From: Runella rosea
Lineage (GTDB): Bacteria > Bacteroidota > Bacteroidia > Cytophagales > Spirosomataceae
Assembly (NCBI RefSeq): GCF_003325355.1
Contig: NZ_CP030850.1
Coordinates: 4,457,501-4,521,500 of the forward strand
DNA: 64,000 nucleotides
Direction of reading: 5' to 3'
Shown here: positions 1-64,000 of the stretch, piece after piece
Layout: every line of letters starts with the position of its first letter
Position numbering within the stretch: position 1 is the first letter of the stretch
The notes under the pieces: generated by a model
What the model was told of the DNA's origin: nothing
The model's input: only the letters and a program-made list of their open reading frames with translations
The model's database searches: none
Program-made: the position numbers and the translations under genes

Positions 1-243
1 TAAAGCGGGCAACGGAAGGCCAGTGTTTCGGTCATCTCCTTCAGAAGTTTTGTTGAAGGTAATGATTCGGTACGTGCGGTCGGCATTGGCGTTGTGTTGG
101 TCGTAGCTTAATTCGTAGCGAATGGCCAAAAACAACATGAGGCAGCAGGCCAGCGCGAATGTGAGTCCGGCGATGTTGATGAGCGAGTAATTCCAATCGC
201 GCTTGAGGGCGCGGAGGGCAGTTGTGACATAATTTTTTAACAT
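1..243 (-). CDS. P0: MacB/FtsX-type ABC permease, N-terminal fragment cut by window edge
   Basis: The first 81 codons of another array permease are visible, read leftwards from an ATG at 243-241; the rest lies outside the window. The N-terminus begins MLKNYVTTALRALKRDWNYS and is followed by a hydrophobic helix (NIAGLTFALACCLMLFLAI) and then RYELSYDQHNANADRTYRI. This is the standard start of the family: an amphipathic cytosolic leader, TM1 and entry into the first periplasmic domain. Only 16 bp separate it from the stop of P1, so it should be the last visible gene of the P4-P3-P2-P1-P0 operon, which continues beyond the window. The variant leader (TTALRALKRDW instead of KIAxRNL) marks it as a distinct paralogue. 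Confidence 0.85.
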   Translation of the reverse strand, partial: MLKNYVTTALRALKRDWNYSLINIAGLTFALACCLMLFLAIRYELSYDQHNANADRTYRIITFNKTSEGDDRNTGLPLPAL

Positions 244-259
244 GGCTGTTGGGATTGTA

Positions 260-2680
260 TTATTCTGATTTTAAAGATTTTACGGGATTCATTAGGGCGG
301 CTTTGATACTCTGAAAACTCACCGTCAGAAATGCGATGCCAACCGCCAGAAAGGCAGTTACGCCAAAGACCCACCACGGAATATCAATTCGGTACGCAAA
401 GTCCTTGAGCCACAGGTGCATGGCATACCAAGCAACTGGCGAAGCGATGAGGAGAGCGATAAGAACGAGTTTGATAAAATCAGTTGAAAGGAGCGTTACG
501 ACGCTGCCCACGCTGGCACCCAGCACTTTCCGAATGCCAATCTCCTTAGCGCGTTGCTCGGCGGTGTAGGTGGCCAGTGCAAATAGGCCCAAACAAGAAA
601 TGAAAATCGAAATGGCCGCAAAAATCAAAAAGAGTGTGCGCTGTTTTTGTTCGGCTTGGTACTGGTCGTTGAAGCGTTCATCCAAGAAGGTGTATTCAAA
701 CGGATTGTTCGGAAAAAACTGTTTCCACACCTTTTCAACGTGAGCAATGGCCGCGGGCAAATCGCCCGTTTTAGCGCTCACCGATAGCCGACTACGCCAG
801 CTTGGACGCATAAACATCACCATCGGGGCAATTTTCTGGTGCAGCGATTCAAAATGAAAGTCCCTGACCACGCCAACCACTTGTCCGTCGAGGTTGCCGT
901 ATTTGAAGCGTTGACCAATGGCCGCTTCGTTGTTTTTCCAACCAATTGCTTTTATGGCCGCCTCATTCAGAATAAAATTGGTGGTATCAGCCCCGAAAGT
1001 CCGTGAGAAATCACGGCCAGCGGCGAGTTGTATTTCGTAGGTGTTGATAAAATCATAATCGGTCGAAAGTCCCTTGATTTCGGTGCTGACGGGCGTGGTG
1101 GTATCACCTTTGGCAACGGAAGCTCCCATCGAATCCAACAGCCGAATCGTAGGCACGCGCGAAGAATGCGTCACGTTGGTAATGCCCGAATGTTGTTTGA
1201 GTTGTTGCTTAAGTGTCTCAAAATCAGCCGCAGAACTTCCCACGCCCGACATGACCAAAATCTGCTCCTTTTTATAACCCGTCTTTTGGTTCATCATAAA
1301 ATCAAGCTGATTGTAGACTACGCTCGTGCAAATAATCAAGGGGCAGGCAATGGCAAACTGCGTGATTACCAGTACTTGGCGTAGTTTGCCGTTTTTGAGG
1401 GCATTCACAATACTGCCTTTCAGGACTTGAATAGGTTGGTAGGCAGTTAGGAAAAAAGCGGGGTAACTTCCCGCGGCTAAACCCGTGATTAATACCGCTA
1501 AGGTGGCCGTTAATAAAAATTGTCCGCTGAATAATTGCGTGAAAGAGAGGTTTTTGTTGGTAAAATTATTGAGTGCAGGAAGCAACGTCGCCGTGGCAAT
1601 CAGCGCCAATACCAACGCAAAAAACGTCACCAAAATAGATTCGCTCAAAAACTGCCCAATGAGCTGTTGCCGCAATGCCCCCACTGCTTTCCGCATTCCT
1701 ACTTCCTTGGCGCGGCTGGCCGAGCGGGCCGTGGCCAAATTCATGTAATTGATGCAGGCAATCAGCAAAATAAACAACGCAATGGCCGAGAAAATGTAGA
1801 CGTATTTGATGTCACCGCCTGGCTCAATTTCGTAGTCTAAGTGTGAATAAAGGTGAATATCAGGCACTTTTGTCAAATGAAGTTCAGAGTATTTGGAGCC
1901 TTTGGTACCGTTATGTTCGGGCAGGTGCTTGTCCTGAAACGCCGGAAAGGCTTTTTCTAGTTTGGCGGGGTCGTAGTTGGCAGGGAGTAAAAAATAGGTG
2001 GCAAAGTTGTTGCCGCCCCAGTCGCTGCGTAACCCTTCGGCACCATACAGGCGTTCATCATTGAGTGAAACCGCCGAAAACAAAACGTTGGGGTGAATGT
2101 GCGACTGGGCGGGAAGCGGTTCAAAAACGCCCGTAATACGGAAGTCGTATTGGCTGTCGAATTTGATGAGTTTTCCAACGGGGCTGACGTTCCCAAAGTA
2201 TTTTTCAGCCATCGGTTTTGACAAAACCACCGTAAATGGGTCCGAAAGTGCTTTGTCAGGATTACCTTCCAATAGCCTGAAATCAAACACTTTAAAGATA
2301 TTGTCTTCGGCAAAAAACAGGTTGTCTTCGGTGTATTTTTTCTCCAAATTATCGGGCAATCGCATCGTTCCCTCGTATTCCAACAGGCGGGTTATTTGTT
2401 CGACTTCAGGAAAATCATTCTTGAAATGCGGAAAAAAAGCGGGTGCTACCGTCCCCAGTCGCAGACTGATTTGGCCATCGGTCGACTTGAAATACCGCGA
2501 AACCCGATAAATACGGTCGGCTTTTTGGTGAAAACGGTCGTAACCCAACTCATCCTGCACGTAGAGTGCAATGACCAAAAAACTCGTCAGTCCCAAACTG
2601 AGACCTGCAATGTTGATAAACGTAAAACCTTTGTGTTTTAAAAGGCTACGAAAAGCGATTTTGAGGTAGTTGCGTAACAT
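260..2680 (-). CDS. P1: MacB/FtsX-type ABC transporter permease
   Basis: An 806-residue inner-membrane permease with no nucleotide-binding domain. TM1 is at about 20-42, the first MacB-type periplasmic domain at 45-285, and TM2-4 at about 290-410. TM5 (about 435-455), a second periplasmic domain (460-675) and TM6-8 follow. The cytosolic loop after TM2 reads KEVGMRKAVGA and its copy after TM6 reads KEIGIRKVLGAS; in MacB and LolC/E this region contacts the ATPase. It ends MNPVKSLKSE. It is the fourth gene of the P4-P0 unit, 90 bp after P2, and that gap holds a REP-like palindrome. No ATPase or adaptor is near; the only ones in the window are about 52 kb away. The substrate cannot be read from the sequence. 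Confidence 0.93.
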   Translation of the reverse strand: MLRNYLKIAFRSLLKHKGFTFINIAGLSLGLTSFLVIALYVQDELGYDRFHQKADRIYRVSRYFKSTDGQISLRLGTVAPAFFPHFKNDFPEVEQITRLLEYEGTMRLPDNLEKKYTEDNLFFAEDNIFKVFDFRLLEGNPDKALSDPFTVVLSKPMAEKYFGNVSPVGKLIKFDSQYDFRITGVFEPLPAQSHIHPNVLFSAVSLNDERLYGAEGLRSDWGGNNFATYFLLPANYDPAKLEKAFPAFQDKHLPEHNGTKGSKYSELHLTKVPDIHLYSHLDYEIEPGGDIKYVYIFSAIALFILLIACINYMNLATARSASRAKEVGMRKAVGALRQQLIGQFLSESILVTFFALVLALIATATLLPALNNFTNKNLSFTQLFSGQFLLTATLAVLITGLAAGSYPAFFLTAYQPIQVLKGSIVNALKNGKLRQVLVITQFAIACPLIICTSVVYNQLDFMMNQKTGYKKEQILVMSGVGSSAADFETLKQQLKQHSGITNVTHSSRVPTIRLLDSMGASVAKGDTTTPVSTEIKGLSTDYDFINTYEIQLAAGRDFSRTFGADTTNFILNEAAIKAIGWKNNEAAIGQRFKYGNLDGQVVGVVRDFHFESLHQKIAPMVMFMRPSWRSRLSVSAKTGDLPAAIAHVEKVWKQFFPNNPFEYTFLDERFNDQYQAEQKQRTLFLIFAAISIFISCLGLFALATYTAEQRAKEIGIRKVLGASVGSVVTLLSTDFIKLVLIALLIASPVAWYAMHLWLKDFAYRIDIPWWVFGVTAFLAVGIAFLTVSFQSIKAALMNPVKSLKSE

Positions 2681-2697
2681 GGTTTTTGGTTTTAAAT

Positions 2698-2722
2698 GGT
2701 AGGGCAGGCCTTGCGTCTGTCC
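2698..2722. repeat. REP-like palindrome, partly decayed
   Basis: The sequence GGTAGGGCAGGCCTTGCGTC followed by TGTCC lies in the P2-P1 gap. It matches the elements at 29644-29670 and 25524-25550 apart from a few substitutions. The arms GGGCAG and CTGTCC flank a GCCTTGCGT core. It is one of four copies seen in the window, all intergenic. Confidence 0.6.
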
Positions 2723-2770
2723 AATTCGAGGTATTGTGACAGCGTAAACGGGCCGACGCGAGGCTTATCC

Positions 2771-5218
2771 TTACTCTGTTTTTAATGACTGCACGGGATT
2801 GGCTAATGCAGCTTTGATACTGTGAAAACTGATGGTGAACAGGGCGATAATCACCGCGACCAGTCCAGCCAACGCAAAAATCCACCATTGAATAGTAATG
2901 CGATATGTAAAATCGGCCAGCCATTTATTCAAGAAAAAATAAGCAATCGGACTGGCAATGAGGATAGCTACGAGGATGAGTTTGATGAAATCGGCAGACA
3001 AGAGCGCCACGACACTCCCCACGCTTGCACCCAATACTTTTCGGATGCCGATTTCTTTGGTACGCTGCCGTACCACAAACGCAATCATGCCAAACAAACC
3101 AAAACAGGAGAGGAAAATCGCGACCCCCGCAAACAACGCAATGAGCGACGCAAATCGACTTTCTTCTCGGTAGCTATCGGCGAGAGACTCATCCAGAAAG
3201 CGGTGTTCGAATACTTTTTCGGGAAAAAACTCTTTCCATGTTTTTTCCACATAAGCCAATGTAGCAGGGGTATTGGCCGATGAAATTTTAATGCCAAATT
3301 GAGAAAATGTTCCTGGGCTTACCTCCATAAATAAGGGGCTTAGGCCCGTACGAAGGTTTTCGGAATGAAAATCATTGACGACTCCTACTACTCGGCCTTT
3401 TTTGCCGCCGCGTTGGATGCTCTGGCCAATAGCTGCCTGCGGTGACCCAAAATGAAGGGCTTTTACCGCTTCGTTGTTGATGATAAAACCCTCTAAATGG
3501 TCAGTTCCGTAGGTTTTGTCAAAATCGCGACCTGCCACTATTTTCAGGTCGAAGGTTTTAATAAAGTCATAGTCTACCGAGATACCCGGAAGTACAACCC
3601 CGTCTTCAATTCTGATTTTTTCGGTCGCAATCGGGTGACGCGCACCGCCCATTCCTGGTAGGTTTGAGGCCAAGGTGACGGCTCTAATGGAAGGGTTTTG
3701 CAGTAGTTTTTCCTCAAAGGCATTGGTCCGATTGCGCAGTTGTTGGTCGCCAGGTGAAAACAGATTGTTCATATTTTGACTGAATAGCGGCACCGCCAGC
3801 GTCATGTCGCGGTTGAATCCCAAGGGGCGATTTTTCAAATAGTCAATCTGCCGCAAGACAATCCCTGCGCCTGCAAGCAGGGCCACCGCTACCGTGAATT
3901 GTAGGGTAATGAGACCTTGGGTCAGCCAATTTCCCCCTTGGCCCTTGCCACTGGCTTTTCCGCGAAAAATATCGGTGGCTTTGAAGCGCGAAGCAAAAAC
4001 GGCGGGGTATATCCCTGCCAATAAACAAGCCATTGTAAATACGCCAAAAAACAGCAAAAGCATTTCGGCATTTTGGGCGAAAGAAAAGTCAGGTTTTCGT
4101 CCAAAAAAGGTTTCCATTTGGCCCAAAAACTGTTTGGTAAGCAGTAAGGCCAACAAAAAAGCGGGGAGTCCCAATAAAAAAGTTTCTGTCAACAATTGCC
4201 CGACGATTTGCCACGACTGTGATCCAAGTACTTTCCGTACGCCCACTTCTTTGGCGCGACTTAGCTGGGCGGCGGTGCTGAGATTGACGAAATTAACCAC
4301 CGCAATGGCCAGAATGAGGACTCCAATCAGGGAAAATATCTGTAAGAAATCGGGGTTGGCGGTAGGAACTACTTCGCCCTCCGCTGTTGATTGCAAGTGG
4401 ATGTCACGTACGGGAAAGAGGGCGAAGTTTTGTTTGTCCCGTACTTCTTTCATGCCGTTTTTGAGGACGAAATTCTTGAACCGAGCGTTGACAGAGGCGG
4501 CTTTTGCCCCTTTTTTTAGTAATACATAGGTGGTGGCATAAGATGCCAATTTGTTGTTTTGGATAACGTCTAGGATGCCTTCACGGGCAAAATCAGGCTC
4601 TACATCGACGATATTGCGAAATGGAGCCAGAAAATCAAAGGTAAAGTGGGCATTTTCGGGCAGGGCGCGTATCACGCCGCCCACCGTGAAAGGCCCCTGA
4701 TTGGCCAGCATTAACTGTTTGCCTATACAATCTTCTTTGCCAAAAAAGCGCAGGGCCGTTTTATCGGTCAATACAATCGAAAATGGGGTGTGTAGTGCGC
4801 GGTCAGGGTCGCCTTGGAGGGTCTCAAAACCAAAGACCTGCATGGTGGTTGAATCGGCAAAAAAAGCATTTTCTACCTCAAAGCCCTGATCTTGGTCGGG
4901 GATTCGTACGCTGATGCTCCGGGGATAAAACCGTGTAGTTTGCTCAATTTCGGGGAAATAATTCGGGAGCATCGGCGCAAAAGGCGCAGGTGAGCGCGTG
5001 ATGGTAAAAGCGCTTCCCGTAAAATTAAGCTCATAATTCAGGCGATACAGCCGGTCGGTTGTAGGATAGTGGCGGTCGTAAGAGTGTTCAAAACGGTACC
5101 AGATGAACGTCAAAAAACAAAACGTCAGTCCCAATGTCAATCCTGCAAAATTGACGAAGGAAAAGAGTTTATTTTTACGAATTTGCCGAAAAGCAATGCT
5201 AATGTAATTGCGTAACAT
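2771..5218 (-). CDS. P2: MacB/FtsX-type ABC transporter permease
   Basis: An 815-residue permease with the duplicated helix/periplasmic/three-helix plan. TM1 is NFAGLTLGLTFCFLTFIWYR, and the residues after it (FEHSYDRHYPTTDRLYRLNY) are unusual for the array, where most members have xDELSxDxxH here. The first coupling-loop motif is KEVGVRKVLGS and the second KEIGIRKVLGAS. The C-terminus is ANPVQSLKTE, with Q replacing the common K. It starts at the ATG at 5218 (MLRNYISIAFRQI). It lies 80 bp after P3 and 90 bp before P1 in the P4-P0 operon, with no recognisable promoter in the gaps, so it is probably read from the sigma-54 promoter upstream of P4. Confidence 0.93.
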   Translation of the reverse strand: MLRNYISIAFRQIRKNKLFSFVNFAGLTLGLTFCFLTFIWYRFEHSYDRHYPTTDRLYRLNYELNFTGSAFTITRSPAPFAPMLPNYFPEIEQTTRFYPRSISVRIPDQDQGFEVENAFFADSTTMQVFGFETLQGDPDRALHTPFSIVLTDKTALRFFGKEDCIGKQLMLANQGPFTVGGVIRALPENAHFTFDFLAPFRNIVDVEPDFAREGILDVIQNNKLASYATTYVLLKKGAKAASVNARFKNFVLKNGMKEVRDKQNFALFPVRDIHLQSTAEGEVVPTANPDFLQIFSLIGVLILAIAVVNFVNLSTAAQLSRAKEVGVRKVLGSQSWQIVGQLLTETFLLGLPAFLLALLLTKQFLGQMETFFGRKPDFSFAQNAEMLLLFFGVFTMACLLAGIYPAVFASRFKATDIFRGKASGKGQGGNWLTQGLITLQFTVAVALLAGAGIVLRQIDYLKNRPLGFNRDMTLAVPLFSQNMNNLFSPGDQQLRNRTNAFEEKLLQNPSIRAVTLASNLPGMGGARHPIATEKIRIEDGVVLPGISVDYDFIKTFDLKIVAGRDFDKTYGTDHLEGFIINNEAVKALHFGSPQAAIGQSIQRGGKKGRVVGVVNDFHSENLRTGLSPLFMEVSPGTFSQFGIKISSANTPATLAYVEKTWKEFFPEKVFEHRFLDESLADSYREESRFASLIALFAGVAIFLSCFGLFGMIAFVVRQRTKEIGIRKVLGASVGSVVALLSADFIKLILVAILIASPIAYFFLNKWLADFTYRITIQWWIFALAGLVAVIIALFTISFHSIKAALANPVQSLKTE

Positions 5219-5298
5219 GGTTTTTTGTTTGGAACATGGAAAACGGAGTTATGGAAAATGTACTTGTTCTGTTTTTCTTGCTCCCGTTCTCCGAAATT

Positions 5299-7767
5299 TC
5301 ACTCCGATTTCAATGAGGTTACGGGATTCATTAAGGCGGCTTTAACTGCCTGAAAACTTACTGTGAAAATCGCAATCAATAACGCCATTGAGCCTGCTAT
5401 AGCGTACATCCACCAACTGATGTCAATGGGATACGCAAAGCCTGTAAGCCACTGATTCATAGCCCACCACGCGGCAGGCGCGGCAATCACAAAAGAAACG
5501 ATAACTAATTTGAGAAAGCCCTTCGACAGGAGCATAATGATTTGACTGACAGAAGCTCCCATCACTTTACGAATGCCTATTTCTTTGGTTTTTGTTTCGG
5601 CCATGTACGCAATCAATCCAAACAAACCTAAACAGGCAATCAAAATAGCCAATCCCGTAAAAATGCCGAAGACAACGCCCGTGCGCTGTTCGCGTTGATA
5701 TGCTTTGGCAAATGATTCATCTAAGAAAGTATAAGTAAACGGCGTACCGGGTGCGTAGCTTTTCCACTGTTTCTCGATGGTTGTCAACACTTTGTCCACA
5801 TTTTCGCCGCTGATACGGGCCAATACGTAAGAGTTGGATTCTTCATACGTTTTGGAGGAATGGTGAAACAACGCAAAAGGCGACTTCACGTTATGAACCG
5901 TTTGAACATCAAAATCTTTGACAACGCCAACGACTTTAAAACGCTGCATATTTCCGCCGGGATAGTCTATGTACTTTCCTATTGGGTTTTTCCAGCCAAT
6001 TTTCTTCACCGCCGCTTCATTCAGAATAACCGAAGTCGAATCGTTGAATTCTTTAGAGAAATCGCGGCCTTTCGTGAGTTTAATATCAAGAGTTTTGATA
6101 AACTCGTCGTCCGTCATAAACGAGAAAAGCGTCAGATCTTTGGCAATCTGCTTGTCGCCGGTATGTTGTTCAGGGAGATAGAAATCACCAAAACGGCCAC
6201 TCAACGGCACGTTGGTACTGATGGAAGTGTGAATAATATCGGGAATACGAGCAATTTCCTGTCGGAATGCTTCCTGACTTTGTTCCAGACGCTGTGCATT
6301 AGGAATGACAATGACGTTTTCTTTCGTGAGTCCCAAATCTTTATTTTGTGTAAAACGCAGTTGTTGGAAGACTACAATCGTACAGATAATCAACGCCGTA
6401 GAGACCGCAAATTGAAAAACGACTAAGCCATTTCGAACCAACAAATGAGCAATGTTCGTTTTAATGGAATTCGTTTTTAATACTTCGATGGGTTTGAACG
6501 AAGTAAGATAAAAGGCAGGATAACTTCCCGCCAGCACGCCCGTAGTGAGCATGAGCAACACAATAAATAAACCAAAACCACCTTCAAAAAGAGCGTTAAA
6601 AGCAATGGCCTTGCCTGAAATTTGATTGAACCACGGCAATGATACAGAGATAATTACCAATGCCAGGACCGTAGCTAAAAAGCTATACAGCAGCGATTCG
6701 GATAAAAATTGTTTGATAAGGCTACTCTGAAAAGAACCGAGCGTCTTTCGTACACCCACTTCTTTGGCACGCTTGAGCGAGCGGGCCGTCGAAAGATTCA
6801 TAAAATTGACGCAGGCCAGCAAAATGATAAAGATGGCAATAATGCCAAACATATAGACCTGTTTAATGTCGCCTGTGTTTTCATAAAACACGCTTATTTT
6901 GCCCGAATGAAGATGAACATCTTGAAAAGGCTGTAGAAAAAACTCCCATTTGCCGCCTTTCTTAATGAATTCGTCATACGGTTGTCCAATTCGATTGAAT
7001 GCATATTGGGCGTGTTTGCGAATCATGGCGGGAAATTTGGCTTCCAATTGCCGAATCCGCTCGGGGTTTTGAGCAATCTTATCATTGAGCACCACAAACG
7101 TACTCACGTTGAGCCATACCCAACTCCAGTCAAAATAACTGACAACCTGAACACTGCGGATAGGAACCAAAAAATCGAATTGCATCGAAGACTGACTCGG
7201 AATATCCTTCAATACCGCCGTGACTTTCCGGGGGCGTTCGCCAAATAAAAGCACCTGATTGATAGGGTCGCTGTCGCCAAAGTATTTTTTAGCCATTGTT
7301 TCAGTAATCACCACATCGTCCGTGTTTTGCAGGCAGGTAGCGGCATTTCCTTTTTGGAGCGCAAAGTCGAAGATTTCCAGAAAGTTGGAGTCAACGGCCA
7401 TGATGTTTTTCTCGTCAAAGAAATGGTCTTTTTTACCATTTCGTTCGTGACTCACCACCAAATCCATGATTTGAAAGGTGCGCGTGTAAGTTTCTATCTC
7501 AGGAAATTCGGCCATCAACGTTTTGCCCGCCGGCGGTGGCGTATAGCCTCCCAGCAACTCTGAGCCGCCAAAATTTCCGTCAATATTGACCTGATAGATT
7601 TGCGGTGTTTTCTTGAAAAAAGTATCAAAATGTAGTTCGTCCTTGATAAACAGTACAATCAAAAGACACACCGCCATTCCTACTGCCAACCCGGCGATGT
7701 TGATAAAGGAAAGAACCTTGTTGTTGACAAGGTTACGGATGGCGATTTTGAGATAGTTGCGTAACAT
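5299..7767 (-). CDS. P3: MacB/FtsX-type ABC transporter permease
   Basis: An 822-residue permease. TM1 is NIAGLAVGMAVCLLIVLFIK, followed by DELHFDTFFKKTPQIYQVN. The first coupling loop reads LKRAKEVGVRKTLGSFQSS and the second KEIGIRKVMGAS. The C-terminus is MNPVTSLKSE. The first periplasmic domain is somewhat longer than in P1 (about 45-300). The annotated start is the ATG at 7767, which gives the conserved MLRNYLKIAIRNLV leader. The 157-bp gap to P4 contains a long form of the REP-like palindrome (7787-7830), so P3 may be partly uncoupled from P4 in expression. The substrate is unknown. Confidence 0.93.
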   Translation of the reverse strand: MLRNYLKIAIRNLVNNKVLSFINIAGLAVGMAVCLLIVLFIKDELHFDTFFKKTPQIYQVNIDGNFGGSELLGGYTPPPAGKTLMAEFPEIETYTRTFQIMDLVVSHERNGKKDHFFDEKNIMAVDSNFLEIFDFALQKGNAATCLQNTDDVVITETMAKKYFGDSDPINQVLLFGERPRKVTAVLKDIPSQSSMQFDFLVPIRSVQVVSYFDWSWVWLNVSTFVVLNDKIAQNPERIRQLEAKFPAMIRKHAQYAFNRIGQPYDEFIKKGGKWEFFLQPFQDVHLHSGKISVFYENTGDIKQVYMFGIIAIFIILLACVNFMNLSTARSLKRAKEVGVRKTLGSFQSSLIKQFLSESLLYSFLATVLALVIISVSLPWFNQISGKAIAFNALFEGGFGLFIVLLMLTTGVLAGSYPAFYLTSFKPIEVLKTNSIKTNIAHLLVRNGLVVFQFAVSTALIICTIVVFQQLRFTQNKDLGLTKENVIVIPNAQRLEQSQEAFRQEIARIPDIIHTSISTNVPLSGRFGDFYLPEQHTGDKQIAKDLTLFSFMTDDEFIKTLDIKLTKGRDFSKEFNDSTSVILNEAAVKKIGWKNPIGKYIDYPGGNMQRFKVVGVVKDFDVQTVHNVKSPFALFHHSSKTYEESNSYVLARISGENVDKVLTTIEKQWKSYAPGTPFTYTFLDESFAKAYQREQRTGVVFGIFTGLAILIACLGLFGLIAYMAETKTKEIGIRKVMGASVSQIIMLLSKGFLKLVIVSFVIAAPAAWWAMNQWLTGFAYPIDISWWMYAIAGSMALLIAIFTVSFQAVKAALMNPVTSLKSE

Positions 7768-7786
7768 TATATTTTAAGTTTAAACC

Positions 7787-7830
7787 GTAGGGGCAGGGCC
7801 GCAGCGGCGGACCGCTCGCGTCTGCCCTAT
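7787..7830. repeat. REP-like palindrome, extended form
   Basis: It starts GTAGGGGCAGGGC and ends CGCGTCTGCCCTAT, with an inserted GC-rich inner palindrome (GCAGCGGCGGACCGC) between the outer arms GGGGCAG and CTGCCC. It lies between P4 and P3 and is related to the shorter elements at 2698, 25524 and 29644. Confidence 0.6.
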
Positions 7831-7924
7831 CCACTGCCACCGACTATGAGAAATTTGAGCCTAATCAAAGTTAATATGTGTTTGCCCAGATCAGCATTTT
7901 CGTTGTATCCAGGCAAACGTGCCC

Positions 7925-10333
7925 CTACTCCGATTTCAAAGATTTTACTGGATTCATCAGAGCCGCTCGGATGGATTGCGCACTAACCGTTAATAAAGCA
8001 ATACCGACGGCAACAACTCCCGCCAACCCAAATACCCACCATTGGATGTCCATCCGGTAGACAAAGTCTTTGAGCCACTCGTTCATGGCATACCACGCGA
8101 TAGGCGATGCGATGACGATGGCAATCAATACGAGTTTTAAGAAATCTTTTGACAACAACGCCGTGATTCCTAATACCGAAGCGCCCAACACTTTACGAAT
8201 GCCGATTTCTTTGGTGCGTTGGGCGGTAGTGTATGCCACCAAACCGAACAATCCCAAACAAGCCAATAAAATAGCCAAGCCCGCAAACACCGTGAAAACG
8301 CGACTGATGCGGTTTTCGTTGGCGTACATTTGGCGGTATTCTTCGTCAAGGAAGGTGTAGCTGAATGGACGATGAGGCGCAAGCGTTTTCCATTTGTTTT
8401 CCAAAAAAGACAGCGTTTGCGGAATATTATTTCCCGTCATTTTAACCAACAATACATTACCCCAAGTGACTGGAAAAATACCCAAAGAGCCGATGGGTTG
8501 TTTCATCGAAGCAAAGTGAAAATCGCGAAAAACGCCCTTGATTTCTCCCAAGCGACCGCCTAATTTGATTTTTTTTGCAACGGCTTCCTGCGACTTCCAG
8601 CCTAGTTGTTTGGCCAGCGTTTCGTTGATTAAAAAGCGATAATCGCTCTTGGAATCATCCTCAGCGTTGAGTAGTTGCATGTCGGCCTCGGTAAGGTCGC
8701 TGCCCGCAATAATCTTGATGTCTAGGGTTTTGGCCAAATCTTCATCGCCAGGAAACGCCGTAATCATCTTCTGGACAGGATTGGACGTACCCACGGTTTC
8801 GACGCCGTCGCCCCATTGAATAAACGTGGGCGTTTCGTACGCTAGTGCTACATTTTTGACGTTAGGGTTTTGCGTAAATTCATTTTTTAGCGCCTTTAGA
8901 TTTTTGTTGATGCGCCCATCGGTGGGTAGAGCAATAATGTGTTGTTTATCGTAGCCCAGTTTTTTGTTTTGGATAAAATTCATCTGATTGTTGACCACGA
9001 GTGTACTCACAATCAGAAAAACAGAAATAATGAACTGTAAGACAATCAATGATTTACGCAATAATAGCCCCGAAGCGGTATTTTTAAACGCACCTTTCAA
9101 TACTTTGATGGGCTGGAAGTAAGACAGTGCCAAAGCAGGGTAACTTCCCGCCACAAAACTAACCAGCAGCCAAATGCCCATTAAGGACAGGATGCCAACG
9201 GGTTGAAAGAGAACATCGAATGAAAGTTGGCGTTGAGACAGTTGATTAAACGACGGCAAAAATGCCGCTGCCGCTGCTAAACTCAATGCCAACGCAACCA
9301 GGGTAAGCACCAGTGACTCGCTCAAAAACTGCCAAAATAACTGTCCGCGAAAGGCTCCCAGTACTTTTCTCATGCCCACTTCCTTGGCGCGCTCGGTGGC
9401 GCGGGCGGTGGTAAGATTCATGTAGTTGGTGGCGGCAATGACCAAAATAAGCAAGGCAATAACCAGAAAAATATAGACGTAGGTGATATCACCAGCGGCG
9501 CTCATGCCGCCTTGGGCTTCGGAATAAAGGTGAACATCGGCGAGCGGTTCGAGCAGATAAGTTACAAAATTGTTGCCAGTCATTTCGGTTTCGGCCGATT
9601 GCTGGCGCATGTACGCGGCAATTTTTGACTGAAGCGCAGCTACCGAAGTAGAAGGGCGCAGCAGTAAATACGTGACATAATTGGCGTTCCACCACGTCTC
9701 GGTTTTAGCGGCCGAAAGTGAGTGGAAAGAGGCCACAAAGTCAAATTGTAATTGAGAATTGGAAGGAGCATCTTCGGCAATGCCTGTCACTAAATAGTCC
9801 ACTTTGTCTTCCAACCGAATGATTTTGCCCACGGGTTCTTCTATTCCAAAGTATTTTCGGGCGGTTGAGGCCGTAAGAACGACTTGATTGGGGGCGTTGA
9901 GTACTGTTTTTGGGTTTCCTTTCAATAATTTGAACGAAAAGAAATCAAAAAAAGACGAGTCGGCCCAGCAAAAGCGAGGTTCGTTAAACAATAAATCGCC
10001 TTGTTTGACCACGACGGTACTTTGAGAGTGGGCGGGGTCGGAGACCCGAACGAAGCCTTCTACCTCGGGAAAATCGCGGCGAAATGCGGGCCCGACTTTG
10101 GTGCCCGTCATGACGGTTTTGTTGGCGGTCCCTTCGATGCTGTAATGCATTACCACCCGGGCAATGCGGGAACCGTTTTGGTGAAATTGGTCAAAACTTA
10201 GTTCGTGCTGAATGTACAGCCCAATCAGCAGACAGGCCGTCAAGCCCGCGGCCAAACCAAATACATTGATGAATGTAAATGCCTTGTGGTTCCACAAGTT
10301 GCGCAGTGTGGTTTTGAGATAGTTCCGTATCAT
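7925..10333 (-). CDS. P4: MacB/FtsX-type ABC transporter permease
   Basis: The reading frame opens at 10372, but the start chosen is the ATG at 10333, giving an 802-residue protein beginning MIRNYLKTTLRNLWNHK. This matches the leader of every paralogue and falls just downstream of a -24/-12 promoter at 10368-10384. TM1 is NVFGLAAGLTACLLIGLYI, then QHELSFDQFHQNG. The coupling-loop motifs are KEVGMRKVLGA and KEIGIRKVLGAS, and it ends MNPVKSLKSE. It is the first gene of the leftmost array operon (P4-P3-P2-P1-P0). The divergent neighbour, 307 bp away, is a LytS-type kinase with its own probable housekeeping promoter. Confidence 0.93.
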   Translation of the reverse strand: MIRNYLKTTLRNLWNHKAFTFINVFGLAAGLTACLLIGLYIQHELSFDQFHQNGSRIARVVMHYSIEGTANKTVMTGTKVGPAFRRDFPEVEGFVRVSDPAHSQSTVVVKQGDLLFNEPRFCWADSSFFDFFSFKLLKGNPKTVLNAPNQVVLTASTARKYFGIEEPVGKIIRLEDKVDYLVTGIAEDAPSNSQLQFDFVASFHSLSAAKTETWWNANYVTYLLLRPSTSVAALQSKIAAYMRQQSAETEMTGNNFVTYLLEPLADVHLYSEAQGGMSAAGDITYVYIFLVIALLILVIAATNYMNLTTARATERAKEVGMRKVLGAFRGQLFWQFLSESLVLTLVALALSLAAAAAFLPSFNQLSQRQLSFDVLFQPVGILSLMGIWLLVSFVAGSYPALALSYFQPIKVLKGAFKNTASGLLLRKSLIVLQFIISVFLIVSTLVVNNQMNFIQNKKLGYDKQHIIALPTDGRINKNLKALKNEFTQNPNVKNVALAYETPTFIQWGDGVETVGTSNPVQKMITAFPGDEDLAKTLDIKIIAGSDLTEADMQLLNAEDDSKSDYRFLINETLAKQLGWKSQEAVAKKIKLGGRLGEIKGVFRDFHFASMKQPIGSLGIFPVTWGNVLLVKMTGNNIPQTLSFLENKWKTLAPHRPFSYTFLDEEYRQMYANENRISRVFTVFAGLAILLACLGLFGLVAYTTAQRTKEIGIRKVLGASVLGITALLSKDFLKLVLIAIVIASPIAWYAMNEWLKDFVYRMDIQWWVFGLAGVVAVGIALLTVSAQSIRAALMNPVKSLKSE

Positions 10334-10367
10334 AACTAAGGAAGAAGAAAAGGCCCGACGAGAATTG

Positions 10368-10384
10368 TTCAAATGATGTACCAG
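10368..10384 (-). promoter_or_regulatory. Predicted sigma-54 (-24/-12) promoter for the P4-P0 operon
   Basis: On the minus strand the 17-mer is CTGGTACATCATTTGAA: the -24 GG, and TTG at exactly the -12 position. The expected transcript start is about 20-25 bp upstream of the P4 ATG. The -24 core is TGGTA rather than TGGCA, making this the weakest of the seven elements by sequence. However, the nearest inverted repeat is centred 63 bp upstream of the GG, exactly as in the stronger cases. Confidence 0.6.
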
Positions 10385-10432
10385 AAGAATAAGTGATTGA
10401 TAAACAAATATTTGTGTTTTTTATTCCCCAAA

Positions 10433-10478
10433 AAAATGTCCGCAAACGGACAGATTTAGCTTCGTTTGCGGACATTTT
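10433..10478. promoter_or_regulatory. Predicted activator-binding site for the P4 promoter, with a 16-bp perfect inverted repeat
   Basis: The proximal site is ATGTCC-GCAAAC-GGACAG at 10436-10453, of the TTGTCC-N6-GGACAA type. The distal site, 22 bp further out, keeps only the right half GGACAT (10470-10475). Superimposed on this, arms 10433-10448 and 10463-10478 form a perfect 16-bp inverted repeat around a 14-nt spacer, using the sequence AATGTCCGCAAACG and its complement. It lies between divergent genes, so it is unlikely to be a terminator. Confidence 0.6.
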
Positions 10479-10591
10479 GTACTAATATTATTGGAGCGCC
10501 GTATAAAACAATTGATGGTGCGTTGCATTCTATAGATTGTCCGATAAAGTTTTAAGGTACGCCCGTAAAAATGGTCTCTCTGTCGATTAAG

Positions 10592-10623
10592 TTTGAGGTT
10601 TTCCCTAATTCATTCTAATCTTG
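10592..10623 (+). promoter_or_regulatory. Possible Bacteroidota housekeeping promoter for the LytS kinase gene
   Basis: TTTG at 10592-10595 and TAATCTTG at 10616-10623 are separated by 20 bp, with one mismatch to the -7 consensus TAnnTTTG. Transcription would start within about 10-15 nt of the ATG at 10641. Confidence 0.35.
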
Positions 10624-10640
10624 TAGCTTAAATTAATATC

Positions 10641-11696
10641 ATGGAATTAGGAAAATCAATCAGTAGTTTAACCGTTTTGGTGCACATCATGGTGTGGCTA
10701 CTGCTTGGATTTATTGTCCTTTTTTATCCACCACTTACTTGGGATATGACAGTCCCTACATCCTTCTGGATCAAGCAGATACTGAATTTTTTTATGTTGG
10801 CGGGGATGTTTTATTTCAACGCACTTTACATGGTCCCTGCGTTTTTAGTCAATGAAAAAAAAACGGTGTTTATTGTATGGTTTGTGGGGATCATCTTTTG
10901 TTTTTTGGTATTGGCCCGAATCATAGAAATTAATCTTCATGTAAATGAACAGATGGCGGCCTTAAAAGGCAGTAAAAGCATTAAGAGTAAATATACACTC
11001 GATGTTCATCTGTTTATGGTTGCTATTTTGGTGATGGTTATCAGTACCAGTTTTGCGGCTGCTCAACGTTGGCAATCGGAAGTGAAAAAGCATGAAATGA
11101 TTGAAAAACAGCACATTGCTTCTGAGTTGGCGTTGTTAAAAGCGCAGATAAATCCCCACTTTTTTTTCAATACCCTCAACAATATTTATGCCCTGACCTA
11201 TTCGGATATTCCAGTGTCGAGAGAGGCTATTCTGAAACTTTCCCGCATGATGCGCTATTTATTGTACGAAACCCCGTTGGAGAGTGCCCTGTTAAGTCAG
11301 GAGATTTCTTTCATGAATGACTATATTGAACTGATGAAATTGCGCCTTCATGCCTACACAACCTTGGAAGTTCAAGAATTTAAGTCAGACCATGAATATT
11401 CGGTAGCGCCAATGCTCTTGCTGCCATTTATTGAAAATGCCTTCAAACACGGAACCAGTTCGCTGAACAAAACTGCAATTTTGATTGCGCTTAACGCCCA
11501 AAATGGCCTCCTTACCCTAAGGGTGAAGAATCAAATACATCCCAATAAAGACGCGGCTGGGGGTATTAACGGCGGTATTGGGTTGATTAATACGAAAAGA
11601 AGGCTTGATTTGCTTTATCCTGGGCGACATTCGCTTATTATAAATGAAGACATTGAGAACAAAATGTATCAGGTTGAGTTAAAAATAGAATTGTAG
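10641..11696 (+). CDS. LytS/YehU-type sensor histidine kinase
   Basis: A 351-residue membrane kinase. Four hydrophobic helices occupy roughly residues 10-150, with no sizeable periplasmic domain. A His_kinase-type module follows: the phospho-acceptor His in the motif INPHFFFNTLNN (about 175), the N-box PFIENAFKHG (about 265-275) and the G-box GGIGLINTKRRLDLLYP (about 310-325). It phosphorylates the LytTR regulator encoded 28 bp downstream, with which it should be co-transcribed. It stands divergent from the P4 permease operon across a 307-bp regulatory region. In Bacteroidota such pairs often sit beside transporters, but nothing here proves that it controls P4. The signal is unknown. Confidence 0.9.
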   Translation: MELGKSISSLTVLVHIMVWLLLGFIVLFYPPLTWDMTVPTSFWIKQILNFFMLAGMFYFNALYMVPAFLVNEKKTVFIVWFVGIIFCFLVLARIIEINLHVNEQMAALKGSKSIKSKYTLDVHLFMVAILVMVISTSFAAAQRWQSEVKKHEMIEKQHIASELALLKAQINPHFFFNTLNNIYALTYSDIPVSREAILKLSRMMRYLLYETPLESALLSQEISFMNDYIELMKLRLHAYTTLEVQEFKSDHEYSVAPMLLLPFIENAFKHGTSSLNKTAILIALNAQNGLLTLRVKNQIHPNKDAAGGINGGIGLINTKRRLDLLYPGRHSLIINEDIENKMYQVELKIEL

Positions 11697-11724
11697 ACAC
11701 CACCATTCCCCTCAAAAAAAAGCC

Positions 11725-12432
11725 ATGAAATTGAATTGTATTACTGTAGATGACGAACCGCCCGCGCTCGGACTGCTCAATACTTTTGTGGAGCAAACTC
11801 CTTTTTTGAACTTAATGGGCCAGTATGCCAACGGGGTAGAAGCACTACAAGCTATTCATAGTCAGTCAATTCACCTTGTGTTTTTGGATATTCAGATGCC
11901 AGATCTAAACGGAATGGAGCTTGCCCGGATTATCAGTCAAACAAACTCGTTGGTGCAGACCCGCATTGTATTCACCACGGCCTATAATCAGTTCGCGGTA
12001 GAAGGCTACAAAGTGGATGCGTTGGATTATCTGATGAAACCATTCAGTTACGAAGAGTTTTTAAGAGCCGCCACCAAGGGAAAAAACCATTTTGAGTTGG
12101 CTGAAAATAATCTTCAAGAAAACTGCATGTTTGTGAAATCTGATTACAAGCTGATTCGGGTAGATTTTGATTCTATTTTATACATCGAATCGTTCAAGGA
12201 TTACGTCAAGATTCATCTTACTCCGCCTGCTGCCCCGATCATTACGCTGAGCCGCCTGAAAGCCATCGAAGACAAGCTACCTCCCTCAAGGTTTCTCCGA
12301 ATACACCGCTCATTTATTGTCGCTATTCATAAAGTAGATTCAATCAGCAGAAATGCCGTTTCTATTGGAAAAACAACGCTTTCCGTGGGCGATTTGTACA
12401 AGGATGCTTTTAAGGAATTAATGGGCGTATAG
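11725..12432 (+). CDS. LytTR-family response regulator
   Basis: A 235-residue regulator. The N-terminal receiver domain (1-120) has the acidic pocket in TVDDEPPALG, the phospho-Asp in LVFLDIQMPD (about residue 55) and a lysine in DYLMKPFS. A LytTR DNA-binding domain follows (about 130-233) with the typical FVKSDYKLIRVDFDSILYIE and RIHRSFIVA stretches. It is the partner of the kinase ending 28 bp upstream. LytTR proteins bind direct repeats upstream of target genes. No such repeat pair could be assigned with confidence, so its targets, possibly including the adjacent P4 operon or the downstream lipoprotein, are open. Confidence 0.92.
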   Translation: MKLNCITVDDEPPALGLLNTFVEQTPFLNLMGQYANGVEALQAIHSQSIHLVFLDIQMPDLNGMELARIISQTNSLVQTRIVFTTAYNQFAVEGYKVDALDYLMKPFSYEEFLRAATKGKNHFELAENNLQENCMFVKSDYKLIRVDFDSILYIESFKDYVKIHLTPPAAPIITLSRLKAIEDKLPPSRFLRIHRSFIVAIHKVDSISRNAVSIGKTTLSVGDLYKDAFKELMGV

Positions 12433-12811
12433 AAGAATTAAGACTTATATAAGACTTATACAGGATACAAATGGGGTTGGTTTGCCCGAACTTATTTCCC
12501 TGGTTAGAGAGTGCGTCTGTCGATAAATTCGTCCTCTCTGGCTGATTTTTATTGTGGTTATTGACGCAGAATAGTAGTTTTAAAGTTGCTTAATTTATTT
12601 AAGTAGATAGATAATAGTCTTACACCCCTTTGGCGATGCTGGAGGGGCGTTTTTTTATTTTCCCCACTGATTGGATTATGTTGTTAAAGAAAACGATGCT
12701 GTCCCGAGGTAGTTAGCTGCCGAAAAGGTTTGAAAAACGTACTAAAAAAGGGTTAGAGACGTTATATTTTTAATGTAATGCGTTATAATTTAACAACTTA
12801 TAATTATTTCC
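12433..12811. other. Intergenic region, no gene seen (379 bp)
   Basis: No convincing ORF was found on either strand. The one recognisable element is a terminator-like hairpin at 12625-12657. The stretch before the lipoprotein gene is AT-rich and contains TATATTTT near 12764, a weak candidate -7 element. Confidence 0.5.
12625..12657 (+). terminator. Probable rho-independent terminator after the LytTR regulator
   Basis: The CCCCTTTGG arm and the CTGGAGGGG arm (including G-T pairs) form a hairpin, followed by CG and then seven T residues. It lies about 190 bp after the response-regulator stop. Confidence 0.6.
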
Positions 12812-13630
12812 ATGAAATCCACCATTCTACTTTCTGTTTTTGTATTGGCAATGGGATTGTCGGCTTGTGAAAAAATAGATTCCGAAGAACCACCAATCCC
12901 TACTGTACCAGAACTGACGCTTGCCGAAAAAGCGAAAAAATATACCGATGAACATCCAGATATTCAGTCTCCCTTGATAATTAATACCCTTCCTAAATCG
13001 GTAAATGTTGCGCTGGGTACTGTATTCATTGATACTTTTAAGTTTGGGTACAATTCACAGGAGCAATTAGTACAAATATCGACAGATAAAGGTCCAGTAC
13101 TTGATATTACCCTTGACCAAGCGGCTCGGAAAGCTACTGGTAAATTTGGTAAGCAGGAACTCAATTTTCAACTCAATCAGAACGGATTAGCTGAAAGTGC
13201 CGTGGGTTTTTTTTCAAGTGGGAAAGAGGCCAATAATCAATATTTTTATAAAAATGGCTATTTGGTGGCCATGACGGATAAACTTTACCTAACAACATTA
13301 AAATACAGCGGAAACGGAGATTTACTGGAGTGGAAGGGTACAACGCATCAGGGGGAAAGAGTCAATATTTCATACGAATATACTGATTATCCCAATACCA
13401 TTCGTCAGGAAGTTACCTATTGGACGACTAACCATTTATCTTTTAGAGGTGATTTTTTAGGGAAATACAGCAGTAAATTGTTGAAAAAGGCAGTGATTAG
13501 TGTACCTTCCTTAGGTGGCAGTACTTTTGTGCTTGATTTTGAATATACCTTTGACATTAAAGACCGTGTTTCTAGAATGCTGATTAAACGAGATGCATTG
13601 TCAGATGTTTTGTATGAATATCGTTATTAG
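12812..13630 (+). CDS. Secreted lipoprotein of unknown function
   Basis: A 272-residue protein with a lipoprotein signal peptide: MKSTILLSVFVLAMGLSAC with the lipobox LSAC, Cys19 being the predicted lipidated residue. The residues after Cys (EKIDSEEPP) are acidic, like the surface-export signals reported for Bacteroidota lipoproteins. The mature part is rich in beta-strand-like segments with repeated aromatic motifs (FKFGYNSQEQLVQI, LKYSGNGDLLEWKG, ISYEYTDYPN, FEYTFDIKDRVSRM). These resemble the YxYDxxGxL-type repeats of DUF4595-like lipoproteins, but the family assignment is weak. It stands alone between two terminators. No function is claimed. Confidence 0.75.
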   Translation: MKSTILLSVFVLAMGLSACEKIDSEEPPIPTVPELTLAEKAKKYTDEHPDIQSPLIINTLPKSVNVALGTVFIDTFKFGYNSQEQLVQISTDKGPVLDITLDQAARKATGKFGKQELNFQLNQNGLAESAVGFFSSGKEANNQYFYKNGYLVAMTDKLYLTTLKYSGNGDLLEWKGTTHQGERVNISYEYTDYPNTIRQEVTYWTTNHLSFRGDFLGKYSSKLLKKAVISVPSLGGSTFVLDFEYTFDIKDRVSRMLIKRDALSDVLYEYRY

Positions 13631-13655
13631 AAACCACCTCTGTCAATATTGCTTT

Positions 13656-13686
13656 ACTCGTCGGATAAAAACCGACGAGTTTTTTT
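13656..13686 (+). terminator. Rho-independent terminator after the lipoprotein gene
   Basis: The 9-bp perfect stem ACTCGTCGG/CCGACGAGT with an ATAAAAA loop is followed directly by six T residues, 25 bp after the stop. Confidence 0.88.
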
Positions 13687-13710
13687 ATGGGTTTTTAAAA
13701 ATAGCCACCG

Positions 13711-13741
13711 TTTGATATTTGCCAATCTGCTTCTACTTTTG
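13711..13741 (+). promoter_or_regulatory. Bacteroidota housekeeping promoter for the M3 peptidase gene
   Basis: TTTG at 13711-13714, a 19-bp spacer and TACTTTTG at 13734-13741 match the TTTG/TAnnTTTG consensus exactly. The ATG is at 13775, leaving a short leader of about 25 nt. Confidence 0.7.
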
Positions 13742-13774
13742 ACCTCTTGTTTTAAACTTCATTAACGTACTGCG

Positions 13775-15892
13775 ATGAAAAAGACCATAACCGTTCTATT
13801 ATCAGCAATTTACTTAACTGCTCTCGTGTCGATGGATGTTGCTTCTCAAAATCCTTTTTTTAGTAACTACAACACACCTTTTGGCGTGCCCCCCTTTGCT
13901 CAAATCAAAAATGAGCATTTTGAACCCGCTTTTATCGAAGGCATGAAACAGCAAGCGGCGGAGATTGCGGCCATTACCGCCCAAAAAGAAGCGCCAACTT
14001 TTACCAATACAATTTTGGCGTTGGAAAACAGCGGCGATTTGCTGGACCGCGTCGGAACCGTGTTTTTTAATTTTAACAGCGCCAACACCAACGAAGGTAT
14101 TCAGAAAATTGCGCAAACGCTGTCGCCCAAAATGTCTAAGCACCGCGACGATATTCAACTGAATGCGGAATTGTTCAAGCGGGTGAAAACCGTTTATGAC
14201 CAACGTAGTACCGCAAAACTAACGGGAGAACAGTTGATGTTGCTCGAAAAAACCTACAAAAGCTTTGTGCGTAGCGGTGCGGCTCTCTCGGCCGAGAAGC
14301 AAGAACGGATGCGTAAAATCAACGCCGAAATGTCGCTACTGACCTTAAAATTTGGTCAGAATCTATTGGCCGAAAACAACAATTATACGTTGGTCATTGA
14401 AAAAAAAGAAGACCTGAGTGGCTTGCCGGAGTCGCTGATTGCCGCCGCCGCCGATGATGCTAAAAAACGTAAAATGGAAGGAAAATGGGTGTTTACGCTG
14501 CAAAACCCCAGCATCATGCCTTTTTTGCAATACGCCGATAATCGCTCATTGCGGGAAAAGATTTTTAAAGCCTACCTCGAACGCGGAAACCACAACGACG
14601 CCTACGATAACAAAGCTATCATGACCAACATCGTGGCGTTGCGGGCCGAAAAAGCGGCTTTGCTTGGCTATGAAAACCATGCTGCCTACGTGTTGGAAGA
14701 GAGCATGTCGAAAACGCCTGCTAAAGTAAGTGAACTACTGAACCAATTGTGGACCGCCACCGTGCCCGTGACCAAACAGGAAGCCGCGGAGTTGCAGACG
14801 TTGATGGACAAAGACGGCAAAAACGAAAAACTGGAAAGTTGGGATTGGCGCTACTACGCCGAAAAATTGCGTAAGCAAAAATACGACCTCAACGAAGAGG
14901 AATTACGTCCTTATTTTTCGTTGGACAACGTGCGCAAGGGTATTTTTACGCTTTGCCAGCGACTATACGGCCTGAAATTCGAGCCACGTACTGATATTCC
15001 CGTCTATCATGAAGAGGCCACGGCCTACGAAGTAAAAGAAGCCAATGGGCAGCACGTGGGGGTGATGTACATGGATTTTCACCCGCGTGCGAGCAAGCGC
15101 GGTGGTGCTTGGATGACGAGCTACCGCGAGCAAGAAATGGAAAACGGCAAGCGCGTGGCTCCCATAGTCTCCATTGTTTGTAATTTCTCCCGCCCTTCGG
15201 GCAATGCTCCTGCTTTGCTTAGCATGGATGAAGTGCAGACGTTCTTTCATGAATTTGGGCATGCATTGCACGGCCTACTTTCCAACGTCAATTATGGTAG
15301 TCTGTCGGGCACGTCGGTGCCGCGTGATTTTGTGGAGCTGCCTTCGCAAATCATGGAAAACTGGGCCACTGAGCCAGAAATGTTGAAATTGTACGCCAAA
15401 CATTACCAAACAGGTGCGGTGATTCCTGACGCACTTATTGAAAAAATGAAAAAAAGCAGTTTGTTCAATCAGGGCTTTGAAACGTCGGAATACTTGGCAG
15501 CATCGTTGCTTGATATGAGTTATCATACCCTCAAGCCTGGGCAAACACCAACGGATGTGCTGACGTTTGAAAAAGAGGCGATGGACAAAATTGGCCTGAT
15601 TTCTCAGATTCCGCCGCGCTATCGCACCACGTATTTTCAGCATATTTTCTCGGGCGGGTATTCGGCAGGCTATTACAGTTATATTTGGTCGGCGGTATTG
15701 GATGCCGATGCTTTTGAAGTTTTTAAGCAAAAAGGCCTTTTTGATCCCAAATCTGCTCAGTCTTTCCGTAAAAATGTACTAGAAAAGGGTGGGACCGACG
15801 AGCCGATGAAACTTTACCTCAACTTCCGTGGTGCCGAGCCAGACATTAAGCCGCTCCTGCGTCGTCGGGGATTGATGAAGGAAGTGAACTAG
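13775..15892 (+). CDS. dcp: M3-family zinc metallopeptidase (peptidyl-dipeptidase Dcp type), secreted
   Basis: A 705-residue enzyme with an N-terminal signal peptide (about residues 1-25). The catalytic zinc motif HEFGHAL lies in FFHEFGHALHGLLSNVNYG at about residue 491, with the third zinc ligand, a Glu, about 25 residues on in FVELPSQIMENW. The sequence GGYSAGYYSYIWS near the C-terminus is typical of the family's substrate-binding region. Length and order fit Dcp/oligopeptidase A enzymes, which release dipeptides from the C-termini of oligopeptides. The signal peptide implies action in the periplasm, probably in peptide nutrition. It is a single-gene unit with its own promoter at 13711-13741 and a terminator at 15929-15965. 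The symbol dcp is by family similarity. Confidence 0.9.
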   Translation: MKKTITVLLSAIYLTALVSMDVASQNPFFSNYNTPFGVPPFAQIKNEHFEPAFIEGMKQQAAEIAAITAQKEAPTFTNTILALENSGDLLDRVGTVFFNFNSANTNEGIQKIAQTLSPKMSKHRDDIQLNAELFKRVKTVYDQRSTAKLTGEQLMLLEKTYKSFVRSGAALSAEKQERMRKINAEMSLLTLKFGQNLLAENNNYTLVIEKKEDLSGLPESLIAAAADDAKKRKMEGKWVFTLQNPSIMPFLQYADNRSLREKIFKAYLERGNHNDAYDNKAIMTNIVALRAEKAALLGYENHAAYVLEESMSKTPAKVSELLNQLWTATVPVTKQEAAELQTLMDKDGKNEKLESWDWRYYAEKLRKQKYDLNEEELRPYFSLDNVRKGIFTLCQRLYGLKFEPRTDIPVYHEEATAYEVKEANGQHVGVMYMDFHPRASKRGGAWMTSYREQEMENGKRVAPIVSIVCNFSRPSGNAPALLSMDEVQTFFHEFGHALHGLLSNVNYGSLSGTSVPRDFVELPSQIMENWATEPEMLKLYAKHYQTGAVIPDALIEKMKKSSLFNQGFETSEYLAASLLDMSYHTLKPGQTPTDVLTFEKEAMDKIGLISQIPPRYRTTYFQHIFSGGYSAGYYSYIWSAVLDADAFEVFKQKGLFDPKSAQSFRKNVLEKGGTDEPMKLYLNFRGAEPDIKPLLRRRGLMKEVN

Positions 15893-15928
15893 GGAGTTGT
15901 CAGTTATCCGTTAATTGTTATCAGTATT

Positions 15929-15965
15929 AAGGAGATTTGAACGTTTGTTCAGGTCTCCTTTTTTG
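15929..15965 (+). terminator. Probable rho-independent terminator after the M3 peptidase gene
   Basis: Arms AAGGAGA and TCTCCTT enclose an inner TGAAC/GTTCA stem with a GTTT loop. The hairpin is followed by TTTTG. Confidence 0.75.
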
Positions 15966-16122
15966 TTTTGGAGAAGCCCGAGTTTTTGGGGTAGATACAA
16001 TAATCGGGTTTGCTTTCCATCAGCCAATACGGCCTGTCTATCCTTTTGATTCCGGGCTTTATCCTATTTTACTTTCTGCGTGAATAATTCTGACTCACCT
16101 TTACAGCATCAATCATACAACC

Positions 16123-18690
16123 ATGAAAAAAATTTATTTCCTTCTCGCTATTACACTTCTTGCCTCTACCCTCCTGACGCCCGCAATGGCGCAGTTTCCG
16201 ATGGGGGGAGCCACCCCGACCAAAGCCCTGCCAGGAACGGCGGGCGACCAAACGCCCAAAGGTAGTTCTAAAATTACGGGTTTTGTGGTGGATTCATCGG
16301 TTACCAAAGCCGTTGAGTTTGCCAATATTGCGCTCTACAACAAAGCCACAGGAAAAGCCGTAGATGGTACCGTAGCTGACGAAAAAGGGAAATTTGTTTT
16401 GAATAAAATCGTGGAGGGAGAGTATCGTTTGCTCATTTCCTTTCTGGGATTTAAGAACAAAACGATTGAAAACATAATACTAGCCAAAGGTCAAGAATTG
16501 GAGCTTGGGGTGATAAAACTTAGCGCTAATGTGCAGACGCTCAGTGAGGTAGTCGTAACTGGGCAGGCCGCTTTGATTGAAGAAAAAGTGGACCGCTTGG
16601 TGTACAATGCCGACAAAGACATCTCAGCCAAAGGAGGAGATGCGGCCGACGTGTTGCGTAAGGTGCCTTTACTCACGGTAGATTTGGACGGCAACGTATC
16701 GCTGCGGGGGAGTCAAAACATTCGGGTGCTGATCAACAACAAACCCAGTACCATTATTGCTAGCAGTGTTTCCGACGCGTTGAAACAAATTCCCGCCGAC
16801 CAAATCAAAACCGTGGAAGTGATTACCAGCCCGTCGGCAAAATACGATGCAGAAGGCTCGGCAGGGATTATCAACATCATTACCAAGAAAAACAGTCTTC
16901 AGGGAATGAACCTGAACATAGACGGGGGCGTGGGCAACCGAGGCTCTTCGCTGGCCCTCAACGGAAGTTACCGCAAGGGGAAAGCTGGGTTTACGCTCGG
17001 TGGGTTTGGCCGTGCCAACTACAACATAATTACCAAAACGAGCTTGGAACAAACGGGTATCGTTAATGGTATCACCACACTGACCCGGCAAACGGGCGAT
17101 GGCAGCAGCAATATGTTGTTTGGGCAATATAATCTTGGTTTTGACTACGACTTGGCCAAAAACCAAAGCATCACCGCTGGGGTACGTTATGGGGTTCGGA
17201 ACATGGTAAACCAGCAAGATTTGGTGACAAGATTGTTTACTAATGGCGTGGCGGGATTGGCTTCGAGCCGCAATGTAGATGCTAAAAACCTCTCAGGAAC
17301 TGTTGATATCAACGTAGATTACCTGCATACTTACAAAAAACCTCAGCAAGAATGGAGCATTTCGACGCTCTATAGCCGCAATGGCCTGACGAATGATTTT
17401 GATGCCAATTTATTGAACGGCGAAGGCAGTCTGACGAGTCGTCAACGGAATCTTAACGCAAATGTAAATCAAGAATTTACGTTGCAAACGGATTACCAAA
17501 CACCGATTAAGAAAAACCAGTTGCTAGAGTTTGGGGCAAAAGGGATTTTTCGGGAAGTGACCAGCGATTACCGCTATTTGTTGGCGGGTCCAACGGGTGA
17601 ATTTACCAAAGAAATCAATCAACCCTCTGGCGAGCTGATTTATCACCAAAACATAGCGGCGGGCTACACATCTTACACCTACACCACTAAAAAACGCTAC
17701 ACCTTCAAAGGCGGATTGCGCTACGAGCACACATTCATCGACGCCAGCACCCGCGAAGGTGGTCCCATCGGAATCGGTGATTATGGCGTGTTGGTGCCGA
17801 GCGTCAACGCTTCCAAAACCATTAAAGGCACGACCTTGAAATTGGGCTACAATCGACGGATTCAGCGCCCAGGATTGCAGCAACTGAACCCTAACTTCAA
17901 CGCCGCCAACCCCCAAAATATCACAATCGGTAACCCAAGTTTACGGCCTGAATTGACCAATAACTTTGAATTAGGATTGAGCAAAACCATCAAAAAAGTA
18001 TTTGTGAATGCTACCTTCTTCGGACGTGTGACCAATAACGCCATTTCGCAAGTACGACGCCCTTCCGATACCCTGGCGGGTGCGATTGTGACTACTTTTG
18101 AAAACATTGGCCGTCAACACGCTTACGGGACCAACATTTTTGCCAACATCGCCGTTACCTCCAAAATCAACGTGGGGATTTTCTCTAATGTGTTCTACAC
18201 CACCCTGACTGGACAAGCAATGGGAGAGAACGGGGTCTCAGAAAATCTCACCAACGATGGTTTTAACGTAAGTGGTGGGATGTTTTCGCAGGCGCAATTT
18301 AAAAATGGCTGGGGCGCACAGGCATTTGGGTTCTTGCAAGGATCACAGGTGCAGTTGCAGGGAATGCAGGGAGGATTCGGTTTTTATACCGTAGGAATCA
18401 AGAAAGAGTTTAAAAACAAAAAAGGCAGTATAGGGTTGGCGGGAGAAAACTTTCTGAGCCGTCGTTTCAACATCCATACCGAACTCAATTCTGCCCAGTT
18501 CAATCAGGTAAGTGATGTGTACCTTTACAACCGAGGTGTGCGTATGACATTCACCTACAAAATTGGAAAAATGACCATGGAAGCTCCCAAAAAGAAAGCT
18601 CGCTCGGTCAACAATGACGATGTAAAAACTGAAGGAAACGGCCAAGCGGCGCCTGGCGCAGCGCCCGCAGGCGGTGCCTCAAGACCTTAG
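16123..18690 (+). CDS. TonB-dependent-receptor-like outer-membrane beta-barrel protein
   Basis: An 855-residue outer-membrane protein. A signal peptide (1-23, ending PAMAQ) is followed by a carboxypeptidase-regulatory-like beta-sandwich at about 50-135 (KITGFVVDSSVTKAVEFANI). A plug-like domain follows at about 145-245 (VDRLVYNADKDISAKGGDAAD, then SPSAKYDAEGSAGIINIITK). The long C-terminal barrel is of the OMP_b-brl_3 type seen in Bacteroidota (NPSLRPELTNNFELGLSKT). The last 35 residues form a charged then Ala/Gly/Pro-rich tail (GQAAPGAAPAGGASRP) that is probably disordered. No SusD-like partner follows. Instead a LolA-like secreted protein starts 57 bp downstream with no terminator between them, so the two are probably co-transcribed. 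The transported ligand is unknown. Confidence 0.88.
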   Translation: MKKIYFLLAITLLASTLLTPAMAQFPMGGATPTKALPGTAGDQTPKGSSKITGFVVDSSVTKAVEFANIALYNKATGKAVDGTVADEKGKFVLNKIVEGEYRLLISFLGFKNKTIENIILAKGQELELGVIKLSANVQTLSEVVVTGQAALIEEKVDRLVYNADKDISAKGGDAADVLRKVPLLTVDLDGNVSLRGSQNIRVLINNKPSTIIASSVSDALKQIPADQIKTVEVITSPSAKYDAEGSAGIINIITKKNSLQGMNLNIDGGVGNRGSSLALNGSYRKGKAGFTLGGFGRANYNIITKTSLEQTGIVNGITTLTRQTGDGSSNMLFGQYNLGFDYDLAKNQSITAGVRYGVRNMVNQQDLVTRLFTNGVAGLASSRNVDAKNLSGTVDINVDYLHTYKKPQQEWSISTLYSRNGLTNDFDANLLNGEGSLTSRQRNLNANVNQEFTLQTDYQTPIKKNQLLEFGAKGIFREVTSDYRYLLAGPTGEFTKEINQPSGELIYHQNIAAGYTSYTYTTKKRYTFKGGLRYEHTFIDASTREGGPIGIGDYGVLVPSVNASKTIKGTTLKLGYNRRIQRPGLQQLNPNFNAANPQNITIGNPSLRPELTNNFELGLSKTIKKVFVNATFFGRVTNNAISQVRRPSDTLAGAIVTTFENIGRQHAYGTNIFANIAVTSKINVGIFSNVFYTTLTGQAMGENGVSENLTNDGFNVSGGMFSQAQFKNGWGAQAFGFLQGSQVQLQGMQGGFGFYTVGIKKEFKNKKGSIGLAGENFLSRRFNIHTELNSAQFNQVSDVYLYNRGVRMTFTYKIGKMTMEAPKKKARSVNNDDVKTEGNGQAAPGAAPAGGASRP

Positions 18691-18747
18691 TAGAGTATCT
18701 TTAACCTATTCATAATTAACGCATTATAACTTAAAAATCCTAACAAA

Positions 18748-19461
18748 ATGAAAACAAACAAACTTTTGGTTGCGACCTTGGCCGCCTTCGTTTCAATCAG
18801 TTCGTACGCCCAAACGGTGGATGAAATCGTGGATAAACATATTGCAGCAATGGGCGGCGCAGATAAATTAAAAGGGGTAAGTACAATAGTGATTGAGCGC
18901 ACACTCGCGGTTCAAAACATGGAAATCCCTAACAAAACGACGGTAGTGGTCGGCAAGGCCTTACGTACGGAATCGTCGGTAATGGGTAACTCTATGGTGC
19001 AGGTGGTGGAGGGTGCAACGGGTTGGATGATACGCCCAGCCATGATGGGTGGAACGGGCGACCCTGAAGACATGCCTGCTGAAATGGTGAAGCAACAGTC
19101 GGGCCAATTAGACCCATTTGGCGAGTTGTATAATTACAAAGAAAAGGGTAGCAAAGTAGAGCTGGTAGGCAAAGAAAAAGTAGAAAAAGACGATGCGTAT
19201 CACCTCAAAGTTACGACGAAAGACGGTCAGGTGATGGAGCAATACATTGATGCTAATACCTATATGTTGACTAAGCTGAAAACAACGATAAATGGTCAAG
19301 ATGGCGAAATTATGTTTTCAGATTATAAAGAGGTAGAAGGCATCAAGATGGCCAATACCATGGATATGACCAGTCAAATGGGAGCGTTGACTTTTATCAC
19401 CAACAAAGTGACGGTCAATGCCAAGGTAGACGAATCTATCTTTAAGAAGCCAACGAAGTAA
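18748..19461 (+). CDS. Secreted LolA-like protein (outer-membrane lipoprotein-sorting-protein fold)
   Basis: A 237-residue protein with a cleavable signal peptide (1-21, SISSYAQ). The mature start TVDEIVDKHIAAMGGADKLKGV is typical of Bacteroidota proteins annotated as outer-membrane lipoprotein-sorting-like: a half-barrel that in LolA binds acyl chains. Here the family usually follows an outer-membrane receptor gene, as in this case (57 bp after the TonB-receptor-like gene). It has no lipobox. It is not the dedicated LolA chaperone by context; a periplasmic role assisting the upstream barrel protein is inference. A strong terminator follows at 19479-19508. Confidence 0.75.
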   Translation: MKTNKLLVATLAAFVSISSYAQTVDEIVDKHIAAMGGADKLKGVSTIVIERTLAVQNMEIPNKTTVVVGKALRTESSVMGNSMVQVVEGATGWMIRPAMMGGTGDPEDMPAEMVKQQSGQLDPFGELYNYKEKGSKVELVGKEKVEKDDAYHLKVTTKDGQVMEQYIDANTYMLTKLKTTINGQDGEIMFSDYKEVEGIKMANTMDMTSQMGALTFITNKVTVNAKVDESIFKKPTK

Positions 19462-19478
19462 GAAGTGAAGTGTTGAAC

Positions 19479-19508
19479 AAAAAGCCGCTCCGAAAGGGGC
19501 GGCTTTTT
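19479..19508 (+). terminator. Strong rho-independent terminator
   Basis: The stem AAAAAGCCGCTCC/GGGGCGGCTTTTT with a GAAA tetraloop and a built-in T-run lies 18 bp after the LolA-like gene. It may also serve the convergent small secreted-protein gene, because the 5' arm begins with five A residues. Confidence 0.9.
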
Positions 19509-19558
19509 GTATTTGCGGGTTATTCAACTAATTATTTTCATGGCTTACTCTCTTATGA

Positions 19559-19945
19559 CTAACCTCGGCGATAGGGACGGTCAAATTTTTGATTGTGTTG
19601 GTGGGCCGCTAAACGTTGACGTTGCACGGGTGTCAAAACGGACCAAATTTCGCGTTGTTTTTCGTTTTCCAAACGCTGAATGTCTCGACCGCTGAGACGC
19701 CTTCCTTTCAGGATGCGGTCATAATGGTTCTCAATTCTTTTCAACTCATTCTCCTGCTTACGCGTCAGTTTTACGATGTTATCCAATCGGTTGATTTTCA
19801 GTTCTTCGTAGGCATTATCAATCCGAGGATTGTCGTATTGTGGCGCCTGGGTAGGACGTTGGTTTGGATATTGGCTGCGTTGGGCATTGACAGTTGCGAT
19901 GCTCAAAAGAGCGAAAGCGGCGATGGATAAGAGGGTCTTTTTCAT
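19559..19945 (-). CDS. Small secreted protein of unknown function
   Basis: A 128-residue protein with a clear signal peptide (MKKTLLSIAAFALLSIATVNA). The mature chain is rich in Arg, Gln and Asn and probably alpha-helical. It has a helical run NAYEELKINRLDNIVKLTRK and then LTPVQRQRLAAHQHNQKFD. The LTPxQxxxL element and overall size recall CpxP/Spy-type periplasmic proteins, but the similarity is too weak for assignment. It is convergent with the LolA-like gene and has no close operon partner. Upstream is a 437-bp region without a gene. Confidence 0.7.
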   Translation of the reverse strand: MKKTLLSIAAFALLSIATVNAQRSQYPNQRPTQAPQYDNPRIDNAYEELKINRLDNIVKLTRKQENELKRIENHYDRILKGRRLSGRDIQRLENEKQREIWSVLTPVQRQRLAAHQHNQKFDRPYRRG

Positions 19946-20382
19946 GGTTGCTGTTATTTGAATTGTTTGTTTTTTGTTGGTTTACGAAGGTTAGAACGAA
20001 ATTGAACCCTAACGTTTAACGCATATTTAGTTTAATCTACCAATCGACTCTTCTAGTAGATAGACTCAAAAAATGCACCGATGAGTGGAAATTTATTTTT
20101 TCTTCATCATCGCCTCAGATGCCGTATGAGTAATTGATTGATTATTAGTGAGAATCGTTTTATGCCCCTATAAAGCCGCTTTAATGACAACTTTTCCCGT
20201 TCTATTTCATTCACTATTGGCTACGCTTAACACAAGACCCATATTTGTACCCATATTTCGCTGTATAGTAGCCGAGTATGTCATTAAAAGTTATTAATAC
20301 AAACAGTCCGTAACGATGTATTCATGTGTAAGATGCATCAATGATAAATTTCAAATAAATAAACAATAAACCTATTAAAGCC
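19946..20382. other. Intergenic region, no gene seen (437 bp)
   Basis: The region lies between divergent genes and is AT-rich. I found no convincing ORF, RNA hairpin or operator. TAAATTTC at 20345-20352 is a one-mismatch -7 candidate for the cupin gene. Confidence 0.5.
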
Positions 20383-20940
20383 ATGAACTATTCATTGCCA
20401 CATACCATCGATAATTTCCTTGGTGAAAAATTAATTTTCAAGCGTATACTACACGAGTCAGACGGTGATGTCTTGATCGGTGAGAGTTTTGTGCAACCTG
20501 GCAGCGGCCCACCCATGCATACTCATTGGCTACAAGATGAAGGTTTTACGGTATTAAAAGGGCGAATTGGGTATCAAGTTGCAGGACAGCCGAAGCAGTA
20601 CGCAAATGCAGGGGAGTCGGTTGTGTTCAAACGCGGTACCCCTCACTGTTTTTGGAACGACGGCTCGGATATCTTGCACTGTGAAGGGTGGCTAAAGCCT
20701 GCCAACACCATTATGTTTTTTCTGAGTAGCATCTTTGCCGCCCAAAAAAAATCGGGCAAAGCCCAACCTGAAGTTTTTGATGCAGCTTATCTCATCACAC
20801 GTTATGCAAGCGAATATGAGATGAACGAAATACCAGTTTTTGTCAGGAAAGTTATTCTGCCAGTTGTGTATCGAATCGGTAAACTATTTAATAAATACGA
20901 ACATTTCAAAGATGCTCCCGAACCAGTGAAGTATCCGTAA
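20383..20940 (+). CDS. Cupin-domain protein
   Basis: A 185-residue cytosolic protein with a single cupin barrel. The first cupin motif is visible as PGSGPPMHTHWLQDEGFTVLKG (about residues 40-61; metal ligands His46 and His48 with a Glu at about 53). The second is GESVVFKRGTPHCFWNDG (about 75-92). The C-terminal third (about 110-185) is helical and includes a hydrophobic stretch (TIMFFLSSIFAAQ). No catalytic family can be assigned; such proteins range from sugar isomerases to small-molecule sensors. It is monocistronic and convergent with the orphan kinase gene that ends 52 bp away. Confidence 0.8.
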   Translation: MNYSLPHTIDNFLGEKLIFKRILHESDGDVLIGESFVQPGSGPPMHTHWLQDEGFTVLKGRIGYQVAGQPKQYANAGESVVFKRGTPHCFWNDGSDILHCEGWLKPANTIMFFLSSIFAAQKKSGKAQPEVFDAAYLITRYASEYEMNEIPVFVRKVILPVVYRIGKLFNKYEHFKDAPEPVKYP

Positions 20941-20992
20941 AACCGTCTAATTGGTTGCTAAATGAGTATCAAAGAAGTAGTTAAGTCGAGAG

Positions 20993-22042
20993 TTATACCA
21001 GTGGTAGGGTAACGCGAAATTCGCGCCCGTCATCCTCAATGATGGGCGCGGGTTGGCCCAACATGCGGTACTTGGTAAGGATGTTACTTAGTCCAACGCC
21101 GTTGCTCAACACCCGCGTAGATTTACGCTGTATGTTATTGCTGACCACAAGCCAGTTTGATTCGTCAAGATATAAATTGATGTTTAGCGGCTGTTCGGGC
21201 AATATGATGTTGTGCTTAACGGCGTTCTCAATCAGTAGTTGCAGCGTCAAGGGGGGAAGTTGCCGCTCTTCACCGTTGGATAGAATATTTGCTGTTAATA
21301 TTAGCGAGTCACCGTGGCGAGTTTTGAGCAAGTGATAGTAAGAGTTAAGAAAGTCCAGTTCTGCCGACAGTGGCACCAATGTTGCGTCGTTGCAACGGAG
21401 TAGATAGCGATACACCGAACTCAGTTCTTCACTAAATGTTTCGGCTTTCTGCGGATCTTCGCCGATTAGCGCGGTTAGTGAATTAAGGCTGTTGAACAAA
21501 AAGTGTGGATTAACTTGCTGGCGCAGCGCATCTAATTCAGTTTGCATCTTTGCCTTTTTGAGGTCCTCGGCATCTGTCAGGGCTAATCGATACAGTTTCA
21601 GATAGTAAATGACCTCGTAGACGCCGCCGACAATAAAGGCAAACGAAATGGCCATGGCGATATGGGTCAGATACACGCGGTGAGTTGGGTCTGCAACCAG
21701 GCCTGTTGGGTCAATTTGGCTGAGTCCCCAAGTTTCTATAGGCTGTATCAAAGAGGTTAGCAACGCATAACCGATAAACGTAAGTAGAACGCGCCGACCA
21801 GTATTATCAATCTGAAAATAGTTGGCTCGTGCTTGGAATACCCACCAACGCAATAACTCCCAACTTAAGCCTGTCGATATCAGCCCCCAACCAAAGGTGA
21901 GCCATACCAATGACCAATTAAATCCGTACTCACGTATATAGAAGAATACAAACGGTAAAACAGCCACCGGAACACCGATGATCCGAAACCATTTGTCGTT
22001 GGGTTTAGCACGTTGAGAATCGTCGGTAGTTATTGTTTGCAC
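20993..22042 (-). CDS. Orphan LytS/YehU-type sensor histidine kinase (GTG start)
   Basis: A 349-residue protein. The start is GTG at 22042; there is no in-frame ATG before the first membrane helix, so GTG is the best choice. Four membrane helices lie at about 25-160, then a short coiled coil (DAEDLKKAKMQTELDALRQQ). The phospho-acceptor His is in VNPHFLFNSLNSL, the N-box is LLIENAVKHN and the G-box is GVGLSNILTKYRML. Unlike the kinase at 10641, no LytTR response regulator is adjacent: upstream is a methyltransferase and downstream a convergent cupin gene. It may signal to the LytTR regulator at 11725 or to one outside the window. Confidence 0.88.
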   Translation of the reverse strand: MQTITTDDSQRAKPNDKWFRIIGVPVAVLPFVFFYIREYGFNWSLVWLTFGWGLISTGLSWELLRWWVFQARANYFQIDNTGRRVLLTFIGYALLTSLIQPIETWGLSQIDPTGLVADPTHRVYLTHIAMAISFAFIVGGVYEVIYYLKLYRLALTDAEDLKKAKMQTELDALRQQVNPHFLFNSLNSLTALIGEDPQKAETFSEELSSVYRYLLRCNDATLVPLSAELDFLNSYYHLLKTRHGDSLILTANILSNGEERQLPPLTLQLLIENAVKHNIILPEQPLNINLYLDESNWLVVSNNIQRKSTRVLSNGVGLSNILTKYRMLGQPAPIIEDDGREFRVTLPLV

Positions 22043-22164
22043 ACCAAATTAAAATAGAGAATGTTATGGTAAAAATACAAATTTTGGGATGATTGGCAAA
22101 GCTCTAAGGACCTTAAAAACACGAAATCATAAATGGCGCGTGCGTTAGGCAATTTTTGTTAAAT

Positions 22165-22785
22165 CTAAGCTGTCTTTTGTACAAAAAAGAATGTATGCCC
22201 ATTGGTTCCTTCGGGCACAAAGCGACGGTCAATAATCGTAAACCCAGTTTTAATAAACCAAGATTGATACTTGGCCGCATCCGCTTGACTCCAGTACATA
22301 AGCGTACCAGATTCAATCCAGTTCGCTTCTGTGCCTGTCCACTCATCAGCCCCTACAACACACAGAAAATAGCCATTGGGCTTAAGCCATTGATAGATAG
22401 CGTTAATTAACGTAACTTGCTCAACTAAAGGAACATGAATAAGCGAATACAGCGCAATAATCCCTTCAAACGAAGAGGAAGGTAAGCTCAGTGTGGACAT
22501 ATCGGCAGCCTCAAAGTGAGCACTGGGAACATTGATGCGGGCCAGTTCGATTTGTACGGGAGAAATGTCTATTCCCAAGTACTCAAAATCTTGGCTTAGA
22601 AAACGAGCCGTCGGAATCCCGTCGGCACAACCCAATTCAAGAACGTTGGCTTTCGACGGTAAACGTTGGGTTAATTCGGTTAGCCAATCAATATACCGCT
22701 CTGGATTTGTATTTTCATAGTGTGCGCGGTAGCGACTGCCTAATCGGTCATAGCCTTGTTGTACAATGTGTTTAGGATTTTCCAT
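22165..22785 (-). CDS. Class I SAM-dependent methyltransferase
   Basis: A 206-residue cytosolic enzyme. Motif I is VLELGCADGIPTARFL (about 50-65); motif II is the acidic end of YLGIDISPVQIELAR (about 70-85). Next come AADMSTLSLPSSSFEGIIALY (motifs III/IV) and WLKPNGYFLCVV. This is a Methyltransf_11/25-type fold. The aromatic insertion GADEWTGTEANWIESGTLMYWS is in the substrate-binding part and gives no clue to the substrate. The gene is 122 bp upstream of the orphan kinase on the same strand, possibly in one transcript. The stop of P5 lies 95 bp upstream. Confidence 0.85.
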   Translation of the reverse strand: MENPKHIVQQGYDRLGSRYRAHYENTNPERYIDWLTELTQRLPSKANVLELGCADGIPTARFLSQDFEYLGIDISPVQIELARINVPSAHFEAADMSTLSLPSSSFEGIIALYSLIHVPLVEQVTLINAIYQWLKPNGYFLCVVGADEWTGTEANWIESGTLMYWSQADAAKYQSWFIKTGFTIIDRRFVPEGTNGHTFFFVQKTA

Positions 22786-22879
22786 GACATGATACGTTTG
22801 TGAATTTCCTTATACCAATTTTATCGGCAAGCGTTGCTTCTTCTCTTTTCCCTGGGCTCCGTTTTTCTTTTCCCAAACT

Positions 22880-25504
22880 TTACTCCGTTTTTAAACTTTT
22901 CACGGGATTCATTAACGCGGCTTTGATGGCTTGAAAACTAACTGTTAACAACGTGATGGCTAACGCACCTGCGCCCGAAACTATAAAGACCCACCAACTT
23001 ATGTCGGTGTGGTATTCATATTTTTGAACCCAATTATCCATGAAATAATAAGCGATTGGAGAAGAAATCAAGCAGGAAATAATGACCAAGAGTACAAAGT
23101 CTTTGGAAAGTAATCCCCACAAATTGGTCACTGATGCGCCCAATACTTTGCGGACGCCGATCTCTTTGGTGCGCTGTTCGGCTACAAAAGAGGCCAATCC
23201 AAATAGTCCAAGACACGAAATGAAGATGGCGAGCATGGCAAAGAAGGTAGCCAATTTGCCGATGCGCTCTTCATCGCTGAATTTCTTAGCATATTCTTCA
23301 TCTGCAAATTTGTATTCAAACGGAGCCGAAGGGTTGTGTTTTTTGAAAACGGTTTCGAGTTTAGCCAACGCCTCTCGGGAACTGATGGCGGGATTGATTT
23401 TGATATTAATCACGCCGACGTCATTGTAATCCAATACAAAGGAAGTGCGGAAAACAGGGCTATACGGCGACTGCATCACTAAATCTTTCACTACGCCGAT
23501 GACTTGAAAAGATTTTTCGTTGATCTTTACGATTTCTCCGATAGGCTTTTTGAGACCCATAAATTTGACGGCCGTTTCGTTCAAAATAATTCCCGAAGAA
23601 TCCGTTGCGAATTCTCTCGAAAAATCGCGGCCTTCTTTAAACTCCCAGCCGATGGTTTTCCCGAAGTCATGTGTGACCGATACGGCTGCAAAATTTCCTT
23701 GAATGGAAGGGTCTTTGCCGCGCCAATCGTAACCGTTGTTGATTGCCCAAATGGAAGTGATGGGACTGGACGACTCAGACATTTCAGTGACGGCACCTGT
23801 TTTCAACAGATCATTTCGGAGTACATCGTAGTGGCCCGTCAAGTCAGGTGTATTGATCGGCACCGTTAATAATCCGTCACGGCTATAGCCGATAGGCCGG
23901 CTTTTGGCATATTGGATTTGACGGAAAACAACGATGGTGCCGATGATTAAAGTAACAGAAACCGTAAACTGCACAACGACCAGTACTTTGCGAGGCACCG
24001 CCGCAAAACGTCCTGCCCGAAAAGTGCCTTTCAGCACTTTAATGGGTTGAAACGAAGATAGATACAAAGCAGGATAACTACCCGCGATTAAGCCGGTTAA
24101 TAGGGTGAACCCAATTCCCAAAAGCCAAAACAGCGGATTAGACCACAAAATGAACATTTTTTTGTCGGCAACTTCATTGAACGCGGGTAAAATAAGCTGT
24201 ACTAGTAGCAAAGACAACAAAAAAGCAACGATAACCACGAGCAATGATTCGCTAAAAAATTGGTTGATCAACTGTCCCCGTACCGAGCCGACCGCTTTAC
24301 GAATGCCCACCTCTTTGGCGCGTTTTTCGCTGCGGGCTGTGCTCAAATTCATAAAATTGATGCAGGCCAACAATAGTACAAAGGCACCGATAATGCCAAA
24401 CAACCATACAAATTCGATGCGTCCGCCAGTATTTATTCCGTTTTTAAACGCTGAATACAAATGCCATTTCGACATTGGATGCAGGAAAACGACTGGTTTG
24501 AACGCTTTTTCTTCAGGACGAATTTTGTTAAATTTAACATTTTTGATTTTTGCTGAAACCTGAACCAGGTCGGATTGACTGGCCAATTGGGCGTAGGTTT
24601 GGGTAAAATTACTTCGCCACGGATTGGTATTTTCTCTGATCCACGGATTGTTGTCGAGGTATAAGTCCCAAGGCAAAATGAATGACAAGTCCTTAAAATC
24701 GGAATTGTAAGGCAAATCTTGATACACACCCGTCACTTTTACGTTCAGTTTGTTATCTACTTTCATGATCTTACCAACGGGATCAGTCTCGCCGAAATAC
24801 GCTTTGGCTGTCGATTCCGAAAGCAAAACGGAATTCATCTCTTTCAGGCCCGACCGCGTTCCTTTGAGCATTTTCAGGCTTAGCATTTCGGTAATGGCCG
24901 GTTCAAAGTAGTTGCCAGTTTTGGTCAGTTTTTTCTCCTCAAAAGTCAGCAGGTGCTCACCCGTCCACGACGACATAACGATGTATTTGAAATCACTGCC
25001 GTATTGAGCGCGTATTTCATCGCCCATCAAGTACGGATTCGCAGTTTGGGTATTGATCTCACCATCAAACGTTTGGTGTTGCATGACTTGGGCGATGCGT
25101 TCGTAATTTTGGAAAGATTTGTTGTACGACAATTCATCGTAAATCCATAAACCAATCAGCATGGCTACGGCCATGCCGGTTGCCAAACCGAAAATGTTGA
25201 TGAATGAGTAACCTTTGTGTTTTAGCAGGTTACGAAGAGCGATTTTGAAATAGTTTCGGAGCATGGTTGGGCTGTATAAATAGGTTTTAGGGTATTTACT
25301 TGGTTTACGTTTAATGTATCTTGGTTTGATAAATCCCAGCACTTCCCACCAATAAAACCATTTGGCGCGATGCTCTCCGATGCGTTTGACTTGGTATTCA
25401 AACTCTTCGTGCAAGTCTCCCTGAATGTATTCCAATAAATGAGGTGCGCAGAACCATTCAAGAAGACGGTCAGCTAAGAGCGGCGGTTTGCTTTGGGTTG
25501 GCAT
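22880..25504 (-). CDS. P5: prefix-domain MacB/FtsX-type ABC permease
   Basis: The frame opens at 25537, but the ATG at 25504 (MPTQSKPPLLADRLLEWFCA) is preferred because it aligns with the start of P6; this gives 874 residues. An N-terminal cytosolic prefix of about 80 residues (HLLEYIQGDLHEEFEYQVKR, then WEVLGFIKPRYIKRK) is of the type called permease prefix domain 2. A linker ending TYLYSPT leads into the standard leader MLRNYFKIALRNLLKHKG and the eight-helix permease. It belongs to the GLWIYDELSYNK subgroup with P8, P12 and P13; the coupling motifs are KEVGIRKAVGS and KEIGVRKVLGAS. It is the second permease of the PadR1-P6-P5 operon, 49 bp after P6. Confidence 0.92.
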   Translation of the reverse strand: MPTQSKPPLLADRLLEWFCAPHLLEYIQGDLHEEFEYQVKRIGEHRAKWFYWWEVLGFIKPRYIKRKPSKYPKTYLYSPTMLRNYFKIALRNLLKHKGYSFINIFGLATGMAVAMLIGLWIYDELSYNKSFQNYERIAQVMQHQTFDGEINTQTANPYLMGDEIRAQYGSDFKYIVMSSWTGEHLLTFEEKKLTKTGNYFEPAITEMLSLKMLKGTRSGLKEMNSVLLSESTAKAYFGETDPVGKIMKVDNKLNVKVTGVYQDLPYNSDFKDLSFILPWDLYLDNNPWIRENTNPWRSNFTQTYAQLASQSDLVQVSAKIKNVKFNKIRPEEKAFKPVVFLHPMSKWHLYSAFKNGINTGGRIEFVWLFGIIGAFVLLLACINFMNLSTARSEKRAKEVGIRKAVGSVRGQLINQFFSESLLVVIVAFLLSLLLVQLILPAFNEVADKKMFILWSNPLFWLLGIGFTLLTGLIAGSYPALYLSSFQPIKVLKGTFRAGRFAAVPRKVLVVVQFTVSVTLIIGTIVVFRQIQYAKSRPIGYSRDGLLTVPINTPDLTGHYDVLRNDLLKTGAVTEMSESSSPITSIWAINNGYDWRGKDPSIQGNFAAVSVTHDFGKTIGWEFKEGRDFSREFATDSSGIILNETAVKFMGLKKPIGEIVKINEKSFQVIGVVKDLVMQSPYSPVFRTSFVLDYNDVGVINIKINPAISSREALAKLETVFKKHNPSAPFEYKFADEEYAKKFSDEERIGKLATFFAMLAIFISCLGLFGLASFVAEQRTKEIGVRKVLGASVTNLWGLLSKDFVLLVIISCLISSPIAYYFMDNWVQKYEYHTDISWWVFIVSGAGALAITLLTVSFQAIKAALMNPVKSLKTE

Positions 25505-25523
25505 GATACAATTATGTTGGCAA

Positions 25524-25550
25524 GGGGGCGGACGCAAGGCCCGCCCCTAC
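25524..25550. repeat. REP-like palindrome (inverse orientation)
   Basis: GGGGGCGGACGCAAGGCCCG followed by CCCCTAC is the reverse-orientation copy of the element at 29644-29670. It fills most of the 49-bp gap between P6 and P5. Confidence 0.6.
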
Positions 25551-25553
25551 AAT

Positions 25554-28172
25554 TTATTCGGTTTTTAAACTCTTCACAGGATTCATCAAAGCAGTTTTGA
25601 TCGCTTGGAAACTTACCGTCAACAAAGAAATTCCAATGGCCAAAATGCCCGCCACGGCAAAAATCCACCATTCGATACCAATGCGGTACTCAAAATCCTG
25701 TAACCAATGATTCAGGCCGTAGTGGGCCAAAGGAAACGCAATGCCGTTGGCGATTAACACCAATTTGATGAAATCTTTCGATAACAAACCAGTGATGTTG
25801 GTAATGGAAGCGCCCATTACTTTTCGAATACCAATTTCTTTGATGCGTTGCTCAGCAGTGAAAGTAGCCAAACCAAACAAACCCAAGCAGGCAATCAAAA
25901 TCGCAAGAATAGAAAAGCTTAGAAGCAGTTTTCCAGTGCGTTGCTCAATGGCATATTGGCGTCCCAAATCTTCATTGACAAACCCGTAACTGAACGGCTG
26001 ATTAGGCTCAAATTTTTTATAGATTCGAGCAATGTCTGCCAATGCGCGTTGTGTTTGGTCGGGACGTGTTTTGACCAACAGATTGAAATAACTTTCTTTA
26101 GGGCGAAAACGGACAATGAACGGCTCAATTTTAACATTCATCGGACGGAAATGAAAGTCGCGTAAAACACCTACAATTTCTCCGTCCAAGCCCCAAAAAT
26201 TTACTTTTTTTCCAAGTGCTTTTTGAGGTGTCCAACCCATGCGTTTGGCAGCGGTTTCGTTGATGAGATAGGTGCCGAACTTGTTACTTGTGTCGCTTGC
26301 TATGGCGGTAGAGAAGTTACGCCCAGCGGCCAGCGCCATGCCGGTTGTTTTTAAGAAATCGGCGTCAACGTTCATTTGAGTGATCAAAAATTCATCTTTG
26401 GGCGTCTTTCCGGCCCATTCGATATACGAAGTATTTTGCATGTTGACCAATGTACTTGTAGTAGCCGAAACCGATGCAATACTGCTCTGCTTTGTCAGTA
26501 ACACTTTCAGCGTCATGGCTTTTTGGCGGACATCGCCTTTTAGACGAACATAGAGTAACTGTTCTTTATCAAAACCTAATTTTTTGTTTTGCATGAATTG
26601 CAATTGCTGGTATAATCCCACCGTGCCGATGATCAAAACGATCGACATCACAAACTGGGTCACGACCAATGTTTTCCGAAAACCCGCACCTGATTTTTTA
26701 TCAAAAATACCTTTCAACACGCTGACGGGACGGAAAGAGGAAAGGTAAAAAGCGGGATATAATCCGGTCAAAAAGCTGATAAAGAGTAACACACCGACCA
26801 TAGAAACCCAAAAAAGCGGCTGTTGGAAAGGCACGGCCATTACTTTACCAGACAATTCGTTGAAAAAAGGCATCAATGAATGAAGCAATACCAATCCAAC
26901 GCCCATTGCCAAGCTGGTCATTAACAACGACTCGCCCCAAAACTGGGCAATGAGGCTGGAGCGTAAAGCGCCCACGCTTTTGCGGACGCCTACTTCGCGG
27001 GCTCGTTGGGTAGCTCGTGCAGTGGATAAATTGATAAAATTAAAGAGCGCAATGAGCAACACAATCAACCCGACGATCACGAAAATACGAACGTAGCGGA
27101 TGTTGCCGTGTTTGCCCCAATCGGTGCCGAAATCGAAGTCAGAATAAAGGTGAATATCACGCAAGGGCTGTAGTAAAAGCGGCGTTTCGTTGCCTTTATC
27201 ATATTTTTTTAGCTGTCCTGCCAGTTTCTGACTGAAAACGGATGCGTCGGCATCGGGTCTGATTTTGAGGTAGGTATGATAATTATTGCTGCTCCAAGTG
27301 TAACTCCATTTATCATTCAATTCAAAGTATTTTAAGGGCAATAATACATCAAATTGAATGTGAGAACGCGCTGGCGAATTTTCAACAATGCCCGACAACC
27401 GAAGCGGGCGCTCTTGATTATAGTGGATGGTTTTTCCTAAAACGGATTGCGCTCGCCAATCTTTGCCAAAAAAATGCTCAGCAACGGCTTCACTGATTAC
27501 GATTTCGTCGGGCGATGATAAAACTGTTTGCGGATTCCCTTTCAAGAGTTTGAACCCAAAAAACGATAAAAAAGAAGGATCTACCACGCGCATGGCTTCG
27601 GGTTCCACCGCCGTTTGTTGGTATTGAAGCAGTCCCGACCAAGCCCCGACGCGGACCGTCTCGGTAATTTCGGGAAAATCATTTTTAAGTGCGGGAGCCA
27701 ATGGGCCGGGTGTTACGGCAACGTCATAAAGTCCGGTGGCCTGTTTTTGCCTTTCCGTCAGTCGATACGTCTGTTCAAATTGCGGCACGGCGCGGTCGTA
27801 TTGGTATTCGTCCCATACGTATAGTCCAATGGCCAGACAGCAGACCAGCCCAAAGGCCAATCCGGAGATATTGATGAGTGAAAACGTACGGTTTTTAAGG
27901 AGATTTCGAACCGCAATTTTGAAATAGTTTTGTAACATATCGGGGCTGTATGAATAGGTTGTTGGATATTTTTGAGGGAGGCGTTTGAGGTAGCGCGGTT
28001 TGATAAATCCCAGCACTTCCCGCCAATAAAACCACTGCGCACCTCGTAGGCCGATGCGTTTGACTTGGAAAGCAAACTCTTCGTGGAGGTCGCCTTGAAT
28101 GTCTTCCAACAAATGGGGAGCGCAAAACCATTTGAGTAGCTTATCGGCTAAGATGGGCGGTTGGGTTTTCAT
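25554..28172 (-). CDS. P6: prefix-domain MacB/FtsX-type ABC permease
   Basis: An 872-residue protein. The cytosolic prefix (1-85: PPILADKLLKWFCAPHLLED, then IQGDLHEEFAFQVKRIGLRG) is about two-thirds identical by eye to that of P5. The linker TYSYSPD precedes MLQNYFKIAVRNLLKNR and the permease core, and the first coupling loop reads REVGVRKSVGA. It differs from P5 in the core, where it has LYVWDEYQYDRAVPQFEQTY, so the shared prefix sits on divergent permease bodies. It starts 14 bp after the stop of PadR1, so translation is probably coupled within the PadR1-P6-P5 operon. No ATPase is encoded nearby. The end is KTALMNPVKSLKTE. Confidence 0.92.
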   Translation of the reverse strand: MKTQPPILADKLLKWFCAPHLLEDIQGDLHEEFAFQVKRIGLRGAQWFYWREVLGFIKPRYLKRLPQKYPTTYSYSPDMLQNYFKIAVRNLLKNRTFSLINISGLAFGLVCCLAIGLYVWDEYQYDRAVPQFEQTYRLTERQKQATGLYDVAVTPGPLAPALKNDFPEITETVRVGAWSGLLQYQQTAVEPEAMRVVDPSFLSFFGFKLLKGNPQTVLSSPDEIVISEAVAEHFFGKDWRAQSVLGKTIHYNQERPLRLSGIVENSPARSHIQFDVLLPLKYFELNDKWSYTWSSNNYHTYLKIRPDADASVFSQKLAGQLKKYDKGNETPLLLQPLRDIHLYSDFDFGTDWGKHGNIRYVRIFVIVGLIVLLIALFNFINLSTARATQRAREVGVRKSVGALRSSLIAQFWGESLLMTSLAMGVGLVLLHSLMPFFNELSGKVMAVPFQQPLFWVSMVGVLLFISFLTGLYPAFYLSSFRPVSVLKGIFDKKSGAGFRKTLVVTQFVMSIVLIIGTVGLYQQLQFMQNKKLGFDKEQLLYVRLKGDVRQKAMTLKVLLTKQSSIASVSATTSTLVNMQNTSYIEWAGKTPKDEFLITQMNVDADFLKTTGMALAAGRNFSTAIASDTSNKFGTYLINETAAKRMGWTPQKALGKKVNFWGLDGEIVGVLRDFHFRPMNVKIEPFIVRFRPKESYFNLLVKTRPDQTQRALADIARIYKKFEPNQPFSYGFVNEDLGRQYAIEQRTGKLLLSFSILAILIACLGLFGLATFTAEQRIKEIGIRKVMGASITNITGLLSKDFIKLVLIANGIAFPLAHYGLNHWLQDFEYRIGIEWWIFAVAGILAIGISLLTVSFQAIKTALMNPVKSLKTE

Positions 28173-28186
28173 GCGTCAAGGTTAGT

Positions 28187-28519
28187 TTAAACCGATAATT
28201 TCAATGGATTCGTCAGTCGGCTCCAAAAACTGACCCGCACTTCCTGAATTTCCTGCAACGTGCGGTGGCCATAGGCCGTGACTGAAAACAGGCGTTTGCG
28301 ACGGCCGCCGCGCTCGTTGGTAGGTTCGCCCATTTCCGATCGAACCATTCCTTTTTCTTCCAGACGTTGCAAGGCCGAATGCACCTGATTCAGACGCACA
28401 CTGCGGCCCGTCTGTTCAATGATTTCGTGCATCAGTGCTACGCCATAGGCTTGGCCATCCAGCACAGCAACGGTCAGTAAAATGATTTCTTCAAATTCTC
28501 CCAGATACGTCCGTTTCAT
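28187..28519 (-). CDS. PadR1: PadR-family transcriptional regulator
   Basis: A 110-residue winged-helix regulator: MKRTYLGEFEEIILLTVAVL (helix 1), QAYGVALMHEIIEQTGRSV, the recognition region LNQVHSALQRLEEKGMVRSE, and a basic wing NERGGRRKRLFSVT. It lacks the long C-terminal dimerisation domain of classic PadR, as in the short PadR-s2 group. It heads the PadR1-P6-P5 operon, which has a strong -24/-12 element at 28547-28563. PadR proteins are usually ligand-releasable repressors, so autoregulation of this operon on top of sigma-54 activation is a reasonable inference. It is a close paralogue of the protein at 44080-44418. Confidence 0.9.
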   Translation of the reverse strand: MKRTYLGEFEEIILLTVAVLDGQAYGVALMHEIIEQTGRSVRLNQVHSALQRLEEKGMVRSEMGEPTNERGGRRKRLFSVTAYGHRTLQEIQEVRVSFWSRLTNPLKLSV

Positions 28520-28546
28520 TGGTTTGCATTATTTCTATTTTTGCTG

Positions 28547-28563
28547 AGCAAATAGTTTGCCAT
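28547..28563 (-). promoter_or_regulatory. Predicted sigma-54 promoter for the PadR1-P6-P5 operon
   Basis: The minus-strand 17-mer ATGGCAAACTATTTGCT has TGGCA at -24 and TTGC at -12 with correct spacing, the best consensus match in the window. Fourteen consecutive bases, TGGCAAACTATTTG, are identical to the PadR2 promoter at 44449-44465. It lies 28 bp upstream of the ATG. Confidence 0.8.
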
Positions 28564-28627
28564 TGAAAAATATTGTTGTTAAATAATTGATTATTATGGT
28601 TTTATAAAAATAGAACGATTGTATTGA

Positions 28628-28665
28628 TTGTCCATAATCGGACAACTTTGTACGCTTTAGGACAG
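28628..28665. promoter_or_regulatory. Paired activator sites upstream of PadR1-P6-P5
   Basis: TTGTCC-ATAATC-GGACAA (28628-28645, a perfect inverted repeat) and TTGTAC-GCTTTA-GGACAG (28648-28665) have centres 20 bp apart. They lie 76 and 96 bp from the -24 GG, about one helical turn further out than at most other units. Confidence 0.75.
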
Positions 28666-28780
28666 CAGGAGCAGTAGAAATCTTCTTGCGTCCATCGCGA
28701 TTCTATAGCGTCTATTGTGGTTAAAGACATTTTCCAAAGGGTAAAGCGGGGTAAAGCCTTCCTTTTGTCGAAAACAAATC

Positions 28781-29638
28781 ATGGATTCTATGAAACAAAT
28801 CACACAATACCTCCTATGCGGATTGTTGCTTTCACTGGGGGCTTTATCTGTACAGGCTCAAAAAACTCCCGAAGACAAGGCTGGTTGGAAACTAGGCTCT
28901 CAAGCCTATTCGTTTCGGTTGTTTACGTTTGCCGACGCCATCCGCAAAATTGACAGCTGCGGTCTGAAATACGTAGAAGCTTTCCCCGGCCAAACCATCG
29001 GCGGCGGGCTACAAGGGAAAATGGATTTCAGCATGGACGCCGCTACGCGTACGGCGGTGAAAAAGATGGTCAAAGAGAAAGGCTTGACGATTGTGGCGTA
29101 TGGTGTGGTCAACCCCAAAACCGATGCTGAATGGGCTACTTTGTTTGAGTTTGCTAAAGACATGGGCGTCTTGAACATCAACACCGAGCCTTCGCCAGCA
29201 CAAATGCCGTTGGTACGAAAATTGGCCGATCAATATAAGATTAATGTGGCCTTGCACAACCACCCCAAGCCATCACGTTATTGGCATCCTGATACCGTCT
29301 TGGCGGCGATTGGCGGCAGCAAATACGTTGGCTCTTGCTCCGACATCGGCCACTGGGTGCGCTCAGGTCTTGACCCTGTGGAGTGTCTTAAAAAACTGAA
29401 CGGACATGTATTGGGAATGCACTTTAAAGACGTGAAAAAAGACACGCCCGAAGGCCGCTACCACGACGTAGTTTGGGGCACGGGCGACTGCAAAGTAGAG
29501 GCCGTGATTGCCGAAATGAAACGCCAAAACTTCAAAGGTCCCATCTCGGTAGAATATGAATATCACTGGGAAAACAACGGCCCCGAAATCGCCGAAAGTG
29601 TGAAGAATTTCCGCGCAATCTATAGCCGAACGAAATAA
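28781..29638 (+). CDS. Secreted sugar phosphate isomerase/epimerase-like TIM-barrel protein
   Basis: A 285-residue protein. A signal peptide (about 1-27, LLLSLGALSVQAQ) precedes an AP-endonuclease-2/xylose-isomerase-like TIM barrel. Recognisable strands are WKLGSQAYSFRLFTFADAI, GLKYVEAFPGQTIGGGLQG, INVALHNHPKPSRYWHPDTV (putative metal-binding His), VGSCSDIGHWVRSGLDPVEC, VLGMHFKDVKK and PISVEYEYHWENN. An in-frame ATG at 28790 would place the signal peptide closer to the start and is an alternative. Secreted members are common in Cytophagales and are thought to act on periplasmic sugars; the substrate is unknown. It is monocistronic and divergent from PadR1. Confidence 0.82.
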   Translation: MDSMKQITQYLLCGLLLSLGALSVQAQKTPEDKAGWKLGSQAYSFRLFTFADAIRKIDSCGLKYVEAFPGQTIGGGLQGKMDFSMDAATRTAVKKMVKEKGLTIVAYGVVNPKTDAEWATLFEFAKDMGVLNINTEPSPAQMPLVRKLADQYKINVALHNHPKPSRYWHPDTVLAAIGGSKYVGSCSDIGHWVRSGLDPVECLKKLNGHVLGMHFKDVKKDTPEGRYHDVVWGTGDCKVEAVIAEMKRQNFKGPISVEYEYHWENNGPEIAESVKNFRAIYSRTK

Positions 29639-29643
29639 AATCC

Positions 29644-29670
29644 GTAGGGGCAGGCCTTGCGTCTGCCCCT
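29644..29670. repeat. REP-like palindrome, canonical copy
   Basis: GTAGGGGCAGGCCTTGCGTC followed by TGCCCCT has 7-bp perfect arms GGGGCAG/CTGCCCC. It lies directly after the TIM-barrel gene and may act as part of its terminator. Confidence 0.65.
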
Positions 29671-29866
29671 GTTCTTGGTCTGCCCTTTTTATCATGTAGT
29701 TACTTGCTTCTGCCGAGAGATATTTTCAGTCCGTGTCATTTGTTTTTTTTGAGTTTTATTGGACAGAAAAGTGTCTCAGTGTTCAGATAATCAATATTTT
29801 ACGGGTTGTAACGTTTCCGAATACTAAGTTTACGAAGTCGTGTGATTTTTATTGATGGGTTTATAT

Positions 29867-29874
29867 TAAATTTG
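29867..29874 (+). promoter_or_regulatory. Probable -7 element for the S74-domain gene
   Basis: TAAATTTG matches the Bacteroidota -7 consensus TAnnTTTG exactly, 20 bp before the ATG. No good -33 TTTG is visible at the usual distance. Confidence 0.45.
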
Positions 29875-29894
29875 ATAAAAACTCATTTCTCACT

Positions 29895-31298
29895 ATGAAA
29901 AAAATCGCAGCTGTATGGTTGGTGAGCATGGTATATGCCTCCACTTTTGCGCAGGGTGTTTTTCCTGATCGAGTGACGATACCCAAAATGAGCACTGTTA
30001 CTAAAAATGCTTTATCCAACAAAACGGAAGGCATGATGGTGTATGATTCGGACTTGAAGCAATTCAGCTATTGGACGGGCCAACTTTGGGCTAACTTTGG
30101 TAGTACCGCCGCTTCGGGAACGGGCTGGCAATTGATAGGAAATGATTTAAGTACCACCAATGCTGGTAACGTAGGCGTGGGCATTTCAGTACCTACACGC
30201 GGCAAATTTGAGGTGTTTGGCGCATTGGGTAATGGCCCTACGTCGGCCGTATTTGGCTCCGATGGTACAGGAGTTTCATTGCAACGTAATTGGCCTACGA
30301 TTGGCTTCAATCAATACCGTGATGGCAGCAATGTACAACGACGTATTGGAGAAGGCTATGCCGCTACGCAGTTTTTTGACCCTAACACGGGAGCGATGTT
30401 TATCAACACATTCGGCACTGGGGTGGCTAACTCCACATCCTCTTTCAGTGTGCCTACGGGTATTTTTACATTACTTAGCAATGGCAATATCGGCGTGAGG
30501 AATGGGGGCAGTTCAAACACTGGTATGTGGATATCGCGCGGGGCTGCCAACACAAATGGCTCATTGGTTGTCACGGGTAGTACTCACAATTCACATTTCC
30601 ATTACGATATAGGCGAAGAAACCTACATACGAGCCGGCAAAAACAACGGGCGGGTGGTGCTGAATGATATTCCTGGGGGCAATGTGGTTATGGGGAATGG
30701 AAACGGAAAACTCGGGATAAACTCTGGTGATCCCCAATATACGCTTGAAGTAAGGCAGGCTGCTAATAATACAGGGATAGTGCTTATTAATGGTACGAAT
30801 TTTAACAATTGGGAGCTGAGGTCAGAGGTGTATAGTACAGATAACGGAACAGACTGCCTGATGGCGTTTTACAATCGTTCAACCAAAGGTTGGATGCGGC
30901 CTACCGACGGTGGGTGGTCGGAGAATAGTGACCGCCGATTGAAAAAAAATATTCAAAATTTGGAGAGTGTGTTGGGTCAGATCATGCGACTTCGGCCCGC
31001 TCGGTATCAAATGATAAACAATAACCCAAATTCAACGGAATCCATTGGGTTTATTGCCCAAGAATTAAAAGAGGTCTTCCCCGAAATGGTAGAAGTAATA
31101 ACAGTACCGATAAAAAATGAGGGTGCGGGCGAAATTGCTGACCTGCACGGGGTAGATTATTCTCACTTGTCGGTCGTAGCCATCAAGGCCATTCAGGAAC
31201 AACAGGGGCTTATTGAAAAACTCCAAAAACAAAATGAAGAATTGATACAATCGTATGCACAATTGATGAAAGATGTAGAGATTCTAAAAAAGAAGTAA
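29895..31298 (+). CDS. Secreted fibre-like protein with C-terminal S74 intramolecular chaperone domain
   Basis: A 467-residue protein. A signal peptide (1-19) is followed by PDRVTIPKMSTVTKNALSNK, the usual start of Bacteroidota proteins of this type. The middle (about 60-340) is Gly/Asn/Thr-rich, with repeated short beta elements resembling a trimeric fibre. At about 345-410 is the peptidase S74 (tail-spike chaperone) domain: SDRRLKKNIQNLESVLGQIM, PARYQM, SIGFIAQELKEVFPEMVE. The end is a coiled coil (QGLIEKLQKQNEELIQSYAQ). In phage tail spikes this domain drives trimerisation and then cleaves itself off. No phage genes are near, so a surface fibre or adhesin of the cell is more likely. The SD pair at the start of the domain is compatible with autocleavage. 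Confidence 0.83.
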   Translation: MKKIAAVWLVSMVYASTFAQGVFPDRVTIPKMSTVTKNALSNKTEGMMVYDSDLKQFSYWTGQLWANFGSTAASGTGWQLIGNDLSTTNAGNVGVGISVPTRGKFEVFGALGNGPTSAVFGSDGTGVSLQRNWPTIGFNQYRDGSNVQRRIGEGYAATQFFDPNTGAMFINTFGTGVANSTSSFSVPTGIFTLLSNGNIGVRNGGSSNTGMWISRGAANTNGSLVVTGSTHNSHFHYDIGEETYIRAGKNNGRVVLNDIPGGNVVMGNGNGKLGINSGDPQYTLEVRQAANNTGIVLINGTNFNNWELRSEVYSTDNGTDCLMAFYNRSTKGWMRPTDGGWSENSDRRLKKNIQNLESVLGQIMRLRPARYQMINNNPNSTESIGFIAQELKEVFPEMVEVITVPIKNEGAGEIADLHGVDYSHLSVVAIKAIQEQQGLIEKLQKQNEELIQSYAQLMKDVEILKKK

Positions 31299-31333
31299 TA
31301 AAAGAAGCCAACAGAAGAGAAAATCATACTGAA

Positions 31334-31376
31334 AATGGGCAAAAGGAAATAAATCAGCTATTCCCTTTTGCCCATT
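31334..31376. terminator. Bidirectional terminator between the S74 gene and P7
   Basis: The 13-bp perfect arms AATGGGCAAAAGG and CCTTTTGCCCATT lie between two convergent genes, 5 bp from the stop of P7. A-rich/T-rich flanks occur on both sides. Confidence 0.8.
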
Positions 31377-31380
31377 ACTT

Positions 31381-33780
31381 TTATTCCACCTTCAAACTCT
31401 TCACGGGATTCATCAGCGCGGCTTTAATGCTTTGAAAACTCACCGTCAGGAGGGTGATTAGGATAGACATGCTGCCTGCCAACCCAATCATCCACCACTT
31501 AATCTGAATATGATACGCAAAATCTTGCAACCATTGATTCATGGCATACCAAGCCAAGGGCGACGCAATGACAATGGCAAGGGTTACCAATTTGAGAAAA
31601 TCCTTGGCAAGTAGTGAAATAATGCCCGCCACAGAAGCACCAAGTACTTTACGAATACCGATTTCTTTAGTACGTTGTGTTGTGGTAAACAGTACCACTC
31701 CGTACAGACCAAGGCAGCTAATTAAAATGGCGATGCCTGCAAAAACAACGGACACCTGAAAAACCAACGTTTCGGTTTGGTAGAAATTGGCCAATTGCTC
31801 GTCTAAATATTCGTAGGTAAATACCTCATTAGGATAGCGCTTTTGCCAAGATTGTTCAATAAATAGTAGTGTTTTTTCGGGATTGTTGCCCGAAATCTTA
31901 ACTCCTATTTTTTTGTATCTTTCCGTTTGAGTGGAAATAAAACAGGGTTGAATCGGTTCGTGCAGCGAGCGCAGATGGAAATCTTTGACTACGCCCACGA
32001 TGGGCAAAGCCACGGGCGACAGATAGGTTTCCATTTTACGGCCCAAAATCTGTTGCGGGTCCTGAATGTTGAGTTTTTTGAGCAAAGCTTCATTGACCAA
32101 ATATTCCCGGATAGTGTCGGATGGCGTAATGTTTCGTCCCGTAACCAAGTGTAAACCATAGGTTTCCAAATACTCCGAATCGGCTAGGCGTTCCCGAATC
32201 GGAAACGCCTCCCAAGTGGTTTTGCTCCCGAATTTGAACGAGCCACCGTTCATGACTGTCGCTGCTGGTGGGCGGTAGGAGGCACTCACTGATTTTATGG
32301 AAGGTAATTGGCGTAAGTCATTCCGAAACGCCTCAAAAGCTGTTTTTGAGGCGTCAGGTAAATTGATAACTAAGACATTGTCTTTTTTGAAACCCAATTC
32401 TGATTCGTGTAAATAACGGACTTGACGGGTGACGACCAAAGTGGCTACTAAAAGCGCCTGACAAATAATAAATTGAAAGACAATCAGCAGTTTTCGCAAG
32501 GATAAATTCGTCTTCGATTGAATCAATCTTCCTTTCAGCGCAGCCCACGGACTAAAGCCTGACAAAACAAAAGAAGGGTAACCGCCAGCCAATACCGTAA
32601 CAATCGCCACCAGCAAAAGCAAAAATCCGATGGCTTGGGGAGTAAGTTGAAACATCGGGCCTTTGGGCAACCATTGATTGAATATCGGAATAAAAATAAA
32701 GGTAAGAATCACCGCAAATATGGCCGATGCCAGTACGATAAGGGCTGTTTCCAGCAAAAAATGAAGCATAACCTGACGCTTGGAACTGCCGAGCGCCTTA
32801 CGAATTCCGATTTCTTTGCCTCGGCTGAGCGCCTGGGCCGTGGCCAGATTGATAAAGTTGATACATGCAATCAGAATCAAAAACAGACCAATCGCGCCCA
32901 ATGACCAAAGTAACGAAGGCCTGACAGCTGGGCTTCCTCCGAGGCGTTGTACGTCAAAATGAACATCGGCCAGTGGTTGTACATGAAATTGAAAAACGGA
33001 GGCATTTTCGCCAAAATGCTTTTTGGACAGGGCTGGCAGAGAGGCTTCCAACTCAGCGGCAGAAAGTGGATTTTTGAGGGTAAGATAAATTCGGTCTGTC
33101 GAATTTAATGACCACCAATCATTGACGTCAAAATCAGGAATAAGACGTGGTAAAGTAGCGATGGAAATGAACAGTTGAATGTCGGTGTTGGTTGTTTTGG
33201 GCGGGTCAGCCAAAACGCCAGTTATTTTGGCTTCTGCTAAATTATTTAAGTTGATTGTCCGACCCATTGGGTCCAAATTGCCGAAATATTTTTTTGCCAA
33301 CGATTCGGTAATTACCACTGTGTTGGGTTCGCGGAGGGCTGTTTTTGGTTTGCCCTGGAGCCATTGATAATCCAGAATATCAAACAATTCACCTTCGACG
33401 AGGGCAGTGGTATTGAGTTCCAAAAAGCGTTTTGGGGTCGATTGGTTGGGGAGGGGCACGCTGACCGTCAGCTCACGGTTCATTTTTAGGTAGGCAGCCT
33501 GCTCTATTTGCGAATAGTCGGTTCGAAAGGCCTTAGCCATTGGCAACGGTGCTTCTGGGTAGTATTCTACCGAACCATCTTCCAGATGCAGGTCGGTGAC
33601 GATTCGGTAGATACGGTCAAATTTTCGATGGTGTCGGTCAGTAATCAAATGGTGACTTATAAACAAAAAAATAAGTAAACCACTTGCCATACCGACCGAC
33701 AGGCCAATGATGTTCAACGTTGTATATGCCCGCTTGGCGCGGAGATTTCGCAGGGCGATTTTGAGGTAGTTTCTGAGCAT
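31381..33780 (-). CDS. P7: MacB/FtsX-type ABC transporter permease
   Basis: A 799-residue permease, last gene of the P10-P9-P8-P7 unit. TM1 is NIIGLSVGMASGLLIFLFIS. The usual xDELSxDxxH that follows is replaced by HHLITDRHHRKFDRIYRIV. The first coupling motif is KEIGIRKALGS, preceded by ATAQALSRG; the second is KEIGIRKVLGAS. The C-terminus is MNPVKSLKVE. The first periplasmic domain is compact and the first coupling loop lacks the ARSxKRA motif of most paralogues, so it is an outlying member. The 86-bp gap to P8 carries an inverted repeat (TGTAACGA/TCGTTACA at 33790-33809). The convergent terminator at 31334-31376 closes the operon. Confidence 0.92.
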   Translation of the reverse strand: MLRNYLKIALRNLRAKRAYTTLNIIGLSVGMASGLLIFLFISHHLITDRHHRKFDRIYRIVTDLHLEDGSVEYYPEAPLPMAKAFRTDYSQIEQAAYLKMNRELTVSVPLPNQSTPKRFLELNTTALVEGELFDILDYQWLQGKPKTALREPNTVVITESLAKKYFGNLDPMGRTINLNNLAEAKITGVLADPPKTTNTDIQLFISIATLPRLIPDFDVNDWWSLNSTDRIYLTLKNPLSAAELEASLPALSKKHFGENASVFQFHVQPLADVHFDVQRLGGSPAVRPSLLWSLGAIGLFLILIACINFINLATAQALSRGKEIGIRKALGSSKRQVMLHFLLETALIVLASAIFAVILTFIFIPIFNQWLPKGPMFQLTPQAIGFLLLLVAIVTVLAGGYPSFVLSGFSPWAALKGRLIQSKTNLSLRKLLIVFQFIICQALLVATLVVTRQVRYLHESELGFKKDNVLVINLPDASKTAFEAFRNDLRQLPSIKSVSASYRPPAATVMNGGSFKFGSKTTWEAFPIRERLADSEYLETYGLHLVTGRNITPSDTIREYLVNEALLKKLNIQDPQQILGRKMETYLSPVALPIVGVVKDFHLRSLHEPIQPCFISTQTERYKKIGVKISGNNPEKTLLFIEQSWQKRYPNEVFTYEYLDEQLANFYQTETLVFQVSVVFAGIAILISCLGLYGVVLFTTTQRTKEIGIRKVLGASVAGIISLLAKDFLKLVTLAIVIASPLAWYAMNQWLQDFAYHIQIKWWMIGLAGSMSILITLLTVSFQSIKAALMNPVKSLKVE

Positions 33781-33789
33781 TGTTGTAAG

Positions 33790-33809
33790 CTGTAACGAAT
33801 TGTCGTTAC
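33790..33809. repeat. Short inverted repeat in the P8-P7 gap
   Basis: Eight-base arms TGTAACGA and TCGTTACA surround ATTG. There is no T-run, so it is not an obvious terminator. It could be an operator or an mRNA-processing hairpin; only the symmetry is observed. Confidence 0.4.
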
Positions 33810-33866
33810 AAGGTACAGAAGAATGAAAAGAGCGTACCGTTAAAAAATGTTAAGATGCTTGAGCCC

Positions 33867-36239
33867 CTAATCAGTCTTCAATGATTTGACTGGATTCATC
33901 AAAGCCGCTTTGATGGCTTGGTAACTGACGGTCATCAAAGCGATAATGATAGAGCTTAAGCCTGCGGCGGCAAATATCCACCAGGACATTTCGGTGCGGT
34001 AATCGTAATGCTGCAACCAATTATTCAGGAAATAATAGGCAATGGGAGCGGCAATAAAACAGGAAATCAAGACCAACAGCACAAAATCTTTGGAGAGCAT
34101 TTGCCAAAGGCCGGCGATGGTGGCTCCCAATACTTTACGAATACCGATTTCTTTGGTGCGCTGTTCGGCTACAAAGGAAGCCAACCCAAACAGGCCTAAA
34201 CACGAAATAAAAATGGCTAGAATGGCAAAGAAGGCCGCCAATTTTCCGATACGCTCTTCATCGCTGAATTTACGTCCGTAGACCTCGTCTACAAATTGGT
34301 ACTCAAATGGGGCATTCGGATTGTATTTTTTGAAAACGCCGGCCACTTTGTCAAGGGCTTCACTTGTACCCAATTGTGGAGTAAGTTTAAGATTAATGAC
34401 GTTGACTGAGCCGTAGTTGATGGTAAAAAAGGATGGGCTTACTGGCTCAAAAGGGGATTGACGAATCATGTTTTTAACCACGCCGATTACCTTATAGACT
34501 TTGTTATTCTGCACCATTTCGCCGATGGGGTTTTTGAAGCCCATGAGTTGTAAGGCGGCTTCGTTGATAATCATCGCGGATGAATCCGTGGAGAAATCTT
34601 TGGAAAAATCGCGCCCCTGAATCACTTGCCAGCCTACCGTTTTGCCATAATCATGGGTTATTCGGTTGGAATTGAGCAAAGGCTGAGAATCAGGAGACTT
34701 GCCTTTCCAGGAAACATTAGTCGTTCCTCCGTATTGACTTGTGATTGACCCTTCTGACTCAGAGAATCCCGCTACTGCACCTGTATTGAGCAAATCATTG
34801 CGCATGGCTTCATAATGACCGTGGAGTTCGGGGGTATTCATGTTGATTTCAATCAATCGGCTTTGCTCGTAGCCCGCAGGGCGATTTTTGGCGTGTTGGA
34901 TTTGGCGAAAAACGGTAATAATGCCAATCATTAAGGTGATGGAAACCGTAAATTGGAAAACTACCAACGCCTTTCGGGGAACAGAAGCAAAGCGAGATAC
35001 TTTAAAAGTGCCCTTTAACACTTTAATGGGTTGAAAAGAAGATAAATAGAGGGCTGGATAGCTGCCAGCAATCAAGCCAGTGAGTATACTGAAACCGAGC
35101 CCAAAGAGCCAAAATAAGGGGTTTGACCACAGAATAGCCACCCTTTTATCGGCGATTTCATTGAAAAGCGGAAGGGCAAGTTGGGTAAAAATCAAAGCTA
35201 CAACAAAAGCAATGAGGGTAATGACCAACGATTCGCTCAAAAATTGGAACACCAACTGCCCGCGAACCGAACCCACCGCTTTGCGAATTCCGACTTCTTT
35301 GGCGCGTTTTTCGGAGCGGGCAGTACTCAGATTCATAAAATTGATACAGGCCAGCAGCAACACAAACACCCCGATAATACCGAAAAGCCAAACAAAGTAA
35401 ACGATTCCACCGGCGTTTTTGCCATCTTTAAAATCGGTGTACAAATGCCATTGGTTCATCGGATGCAGAAAAAAAGCTGGTTTGTATTTGGGCGGGTTTG
35501 CTCTTTTCATCCGTATGTCTTTGATTTTGGTAGAGGCGGATTCCACACTGGGGCCTTCTTTCAATTGAACAAATAGTTGAAAAGAGTTTTCATCCCACTG
35601 ATCTGATGCTTTTTTTGCGTAATTATCATTGGCAACAAACAACTCCCACGGGGCCAGAAAAAGTACTTCCCGGAAGGCACTGTTATAGGGCATGTCTTCA
35701 TAGATGCCCGTTACTTTTACGTCAGTTTTATTCCCCATTCTAATGATTTTATTCAAGGGGTTTTCGGAACCAAAAAAGGCTTTGGCCAACGACTCTGAAA
35801 GCAAAATAGAGTGAATGTCGTTCAATCCGTCACGGCTGCCAGCGAGCATTTTAAATGACATTATATCAATAAAATCTGGCTGTACGTAATTGCCGCTTTT
35901 GGTCAATTTCTTATCGCCCGCCGCCAGAATCACGTCGCGGGTATACGTTGAAACGCTGGTAGCCTGAAAATCAGGGTAATGTGCGCGAAGCTCTTCCGCC
36001 ATCGGAATAGGCACGGAATTGTAGGAGGAAATGGTGCCGTCAAAATTCACAAATTGCCATACCTGAGCAATGCGGTCATAGTTTTTGTGACTTTTATTGA
36101 ACGACAGTTCATCCCAAACCCACAAGCCAATGAGCATTGCCACGGCCATGCCAGTAGCTAAACCGAAAATGTTGATAAAGGAGTAGCCTTTGTGTTTCAG
36201 CAGGTTACGAAAAGCGATTTTAAAATAGTTGCGTATCAT
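33867..36239 (-). CDS. P8: MacB/FtsX-type ABC permease with remnant of a lost prefix domain upstream
   Basis: The frame is open from 36410, but the start used is the ATG at 36239 (MIRNYFKIAFRNLLKHKGYS), giving 790 residues. The codons just upstream read FPTTSLYSPT, matching the linker of P5 (PKTYLYSPT) and P6 (PTTYSYSPD) that joins their prefix domain to the same leader. Further upstream the frame enters the end of P9 in another reading and loses all similarity. P8 thus looks like a prefix-type permease whose prefix was deleted. It belongs to the GLWVWDELSFNK subgroup. The coupling motifs are KEVGIRKAVGS and KEIGIRKVLGAT, and the C-terminus KSLKTD. It is the third gene of the P10-P7 unit. Confidence 0.92.
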   Translation of the reverse strand: MIRNYFKIAFRNLLKHKGYSFINIFGLATGMAVAMLIGLWVWDELSFNKSHKNYDRIAQVWQFVNFDGTISSYNSVPIPMAEELRAHYPDFQATSVSTYTRDVILAAGDKKLTKSGNYVQPDFIDIMSFKMLAGSRDGLNDIHSILLSESLAKAFFGSENPLNKIIRMGNKTDVKVTGIYEDMPYNSAFREVLFLAPWELFVANDNYAKKASDQWDENSFQLFVQLKEGPSVESASTKIKDIRMKRANPPKYKPAFFLHPMNQWHLYTDFKDGKNAGGIVYFVWLFGIIGVFVLLLACINFMNLSTARSEKRAKEVGIRKAVGSVRGQLVFQFLSESLVITLIAFVVALIFTQLALPLFNEIADKRVAILWSNPLFWLFGLGFSILTGLIAGSYPALYLSSFQPIKVLKGTFKVSRFASVPRKALVVFQFTVSITLMIGIITVFRQIQHAKNRPAGYEQSRLIEINMNTPELHGHYEAMRNDLLNTGAVAGFSESEGSITSQYGGTTNVSWKGKSPDSQPLLNSNRITHDYGKTVGWQVIQGRDFSKDFSTDSSAMIINEAALQLMGFKNPIGEMVQNNKVYKVIGVVKNMIRQSPFEPVSPSFFTINYGSVNVINLKLTPQLGTSEALDKVAGVFKKYNPNAPFEYQFVDEVYGRKFSDEERIGKLAAFFAILAIFISCLGLFGLASFVAEQRTKEIGIRKVLGATIAGLWQMLSKDFVLLVLISCFIAAPIAYYFLNNWLQHYDYRTEMSWWIFAAAGLSSIIIALMTVSYQAIKAALMNPVKSLKTD

Positions 36240-36292
36240 GGTCGGGCTGTATAAAGAGGTTGTTGGAAATTTACCGTTACGACACACTTCGT

Positions 36293-38662
36293 TTAGTCGG
36301 TTTTCAAACTCTTCACAGGGTTCATCAAGGCGGCTCTGATGCTTTGAAAACTCACCGTCAGGAGTGCAATTAAGATGGCTAATGCGCCAGAAAGTGCAAA
36401 AATCCACCAATCTACGGTGGTTTTATAGGCAAAGTTTTGCAGCCACTTATCCATGAGCCATGAAGCCAATGGCGAAGCAATGACGATGGAAATGATTACC
36501 AATTTGAGAAAATCTCTGGACAACAGTGCCGTAACATTCAACACCGATGCTCCCAATACTTTACGAACACCGATTTCTTTGGTGCGTTGTTCAGCCGTAA
36601 AGGTAGCGAGTCCAAACAGCCCGAGGCAGGAAATAAAAATGGCTAAAAAAGCAAAGTAATTTGTCAATGAGCCGATGGTCATTTCGCTGCGGTATAGATT
36701 CTGAAACTGCTGATCGGCAAACTGATACGTAAACGGAAATTTCGGATTCAGTTCACGCCACGTTTTTTCAATGCTTGCCAGCGCCTGTTTGGTTTGGCCT
36801 GGCTGAGTTCTGACAATGATGTTTTTGTTGGATGCGTCACGGCTGAGTTTGACAATCATCGGTTCGATGGCTACGTGCATTGAATTTTGGTGAAAATCTT
36901 CCAATACGCCCACGATGGTGCCTGGTTTGTTCCACAAAGTCAGTGGCTTGCCGATGGGGTCTTGGTAGCCAATCCGACGGGCGGCGGCCTCGTTAATCAA
37001 ATAACTCACGGAATCCATGCCAAAATCTTTCCCAAAATCGCGTCCTTTCAATTTTACATTCAAGGTTTTGGAAAAATCATAATCAACGGTAGAAAACTGA
37101 AAACTGACGCTGGAGTTGGGGTCTTTGGTGGGCCATTTTACATTGTTAGTACTGCCAAAGGTATTGGTAGGTGTGCCATCCATGAAGGTAATGCTCTGAA
37201 TACCTTGGCTTTGAAGAAGTTGCTGTTTAAACGCTTCATACTTTTTAGGTAAGTCTCCCTCCGACGATAAATAAATCAGATTCTCCCGGTCATAGCCTAA
37301 ATTTTTGGTTTGAATGAAGTCAAGTTGTCGATACACAACAATGGTTCCGATGATGAGCAACATCGATAGCACAAACTGAAATACCACCAAGCCTTGGCGG
37401 AATAGGCGGGCCCCCGCCCCGAAGGTGACAGAGCCTTTGAGTACTCGAATTGGATTCAGTGATGATAAAAATAGCGCTGGATAGCTTCCTGCCACGATTC
37501 CAGTCAGGAAAATCAGGCCAAAGAGCGTTCCCCAAAATGATAGTTGGTGAAAAGGTAACTGAATATTTTTTTCGGTCAATGTATTAAAAGTAGGTAACAG
37601 CAGGCCCGATAAAGTAACTCCGACAATCAGCGCCATTGCCGTCAGGAGCAATGCTTCGCCTACAAACTGACCAATCAATATACCTCGTACTGCTCCCACT
37701 ACTTTGCGTACGCCCACTTCGCGGGCGCGTTTGAGTGAACGGGCCGTGGCAAGGTTCATAAAATTGATACAGGCAATCAACAGGATAAAAACGGCCACAA
37801 TGCCAAACAGCCGAACGTACTCAATGCGTCCTCCATCCTGATACCCATCTTTGAAATTTGAATAGAGGTAGGCATCCTGATAAGGTTGTAAAAACAGTTG
37901 AATATCAATATTTTGACCAACTAAATGGGGGTTGTGCTTCTTCAGAAAAGACTTCATTTTGGCCTCTACTACCTCGGATTTGGCATCGGGGCGTAGCTGG
38001 ATTCGGGTGGCGGTAGCGTTGTTGCCCCAGTCTTTAATCCATTCGTTTCGCCTGATGAAATCATCCCAAGTGAGCAGGAAATCATATTTTTCGGAGCTGT
38101 GTTGGGGCAAATCTTCAAACACGGCCGTGACCAAATAATCTGCTTTGTTGTCAATTCGAATACTCTTACCCACAGCTGCTTGCGGGCTTCCGAAATAATT
38201 TTGCGCCATTTTGCGCGAAATAGCAATGTTTGACGGTCCATTGAGGGCGGTTTGGGCCGAACCCTCAAGCAGTGGTAGACTAAACATTTTAAACCAATCT
38301 GCCCCCGCAAAACGCCCCTTTTCTTTGTTGAGCTTTTCGCCGACCAAAAAAGTGTGGGTACTTTCCCACGACAACCCCGCTGCGTGGACGATTTCGGGAA
38401 ACTGTTTCTTGAGTTCGTCGGCAAGTAAGGCGGGTGTACTAGGGGCGGCATCAACTTTTCCGTCGTAGTATTGGCGCTCCATTACGTGGTACAACTGTGG
38501 TCCATTGGCGTGGAAGGCATCCATTTTCAGTTCGTCCTGTACCCAGAGCAAAATAAGTAGACTACAGGCCATTCCGAGCGCAAGACCGAGAATGTTGATG
38601 GCCAAAAAAGTGCGGTTGTGGGCGATGTTTCGCCAGGCAATTTTAAAATAGTTACGTATCAT
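36293..38662 (-). CDS. P9: MacB/FtsX-type ABC transporter permease
   Basis: A 789-residue permease, one of the shortest in the array. TM1 is NILGLALGMACSLLILLWVQ, followed by DELKMDAFHANGPQLYHVME and then RQYYDGKVDAAPSTPALLAD. It shares this signature with P15 (ETAMDAFHQNGTRLYRVMEN), so P9 and P15 form a subgroup although they are 14 kb apart in different operons. The coupling motifs are REVGVRKVVGA and KEIGVRKVLGAS, and it ends MNPVKSLKTD. The gap to P8 is 53 bp and to P10 75 bp, with no promoter seen in either, consistent with a P10-P9-P8-P7 transcript. Confidence 0.93.
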   Translation of the reverse strand: MIRNYFKIAWRNIAHNRTFLAINILGLALGMACSLLILLWVQDELKMDAFHANGPQLYHVMERQYYDGKVDAAPSTPALLADELKKQFPEIVHAAGLSWESTHTFLVGEKLNKEKGRFAGADWFKMFSLPLLEGSAQTALNGPSNIAISRKMAQNYFGSPQAAVGKSIRIDNKADYLVTAVFEDLPQHSSEKYDFLLTWDDFIRRNEWIKDWGNNATATRIQLRPDAKSEVVEAKMKSFLKKHNPHLVGQNIDIQLFLQPYQDAYLYSNFKDGYQDGGRIEYVRLFGIVAVFILLIACINFMNLATARSLKRAREVGVRKVVGAVRGILIGQFVGEALLLTAMALIVGVTLSGLLLPTFNTLTEKNIQLPFHQLSFWGTLFGLIFLTGIVAGSYPALFLSSLNPIRVLKGSVTFGAGARLFRQGLVVFQFVLSMLLIIGTIVVYRQLDFIQTKNLGYDRENLIYLSSEGDLPKKYEAFKQQLLQSQGIQSITFMDGTPTNTFGSTNNVKWPTKDPNSSVSFQFSTVDYDFSKTLNVKLKGRDFGKDFGMDSVSYLINEAAARRIGYQDPIGKPLTLWNKPGTIVGVLEDFHQNSMHVAIEPMIVKLSRDASNKNIIVRTQPGQTKQALASIEKTWRELNPKFPFTYQFADQQFQNLYRSEMTIGSLTNYFAFLAIFISCLGLFGLATFTAEQRTKEIGVRKVLGASVLNVTALLSRDFLKLVIISIVIASPLASWLMDKWLQNFAYKTTVDWWIFALSGALAILIALLTVSFQSIRAALMNPVKSLKTD

Positions 38663-38737
38663 GGCTGTCTGTTTTGTTGAAAAACGTTATAACTGAAATG
38701 GGAAAGAAAAACGGAGCGTACATCTGCGTTTCAAATT

Positions 38738-41119
38738 TTATTCGGTTTTTAAACTTTCTACAGGATTGTTTAGAGCTGCTTTGATGGCTTGAAAACTGAC
38801 CGAAAACAGCGCAATCCCCAACGCAACAACAGCGGCCAACGCCAGATACCACCACTTGATTTCGGTGCGGTAGGCAAAGGTCTGGAGTAATTTGTGTCCT
38901 AACCAATACGAAATGGGTAGCCCAATGAGTAGCGCAAGGCCGACGAGTTTTAAGAAATCTCCCGAAAGCATGGTGGCAATGCTGCTGATACTCGCGCCCA
39001 GTACTTTCCGAACCCCAATTTCTTTGGTGCGCTGTTTGGCCACGAGCGAAATCAACCCAAAAATCCCCGCACAGGCAATCAAAATGGCGAGAATCGTTAC
39101 AAAACTGGTCATGCGCCAGATGTTGTCGATGGCTTGGTAAGATTTGGCCACTTCATCGCTGAGGTAAAAATGATTCAATGTTCGCCTTGCTGGAATCTTT
39201 TTAAAACGGGCTTCGAGATTGCTTATGAGGTCTTTACCTTTGGATTCGTCGGTGAGGCGTACGCTTAAAAAGCTACTGAGTTGCTGTTTGCCCGCGTACC
39301 AATGCAGGAGTGGCTCAACATCATCTTTGAGACTTTGGTAATGAAAATTTTTGGTCACACCAATCACCGTATAAATCTGGTCGTTGTTGTTTTGACGTAA
39401 GCGTTTGCCCACGGCACTCGTCCAACCAAAGGCTTTCATGGCTGCTTCGTTGATGACGACGGAGTGATTGACAGAATCGGCCGAATTGTCCAAAAATCCA
39501 CGACCTTCAATAAACGGAATCTTGAACGTTTCAAAGTAGCCAGCAGTACCGCTCACGTGGCGTAAGATGACCTTTTTTGCCTCGTTGCCTTCGGGAAAAT
39601 AGTTATTGAAATTTTGCCAATACTGTACGGGCGTAAGTTCGGAGGCCGTAAACGACACCACATGAGGGTTTTGGCGCAGTGCGTCCAATATCGCTCTTCC
39701 CTCCGAAAGCGCCGCATTTTCGTTGCGATAGGCCAAATCGGTGTTAAAAACAAGCACGTTGCTTTTGTCGTAACCAACATCGGCGGTTTTCATAAAATTG
39801 ATTTGTTGGCGTAACCCAATGGTTGCCACAATGAGCACGACGGCTAGGGCAAATTGCAAGACAATGAGACTGTTTTGACGCAGACGGCCCTGGCGTGGGT
39901 CAGCGGAAATTTTTCCTTTTACTGCCTCGGCCGTTTTTAGGCTCATAAGGTAATAGGCAGGATAGGTACCCGCAATGAAGGCAATCAACAGTGAAATGCC
40001 GAAAACGGTTAAAATGGTAGGGTAATCACTGCCGAAAGAAATATCCAATTGCATGCGCCCGTCGCGGAGCTGATTGAAAGACGGAATCAGAAAATAAATC
40101 GCAAAAAGCAAGGCTAAAAACGATGAAATCAACATCACAATGCCCGATTCGGTCCAGAATTGCTTCAGAATGATGCGTTTGCTCGCTCCTGCTACCTGCT
40201 TCACGGCTACCTCTTTGATGCGTGGCAATGCCGAAGCCATAGTGAGATTGATGAGGTTAATGCTGATGATTAACAACAGAAAAACCGCAATGGCAATGGC
40301 TCCGTAAATCAGCCCTTTGAATGTCGGGTTTTGGTCATGAATAAAATTTTTGAACGCGCTGAGGCGTAAGACTTGTTTTCGGGATTCGGGCGCAAAATGC
40401 GTTTTGACCAATTGGGGTAATTTAGCTTCTAGCGCGTCTTTGTTGGCCCCTTTTTTGAGCAACACAAACACGGGCGCAAAGGTATTGTACCAGTCGGCAT
40501 TGCTCTTAAACCCCGGTAGAGAAGTAAGGGTGGTTGCGGGCATCAATACGTCAAACTGCTGCGAAGAATTGGCGGGAATCTCGGCCAATACCCCCGAAAT
40601 CTTGAATTGAACGGTATCATCGAGGGTAACGTTCTTGCCCACGGGGTCGATATCGCCAAAAAGATTTTGGGCTATCTTTTCGCTTACTATCAGGGCATTT
40701 CGGTCTTTGAGCGCAGTAGCGGCGTTGCCGTATTTGAGCGGAAAGCTAAACACCTGAAAGAAAGTGGAGTCCACAAAAACGGTGCTCTCTTGCACATCTT
40801 TGGTGCCGTAATGAATCCACGGCCGGTACCACGTCTGAATGTGGGTACCCGTTTCGATTTCGGGATAATCCTTCAGCAATTGATCCAAAATAGGGTAGAC
40901 GGTTTGCCCGTATTTTTGGCCGTTGGAGGATTCGGTTTGAACGTAATAAATGCGATTACTTTTTTCGTGAAATGTATCAAACGTTAGGCATTTTTGGGCA
41001 AACAGCACCAAAACCACTACGCAAGCCATGCCCACCGACATTCCCACGATGTTGATGCCCGTAAAGAGGCGATTTTTCCAAAGCGTTCGTAGCGCGATTT
41101 TCAGGTAATTGCGTAGCAT
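38738..41119 (-). CDS. P10: divergent MacB/FtsX-type ABC permease
   Basis: A 793-residue permease, first gene of the P10-P9-P8-P7 unit and directly downstream of a sigma-54-type promoter. It is the most divergent complete member. TM1 is NIVGMSVGMACVVVLVLFAQ followed by KCLTFDTFHEKSNRIYYVQ. The first coupling loop is degenerate, PRIKEVAVKQVAGASKRI, lacking the G(I/V/M)RK core that the other 14 complete permeases keep. The second is intact (KEIGVRKVLGAS). The C-terminus is NNPVESLKTE. If the loop contacts the ATPase as in MacB and LolC/E, the two halves of P10 may engage ATPase subunits unequally. Overall length and helix pattern are otherwise normal, so it is not an obvious pseudogene. Confidence 0.92.
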   Translation of the reverse strand: MLRNYLKIALRTLWKNRLFTGINIVGMSVGMACVVVLVLFAQKCLTFDTFHEKSNRIYYVQTESSNGQKYGQTVYPILDQLLKDYPEIETGTHIQTWYRPWIHYGTKDVQESTVFVDSTFFQVFSFPLKYGNAATALKDRNALIVSEKIAQNLFGDIDPVGKNVTLDDTVQFKISGVLAEIPANSSQQFDVLMPATTLTSLPGFKSNADWYNTFAPVFVLLKKGANKDALEAKLPQLVKTHFAPESRKQVLRLSAFKNFIHDQNPTFKGLIYGAIAIAVFLLLIISINLINLTMASALPRIKEVAVKQVAGASKRIILKQFWTESGIVMLISSFLALLFAIYFLIPSFNQLRDGRMQLDISFGSDYPTILTVFGISLLIAFIAGTYPAYYLMSLKTAEAVKGKISADPRQGRLRQNSLIVLQFALAVVLIVATIGLRQQINFMKTADVGYDKSNVLVFNTDLAYRNENAALSEGRAILDALRQNPHVVSFTASELTPVQYWQNFNNYFPEGNEAKKVILRHVSGTAGYFETFKIPFIEGRGFLDNSADSVNHSVVINEAAMKAFGWTSAVGKRLRQNNNDQIYTVIGVTKNFHYQSLKDDVEPLLHWYAGKQQLSSFLSVRLTDESKGKDLISNLEARFKKIPARRTLNHFYLSDEVAKSYQAIDNIWRMTSFVTILAILIACAGIFGLISLVAKQRTKEIGVRKVLGASISSIATMLSGDFLKLVGLALLIGLPISYWLGHKLLQTFAYRTEIKWWYLALAAVVALGIALFSVSFQAIKAALNNPVESLKTE

Positions 41120-41153
41120 GGAAGAATATGTTAAAAAGGTTTATTTATTTAAC

Positions 41154-41170
41154 TGCATACTTTATGCCAT
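41154..41170 (-). promoter_or_regulatory. Predicted sigma-54 promoter for the P10-P9-P8-P7 operon
   Basis: The minus-strand 17-mer is ATGGCATAAAGTATGCA: TGGCA at -24 and ATGCA at -12, retaining the -12 GC. The nearest activator site is centred 63 bp upstream of the -24 GG. It lies 35 bp from the P10 ATG. Confidence 0.72.
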
Positions 41171-41221
41171 GTAGTAAAATGGTTGATTTTAAGGTGTTTA
41201 TAAAATTGTATATTTAAACGA

Positions 41222-41260
41222 ATGTCCGAAAATGGACATTTGTTGTTCGGAGATGAACAC
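41222..41260. promoter_or_regulatory. Paired activator sites upstream of P10
   Basis: ATGTCC-GAAAAT-GGACAT (41222-41239, perfect inverted repeat) and TTGTTC-GGAGAT-GAACAC (41243-41260) have centres 21 bp apart. They are 63 and 84 bp from the -24 GG. Confidence 0.75.
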
Positions 41261-41381
41261 TCTTAAAAGCTACCTCACTTATTCCCGATAAAAGAATGCT
41301 GATGGGCTGGTTAATTGCCGTAAACGAAGGTTTTTATGGTAGCAGGTTAGCCCCGTAGTGCTGAATTTGAGATATTGGGGC

Positions 41382-41416
41382 AAAGGAGAAAGAAATCCGT
41401 GTTCTGTTCTCCTTTT
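41382..41416 (-). terminator. Possible terminator after P11
   Basis: Arms AAAGGAGAA and TTCTCCTTT surround a 16-nt loop, just after the P11 stop in the direction of transcription. The T-run on the minus strand is short (TTTG). Confidence 0.4.
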
Positions 41417-41431
41417 ACGCCTTTCTTTATT

Positions 41432-44083
41432 TTACTCCGTTTTCAGTGATTTCACTGGATTGCTCATGGCTGCTCGAATGGATTGAAAACTAACGGTAAA
41501 GAAAGCAATCAGAATAGACAAAACCGCCGCAATGGCAAACGTCCACGCGCTGATGTCAATGCGATAGGGATAATTTTGCAACCATTCTTTGATGGCAAAA
41601 TAAGCGGCAGGAAAAGCGAAAATAAAGGAAAAACTGACGAGTTTCAGAAAGTCGGCCGAAAGCAATGTTGTGATGCTCGCCACTGAGGCTCCCAATACTT
41701 TGCGGATTCCGATTTCTTTGGTGCGCCGCTCTGCCGAAAGCGTAGCCAGTCCAAACAGACCTATGCATGAAATAAAAATGGTCAAAATCGCGCCAAATAG
41801 CATGATTTGTTTCCACTTGGCTTCTGCTTCGTACCGTTTGATGTTTTCCTCATCCATGAATGTGTATTCGTAGGGGTTAATGGGAAACAGCTTTTTGTAA
41901 GTTTTTTCCAAGTGTCTCAAACTTGCGGTTTCTGTTCCGGGTTTGATTTTGATGAATACTTTTCCATAGAGATTACTGGGTTTCATGGTGAACAATTGCG
42001 GTTTGATTTCGGCGTTCAATGGCTCAAAGTGATGGTCTTTGACGACGCCTATAACGGTATATTTCTCTCCTTCGTTGTACCAAAAGTTGACCACTTGTCC
42101 GAGGGGTTTTTTCCAACCGACTTTTTTAACGAATGTTTCATTGACCAATACTGCTTTGGTGGAATCTGAAGGAAAATCAGCCGAGAAATTGCGCCCTTTG
42201 AGGATCGGAATTTGTAGCAGTGGGAAATAAGTGGCATCCACGGTTTCATACGCAAAGCTCTGCTGGGTTTCGCCGTTTACTTTGGCTATGGTGCCCCAAC
42301 TACCTCCGTTTTTAGGAGCGACATCAACGATATGGGGGCTTTTCAATAATTCTTCTTTTAACAGTTTTGCCTCGTTGCGGCTCATGTGTGATTTGCCAAT
42401 CGTGATTATATTTTTGTCGTTGTATCCCAAGTGTTTGTTGGTCAGGTAGTTGAACTGGGAATAAATCGTCAGGGTTGCAATGGTCAAAAACGAAGCCAGT
42501 GAAAACTGGAGCACGACCAATCCTTTTTGAAGGTAATTTTTTCCCGAAAGATTGAAGCGGCTGTAGAGGGTTTGCACTGGACTGTAATTGGATAAAACCA
42601 GCGCAGGATAAAAACCGGCCAATAAACCCGTGGCGATAAATAGGCCAATATAACCCAAAACCAACTCGAAATCAAACAGGTACGAAAATGAAAGGGCTTT
42701 GTTGGAAAGCTCGTTGAAGATGGGTAATACCAGTTGTAGCAAGGCCAGCGCAAAAGCAAAAGCGGCAAAACACAGAATAAACGACTCGCCCAAAAATTGC
42801 ATAATCAACTGACCCCGGCCGCCGCCCACTACTTTACGCACGCCGATTTCTTTGGCCCGTTTCAGCGAACGTGCTACGGTCAGATTCACGAAATTGATGC
42901 AGGCAATCAGTAAGATGAAAAGTGCAATTCCGCTTAGAATGTACGAAAACATGGGATTACTGCTGTCTTGCAGACCATTTTGGGCCGGCAAATCTTTGCT
43001 CAAGTGCATGTCCGTAAAAGGCTGAAATGCATAAACGACTTTGTTTTTATCCCCGTATTTCTCGGCCATCATCTTGATGGCTTCCTTAGCATCGGCCAGG
43101 TAAATTCGGTTCATGGTCGCTTCGACCTTTTTAAGATCGGCAGTGGGTTGAAGCACGACAAAGGTGTTCTGAAAAACATTGAACCAGTTTTCGTTGCTCT
43201 CTATTTCTTGCTTACTCACCACGTTGGGAAAAAGCACATCAAATTTGATAGAGGAGTTTTGGGGGCAATTTTTAGAAACGCCGGTCACGGTATAAGGCTC
43301 AAATTGGTTTCCTTCGCCAAAGGAATCTTTTACGAGGAGGGTTTTTCCTAAAGCCTCTGTTGTTCCGAAATGTTGTTCGGCCATTTTTTCTGAAATCACC
43401 ACTGATTTAGGTGCGTTGAGCGCCGTTTTGGGATTGCCGCTTCTCAACGGAAACGAGAAAATAGAAAAGAAACTGCTGTCGGCGACAAAAGATTCATAGC
43501 TTTTGACTTCTGTTCCCTTCTTAATATCCCTGCGGTCGGCTTTGTAACGCACAAAAGCGCGTATTTCCGGAACGCCAGCGCTGAACTTGGGGCCTTGGAA
43601 ATGTCCGGTATTACCGTCAACGTTTTCTGCACCTTCGGGCGTAATGGATTTGCTTGTTATCCGGTAAATATGCGGGTTATTGGCATGAAATTGGTCAAAA
43701 CTGACCTCATCTTTGGTATAAAGCATGATCAGCATGGCGGCCGCCAAACCGATGCTCAAGCCAATGACATTGATGGCTGAATACACCTTGTTGTGCGCTA
43801 AAGTGCGGAGGGTGATGGTTAGGTAGTTGCGAAACATTGATGGCTGAATTAAGGATGGCTGATGGTATTTATTTTTTCGTTGACGTTGCTTTACAAAAGG
43901 AGGCAGTACCGAGAGCACATTGAGCAGATAGCGCCAGGTTGCCTGTTGTTTTCCCGCTCGCTGATACCAATAGGCGTATAGTTCATCTAAATCACCTTCG
44001 ACTTCTTCGAGGGTCTCTTCGGGATGAAACCACCGCAAAACGCGTCGGGGCCAGTGTGGAGGATGGAGCTCATTTGCTTTCAT
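41432..44083 (-). CDS. P11: prefix-domain MacB/FtsX-type ABC permease (second prefix type)
   Basis: An 883-residue protein. The N-terminal cytosolic prefix of about 80 residues reads WPRRVLRWFHPEETLEEVEG, then DLDELYAYWYQRAGKQQATW, and its linker is YHQPSLIQPS before MFRNYLTITLRTLAHNK. The prefix follows the same pattern as P5/P6 (hydrophobic-Trp-Phe, then EGDLxE) but is clearly diverged. The core has LYTKDEVSFDQFHANNPHIY; the coupling motifs are KEIGVRKVVGG and KEIGIRKVLGAS, and the second FtsX region has LSAERRTKEIG. Its ATG overlaps the PadR2 stop (ATGA at 44080-44083), indicating translational coupling. It is the only permease in its operon, and no ATPase is adjacent. Confidence 0.92.
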   Translation of the reverse strand: MKANELHPPHWPRRVLRWFHPEETLEEVEGDLDELYAYWYQRAGKQQATWRYLLNVLSVLPPFVKQRQRKNKYHQPSLIQPSMFRNYLTITLRTLAHNKVYSAINVIGLSIGLAAAMLIMLYTKDEVSFDQFHANNPHIYRITSKSITPEGAENVDGNTGHFQGPKFSAGVPEIRAFVRYKADRRDIKKGTEVKSYESFVADSSFFSIFSFPLRSGNPKTALNAPKSVVISEKMAEQHFGTTEALGKTLLVKDSFGEGNQFEPYTVTGVSKNCPQNSSIKFDVLFPNVVSKQEIESNENWFNVFQNTFVVLQPTADLKKVEATMNRIYLADAKEAIKMMAEKYGDKNKVVYAFQPFTDMHLSKDLPAQNGLQDSSNPMFSYILSGIALFILLIACINFVNLTVARSLKRAKEIGVRKVVGGGRGQLIMQFLGESFILCFAAFAFALALLQLVLPIFNELSNKALSFSYLFDFELVLGYIGLFIATGLLAGFYPALVLSNYSPVQTLYSRFNLSGKNYLQKGLVVLQFSLASFLTIATLTIYSQFNYLTNKHLGYNDKNIITIGKSHMSRNEAKLLKEELLKSPHIVDVAPKNGGSWGTIAKVNGETQQSFAYETVDATYFPLLQIPILKGRNFSADFPSDSTKAVLVNETFVKKVGWKKPLGQVVNFWYNEGEKYTVIGVVKDHHFEPLNAEIKPQLFTMKPSNLYGKVFIKIKPGTETASLRHLEKTYKKLFPINPYEYTFMDEENIKRYEAEAKWKQIMLFGAILTIFISCIGLFGLATLSAERRTKEIGIRKVLGASVASITTLLSADFLKLVSFSFIFAFPAAYFAIKEWLQNYPYRIDISAWTFAIAAVLSILIAFFTVSFQSIRAAMSNPVKSLKTE

Positions 44084-44418
44084 AGTCCAGTAAGCCTAAG
44101 TTTGGTGGGAGGCATCATTTGCCAGAGTTCGTGACGGAGTTGTTGAATTTCCTGCAAAGCACGATTTCCTAAAGCGGTTGCTTGAAATATCCGCTTGCGT
44201 CGTCCGCCGCGTTCATTGGTGGCCCCGCCGAGTTGAGAACTCACAAACCCTTTTTCTTCCAGACGAATAAGTGTATTGTGCACGGTGCCAAAAGTCACAA
44301 TCCGACCTGTATGCTCCTCCAACGCTTGACTGACTGTAACGCCGTAGGCTTCGCCGTCGAGGATGGCCACCATGAGTAAAACCACTTCTTCAAATTCACC
44401 TAAATAAGTGCGACGCAT
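44080..44418 (-). CDS. PadR2: PadR-family transcriptional regulator
   Basis: A 112-residue winged-helix protein paralogous to PadR1. It shares the start RRTYLGEFEEVVLL, the recognition segment FGTVHNTLIRLEEKGFVSSQ and the wing NERGGRRKRIFQAT. It heads a two-gene operon with P11, overlapping it by 4 bp. Its promoter (44449-44465) has the same 14-base core as that of PadR1. As in the Acidobacteria PadR/orphan-permease pairs, the regulator probably acts on its own operon; the ligand is unknown. Confidence 0.9.
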   Translation of the reverse strand: MRRTYLGEFEEVVLLMVAILDGEAYGVTVSQALEEHTGRIVTFGTVHNTLIRLEEKGFVSSQLGGATNERGGRRKRIFQATALGNRALQEIQQLRHELWQMMPPTKLRLTGL

Positions 44419-44448
44419 AGCTTTAGGGTATTAGTTTCTATTTTATCG

Positions 44449-44465
44449 TACAAATAGTTTGCCAA
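44449..44465 (-). promoter_or_regulatory. Predicted sigma-54 promoter for PadR2-P11
   Basis: The minus-strand 17-mer is TTGGCAAACTATTTGTA: TTGGCA at -24 and TTG at -12, 31 bp upstream of the ATG. The nearest activator site is centred 63 bp from the -24 GG. Confidence 0.78.
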
Positions 44466-44469
44466 GATA

Positions 44470-44503
44470 TAAAAAACGCCTTCAAGAGCGATTGAAGGCG
44501 TTT
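44470..44503 (-). terminator. Terminator for P14-P13-P12, placed between activator sites and promoter of PadR2
   Basis: On the minus strand AAAACGCCTTCAA/TTGAAGGCGTTTT forms a 13-bp perfect stem with a TCGCTC loop, running into TTTATATC, so the T-run totals six or seven. It lies about 170 bp after the P12 stop. It is enclosed between the PadR2 activator sites (44517-44555) and its promoter (44449-44465). Confidence 0.85.
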
Positions 44504-44516
44504 TGTTAAGTATAAT

Positions 44517-44555
44517 CTGTCCGTTTACGGACAAACATTGTCCCGCAGTGGACAG
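44517..44555. promoter_or_regulatory. Paired activator sites upstream of PadR2-P11
   Basis: CTGTCC-GTTTAC-GGACAA (44517-44534) and TTGTCC-CGCAGT-GGACAG (44538-44555) have centres 21 bp apart, at 63 and 84 bp from the -24 GG. Both have intact half-sites, making this the cleanest pair in the window. Confidence 0.8.
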
Positions 44556-44674
44556 GGAATTTTATTAACACAGGGTGGAAGGTCAGACCATAAAAGAGAA
44601 ATGGTATTTTGTCTTTACCACAATCCAAATCTAAATGGCGACCCCGTTTCGCCCCTTCACCTCTACACTTTTTT

Positions 44675-47056
44675 TTATTCCGTTTTTAAACTCTTCACTG
44701 GATTCATCAACGCCGCTTTAATTGCCTGAAAACTGACGGTCAGGAGTGTAATAAGCAATGCTCCTACTCCCGCTACTGCAAAAATCCATCCTGAAATCTC
44801 AGTACGATAGGTGTATTTTTGTAACCATTCTTGTAGAAAATAATAGGCAATGGGTGCGGAAATAACGCAGGAAATGATGACCAAAATGACAAAATCTTTG
44901 GAGAGCATTTGCCACAGATTCGTCACCGATGCCCCCAATACTTTGCGAATACCGATTTCTTTGGTACGCTGTTCGGCAATGAAAGAGGCCAGTCCAAATA
45001 TTCCCAAACAACTGATAAAAATGGCGAGAATGGCAAAGAAGGTAGCCAGCTTACCGATTCGTTCTTCGTTGTCAAATTTTTTGGCATATTCCTCATCCAC
45101 AAACTGATATTCAAACGGTTGGGAAGGGTTAAATTTTTTGAAAACCGTTTCTACCTCGCTCAATGCTTTGCCAGCACTTGTCAAAGGATTGATTTTTACG
45201 ATGATAACCCCTCCCGGATACGGAGCCAAATGGTAAATGGAAGGTTTTACCTGTTGAAAAGGAGATTGTACAATCATATCTTTCACCACGCCGATTACTT
45301 TGTTAGAAGTTCCGTACCACTTAATGGTTTCGCCTACTGGATTTTTCAAACCCATAAATTTTACGGCTGCTTCGTTCAAAATCAACCCAGAGGAGTCGGT
45401 AGAAAATTCTTTCGAGAAATCACGCCCTTCTTTGAACGACCAGCCGATGGTTTTGCCATAGTCAAACGAAATAGCTATTGTCTGAAAATCGACGGATAGA
45501 TTAGGGTCTTTGTCTTTCCATTCAATCGTGCTGGTGCTTGAATAATTCTCCGTTGGGGGACTTCCAGCCTCGGCCATTTCTGTAATGGCCCCTGATTTTG
45601 TCAAATCGCGTTTTACGGCGTCAAAATGGGTATGAATTTCGGAAGTGTACATGGGCAGTACCACTAAACCATTGCTGTTATAACCCATCGGGCGATTTTG
45701 GGCAAATTTTACCTGACGAAATACAATGATGGTCCCGATAATCAACGTCACCGAAACCGTAAATTGTATCGTTACTAGCACCTTACGTGGTAAAGCTGCC
45801 CAACGGCCTGCGCGGAAGGTGCCTTTTAAGATTTTTAGGGGCTGAAAGGAGGATAAATAGAAAGCTGGATAGCTGCCTGCCACCAGTCCACAAAGCAAAC
45901 TGAAGCCTAAGCCTGTCGCCCAAAACAAAGGATTGCTCCACGGAATAGACATGGTTTTGTCGGCCACGCTGTTGAAAAAAGGTAAAAGGAGTTGCGCTAA
46001 AAGCAAAGCAAACCCAAAGGAGCAAAACACCATTAAAAGGGATTCAAAAAAGAACTGGTAGACAATTTGGGCGCGAACCGAGCCTACTGCTTTGCGGATG
46101 CCTACTTCTTTGGCGCGTTTTTCGGAGCGTGCCGTGCTCAAATTCATGAAATTGATGCAGGCTAACAACAGTACAAATAAGCCGCTGATGCCAAACAACC
46201 ACACATACTGAATTTTTCCGCCCGTGTTGAAGCCATTCTTAAAGTCAGAGTACAGGTGCCATTGGCTCATGGGGTGCAGGAAAACTTCTGGTTTTTTCTT
46301 GGCCAGTTCCTTATTGACTTTGTTCAGCTTGGCATCTTTGATTTTGTGCGAAACCGTAGCGGCGTCAGCGTTTGGAATGAGTTGAGCATAAATATGAAAC
46401 GCATTGGGTCGCCATGGGTCGGCCATTGTTCTAACCCACTCATTGTTGTAGTAATACAGCTGCCACGGGGCTATAAACGTTAGGTCGTGAAATTCAGAAT
46501 TATGAGGCAAATCTTCATACACTCCCGTTACTTTTACATCCGCTTGGTTATCTATTCTCATGATTTTATCCAAGGGGTCGGCCTCGCCGAAAAATGCCTT
46601 GGCGACCGATTCAGACAGCAGGATAGCGTTGGGATTTTGGAGGCCGTTTCTTGTCCCTTTTAGCATTTTTAGCGTCAGCATTTCGGTGATTTGAGGTTCG
46701 AAATACGCACCTTTCTTACTGAATTTCTTCTCGCCGTAAGACAAAATACTGTATGCATCTTGCGAAACAGTCACGTGCTTAAAGTCGCTCCCGTAACTTT
46801 TGCGGAGTTCTTCGGCTAAAGGAAGCGGTGTATTGGGCCACGTTTGCACTTCACCGTTGTTGGTCACGTGTTGCATGACCCGCACAATGCGGTCGTAGTT
46901 TTGGTGATATTTGTTGAATGATAATTCATCCCACATCCATAGGCCGATAAGAATTGCCACGGCCATTCCAGCTGATAATCCTATAATATTGATGAAAGAA
47001 TACACCTTGTTTTTGACAAGGTTTCGGATTGCGATTTTCAGGTAGTTTCGAAACAT
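44675..47056 (-). CDS. P12: MacB/FtsX-type ABC transporter permease
   Basis: A 793-residue permease, last gene of the P14-P13-P12 unit. TM1 is NIIGLSAGMAVAILIGLWMW, then DELSFNKYHQNYDRIVRVMQ, placing it in the P5/P8/P12/P13 subgroup. This subgroup also shares an EKRAKEVGIRKAVGSVR coupling loop and the LHPMSQWHLYSDFKNG type of segment at the end of the first periplasmic domain. The second coupling motif is KEIGIRKVLGAS, preceded by GLASFIAEQRT. It ends MNPVKSLKTE. A strong terminator follows at 44470-44503. It lies 57 bp after P13. Confidence 0.93.
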   Translation of the reverse strand: MFRNYLKIAIRNLVKNKVYSFINIIGLSAGMAVAILIGLWMWDELSFNKYHQNYDRIVRVMQHVTNNGEVQTWPNTPLPLAEELRKSYGSDFKHVTVSQDAYSILSYGEKKFSKKGAYFEPQITEMLTLKMLKGTRNGLQNPNAILLSESVAKAFFGEADPLDKIMRIDNQADVKVTGVYEDLPHNSEFHDLTFIAPWQLYYYNNEWVRTMADPWRPNAFHIYAQLIPNADAATVSHKIKDAKLNKVNKELAKKKPEVFLHPMSQWHLYSDFKNGFNTGGKIQYVWLFGISGLFVLLLACINFMNLSTARSEKRAKEVGIRKAVGSVRAQIVYQFFFESLLMVFCSFGFALLLAQLLLPFFNSVADKTMSIPWSNPLFWATGLGFSLLCGLVAGSYPAFYLSSFQPLKILKGTFRAGRWAALPRKVLVTIQFTVSVTLIIGTIIVFRQVKFAQNRPMGYNSNGLVVLPMYTSEIHTHFDAVKRDLTKSGAITEMAEAGSPPTENYSSTSTIEWKDKDPNLSVDFQTIAISFDYGKTIGWSFKEGRDFSKEFSTDSSGLILNEAAVKFMGLKNPVGETIKWYGTSNKVIGVVKDMIVQSPFQQVKPSIYHLAPYPGGVIIVKINPLTSAGKALSEVETVFKKFNPSQPFEYQFVDEEYAKKFDNEERIGKLATFFAILAIFISCLGIFGLASFIAEQRTKEIGIRKVLGASVTNLWQMLSKDFVILVIISCVISAPIAYYFLQEWLQKYTYRTEISGWIFAVAGVGALLITLLTVSFQAIKAALMNPVKSLKTE

Positions 47057-47113
47057 GGACGTAGGAGTGTTTTATAGAGAATAGAAAAAATGCATTTGTC
47101 TTATTCTCATTTT

Positions 47114-49516
47114 TTATTCCGTTTTTAAACTTTTAACTGGATTCATGAGTGCCGCTTTAATGGATTGATAGCTAACCGTCAACAACGTAATCGCCAACGC
47201 GCCAATGCCGGCCAGCGCAAAAACCCACCAAGAGATTTCGGTATGGTATTTATAGTCTTGTAACCAATCGTTCAAATAATAATAAGCGATGGGCGTAGCG
47301 ATGAAGCAGGAAATGATGACCAAAACCACAAAATCTTTGGAAAGCAATCCCCACAAATTGAATACTGACGCACCCAATACTTTTCGGACGCCGATTTCTT
47401 TGGTTCGTTGTTCGGCGGTAAACGAGGCCAAGCCAAAAAGACCCAAACACGAAATCAGAACGGCCAATACGGCAAAGCCACCCGCCAATTTGCCGATGCG
47501 CTCTTCTGAAACAAACTTTTTACCAAACTCTTCGTTGACAAATTTGTACTCAAAAGGAGCCGACGGAATGAGTTTTCGGAAGGTGGCCTCAATCTTGGCG
47601 ATGGATTCGGAGGCACTTTTGTTGGGGTTCAATTTGAGCGTCATCCAGTTCACATTTTCGTAGCCCATAAAGTAGATTGTCTGCTTTACTGGCTCGTAGG
47701 GAGATTCCATGAGCATATCTTTGATGACGCCCACAATGGTAAACTTTTCGGCCTCTTTTCCGCTACCCCACTGCACAACCGTCCCAACTGGATTTTTAAG
47801 TCCCATAAATTTGACGGCGGCTTCATTGATAACAATAGCCGCCGTATCGGTCGAAAATTGCCTTGAAAAATCCCGTCCGTCTTTGAATTGCCAGCCTACT
47901 GTTTTTCCAAAATCGTGCGTGACCCAAATCGTGGCAAACTCCGCTTGCAGGCTGGGATCTTTGCCTTTCCAGTCAAACCCACCATTGTTGGACCAAACGC
48001 CGGTTAATGGACTGGAAGATTCGGTCATTTCAACAATGGCACCCGCGTTTTTAAGCTCAGTTCGCAGCACCTCATATTTTCCGTAAAAATCAGGCGACAT
48101 CATCTGCATCATGATTAGCCCGTCGTTATCATAGCCCATGGGACGGTTTTTGGTGTGTTGAATCTGGCGGTATACGATGATGGTACCAGTAATCAATGTG
48201 ACAGAAACCGTAAACTGAACCACTACCAATACTTTGCGCGGCACGGCCGCAAAACGGCCCGCTTTGAAGGTGCCTTTTAGCACTCGGATAGGTTGGAAAG
48301 AAGATAAGTATAACGCAGGATAGCTTCCTGCTAGCAAACCCGTGATAAAAATGAAGCCAAGGCTGATGAACCAAAAGGTGGGTTCTGTCCAAGGGAAAAC
48401 CATTTTCTTGTCGCTGACTTCGTTAAACCAAGGCAACAGGGCCAATATGAACGCCACGGCTCCGATAAACGCAAATGTCACTACCAAAAAGGATTCACTA
48501 AAAAACTGATTGATGAGTTGGGCGCGAACCGAACCCACGGCCTTTCTGATACCGACTTCTTTGGCGCGTTTTTCGGAGCGGGCCGTGCTCAAATTCATAA
48601 AATTTATACACGCGAGCAGCAATACAAATGCTCCAACGATGGCAAAAAGCCAAACATATTGGATAAAACCGCCCGTTTTGATGCCTTCGTCAAAGTTGGA
48701 GCGCAGGTGCCAATCGCGCATGGGTTGAAGAAAAATTTCGGCTTTAAATTTCTTCTCCTCGGCATCCACTTTGTCCCATTTGACATTTTTGATTTTGGCG
48801 CTCAATTTGTCCATGTCGGCATTGTCCGCGATTTGGGCATAAAGCTGAAACGAATTATTGCCCCACTGATTTTCGTCGAGCGCTCGCTGCACCCATTTTT
48901 GGGAAGAAACGTACAGTTTCCAGGGCGCGATAAAGTTCAGCTCCCGAAACTGCGTATTAAATGGTAAGTCCTCATAGATTCCTGTCACTTTTACGTCGAG
49001 CTTGTTGTCAATTTTGATAAACTTACCCATCGGGTCGATGCTCCCGAAAAGTGCCTTGGCGGTGGAGGCCGAGAGCAAAACGGAGTTGAGTTCTTTCAAG
49101 CCATCGTAGGTTCCTTTCTGCATTTTCAACGAGAGCATTTTAGGAATATCCACATCCATATAATTGCCCGAACGAGTGATTTTGGCCTCTCCAAATGTTA
49201 AAATTCGGTTGCCTTCCCAAGTGGCCATGGCCAGATGCTTGAAGTCACTGCCGTATTTGGTGCGGAGTTCGGTTACCAAAGGCATCGGAATAGAGCGTTC
49301 GGTTCCTTTATGTCCGTTGAAAGTTTGGTGCTGCATCACCTGTGCCAAATGCTCGTAGTTTTGGTGATATTTGTCGTATGACAATTCATCATAAATCCAC
49401 AAACCGATCAGCATCGCTACGGCCATCCCTACTGCCAAACCGCCGATATTGATAAAAGAATAGACCTTATTTTTAGCAAGGTTTCTAAGAGCAATTTTAA
49501 GGTAGTTACGAATCAT
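47114..49516 (-). CDS. P13: MacB/FtsX-type ABC transporter permease
   Basis: An 800-residue permease in the middle of the P14-P13-P12 unit. TM1 is NIGGLAVGMAVAMLIGLWIY, then DELSYDKYHQNYEHLAQVMQ. It is closest to P5 by eye (shared QVMQHQTF, TAKALFG-like and AVPRKVLVVVQFTVSVTLI segments). The coupling motifs are KEVGIRKAVGS and KEIGVRKVLGAS. It ends MNPVKSLKTE. Unlike P5 it has no prefix domain, and no linker remnant is visible upstream of its ATG. The flanking gaps are 67 and 57 bp without promoter-like elements. Confidence 0.93.
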   Translation of the reverse strand: MIRNYLKIALRNLAKNKVYSFINIGGLAVGMAVAMLIGLWIYDELSYDKYHQNYEHLAQVMQHQTFNGHKGTERSIPMPLVTELRTKYGSDFKHLAMATWEGNRILTFGEAKITRSGNYMDVDIPKMLSLKMQKGTYDGLKELNSVLLSASTAKALFGSIDPMGKFIKIDNKLDVKVTGIYEDLPFNTQFRELNFIAPWKLYVSSQKWVQRALDENQWGNNSFQLYAQIADNADMDKLSAKIKNVKWDKVDAEEKKFKAEIFLQPMRDWHLRSNFDEGIKTGGFIQYVWLFAIVGAFVLLLACINFMNLSTARSEKRAKEVGIRKAVGSVRAQLINQFFSESFLVVTFAFIGAVAFILALLPWFNEVSDKKMVFPWTEPTFWFISLGFIFITGLLAGSYPALYLSSFQPIRVLKGTFKAGRFAAVPRKVLVVVQFTVSVTLITGTIIVYRQIQHTKNRPMGYDNDGLIMMQMMSPDFYGKYEVLRTELKNAGAIVEMTESSSPLTGVWSNNGGFDWKGKDPSLQAEFATIWVTHDFGKTVGWQFKDGRDFSRQFSTDTAAIVINEAAVKFMGLKNPVGTVVQWGSGKEAEKFTIVGVIKDMLMESPYEPVKQTIYFMGYENVNWMTLKLNPNKSASESIAKIEATFRKLIPSAPFEYKFVNEEFGKKFVSEERIGKLAGGFAVLAVLISCLGLFGLASFTAEQRTKEIGVRKVLGASVFNLWGLLSKDFVVLVIISCFIATPIAYYYLNDWLQDYKYHTEISWWVFALAGIGALAITLLTVSYQSIKAALMNPVKSLKTE

Positions 49517-49583
49517 AGCTTTTCATAATTTGAAGGTTGAGGCTATTTTTTTTTCTAAATCCTATCCTCCCAGATCTTTGAAT

Positions 49584-52007
49584 TTACTCCGTTTTCAAAC
49601 TCTTTACTGGATTCATTAATGCCGCTTTTATCGCCTGATAACTAACTGTTAATAAGGATATTGTCAAGGCTGAAGTGCCTGATACGACAAAAATCCACAA
49701 CGAAATATCGGTTCTGAATGCAAAGTCTTTCAGCCACGTACTCATGGCATAGTATGCCAAGGGCGAAGCTATCACAAAGGCAAGGCAAACCAATTTTAGA
49801 AAGTCTTTTGAAAGCAACCGAACAATGCTCCAAATACTCGCTCCCAGCACTTTTCTTACGCCAATTTCTTTGGTACGTTGCTCGGCTGTGAAAGTGGCTA
49901 AACCAAATAAGCCCAAACAAGCTATCAGAATCGCTAAAACCGCAAAACTGATAAAGACTTTTCCGATGCGTTGTTCGGTACGATACATATTGTCGAAGGC
50001 ATCATCTAAAAATTGATAATTGAGGGGTGTTCTGCCCGCTCTTAACTTCCATCTTTCTTCGATTTTGGCAATGCTCTCTTTAAAATCATTGGATTGCACC
50101 CGTACTGAAATCATGCCGTAAGGATTTTTGGCAAGGCACATTGAAAGGCTTGCCACATTCTCTCGGAGAGATGCATAATTGAAGTTTTTGACCACTCCAA
50201 TAATTGTATATGGAATCAAGTCTTTTAGATTGCTGCCATAAGCGTATAATTTTTGACCGATTGGGTTTTTATAGCCTGTTTGTTTTGCTGTGGTTTCGTT
50301 GATGATGATAGCCGACGAATCCGTAGACATCGTTTTATCAAAGTCGCGTCCAGCTACAAACTGCATTTTAAGGGTTTCGGTGTAGTCATAGCCTACTTCC
50401 CAGAATTGCATCGAGATACCATTATCGGCACCGAGCTGGCCTTCTGTCCAAAAAACGGTGTTGTTTCGGTAAGATGGTGTAGGCAAAAAAGCACTTATGG
50501 TCGCCGATTTTATGCCTGAAATTTGTAATAATTCGTTTTTAAACGATTCTAAGCCTTTCTCTAATAGATTTGTATCGTTGATAACGATGACTTGTTCACG
50601 ATTGAAACCAATGTTTTGTTTCTGAATAAAATCTAACTGACGATAAATCACAATCGTAGAAATGATGAGAAATATTGAGGCAAAAAACTGAAAAACAACC
50701 AAGCTACTTCGTAAATAACCACCTTTGTTAGTGGCACTTAGTTTGCCTTTTAGGACGCTAATTGGTTTGAATGAAGACAAAAACAGAGCAGGATAAATAC
50801 CAGCTAACAAGCCTATAAAAACAGCAAAACTAAACAATATGGATAGTAAAAGTGGTTTTTTGATGAATGATAGGCTTAGATTTTTGGCTGATAAATCATT
50901 GAAAAATGGTAAAATCAAAGTAGCAATGCCAAGCCCCAATATGAATGCTATTAAGCTCATCAGGATGGATTCTGACAAAAACTGATTCATCAGCATCGCA
51001 CGTACTGACCCCATGACTTTACGTACGCCCACCTCTTTTGCCCGATTGACCGAACGTGCCGTGCTAAGATTCATAAAATTGACACATGCTATCAACAAAA
51101 TAAAAAGAGCAATCGCCGAAAAAATGTAAACATACTGAATACTACTATTTGGTGAAAGTTCAAAGAATTTGTTAGAATGGAGATGAATATCTGTCAGTGG
51201 TGTCAATCCCAAAGCTACTCGATTGCCCGCTTTTTCTAATTCTTCTATGCTCTTGATACCCATTACACTCTTAAATTGGGGCATCATGTATTTCTTGATA
51301 ACTTTATCAAACTGCGATTGTAATTGCTCAGGTTTTGTACCTTCTTTGAATACTAAATAGGTAAAAAAATTATTGTTCAACCAGTTATTTGCCCTGCTAT
51401 CTGCCGAACTTTCCATCGAAAGAAACATATTTCTGCCCCTGAAATGCGAGTTTTCGGGGATATTTTTCATTACACCAGTTACTTTATAGGCATTTTCGTC
51501 AATGGTCATTGTCATGCCCAAAACCTGTGTTTTTCCAAAATATTTTTGAGCAGTTTGTTCGTCTAAAACTATCGTAAATGGTTCTTGCAACGCCGTTTTT
51601 GCGTCGCCTTCAATCAATGGAATATCAAAAACTTCAAAAACTGAATTATCAACAAACATAGACATAGACTCACGGATATTCTGATTTCCTTTTTTGACCA
51701 AAATATCAATGGGCCTGAATCGGGTAAAGGTTTCGATGAATGGATAGTCGTTTTTTAAAGCAGCCCCCATACCATCCGAAACAGTGGCAAATGACCTATC
51801 TTGCCCACCAAACTTGACATCAAAATCAATCCGATAAATTCTGTCGGCTTTTTGATGATAGCGGTCGTAGCTGATTTCGTCTAAGACATAAAGCGTAATC
51901 AACAAACAAGTGGCCATACCAATAGCTAGTCCACCGATGTTAATGGCCGAATAAATCTTATTTCGTTGTAGATTTCTGAAAGCGATTTTTAGATAATTGC
52001 GTATCAC
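49584..52007 (-). CDS. P14: MacB/FtsX-type ABC transporter permease (GTG start)
   Basis: An 807-residue permease, first gene of the P14-P13-P12 unit. It starts at GTG (52007): V/MIRNYLKIAFRNLQRNK aligns with the leader of its paralogues and no ATG is available nearby. The bases before the GTG (cacgatcgggcggtat on the plus strand) resemble those before P8 (catggtcgggctgtat), which encode a prefix-domain linker. P14 may therefore descend from a prefix-type gene whose internal start codon became the only one. TM1 is NIGGLAIGMATCLLITLYVL then DEISYDRYHQKADRIYRID. The coupling motifs are KEVGVRKVMGS and KEIGVRKVLGAS. Codon use looks more AT-rich than in neighbouring permeases, hinting at different ancestry. 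Confidence 0.92.
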   Translation of the reverse strand: MIRNYLKIAFRNLQRNKIYSAINIGGLAIGMATCLLITLYVLDEISYDRYHQKADRIYRIDFDVKFGGQDRSFATVSDGMGAALKNDYPFIETFTRFRPIDILVKKGNQNIRESMSMFVDNSVFEVFDIPLIEGDAKTALQEPFTIVLDEQTAQKYFGKTQVLGMTMTIDENAYKVTGVMKNIPENSHFRGRNMFLSMESSADSRANNWLNNNFFTYLVFKEGTKPEQLQSQFDKVIKKYMMPQFKSVMGIKSIEELEKAGNRVALGLTPLTDIHLHSNKFFELSPNSSIQYVYIFSAIALFILLIACVNFMNLSTARSVNRAKEVGVRKVMGSVRAMLMNQFLSESILMSLIAFILGLGIATLILPFFNDLSAKNLSLSFIKKPLLLSILFSFAVFIGLLAGIYPALFLSSFKPISVLKGKLSATNKGGYLRSSLVVFQFFASIFLIISTIVIYRQLDFIQKQNIGFNREQVIVINDTNLLEKGLESFKNELLQISGIKSATISAFLPTPSYRNNTVFWTEGQLGADNGISMQFWEVGYDYTETLKMQFVAGRDFDKTMSTDSSAIIINETTAKQTGYKNPIGQKLYAYGSNLKDLIPYTIIGVVKNFNYASLRENVASLSMCLAKNPYGMISVRVQSNDFKESIAKIEERWKLRAGRTPLNYQFLDDAFDNMYRTEQRIGKVFISFAVLAILIACLGLFGLATFTAEQRTKEIGVRKVLGASIWSIVRLLSKDFLKLVCLAFVIASPLAYYAMSTWLKDFAFRTDISLWIFVVSGTSALTISLLTVSYQAIKAALMNPVKSLKTE

Positions 52008-52053
52008 GATCGGGCGGTATTGAGGGTTGCAAAGGCGTATTAAGCTCTAGTAC

Positions 52054-52070
52054 GACAAATTGTTTGCCAG
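52054..52070 (-). promoter_or_regulatory. Predicted sigma-54 promoter for P14-P13-P12
   Basis: The minus-strand 17-mer is CTGGCAAACAATTTGTC: TGGCA at -24 and TTG at -12. It lies 47 bp upstream of the GTG. The nearest activator site is centred 52 bp from the -24 GG, one helical turn closer than the usual 63. Confidence 0.75.
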
Positions 52071-52110
52071 CTCCAATAAAGCTCAAAAAAGCTATTTTCT
52101 GTAAATTGGT

Positions 52111-52149
52111 CTGTCCGAAATCGTACACTTATTGTACGAAACTGAACAG
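52111..52149. promoter_or_regulatory. Paired activator sites upstream of P14
   Basis: CTGTCC-GAAATC-GTACAC (52111-52128) and TTGTAC-GAAACT-GAACAG (52132-52149) have centres 21 bp apart. They lie 52 and 73 bp from the -24 GG. Confidence 0.7.
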
Positions 52150-52169
52150 CATAGAGCTGACGGTTCCTT

Positions 52170-54527
52170 TTATTCCGTTTTTAGTGATTTTACGGGGTTC
52201 ATCAACGACGCCCGGATGGCTTGATAACTGACGGTCAGCAAGGCAATCGCTACCGCCGAAAGCGCCGCAATGGCAAAATACCACCATTCTATGTCGATGC
52301 GATAAGCGTATTTTTCGAGCCAATTTTTGAGGAAATACCACGCCACTGGAAATGCAATGAGCGTGGCGATCAAGACCAATTTGATAAAATCCAGCGATAA
52401 CATTCCTACCAGATTGGATACGCTTGCGCCCAGCACTTTACGCACGCCTATTTCTTTGGTGCGTTGCTCCGCCGTAAACGACGCCAGTCCAAATAGCCCA
52501 AGACACGAAATAAAAATGGCCAAAAACGCAAAGTAATTGGATAGCTTATTGACCACATTCTCGCTTTTGTACTGATTGGCGTATTCTTGGTCGGCAAAAA
52601 AGTATTTGAATGGAAAATTAGGGTTAAACTTCTTGAACACTTTTTCGGTGCTGGCAACAGCATCGGGAGTTTTGCCGCCTTCGGCGCGGATGATGACGAC
52701 GCCCCAATTCTCCGTTTTGGGCTGTAAACGCAAAATCAACGGCTCAATGGCAGAATGAAGCGTGTTGTAATGAAAATCTTTCATCAGCCCGACGATGGTT
52801 CCCTTGCGGTCCCACATGGTCATTTCTTTGCCTACAGGGTCTTTATAGCCCATTTTCTTGGCGCTGGCTTCGTTGATGATGTAGTTGGTGGTGTCGGTTC
52901 CGTATTGATCGCTGAAATCCCGCCCGCCAATCAGTTGAATGCCCATCGTTTTGATGTAGTCGTACGAAATGGCGTTGTTGGCGAAAAGCAATAACTGGGT
53001 TGTGTCTTTCCCAGGCCATTTTACGCCTTGTGTAGAAGAGCCTACTTCTAGCGGGTCTGATTGGGAGCAGGTGACAGATTTGATGCCGGGCTGATGTTGA
53101 AGTTCTTGTTTGAACGAGGCAAAATTCTTCTGCAAATCCCCCTCCAATGGCATATAAAGCAGGTTTTCGCGGTCATAACCAGCATTTTTCGTTCGTAAAT
53201 AATTGATTTGTTCGTGAACGATAATCATGCCTAAAATGAGCGTAATTGACAAGGCAAACTGAAAAACTACCAGCCCTTTGCGAAAATAGGTGGCGCTTGG
53301 CTTAAATTTCAGGGAGCCTTTCAACACCACAACGGGGTTGAGCGAAGACATGAACAACGCGGGATAGCTCCCCGCTACCAAGCCCGTCACCAACGTTAGA
53401 CTCACCAAAACCACCAGAAAACTCGGGTCGGTAAAGTTGAGTGAAAGCTCTTTTTCGGTCAGAAGGTTAAAAGTAGGCAAGAGCAAAAAGACCAGCAGAA
53501 TAGAAAAGAGGAGCGCACAAAATGCAATCAAAATGGCTTCCCCCATAAATTGCCCAATCAGAATGCCTTTGACGGCGCCAATCACCTTGCGCACGCCCAC
53601 TTCCTTGGCGCGTTTGACGGAGCGGGCCGTGGCCAAATTCATAAAATTGATGCACGCAATCAATAAAATCACTATGGCAACGATGGAAAAAATACGTACA
53701 TAATCAATCCGCCCGCCGTTTTGTTTGCCCGAATCCCAATTAGAATACAGATACGATTCTTGGTAGGATTGCAGAAATATTTCGACGTTGCTGTCTTTGT
53801 TTTTGGTCTTGATGTAGCCCTTAATTTTGGCGTTTACTTTGTCTAATGATGCGTTTTTGGCCAACATCACGTAACAGCGTGGCCCGTTATTGCCCCATTC
53901 TTTGGCCCATGGGTTGTTTTTGAGCCAGCGGTCGAAGCTCATCAAGAAGTCAAATTTTAGCGATGAGTTTTTAGGGATGTCTTTCAAAATTCCCGTAACC
54001 ATCACGTCTTCTTTGCCGTCAATTCGGATGGATTTGCCCAGCGGATTTTGATTAGGAAAATACTTCTGGGCGAGTTTTTTTGATATAACCACTCCATCGG
54101 GACGTTTTAGGGCGGTTCGGGCATCGCCCTGCTCCAGTTTGAAACTGAACATCGTCAGAAAATCCCCTTGTACGTAGCGGCCCTTTTCTTTATCGAAAGC
54201 AGTGCCTACCGTAAAAAGCGGCTGCTCTTCCCACAGCATTTGGCTGGCCTTTTCGATTTCTGGAATGTCTTTTACGATGTTTTCGGCCAGAAGCCCCGGC
54301 GTTGAAGGGTAGGTTTCGATTTTGCCCGAATAATACTGGTTTTCCATTACCCGATAAAGACGCGTGCCGTTTTGATGAAAGGCGTCCATGGCTGTTTCGT
54401 CTTGTACCCATAGCATAATCATCAGGCTGCAGGCCATGCCGAGTGCCAACCCCATGATGTTGATAAAACTATAGACTTTGTTCTTCCACAAATTGCGGAA
54501 GGCGATAGTGAGGTAATTGCTTAACAT
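52170..54527 (-). CDS. P15: MacB/FtsX-type ABC transporter permease
   Basis: The frame opens at 54590, but the ATG at 54527 (MLSNYLTIAFRNLWKNKVYS) fits the family leader, giving 785 residues. It is the only permease directly linked to the ATPase gene (86 bp) and the adaptor, so MacA-ATPase-P15 is the one complete transporter in the window. TM1 is NIMGLALGMACSLMIMLWVQ, then DETAMDAFHQNGTRLYRVME, the signature shared with P9. The coupling motifs are KEVGVRKVIGA and KEIGVRKVLGAS. It ends MNPVKSLKTE. By analogy with MacAB/LolCDE it would extract or expel an amphiphile or peptide from the periplasmic face, using ATP; the substrate is unknown. Confidence 0.93.
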   Translation of the reverse strand: MLSNYLTIAFRNLWKNKVYSFINIMGLALGMACSLMIMLWVQDETAMDAFHQNGTRLYRVMENQYYSGKIETYPSTPGLLAENIVKDIPEIEKASQMLWEEQPLFTVGTAFDKEKGRYVQGDFLTMFSFKLEQGDARTALKRPDGVVISKKLAQKYFPNQNPLGKSIRIDGKEDVMVTGILKDIPKNSSLKFDFLMSFDRWLKNNPWAKEWGNNGPRCYVMLAKNASLDKVNAKIKGYIKTKNKDSNVEIFLQSYQESYLYSNWDSGKQNGGRIDYVRIFSIVAIVILLIACINFMNLATARSVKRAKEVGVRKVIGAVKGILIGQFMGEAILIAFCALLFSILLVFLLLPTFNLLTEKELSLNFTDPSFLVVLVSLTLVTGLVAGSYPALFMSSLNPVVVLKGSLKFKPSATYFRKGLVVFQFALSITLILGMIIVHEQINYLRTKNAGYDRENLLYMPLEGDLQKNFASFKQELQHQPGIKSVTCSQSDPLEVGSSTQGVKWPGKDTTQLLLFANNAISYDYIKTMGIQLIGGRDFSDQYGTDTTNYIINEASAKKMGYKDPVGKEMTMWDRKGTIVGLMKDFHYNTLHSAIEPLILRLQPKTENWGVVIIRAEGGKTPDAVASTEKVFKKFNPNFPFKYFFADQEYANQYKSENVVNKLSNYFAFLAIFISCLGLFGLASFTAEQRTKEIGVRKVLGASVSNLVGMLSLDFIKLVLIATLIAFPVAWYFLKNWLEKYAYRIDIEWWYFAIAALSAVAIALLTVSYQAIRASLMNPVKSLKTE

Positions 54528-54613
54528 GGCTGTATGGGTTTTGAGCATAGCGGAAAAGGCAGAGGGCCATTGCCCAATGCCTTCACGCACTACTTATATG
54601 GGTGAATATGTGT

Positions 54614-55291
54614 TTATACGCGCATTTTTTCAGTCACCACTTTACCGTCAAAAAGATTGACGATTCGGTGGGCAAAACCTGCGTCATACGGCGAGTGAGT
54701 CACCATGATGATGCTCGTGCCTTCGTCGTTGAGTTGGGAGAGCAATTTCATTACTTCTTCGCCGTTGGCGGAGTCTAAGTTTCCTGTGGGCTCATCCGCA
54801 AGGATTAATTTGGGCTTGGCCACCACCGCGCGGGCAATGGCGGTACGTTGCTGCTGTCCCCCCGAGAGTTGTTGCGGAAAGTGATTGCGACGGTGCATGA
54901 TGTTCATGCGGGTCAATACAGTTTCGACCATTTCTTTGCGTTGGTCAGCGGGTACTTTGAGGTAAAGCAGCGGAAGTTCGACGTTTTCATACACGGTCAG
55001 CTCGTCGATGAGGTTAAAGCTCTGGAACACAAACCCAATGTTCCCTTTGCGTAGCTGCGCCCGTTGACGTTCCGACAGTTTTGCTACCTCGGTCCCGTGG
55101 AAGTCATAGCTGCCTTCGCTGGGGTTGTCTAAGAGTCCTAAGATGTTGAGCAATGTAGATTTGCCACAACCCGAAGGGCCCATGATGGCGACAAATTCAC
55201 CGTCTTTTACTTCCAAATCAATTCCGTTCAAGGCTGTTGTTTCCACTTCTTCGGTGGTGAAGATTTTCTGGAGGTTAGCTGTTTTTATCAT
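54614..55291 (-). CDS. ABC transporter ATP-binding protein (LolD/MacB-NBD type)
   Basis: A 225-residue cytosolic ATPase. Walker A is GPSGCGKST (about 37-45), the Q-loop [19 protein letters not shown], the signature [14 protein letters not shown] (about 140), Walker [14 protein letters not shown] (about 160), and the H-loop MVTHSPYDA. All catalytic residues are present. Sequence and size fit the group that serves MacB, LolCE and FtsX permeases. It is the only ABC ATPase gene seen in the 64-kb window, while 16 permease genes lack one. It is the second gene of the MacA-ATPase-P15 operon. It may energise P15 alone or, as inference, be shared by the array. Confidence 0.95.
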
Positions 55292-55299
55292 TGTTAAGT

Positions 55300-55429
55300 C
55301 AAAATTATGGATTCTGGAGTGTATGCTGTATGATTCAATTTCTCAACGTTTTTGCGTTCTCAGCGTCTTGGCGCCTCAGCGTGAATTTTTACTGACTCAC
55401 GCAAAGATGCAAAGAATATAAGTTAGCAA
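55300..55429. other. ATPase-MacA gap with degenerate GCGTCTT/GCGCCTC-type repeats
   Basis: The 138-bp spacer contains GCGTTCTCAGCGTCTTGGCG, then CTCAGCG on one side of GAATTTTTACTGACT and CACGCAAAGATGCAAAG on the other. These short, partly complementary units resemble the GCAAAGACGCAAAG-type intergenic repeats found in many Bacteroidota genomes. It could fold as an imperfect hairpin in the operon mRNA. Confidence 0.4.
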
Positions 55430-56728
55430 TTATTTCAATTCAAGCACTTCTTTGTCGCCAAAGTTTGCGTAGCTGCTGGTGATTACTTTTTCACCGGTTT
55501 GTAGCCCTTCCAGTACTTCATAATATTCAGGATTTTTGCGTCCTAGCGTGATGTTACGCTTGATGGCGCGTTTGCCGCTATTGTCCAGCACGTACACCCA
55601 GTTGCCGCCTGTATCGGAGAAAAACCCACCTACTGGCAAGAGTACCGCTTTTTCGGCCTTGCCTAATTCTAGGCGAATCGGTGTAGATTGTCCGCGTTTA
55701 ATGCCTTCGGGCGTACCTTTCGGAAAACTCATATCTACTTCAAAACGTCCGTTTTTTACTTCGGGATAGATGCGCGTAATGGTCAGTGGGTTGTCTTTTC
55801 CATTGAATTCAAAACTTCCGCCCAACCCGACAAAAATTCGCGATACATAGTGCTCATCAATCGCGACGCGCATTTTAAAACCGTTGAGGTCGTCAATCTG
55901 CCCGATGTTTTGGCCTTGGCTGATGTTAGAACCTACTTCTACGTCTATTGAGGAAAGCAATCCACCCACGGGCGCTTTCACTACGAGGTTATCGAGTGTT
56001 TGGCGCCACAGGTCTACGTTGCGTTGGGTCCGCAAAAGCGTTCCTTCCAATTGGCCAATCTGCATTTTGGCGTTTTCTTCCTGATAGATTTGCGATTCAG
56101 TTTCGATTTCTTTTTGTTTTACCAACAATTCGTAATCCCGTTTTGAACGCAGAAAGTCAGATTCAGGAATCACCTTGTCTTTGAATAATTTTTGATTACG
56201 TTCGTAAATATCTTTGGCTTGGTCAATTTTAAATTCCAGTTCGTTTAAAGTCCGACGGATATTAAAACGCGCCACTTTCAATTGTTGACGGGTATTTTGA
56301 AGGTCATTTACCAGTCGACTGGCCTCCGTTTCTGATTGTAGGAAGTTAAGTTTGAGGTTTTGGTTTTCTAGTTTCAAGAGCACTTGGCCTTGGGTCACCA
56401 TGCTGCCACCTTCCACGATTTTTTCCCGAACATAACCGCCCACGATGGCGTCCAGACGAATGATTTTGAGGGGTTGGACTACGCCAGTTACGACAATAAA
56501 CTCATCAAAAGAGCCCGTTGAAACACTGGATACCGTGAGTTTTTCGGCTTCTACATTGAGTTTGGAGCGTTTATCGGAGAAAAATAATTGATACACAATA
56601 AAGGCAATCAAAGCACTGCTTCCCGCAAAAATGGCAATGCGTTGGGTGTTCCAAAATTTCTTTTTACGTACGCGGTCCATGGTGCCCTGAGGGTTGTTTT
56701 GGCCGATGATCGGATTCTTAACTTCCAT
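55430..56728 (-). CDS. MacA/HlyD-family periplasmic adaptor subunit
   Basis: A 432-residue adaptor anchored in the inner membrane by one helix (about 27-49, AIFAGSSALIAFIVYQLFF). The first half of the lipoyl-like domain is IVGGYVREKIVEGGSMVTQG (about 92-111). An alpha-helical hairpin follows (about 118-225, with LNFLQSETEASRLVNDLQNT and DIYERNQKLFKDKVIPESDF), and then the second lipoyl half VKAPVGGLLSSIDVEVGSNI. The beta-barrel and membrane-proximal domains complete it (PVGGFFSDTGGNWVYVLDNS). Such proteins bridge the permease to an outer-membrane channel of the TolC type. No TolC-like gene is in the window. It is the first gene of the MacA-ATPase-P15 operon, with its own sigma-54 element at 56845-56861 and a 12-bp hairpin in the leader. 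Confidence 0.93.
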   Translation of the reverse strand: MEVKNPIIGQNNPQGTMDRVRKKKFWNTQRIAIFAGSSALIAFIVYQLFFSDKRSKLNVEAEKLTVSSVSTGSFDEFIVVTGVVQPLKIIRLDAIVGGYVREKIVEGGSMVTQGQVLLKLENQNLKLNFLQSETEASRLVNDLQNTRQQLKVARFNIRRTLNELEFKIDQAKDIYERNQKLFKDKVIPESDFLRSKRDYELLVKQKEIETESQIYQEENAKMQIGQLEGTLLRTQRNVDLWRQTLDNLVVKAPVGGLLSSIDVEVGSNISQGQNIGQIDDLNGFKMRVAIDEHYVSRIFVGLGGSFEFNGKDNPLTITRIYPEVKNGRFEVDMSFPKGTPEGIKRGQSTPIRLELGKAEKAVLLPVGGFFSDTGGNWVYVLDNSGKRAIKRNITLGRKNPEYYEVLEGLQTGEKVITSSYANFGDKEVLELK

Positions 56729-56768
56729 TGTTACTATGCTGATTGATGAATGAGTACTTTGTTAAAAT

Positions 56769-56805
56769 GCAGTAAGGAGTTGATTTCTTTTCGACTCCTT
56801 ACTGC
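56769..56805 (-). promoter_or_regulatory. Hairpin in the 5' leader of the adaptor operon
   Basis: The 12-bp perfect arms GCAGTAAGGAGT and ACTCCTTACTGC surround a 13-nt loop. In the adaptor transcript it lies between the predicted start (about 56833) and the ATG at 56728, followed by ATTTTAAC. It could be an attenuator, or protect the mRNA. On the plus strand it is followed by TTCATTTTTT, so it could also stop opposing transcription. Confidence 0.6.
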
Positions 56806-56844
56806 TTCATTTTTTAATGGCTGTATGTGTCTGTTTAGTATTCT

Positions 56845-56861
56845 GCCAATACCCGTGCCGG
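56845..56861 (-). promoter_or_regulatory. Predicted sigma-54 promoter for MacA-ATPase-P15
   Basis: The minus-strand 17-mer is CCGGCACGGGTATTGGC: GGCACG at -24 and TTGG at -12. The activator sites are centred 64 and 85 bp from the -24 GG. The -24 T is replaced by C. Confidence 0.68.
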
Positions 56862-56913
56862 AAACATAAGTTATTGGTTATGAATGAATTGGTATTGTCT
56901 ATGAATTTTAAAA

Positions 56914-56952
56914 TTGTCCGAAAACGGACATGGGTTGTACGCCATTGGACAA
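56914..56952. promoter_or_regulatory. Shared paired activator sites for two divergent sigma-54 promoters
   Basis: TTGTCC-GAAAAC-GGACAT (56914-56931) and TTGTAC-GCCATT-GGACAA (56935-56952) have centres 21 bp apart. They are 64 and 85 bp from the adaptor -24 GG on one side, and 63 and 84 bp from the activator-gene -24 GG on the other. The pair is therefore placed almost symmetrically. Confidence 0.8.
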
Positions 56953-57003
56953 GAATAAAAAGTGCACTTTATCTTAATGGTTGATAATGAGGTATTTTGT
57001 ATT

Positions 57004-57020
57004 TTGGCACTCTTATTGGG
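57004..57020 (+). promoter_or_regulatory. Predicted sigma-54 promoter for the activator-kinase operon
   Basis: TTGGCACTCTTATTGGG has a perfect -24 TTGGCAC and a -12 TTGG. It lies 73 bp upstream of the ATG at 57094 and implies positive autoregulation. Confidence 0.75.
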
Positions 57021-57093
57021 TAAATTTATACATACCGTTAAAAGAGTTGTATTTTACCGAAATTACTAATTAGCTCATTTACAAATATTTCAA

Positions 57094-58464
57094 ATGCTCA
57101 CCGCCAAAGTATTGATTGTTGACGATGATGTCGACGTTTTGAGTGCTGCCAAATTGCTCCTCAAACGGCATTTCAGTCAAGTGGATATTGAAAAAAATCC
57201 CCAACGTATTCCCTTTTTAGTTACCAACGGCAATTACGACGCTATTTTGTTGGATATGAACTTCACGCGTGACGTTATCAGCGGCAAAGAAGGTTTCGAT
57301 TGGTTGGACCGTATTTTAGACATTGACCCGCTGGCGGTAGTGGTACTTTTTACTGCGTTTGGTGATGTAGAAATGGCCGTTCGGGCCATGAAAGCGGGAG
57401 CCATGGACTTTGTTTTGAAACCTTGGGAAAACGATAAACTGCTGGCTACTATGCAGGCAGCCGTGCGGAAAAGGGAGGAAAATAAAGCCAAAGTGGGCGG
57501 TAGTCCAGGGGCTTTGGCCAGTAAACCGACGCCCGGGAAGCCGATGTCTCAGCCAAATTTTGTGGCTTCCAGCGCTGTTATGCAACAGCTGTATGCCACG
57601 GCCGAGCGCGTTGCGGTGACGGATGCAACGGTACTGGTGTTGGGAGAAAATGGAACGGGAAAAAGTGATTTGGCCCAGCTTATCCACCAAAAATCTAATC
57701 GTGCTGATAAACCTTTCGTCATCGTAGATTTGGGTGCAATTCCCGAAAGTTTGTTTGAAAGTGAGCTTTTCGGCCACGTCAAAGGGGCTTTTACCGATGC
57801 CAAAGAAGACCGCGCGGGGCGGTTTGAAGAAGCCCACGGAGGAACGTTGTTTTTGGACGAAATCGGCAATTTGTCCCTGCCCATGCAGGCCAAACTCCTC
57901 ACCGTACTGCAAAACCGAACGGTGACGCGTGTGGGTTCCAATAAAACCAAACAAATAGACGTCCGGATTATTTGCGCTACCAATCAGCCCATTGGCCAAA
58001 TGGTTGCTGAGCGGACCTTCCGTCAGGATTTGCTGTACCGCATCAACACCATTGAGTTGCGTATTCCGCCGTTGCGGGAGCGTCCCGAAGACATTGTGCC
58101 GCTGACGGAGCTTTTCCTGAAACAGTACCGTCATCAATATAAGCGCGTGGTAACGGCCCTGAGTGCGGCTTTGATTAAGCAATTGCAACGTTATCATTGG
58201 CCGGGCAACGTGCGTGAACTCCGCAGTGCGGTGGAGCGAGCCGTTATTTTGACCCAACAAAACACGTTGCAACCCGAAGATTTTTTCCAGAATGCGTTTA
58301 CCGAAACCTCGCAGTTTACCGAAACCTACCAGTTGGAAGAAATGGAAAAACAGTTGATTGTAAAAGCAATGAAAAAATACAACGGCAACATCACCGAAGT
58401 GGCCAAGGAGTTGGGGCTTTCGCGACAGGCATTGTACCGTAGAATGGAAAAATACGGGCTATGA
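57094..58464 (+). CDS. NtrC-family sigma-54-dependent response regulator
   Basis: A 456-residue activator. The receiver domain (1-125) has VLIVDDDVDVLSAAK, the phospho-Asp in AILLDMNF and the lysine in DFVLKPWEN. The AAA+ domain (about 155-385) has Walker A GENGTGKS, Walker B GGTLFLDEIGN and LRERPEDIVPL. The sigma-54-contacting loop reads GAFTDA, a variant of the canonical GAFTGA. The C-terminal Fis-type helix-turn-helix is NITEVAKELGLSRQALYRRM. Its gene overlaps the kinase gene by 4 bp (ATGA). The predicted binding sites described here occur at its own promoter and at six array promoters, so it is the best candidate master regulator of the permease array. Confidence 0.93.
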   Translation: MLTAKVLIVDDDVDVLSAAKLLLKRHFSQVDIEKNPQRIPFLVTNGNYDAILLDMNFTRDVISGKEGFDWLDRILDIDPLAVVVLFTAFGDVEMAVRAMKAGAMDFVLKPWENDKLLATMQAAVRKREENKAKVGGSPGALASKPTPGKPMSQPNFVASSAVMQQLYATAERVAVTDATVLVLGENGTGKSDLAQLIHQKSNRADKPFVIVDLGAIPESLFESELFGHVKGAFTDAKEDRAGRFEEAHGGTLFLDEIGNLSLPMQAKLLTVLQNRTVTRVGSNKTKQIDVRIICATNQPIGQMVAERTFRQDLLYRINTIELRIPPLRERPEDIVPLTELFLKQYRHQYKRVVTALSAALIKQLQRYHWPGNVRELRSAVERAVILTQQNTLQPEDFFQNAFTETSQFTETYQLEEMEKQLIVKAMKKYNGNITEVAKELGLSRQALYRRMEKYGL

Positions 58465-59789
58465 AACACTTCTCAATCGGCATTTTGTGGCGTGTTTTTT
58501 GGCTAACCCTGAGTTTATGCGCACTACTTTACTTTGTTCCTGATGAGCAGTGGATATTGTCGGCATTGATGGCGTTTATGAGTGCCATTGCGGTATTTCA
58601 GTTGTATTATTATGCCACCAGTACAAACCGAAAACTGGCGCGTTTTTTTGAGTCCGTTCGCTACTCAGATTTTGCCGTAAAGTTTCGTTCAGATGATAAA
58701 ATGGGCGAAAGTTTCCGAGAAATCAATCAGCAGTTTAATGAGGTTTTGGAGGCATTTCGTGTGGCTCGTGCTGAAAAAGAAGCCAATCTTCAGTACCTCA
58801 ATACCATCGTTCAGCACATCAGTACGGGGCTGATTAGCTTTGGCAGCGATGGCCGCGTGGAGCTGGTCAACAGCGCCGCGCTCAAGATGTTGGGAATTTA
58901 TCGGTTGCGTCAGCTGGAAGATTTACAGGAGCCACACCCGCAGCTTTTTACGTTGATAGCCACGCTTCGCACGGGTGTACGCCAACTTTACCAAACCTCC
59001 GACGACGAGTCGTTGTCGGTGCAGGCTACGCAGATTCAGTTGAGAGGCAAGGTATTACGGATTTTAGTTTTGCAAAATATTCAGTCAGAATTGCAACAGA
59101 AGGAGATTGAAGCTTGGCAAAACCTGACGCGGGTGTTGCGTCATGAAATCATGAATTCGCTCACACCGATACTGTCGTTGGTAGGAACGATGAAGGAAAT
59201 TGTACAACTCGACATCGCGCCCGTCGCGCCCGACAATGAAGGGGTTCAAGACTTAACGGAGGCGCTGCAAACGCTGGAAAAACGCAGCGCGGGTATTATC
59301 CAGTTTGTAAATGCCTACCGCGATTTTACTACCTTGCCCAAGCCTACGTTTGTGGAAATTCCTGCCCGCGAGCTACTCAGCGGGGTGCTGCAATTGTTTC
59401 AAAAAAGTTTGCAAGAAGCATTTATCAAAACGACCTTAACGATTGTACCTGATAGCCTTGTTATCACGGCAGATGCGGACCAAATCGAACAGGTGTTAAT
59501 TAATCTCATCAAAAACGCCATCGAAGCTTTGCAGGGACATGCCAATGCGTTGTTGACGATACGTGCCTATTCCGACATGAATCAGCGGGTATACATTGAG
59601 GTGGCCGACAACGGCCTTGGCATTGAGCCAGAAGCCTTGGAGCGAATTTTTATTCCTTTTTATACCACCAAGAAAACGGGTTCGGGCATCGGACTGAGCC
59701 TTTCACGCCAGATTATGCAACAGCACGGCGGTCAGCTCAGTGTGACCTCAGAAGTAGGCAGAGGCACCACGTTTGTGATTATATTGTAG
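58461..59789 (+). CDS. Sensor histidine kinase, partner of the sigma-54 activator
   Basis: A 442-residue kinase. Two membrane helices (about 8-24 and 30-48) are joined by only a few periplasmic residues (PDEQW), so there is no periplasmic sensor domain; sensing within or near the membrane is inferred. A linker and PAS-like domain follow (about 105-210, LNTIVQHISTGLISFGSDGR). The phospho-acceptor His is in VLRHEIMNSLTPILSLVG (about 228). The HATPase domain has INLIKNAIEAL, VADNGLGIEP and TKKTGSGIGLSLSRQIMQQH. Order and motifs fit NtrB/NtrY-like kinases. The 3' end overlaps a large palindrome that also forms the end of the convergent DUF952 gene. Confidence 0.92.
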   Translation: MKHFSIGILWRVFWLTLSLCALLYFVPDEQWILSALMAFMSAIAVFQLYYYATSTNRKLARFFESVRYSDFAVKFRSDDKMGESFREINQQFNEVLEAFRVARAEKEANLQYLNTIVQHISTGLISFGSDGRVELVNSAALKMLGIYRLRQLEDLQEPHPQLFTLIATLRTGVRQLYQTSDDESLSVQATQIQLRGKVLRILVLQNIQSELQQKEIEAWQNLTRVLRHEIMNSLTPILSLVGTMKEIVQLDIAPVAPDNEGVQDLTEALQTLEKRSAGIIQFVNAYRDFTTLPKPTFVEIPARELLSGVLQLFQKSLQEAFIKTTLTIVPDSLVITADADQIEQVLINLIKNAIEALQGHANALLTIRAYSDMNQRVYIEVADNGLGIEPEALERIFIPFYTTKKTGSGIGLSLSRQIMQQHGGQLSVTSEVGRGTTFVIIL

Positions 59790-59818
59790 AGACGCAGCGG
59801 GCGTTTCTACAATATAAT
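59778..59818. terminator. Bidirectional terminator-like palindrome overlapping two gene ends
   Basis: The 18-bp arms (59778-59795 and 59801-59818; one mismatch) surround AGCGG. Each arm contains a stop codon: TAG of the kinase at 59787-59789 and TAG of DUF952 at 59807-59809. Both proteins therefore end Ile-Ile-Leu. Confidence 0.8.
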
Positions 59819-60121
59819 TCCGTCTTTTTTGAGCCAACCTATTTCTACAATGGCTTCAGAATTAATGGGACCATACACGTGCGGAAATAGTTCGGTGCCG
59901 TTGGGTGCTGCTTCGTACAATAGGGGAGATGTAAGCTTGGTCTCGTCAATGTGCATCAAAAATAGGTTGTCTACTCCACTGTAATATCTTTCCAAAACAC
60001 CCGCTATTTGGGTTTGCGTGCTGCAATGGATGAATGTTTCAGCGTCGAGTGTCTCGCTTTTGTAGGCGGGGGCATACTCAAATTGTGCCCAATATTCTGG
60101 CGTAACAATGTGATAAATCAT
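59807..60121 (-). CDS. DUF952-family protein
   Basis: A 104-residue cytosolic protein beginning MIYHIVTPEYWAQFEYAPAY, with FIHCSTQTQIAGVLERYY and PHVYGPINSEAIVE. These are hallmarks of DUF952, a small family structurally related to ADP-ribosyltransferase-like folds; its biochemical role is not established. The His in FIHCS and the Arg/Tyr after it are the conserved residues. It overlaps the stop of TerC by one base (TGATG), so it is probably translated from the terC transcript. Confidence 0.85.
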   Translation of the reverse strand: MIYHIVTPEYWAQFEYAPAYKSETLDAETFIHCSTQTQIAGVLERYYSGVDNLFLMHIDETKLTSPLLYEAAPNGTELFPHVYGPINSEAIVEIGWLKKDGIIL

Positions 60122-61194
60122 CAGCTTGGAGACGTAACAGGTTCTTCTTTTTTGGGAAATAACAAAGAGGCGATAACGGCAACGGCCAAAATTCCCACAA
60201 TGATATAAAGCGAATAAACGGTCTTAAATCCCCATTCTTCTAGTTGATGATGCCCCAACATTTTGAGTCCAATGAAAGAAAGCAGAATTCCCAAACCGGG
60301 TTTGAGGTAATGGAATTTGTCCATGATGCTGGATAAAAAGAAGAACATCGAACGTAACCCCATGATGGCAAACACATTGGAGAAAAAGACAATGTAAGGG
60401 TCTTTGGTGATGGAGAAAATGGCGGGGATGGAATCAACCGCAAAAATTAAATCCGTAAAAGCAATCACAATAACGACCACAAAAATGGGCGTAATGTACC
60501 ATTTGTTGTAACGTCGGTGGAAGATGAAAAAATGGTCAACAACGTTACGGTTATATACGTTAAAATACTTAGAAGCAAATTTTACGGCGATGTGCTCACT
60601 CGGATTGATTTCTTCGTCTTCTTCCTTCTGGAAGAGGATTTTGGCACCAGTATAGACCAAAAATGCGCCGAAAATATAGATAATCCATTCAAACTTTTGC
60701 AACAGCGCTGCGCCGACAAATATAAATACGAAGCGAAGCACTACCGCCCCCGAAATTCCCCAAATCAATACCTTTTTGTAAAACTTTTCGTGAACACCGA
60801 AAGAACTGAAAATCAAGATAAATACAAAAATATTGTCGGCAGAAAGAGAGTATTCAACCAGATAACCCGTGATGTACTCAAGGGCCATGTTGTTCTGAAA
60901 AATCTGTAAGCTGGCTTCAAAATTGCCTGGAACAAGTACTAGATGGTCGGCATATTTGCTTGCAATTTCCTGTAAATGAGTCATATCTGAGACATCATGC
61001 ACGAGATAGCCGAAATTTTTGATGAAGAAATAAAATCCAACAGATAGTACCACCCAAACGGCACTCCAGATACCCGCTTCTTTAAAACTGACAATGTGGC
61101 TTTTTTGCTTAGTAAATACACCGAGGTCGATGAGCATGACGAAAATGACAAATACCGTAAATGCTCCAAAAAATAGAAGTTCGTTAGAAATCAT
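60121..61194 (-). CDS. TerC/Alx-family integral membrane protein
   Basis: A 357-residue protein with about nine membrane helices. The family signatures are visible: EYSLSADNIFVFILIFSSF (about 113-131), FTDLIFAVDSIPAIFSITKD (about 235-255) and FFSNVFAIMGLRSMFFFL. The acidic residues in ADN and AVDS are the conserved intramembrane ones. Members such as Alx export Mn2+ and others are linked to tellurite resistance; which applies here cannot be told. It is followed by the one-base-overlapping DUF952 gene. No other ter genes are present. Confidence 0.9.
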   Translation of the reverse strand: MISNELLFFGAFTVFVIFVMLIDLGVFTKQKSHIVSFKEAGIWSAVWVVLSVGFYFFIKNFGYLVHDVSDMTHLQEIASKYADHLVLVPGNFEASLQIFQNNMALEYITGYLVEYSLSADNIFVFILIFSSFGVHEKFYKKVLIWGISGAVVLRFVFIFVGAALLQKFEWIIYIFGAFLVYTGAKILFQKEEDEEINPSEHIAVKFASKYFNVYNRNVVDHFFIFHRRYNKWYITPIFVVVIVIAFTDLIFAVDSIPAIFSITKDPYIVFFSNVFAIMGLRSMFFFLSSIMDKFHYLKPGLGILLSFIGLKMLGHHQLEEWGFKTVYSLYIIVGILAVAVIASLLFPKKEEPVTSPS

Positions 61195-61291
61195 CGCTTA
61201 CGCGTGGGTTAATTAGTGAAATCGTTCTTGGCTAATAAGCTTCAAACAGCTATCAAAGTTCCGTAGATTCTTTCACATTGACAAACGGTTT

Positions 61292-61819
61292 CTATCGGGC
61301 CCAAGCGGGCGTAGGTGTGGTTTCGTCAAACAGCTCATCAATATAGTACTGCCGGCGGGCGCGTTTGTCGCAGTCATTGCCGTTGTCGATGGGGTATAAA
61401 CAGATAGAATAAACTTCGGTATTGTCAGGGTTCATCAGGCTAGCGTAGGTGCCGTCGGCGAATGCTTTGGAGGTATGCAGGCGCGCTAAATAGCAGTGGG
61501 CGAGTTCATGAAAAACCAGTCCTTCGCGCGTTTGGGTGGTGGCTTCTTTCCAGCAAAACTCCTGAATACCAAGGATAATGTGCTTTTGCCGCGTTTGGAG
61601 ACCTTTACACATTCCGCATATATAGTTGGCGTCGGGTTGGGCAAACTCAACAATAAGGTTATCTATTTTCAACTCCAATCCGCGTAGTTTAGCTTCTTTG
61701 ACAAACGCTTGCACGTAAGGTTCAACTTCGGTCGGTACGCGGTATTCGGGGTCGGCTTCTTTTTTACAACTTCCGAAACAAATCGTCAGAAACAAAAACA
61801 AAAGAGTGTGCTTTGCCAT
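61292..61819 (-). CDS. Lipoprotein with HExxH zinc-metallopeptidase motif
   Basis: The start used is the ATG at 61819 (175 residues); a longer frame back to a TTG at 61846 would spoil the signal peptide. MAKHTLLFLFLTICFGSC is a lipoprotein signal, with Cys18 followed by KKEADPEY. At about residues 100-112 is FHELAHCYLARLH, an HExxH zincin motif with a further His seven residues on. A CGMCKG motif precedes it, and many cysteines occur (ICLYPIDNGNDC). The family is not recognised. It is probably a small surface or periplasmic zinc peptidase; activity is inferred only from the motif. Confidence 0.75.
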   Translation of the reverse strand: MAKHTLLFLFLTICFGSCKKEADPEYRVPTEVEPYVQAFVKEAKLRGLELKIDNLIVEFAQPDANYICGMCKGLQTRQKHIILGIQEFCWKEATTQTREGLVFHELAHCYLARLHTSKAFADGTYASLMNPDNTEVYSICLYPIDNGNDCDKRARRQYYIDELFDETTPTPAWAR

Positions 61820-61906
61820 CGTTTTATTTATTAAAGCGGGAATCAACTTTGATTTTACTTTATCCTAAAAGCAGATGGGTTGCTGATTATAAGTATTTTA
61901 CCTTAA

Positions 61907-61966
61907 AACATCAGCGCTGTCTAGGCGAAGTTGTTCGTAATTTAAAACGCAGACGACGCTGATGTT
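61907..61966 (-). terminator. Terminator-like inverted repeat after the alpha/beta hydrolase gene
   Basis: Arms 61907-61922 (AACATCAGCGCTGTCT) and 61951-61966 (AGACGACGCTGATGTT) match at about 14 of 16 positions and flank a 28-nt loop. On the minus strand the second arm runs into TTTTAAGG. Confidence 0.55.
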
Positions 61967-61979
61967 GGCTTACTTTATT

Positions 61980-62696
61980 CTAAAGTGTTTCCATAAACTC
62001 CCTGATGGCTTCTGCCGAAGCTTTTGGATCTTCGACCATTCCCATGTGGCCTGTTTCTTTGAGCACCAAAGTGTGGGTGTTGGGAGAAAGTTTAGACAAT
62101 TCAATGTTCTTTTCAAAGGAAATAAGTTTATCTTCTTCCCCAAAAACAAACAAAACTGGAAGGTTGGAATCTCGAAGTACCGCCGTACGGTCGGGGCGAT
62201 TCATGATGGCCTTAAATCCCGCAATAACGGCTTCTGTTGGCAATTGAGCGTATTTTTCTACATGATTTTTGATGACTTCTGGATGGGCCTTAGCATAGGC
62301 TTCGGCGTACATGTTGGGTCCCGACTGGCGGATAAAGGCGGCCGCTCCGTGGGTTTCCATAAATGTCAACGTCTTTTTTCGCTGTTCGGTTTTGGCTTCA
62401 TCGTCGGCATAAGCGGTGGAATGAAACAAGCCAAATCCTTGAAGGAGTTGTGGGTATTTTTCGGCAAATGCCAAAGTGAGGTAGCCGCCCATTGAGTGCC
62501 CAATAAGCACGCATTTTTTTATGCCTATTTCTTCCAACCAAGCGTGCAGCCCATCGGCATATTCTTCAATATTTTTAAATTTGGTCTCGGTCGACAAATC
62601 AGGAGTCAGTACTTGATATTCCTGAAGCAGTGGCTTTATGTCTTCCCAAATGGAGGCGTCAACGCCGTGGCCGTGAATCAAAACGAGTGTTTTCAT
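61980..62696 (-). CDS. Alpha/beta-fold hydrolase
   Basis: The frame opens at 62765, but the ATG at 62696 (MKTLVLIHGHGVDASIWEDI) is the natural start, giving 238 residues. The oxyanion-hole segment is LIHGHG, the nucleophile elbow is LIGHSMGGY (Ser about 86), the acid is in VLFVFGEEDK and the catalytic His in LKETGHMGMVEDP. The cap region is helical (GPNMYAEAYAKAHPEVIKN). It resembles small-molecule esterases and lactonases of the 3-oxoadipate enol-lactonase/BioH type; the substrate is unknown. It lies between clpX and the HExxH lipoprotein gene on the same strand, separated from clpX by a terminator. Confidence 0.87.
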   Translation of the reverse strand: MKTLVLIHGHGVDASIWEDIKPLLQEYQVLTPDLSTETKFKNIEEYADGLHAWLEEIGIKKCVLIGHSMGGYLTLAFAEKYPQLLQGFGLFHSTAYADDEAKTEQRKKTLTFMETHGAAAFIRQSGPNMYAEAYAKAHPEVIKNHVEKYAQLPTEAVIAGFKAIMNRPDRTAVLRDSNLPVLFVFGEEDKLISFEKNIELSKLSPNTHTLVLKETGHMGMVEDPKASAEAIREFMETL

Positions 62697-62724
62697 GCTG
62701 TGTTGGAGTGGTTTTGTAACGATT

Positions 62725-62761
62725 AAAAAACAATAGCCCAACAGATTTCTGCGGGCTATTG
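62725..62761 (-). terminator. Rho-independent terminator of clpX
   Basis: On the minus strand CAATAGCCC and GGGCTATTG form a 9-bp perfect stem with a 13-nt loop, followed by six T residues, 24 bp after the clpX stop. Confidence 0.9.
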
Positions 62762-62784
62762 TCAAAGATACTCAATAATTAGGT

Positions 62785-64000
62785 TTATGCCACTGATTTC
62801 AGGACATATAATGAGGAGCGCTCAAATTTTTCGCGGGCATAATCCAGCGTGAGCGTAAACTCCGTCACGTCTTTCATGGATGGCAAATCAAACATGGCGT
62901 CGGTCATGATGGCTTCGCAAATGGAGCGTAAGCCACGCGCGCCTAGTTTGTAAGACAACGCCTGCTCCACGATGTATTCGAGTACATCATCATCAAAGGT
63001 CAATTTAATGCCTTCCATGGTAAACAATTTCTGGTATTGTTTGGCCAGTGCATTTTTAGGCTCGGTCAAGATTTGGCGCAATGCATCTCCGTCCAGAGGA
63101 TTGAGGTAAGTCAATGCAGGCAAACGCCCGATGAGCTCAGGAATCAAACCAAATGATTTCAAATCCTGCGCGGCTACATAGCGCAATAGGTTGCCTTTGT
63201 CGAAAATTTCGCCCAAACGACGGTCGTTGGTAAAACCAATCGGACGCGAGTTGATGCGCTTGGCAATGTGTCGGTCAATGCCGTCAAACGCGCCGCCGCA
63301 AATGAAAAGAATGTTTTCGGTATTGATTGGAATGAGTTTCTGGTCCGGGTGCTTGCGTCCGCCCTGCGGGGGAACGTTTACGACCGAGCCTTCCAAAAGT
63401 TTTAGAAGTGCTTGTTGTACCCCTTCGCCACTCACGTCGCGGGTGATAGAGGGATTATCGCTTTTCCGGGCAATTTTATCAATTTCATCAATGAACACGA
63501 TGCCCCGTTCGGCGGCTTCGGCGTTGTAGTCGGCTGCCTGAAGCAAGCGTGTCAGAATGGTTTCTACGTCTTCTCCCACGTAGCCAGCTTCGGTCACCAC
63601 GGTTGCATCGGCAATGCAAAATGGCACTTGCAGCATCTTGGCAATGGTCCGCGCGAGGTAGGTTTTTCCCGTTCCAGTTTCGCCTACCATAATGATGTTG
63701 GTTTTCTCAATGTGCACCTCATCGTTCGACTTTGGCTGCATGAGGCGTTTATAGTGGTTGTAAACCGCCACCGAAAGCGTCTTTTTGGCTTCGTCTTGAC
63801 CAATGACGTATTGGTCGAGGTAGCGCTTCATTTCGAGCGGCTTGATGAGATTAAACTTGGGGGTGGATGGTTTTTCCTTTTTCTTTTTAGGATACAATTC
63901 TTCCTGAACTACGCCGTAGCCTTGCTCAATGCAAAAATTACAAATATGGGCATCAATACCCGAGAGCAGTAGCTGGACCTCATTTTTCCGTCTGCCACAA
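62785..64000 (-). CDS. clpX: ClpX, ATP-dependent Clp protease ATP-binding subunit (N-terminus cut by window edge)
   Basis: 405 codons are visible and the frame continues past 64000; the first ten or so residues are missing. The end of the zinc-binding domain is [20 protein letters not shown] then NFCIEQGYG, i.e. three of the four expected Cys ligands. The AAA+ unfoldase follows: [20 protein letters not shown], Walker [29 protein letters not shown], Walker [12 protein letters not shown], the [18 protein letters not shown] region, and [12 protein letters not shown] with the sensor-2 motif [10 protein letters not shown]. It recognises and unfolds tagged proteins and feeds ClpP. A TTG in frame at 63897 is not the true start. 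A terminator follows at 62725-62761. Confidence 0.96.

Follow-up and report, generated by a model that had tools for sequence, protein, structure and literature searches.

Introduction

Activation of a sigma-54 promoter by an enhancer-binding protein that binds dyads further upstream is a classical mechanism. In the NtrC family, the QseF-GlrR system at glmY likewise combines a receiver-AAA+-HTH activator with upstream dyads and a -24/-12 promoter, and the QseF consensus is TGTCN10GACA (PMC8745638).

Acidobacterial duplicated orphan permeases (ADOP; TIGR03434) are duplicated MacB/FtsX proteins of ca. 800 amino acids that occur in many copies, some of them with PadR. Such permeases form numerous arrays in some Bacteroidota and Acidobacteria, and we know of no function assigned to these arrays. 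Two Dyadobacter genomes carry 28 and 33 ADOP-named copies according to one study (PMC11573002), and a 2025 study predicted that COG0577 permeases are preceded by sigma-54 promoters in Bacteroidia, Opitutia and gamma-Proteobacteria (PMC12316311).

The window analyzed here, a stretch of 64,000 nucleotides from Runella rosea, holds a row of duplicated permeases that, together with common pump parts, is probably controlled by one local two-component activator via paired boxes and sigma-54 promoters. As judged from sequence, other bacteria of the phylum have the same switch next to related pumps. An operator of fixed layout that is tied to one activator would offer a handle on which genes belong together: it predicts that pump parts are shared and singles out one regulator, the loss of which should silence the array.

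Results

A row of permeases extending beyond the window

The initial annotation counted 16 permeases in the array; 15 are complete in the window, while the sixteenth is present only with its start at 1-243 (Table 1). The system runs beyond both window ends, and region 4430106-4535406 of contig C1 encodes 24 duplicated permeases, HlyD, two ATPases, TolC, the regulator and the kinase, with the ATPase-TolC operon located outside the window. The idea that one activator serves 16 permeases therefore needs correction in its number, the system having 24, while control by this activator is supported by the sequence. This extended region comprises 11 promoters and 10 dyad sites. Only 22 of the 24 permeases clearly follow a dyad site, because of the layout at two genes: a pair directly upstream of the leftmost permease (4430106) is absent and the next ORF is 449 bp away, and the start of permease 4433487 lies ca. 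750 bp from its dyad site.

Table 1. Positions of genes, promoter elements and dyads in the window.
Coordinates	Strand	Feature	Basis or distance
1..10372	-	Five permease genes, last leaving window at base 1 (4455317-4457743 of contig C1)	
10369-10383	-	-24/-12 (TGGTA variant) of five-permease operon	63 bp from dyad
10437..10452		Perfect proximal dyad	
10458..10473		Degenerate distal dyad	Sequence
22880..28519	-	PadR regulator gene and two permeases	Pfam/NCBIfam profiles
28548-28562	-	-24/-12 of PadR and two-permease operon	76 bp from dyad
28629..28664		Dyad pair, centers 20 bp apart	
31381..41119	-	Four permease genes	ORFs
41155-41169	-	-24/-12 of four-permease operon	63 bp from dyad
41223..41259		Dyad pair	
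41432..44418	-	PadR regulator gene and permease with prefix domain 2	MacB_PCD, FtsX; perm_prefix_2 above cut-off
44450-44464	-	-24/-12 of PadR-permease operon	63 bp from dyad
44518..44554		Perfect dyad pair	
44675..52007	-	Three permease genes	ORFs
52055-52069	-	-24/-12 of three-permease operon	52 bp from dyad
52112..52148		Dyad pair	
52170..54590	-	Duplicated MacB/FtsX permease (ADOP-like)	Pfam, NCBIfam
54614..55291	-	ABC ATPase	Top NCBIfam match DarD, under cut-off
55430..56728	-	HlyD-type periplasmic adaptor	Top NCBIfam match DarC, under cut-off
56846-56860	-	-24/-12 of HlyD-ATPase-permease operon	64 bp from dyad
56915..56951		Dyad pair common to divergent promoters at 56.85 and 57.0 kb	
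57005-57019	+	-24/-12 of regulator-kinase operon	63 bp from dyad
57094..58464	+	NtrC-type response regulator (enhancer-binding protein)	Response_reg, Sigma54_activat 229 bits (PF00158), HTH_8 (Pfam)
58461..59789	+	Sensor histidine kinase	PAS_8, HATPase_c (Pfam); hydropathy

Paired dyads and their distance to sigma-54 promoters

All seven -24/-12 elements that had been proposed are present, four as exact matches to TGGCA-N6-TTG and three (at 10.4, 41.2 and 56.8 kb) with one mismatch. Imperfect copies also occur across the extended region, where 4 of 11 promoters carry TGGTA and the weakest element, at 4455171, scores 9.0 of 13. By itself the element is weak evidence, with 111 matches of up to one mismatch in the window vs. 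81 ± 9 expected and 103 genome-wide matches to TGGCAN6TTGC vs. 92 to the reversed pattern, i.e., not clearly above this control; the signal lies in pairing and position.

The dyad is 16 bp long with the consensus TGTCCG-N4-CGGACA and occurs in two adjacent copies with centers 20-21 bp apart, in agreement with the spacings first reported. The tandem pairs are thus real, yet the window contains six of them rather than one for each promoter, since two divergent promoters use a single pair. A degenerate copy had been assigned to the fourth promoter, but the promoter that comes fourth from either end, at 44.4 kb, has a perfect pair, and it is the distal dyad of the 10.4-kb site that is degenerate. 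Half-sites of the TGTTCG type are a minority in the array (5/38, counted over 19 dyads without the degenerate 10.4-kb copy and an exact dyad at C1:4546453). This latter dyad is a single one located outside the array.

When the whole 7.16-Mb genome was scanned for the pair pattern with up to two mismatches, we obtained nine sites (seven with a 5-bp and two with a 4-bp gap), all within 96 kb (4436919-4533274 of contig C1). The 10.4-kb site is missing from these nine because its distal copy is degenerate. Matches with exactly three mismatches are scattered (10 and 13 further ones with 5-bp and 4-bp gap, respectively), and the reversed pair pattern with up to three mismatches gave four and five matches genome-wide. 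In the window, single dyads with up to two mismatches are no more frequent than expected by chance (35 vs. 40). Inspection of the ORFs around the exact dyad at C1:2156138 revealed nothing recognizable as a permease or pump gene, and no dyad with up to two mismatches was found within the 7 kb examined around a duplicated permease on contig C6. The alternative pattern TGTNCG-N5-CGNACA has the wrong spacing and was rejected (one match, one control match).

The distances from the proximal dyad to the GG of the element are as originally described (63, 76, 63, 63, 52, 64 and 63 bp along the window), and 8 of the 11 promoters of the extended region show 63-64 bp with 65, 76 and 52 bp at the others. 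At all 10 sites a -24/-12-like element is found toward the gene with scores from 9.0 to 12.5 of 13. In a range of 62-65 bp from the dyad, picked after the spacings had been seen, the mean element score over the 11 dyads is 9.6 vs. 4.9 ± 0.5 for random intergenic anchors, for which the largest of 3000 draws reached 6.5; for a wider range of 45-80 bp, it is 10.8 vs. 7.4 ± 0.4 (largest 8.7). This arrangement also bears on whether the dyads are hairpins or terminators rather than protein sites, as a run of seven T after the 10.4-kb dyad might suggest. However, the dyads lie upstream of promoters, are paired at 20-21 bp and keep a constant distance to the -24/-12 elements, so that we give this explanation almost no credence.

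The local regulator and kinase

The regulator encoded next to the array has the domain order of a receiver, a sigma-54 AAA+ domain and a Fis-type HTH, and its own promoter carries a dyad pair. Intramembrane-sensing histidine kinases are defined by two membrane helices whose connecting outer loop is very short and by the lack of an outer sensor domain. The N-terminus of the kinase encoded behind the regulator shows hydrophobic segments at residues 8-26 and 31-49 with a loop of ca. 4 residues by simple hydropathy only. Two sigma-54 genes are present in the genome (PF00309 matches). The L1 loop of the regulator reads GAFTDA in place of GAFTGA, a variant counted as activity-keeping in PMC4641369.

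The same genome encodes a paralogous sigma-54 regulator (C1:3567329) in a locus of HlyD-TolC-ATPase-permease-kinase, and this paralog, alone or along with the local regulator, could bind the dyads so that the array would also answer a second signal. It shares the GAFTDA loop and a similar HTH, and a dyad with a TGTTCG half-site is found in its own locus at 63 bp from a -24/-12 element. However, that locus shows one dyad and no pair, TGTTCG-type half-sites are the exception in the array, and it is the local regulator whose promoter holds the pair. We thus consider a role of the paralog unlikely and the local regulator the better candidate.

Conservation of the pair

Exact pairs were found in 121 of 200 genomes of the family (own genome included), with none for the reversed control. 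Their distribution follows that of the kinase, with both present in 120 genomes, only the kinase in 33, only the pair in one and neither in 46; the exact pair is hence absent from 33 of 153 kinase-positive genomes. A Fisher test on these counts overstates independence, as the 200 genomes are related to one another and one small-genome genus (g13) accounts for 33 of the 46 double negatives. In nine Runella-type sequences, the half-sites of both dyads of the shared pair at 56.9 kb are unchanged while the dyad centers vary.

We inspected 30 loci from 30 of the 121 genomes with a pair (25 of them from a single genus, g32), and all 30 flank system genes, i.e., a permease (13), PadR-permease (5) or regulator/HlyD (12). 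An element scoring at least 10 toward the gene is present at 21 of these loci, with none that good at the remaining nine. At two family loci (L122 and L125), the pair is present with no recognized system gene adjoining. In the rest of the phylum, an exact pair was found in only 15 of 391 sampled genomes. Their 16 loci adjoin system genes in 15 cases, the exception being L139, though for L121 this holds only through a 24%-identical HlyD match; 13 of those 15 loci have an element scoring at least 10. In nine Bacteroidota genomes outside the family, the pair is located between the regulator and HlyD genes (L126-L133 and L137).

These loci also speak to the possibility that the dyads are operators bound by the PadR repressors that some permease operons encode, with the sigma-54 regulator acting elsewhere. 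PadR-family operators are TGT/ACA-type inverted repeats, and PadR genes are located inside two array operons (28187 and 44080). However, a PadR match lies beside the pair at only 5 of the 30 family loci, the nine loci with the pair between regulator and HlyD have no PadR match in 3 kb, and the constant distance to the -24/-12 elements suits an enhancer-binding protein. Binding by PadR thus appears very improbable to us.

Among 13 Bacteroidota loci outside Runella, five have the pair vs. a permuted mean of 0.08 and maximum of 3. In other phyla, it is found at 2 of 16 loci (L051 and L055) vs. a permuted mean of 0.2, which is only suggestive because two is also the maximum of the 60 permutations. 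No excess of single dyads stands out at the other-phylum loci (25 vs. 21.6 permuted) or the non-Runella Bacteroidota loci (57 vs. 88.7).

Discussion

We consider it very likely that the array is a dedicated local sigma-54 regulon in which a kinase acts on an enhancer-binding protein that addresses the array promoters through paired dyads. That the local activator drives the array is well supported at the sequence level because of its domains, the pair in its own promoter, the co-occurrence of kinase and pair, and the position of the pair between regulator and HlyD genes outside the family.

The dyads, their spacing and locality, their conservation and the gene content are features of the DNA itself, from which we infer phosphorylation, binding, activation, looping, operon structure, signal, subunit sharing and substrate. 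The kinase would phosphorylate the enhancer-binding protein encoded just upstream of it, which is predicted to bind both adjacent 16-bp dyads at their distance of two helical turns. The bound protein would then loop onto RNA polymerase-sigma-54 held at a -24/-12 element that in most cases lies 63-64 bp further downstream, and would open the promoter. Predicted targets are its own operon, the operons of duplicated MacB/FtsX (ADOP-like) permeases, one HlyD, two ABC ATPases and one TolC-type channel. The permeases may use the common ATPase, adaptor and channel and so form alternative tripartite exporters; such sharing seems the likeliest use of these parts because only two such ATPases are encoded near 24 permeases. 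These exporters might respond to envelope damage or peptides.

A broader reading is possible though rather doubtful: regulator, kinase, operator and exporter could form an ancient cross-phylum module in which TGTCCG-type paired dyads at ca. 61-63 bp drive HlyD-ATPase-permease in Bacteroidota, Gammaproteobacteria and perhaps Acidobacteria, and which here would have grown to 24 interchangeable permeases with common ATPase, adaptor and channel, and the kinase would sense the membrane or the transporter itself instead of a ligand from outside.

Comparison with known systems

A literature search that mostly covered papers outside subscription turned up no account of this regulon or its operator. 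The QseF half-sites are similar, whereas the array dyad is TGTC-N8-GACA and paired at 20-21 bp, and the targets here are exporter permeases while the QseF/GlrR target at glmY is a small RNA. The regulator scores 285 bits with the GlrR profile, below the cut-off of 763, and its best match, TIGR02915, also stays below threshold (375 bits, cut-off 503).

The darobactin exporter DarBCD (NF038008, NF038010 and NF038007) provides the best NCBIfam matches of the array ATPase (DarD) and adaptor (DarC), and the permeases also match DarB, all below the curated cut-offs (DarD 280 of 375, DarC 204 of 450 and DarB 130-143 of 700 bits). DarBCD has one permease, whereas the array system has 24. The ADOP resemble the array permeases in duplicated architecture, length, copy number and company of PadR. 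Three of the 24 array permeases were scanned with TIGR03434 and scored 286, 324 and 274 bits, below the cut-off of 622.

The study of predicted sigma-54 promoters likewise ties sigma-54 to the same permease class in its accessible sections; we found no upstream operator, assigned activator or array there, and the terms "upstream activ", "UAS" and "inverted repeat" are absent from its main text (PMC12316311). For this published statistical link, the array described here proposes a cognate activator and an upstream operator.

Paired putative operator sites at predicted sigma-54 promoters of the permease array

The initial annotation had described seven sigma-54 promoters across the array of duplicated MacB/FtsX permeases, each accompanied by paired inverted repeats at fixed spacing, and this observation is confirmed and extended by our analysis. 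All seven -24/-12 elements were found no more than 2 bases from where they had been placed, with TGGCA-N6-TTG exact in four and carrying one mismatch in three, and the distances from the proximal dyad (consensus TGTCCG-N4-CGGACA) to the GG are 63, 76, 63, 63, 52, 64, and 63 bp. Six pairs of dyads lie in the window, since one pair is common to two divergent promoters (see table). There is also one degenerate copy, but it is the distal dyad at the 10.4-kb promoter. The perfect dyad of this same promoter has a run of seven T after it on the minus strand, giving it a terminator-like look, and two loci with PF06580-type kinases, one with a LytTR response regulator and one alone, lie inside the array.

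Considered alone, the -24/-12 pattern does not stand out genome-wide (103 occurrences vs 92 for the reversed pattern), and single dyads with up to two mismatches show no excess within the window. The pair is very rare in the genome: at up to two mismatches, the 7.16 Mb contain seven pairs with a 5-bp gap between dyads and two with a 4-bp gap, and all nine fall within C1 4436919-4533274 (the window being 4457501-4521500 of this contig). At exactly three mismatches, 10 (5-bp gap) and 13 (4-bp gap) scattered matches appear genome-wide, and reversed-pair controls at up to three mismatches yield 4 and 5, respectively. At 62-65 bp from the dyads, a scoring window fixed only after the spacings were known, a -24/-12-like element is much more frequent than at that distance from random intergenic anchors, with mean scores (out of 13) of 9.6 vs 4.9 ± 0.5 (maximum of 3,000 draws, 6.5); across 45-80 bp, the means are 10.8 vs 7.4 ± 0.4.

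Extent of the system in Runella rosea

The window and its flanks hold 24 duplicated permeases, 15 of which lie entirely inside the window, and 10 sites serving 11 promoters. Judged by gene spacing, 22 of the 24 permeases are plainly behind a site, permease 4433487 starts ca. 750 bp from its site, and permease 4430106 has none directly upstream. The pair right of the window has its element at 63 bp, and only two ATPases resembling that of the system were found among ORFs of at least 100 aa in 186 kb.

Coordinates of features of the system and its surroundings
Feature	Position	Remark
Duplicated permeases	C1 4430106-4512090	all on minus strand
System-like ATPases	C1 4512114 and 4533386	
Pair right of window	C1 4533238	precedes second ATPase and outer-membrane efflux (TolC-type) gene
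Outer-membrane efflux (TolC-type) gene	C1 4534036	
Pair of divergent promoters	window 56915-56951	
Perfect dyad and T run	window 10437-10473	10.4-kb promoter
PF06580-type kinase and LytTR regulator	window 10641-12432	
Second PF06580-type kinase	window 20993-22042	
Orphan duplicated permease	L146 2935-5358	contig C6 (46.8 kb)
Other long open frame	C1 6452753	beside ATPase gene (by inspection)
Paralogous locus	L144 3203-12817	C1 3557500 onward
Sigma-54 genes	C1 6271075 and 3753888	
Muribaculaceae regulator	L050 8568-9785	

Searching the whole genome for MacB_PCD revealed two further long open frames outside the array, of which the one on C1 looks of a different type by inspection. The other, the orphan permease on C6, adjoins an ORF that by inspection resembles a recombinase, and the 7 kb examined around it contain no operator. 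Besides a kinase and a GAFTDA regulator paralog, a paralogous locus of the same genome encodes HlyD, TolC, an ATPase, and two short permeases; it has a single dyad, of TGTTCG type, and a -24/-12 element at 63 bp from it.

Conservation of the dyad pair

Within the family Spirosomataceae, the exact pair is present in 121 of 200 genomes (own genome included) and the reversed pair in none, while the kinase (E <= 1e-60) is found in 153. Both occur in 120 genomes, the kinase only in 33, the pair only in one, and neither in 46, though these genomes do not count as independent samples, and a single genus (g13) supplies 33 of the 46 double negatives. All 30 loci examined, taken from 30 of the 121 pair-positive genomes and 25 of them from one genus (g32), flank system genes (permease, 13; PadR-permease, 5; regulator/HlyD, 12). 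An element scoring at least 10 of 13 points toward the gene in 21, with none such in the other nine. In nine sequences of the Runella type, both dyads keep their half-sites constant and vary in centres and flanks; invariant columns amount to 12/16 in each dyad and 12/15 and 13/15 in the two elements, compared with 20/54 and 32/53 between them and 35/116 and 18/74 outside. Among seven family or own-genome loci, two (L122 and L125, at ca. 1501) have exact pairs next to genes not recognised as belonging to the system, which are possibly further regulon members.

With gaps of 3-6 bp allowed, 19 of 395 genomes sampled across the phylum contain the pair (4/4 family members and 15/391 others) and none the reversed pair. 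These 15 outside-family genomes contributed 16 of the 23 loci studied, and 15 of the 16 lie beside system genes, one (L121) through a weak HlyD match only; the pair of L139 has no system gene beside it. Thirteen of the 15 have an element scoring at least 10.

In a wider set of 66 loci found through the kinase, 37 also have a regulator match (>150 bits). HlyD, ATPase, and permease are all matched at 21 of these 37, and one or more of them at 33. Their hosts include Runella, Rudanella, Spirosoma, Cyclobacteriaceae, Pontibacter, Flavobacteriaceae, Acidobacteria, and Gammaproteobacteria. Outside Bacteroidota, the pair is present at 2 of 16 loci (permuted mean 0.2, maximum 2), which is only suggestive of conservation there. 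One of the two, in Tahibacter soli, has two pairs with good -24/-12 elements 61 bp away, the first pair preceding HlyD and the other the ATPase/permease genes. A Muribaculaceae regulator of this type gives a partial AAA+ match with no GAFT loop seen, although a sigma-54 gene is retained in that genome.

Proposed mechanism and relation to known systems

The regulator combines receiver, AAA+ (loop GAFTDA), and Fis-type HTH domains. Because simple hydropathy shows two hydrophobic helices joined by a loop of ca. 4 residues in the kinase, it may sense its signal within the membrane. We infer that envelope or peptide stress would be answered by the kinase-regulator pair, which would then switch on the permease operons and the shared pump parts. 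The genome encodes two sigma-54 genes, and the one at C1 3753888 adjoins another enhancer-binding protein gene.

The families nearest to the ATPase and adaptor are those of the darobactin exporter, yet scores remain below their cut-offs. Sigma-54 promoters have been predicted before COG0577 permeases in Bacteroidia, billed as the first such link, and the excerpted text names neither operator nor activator (PMC12316311). For two Dyadobacter genomes, PMC11573002 reports 28 and 33 permease genes of this kind. Sigma-54 start sites were mapped in Flavobacterium psychrophilum, where the selection in Table 2A, as excerpted, comprises genes for chaperones, the envelope, and motility but none for a permease of this kind (PMC9723704). 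What appears to be new, as far as the literature was searched, is the regulon with its operator and its extent; its mode of action follows the textbook.
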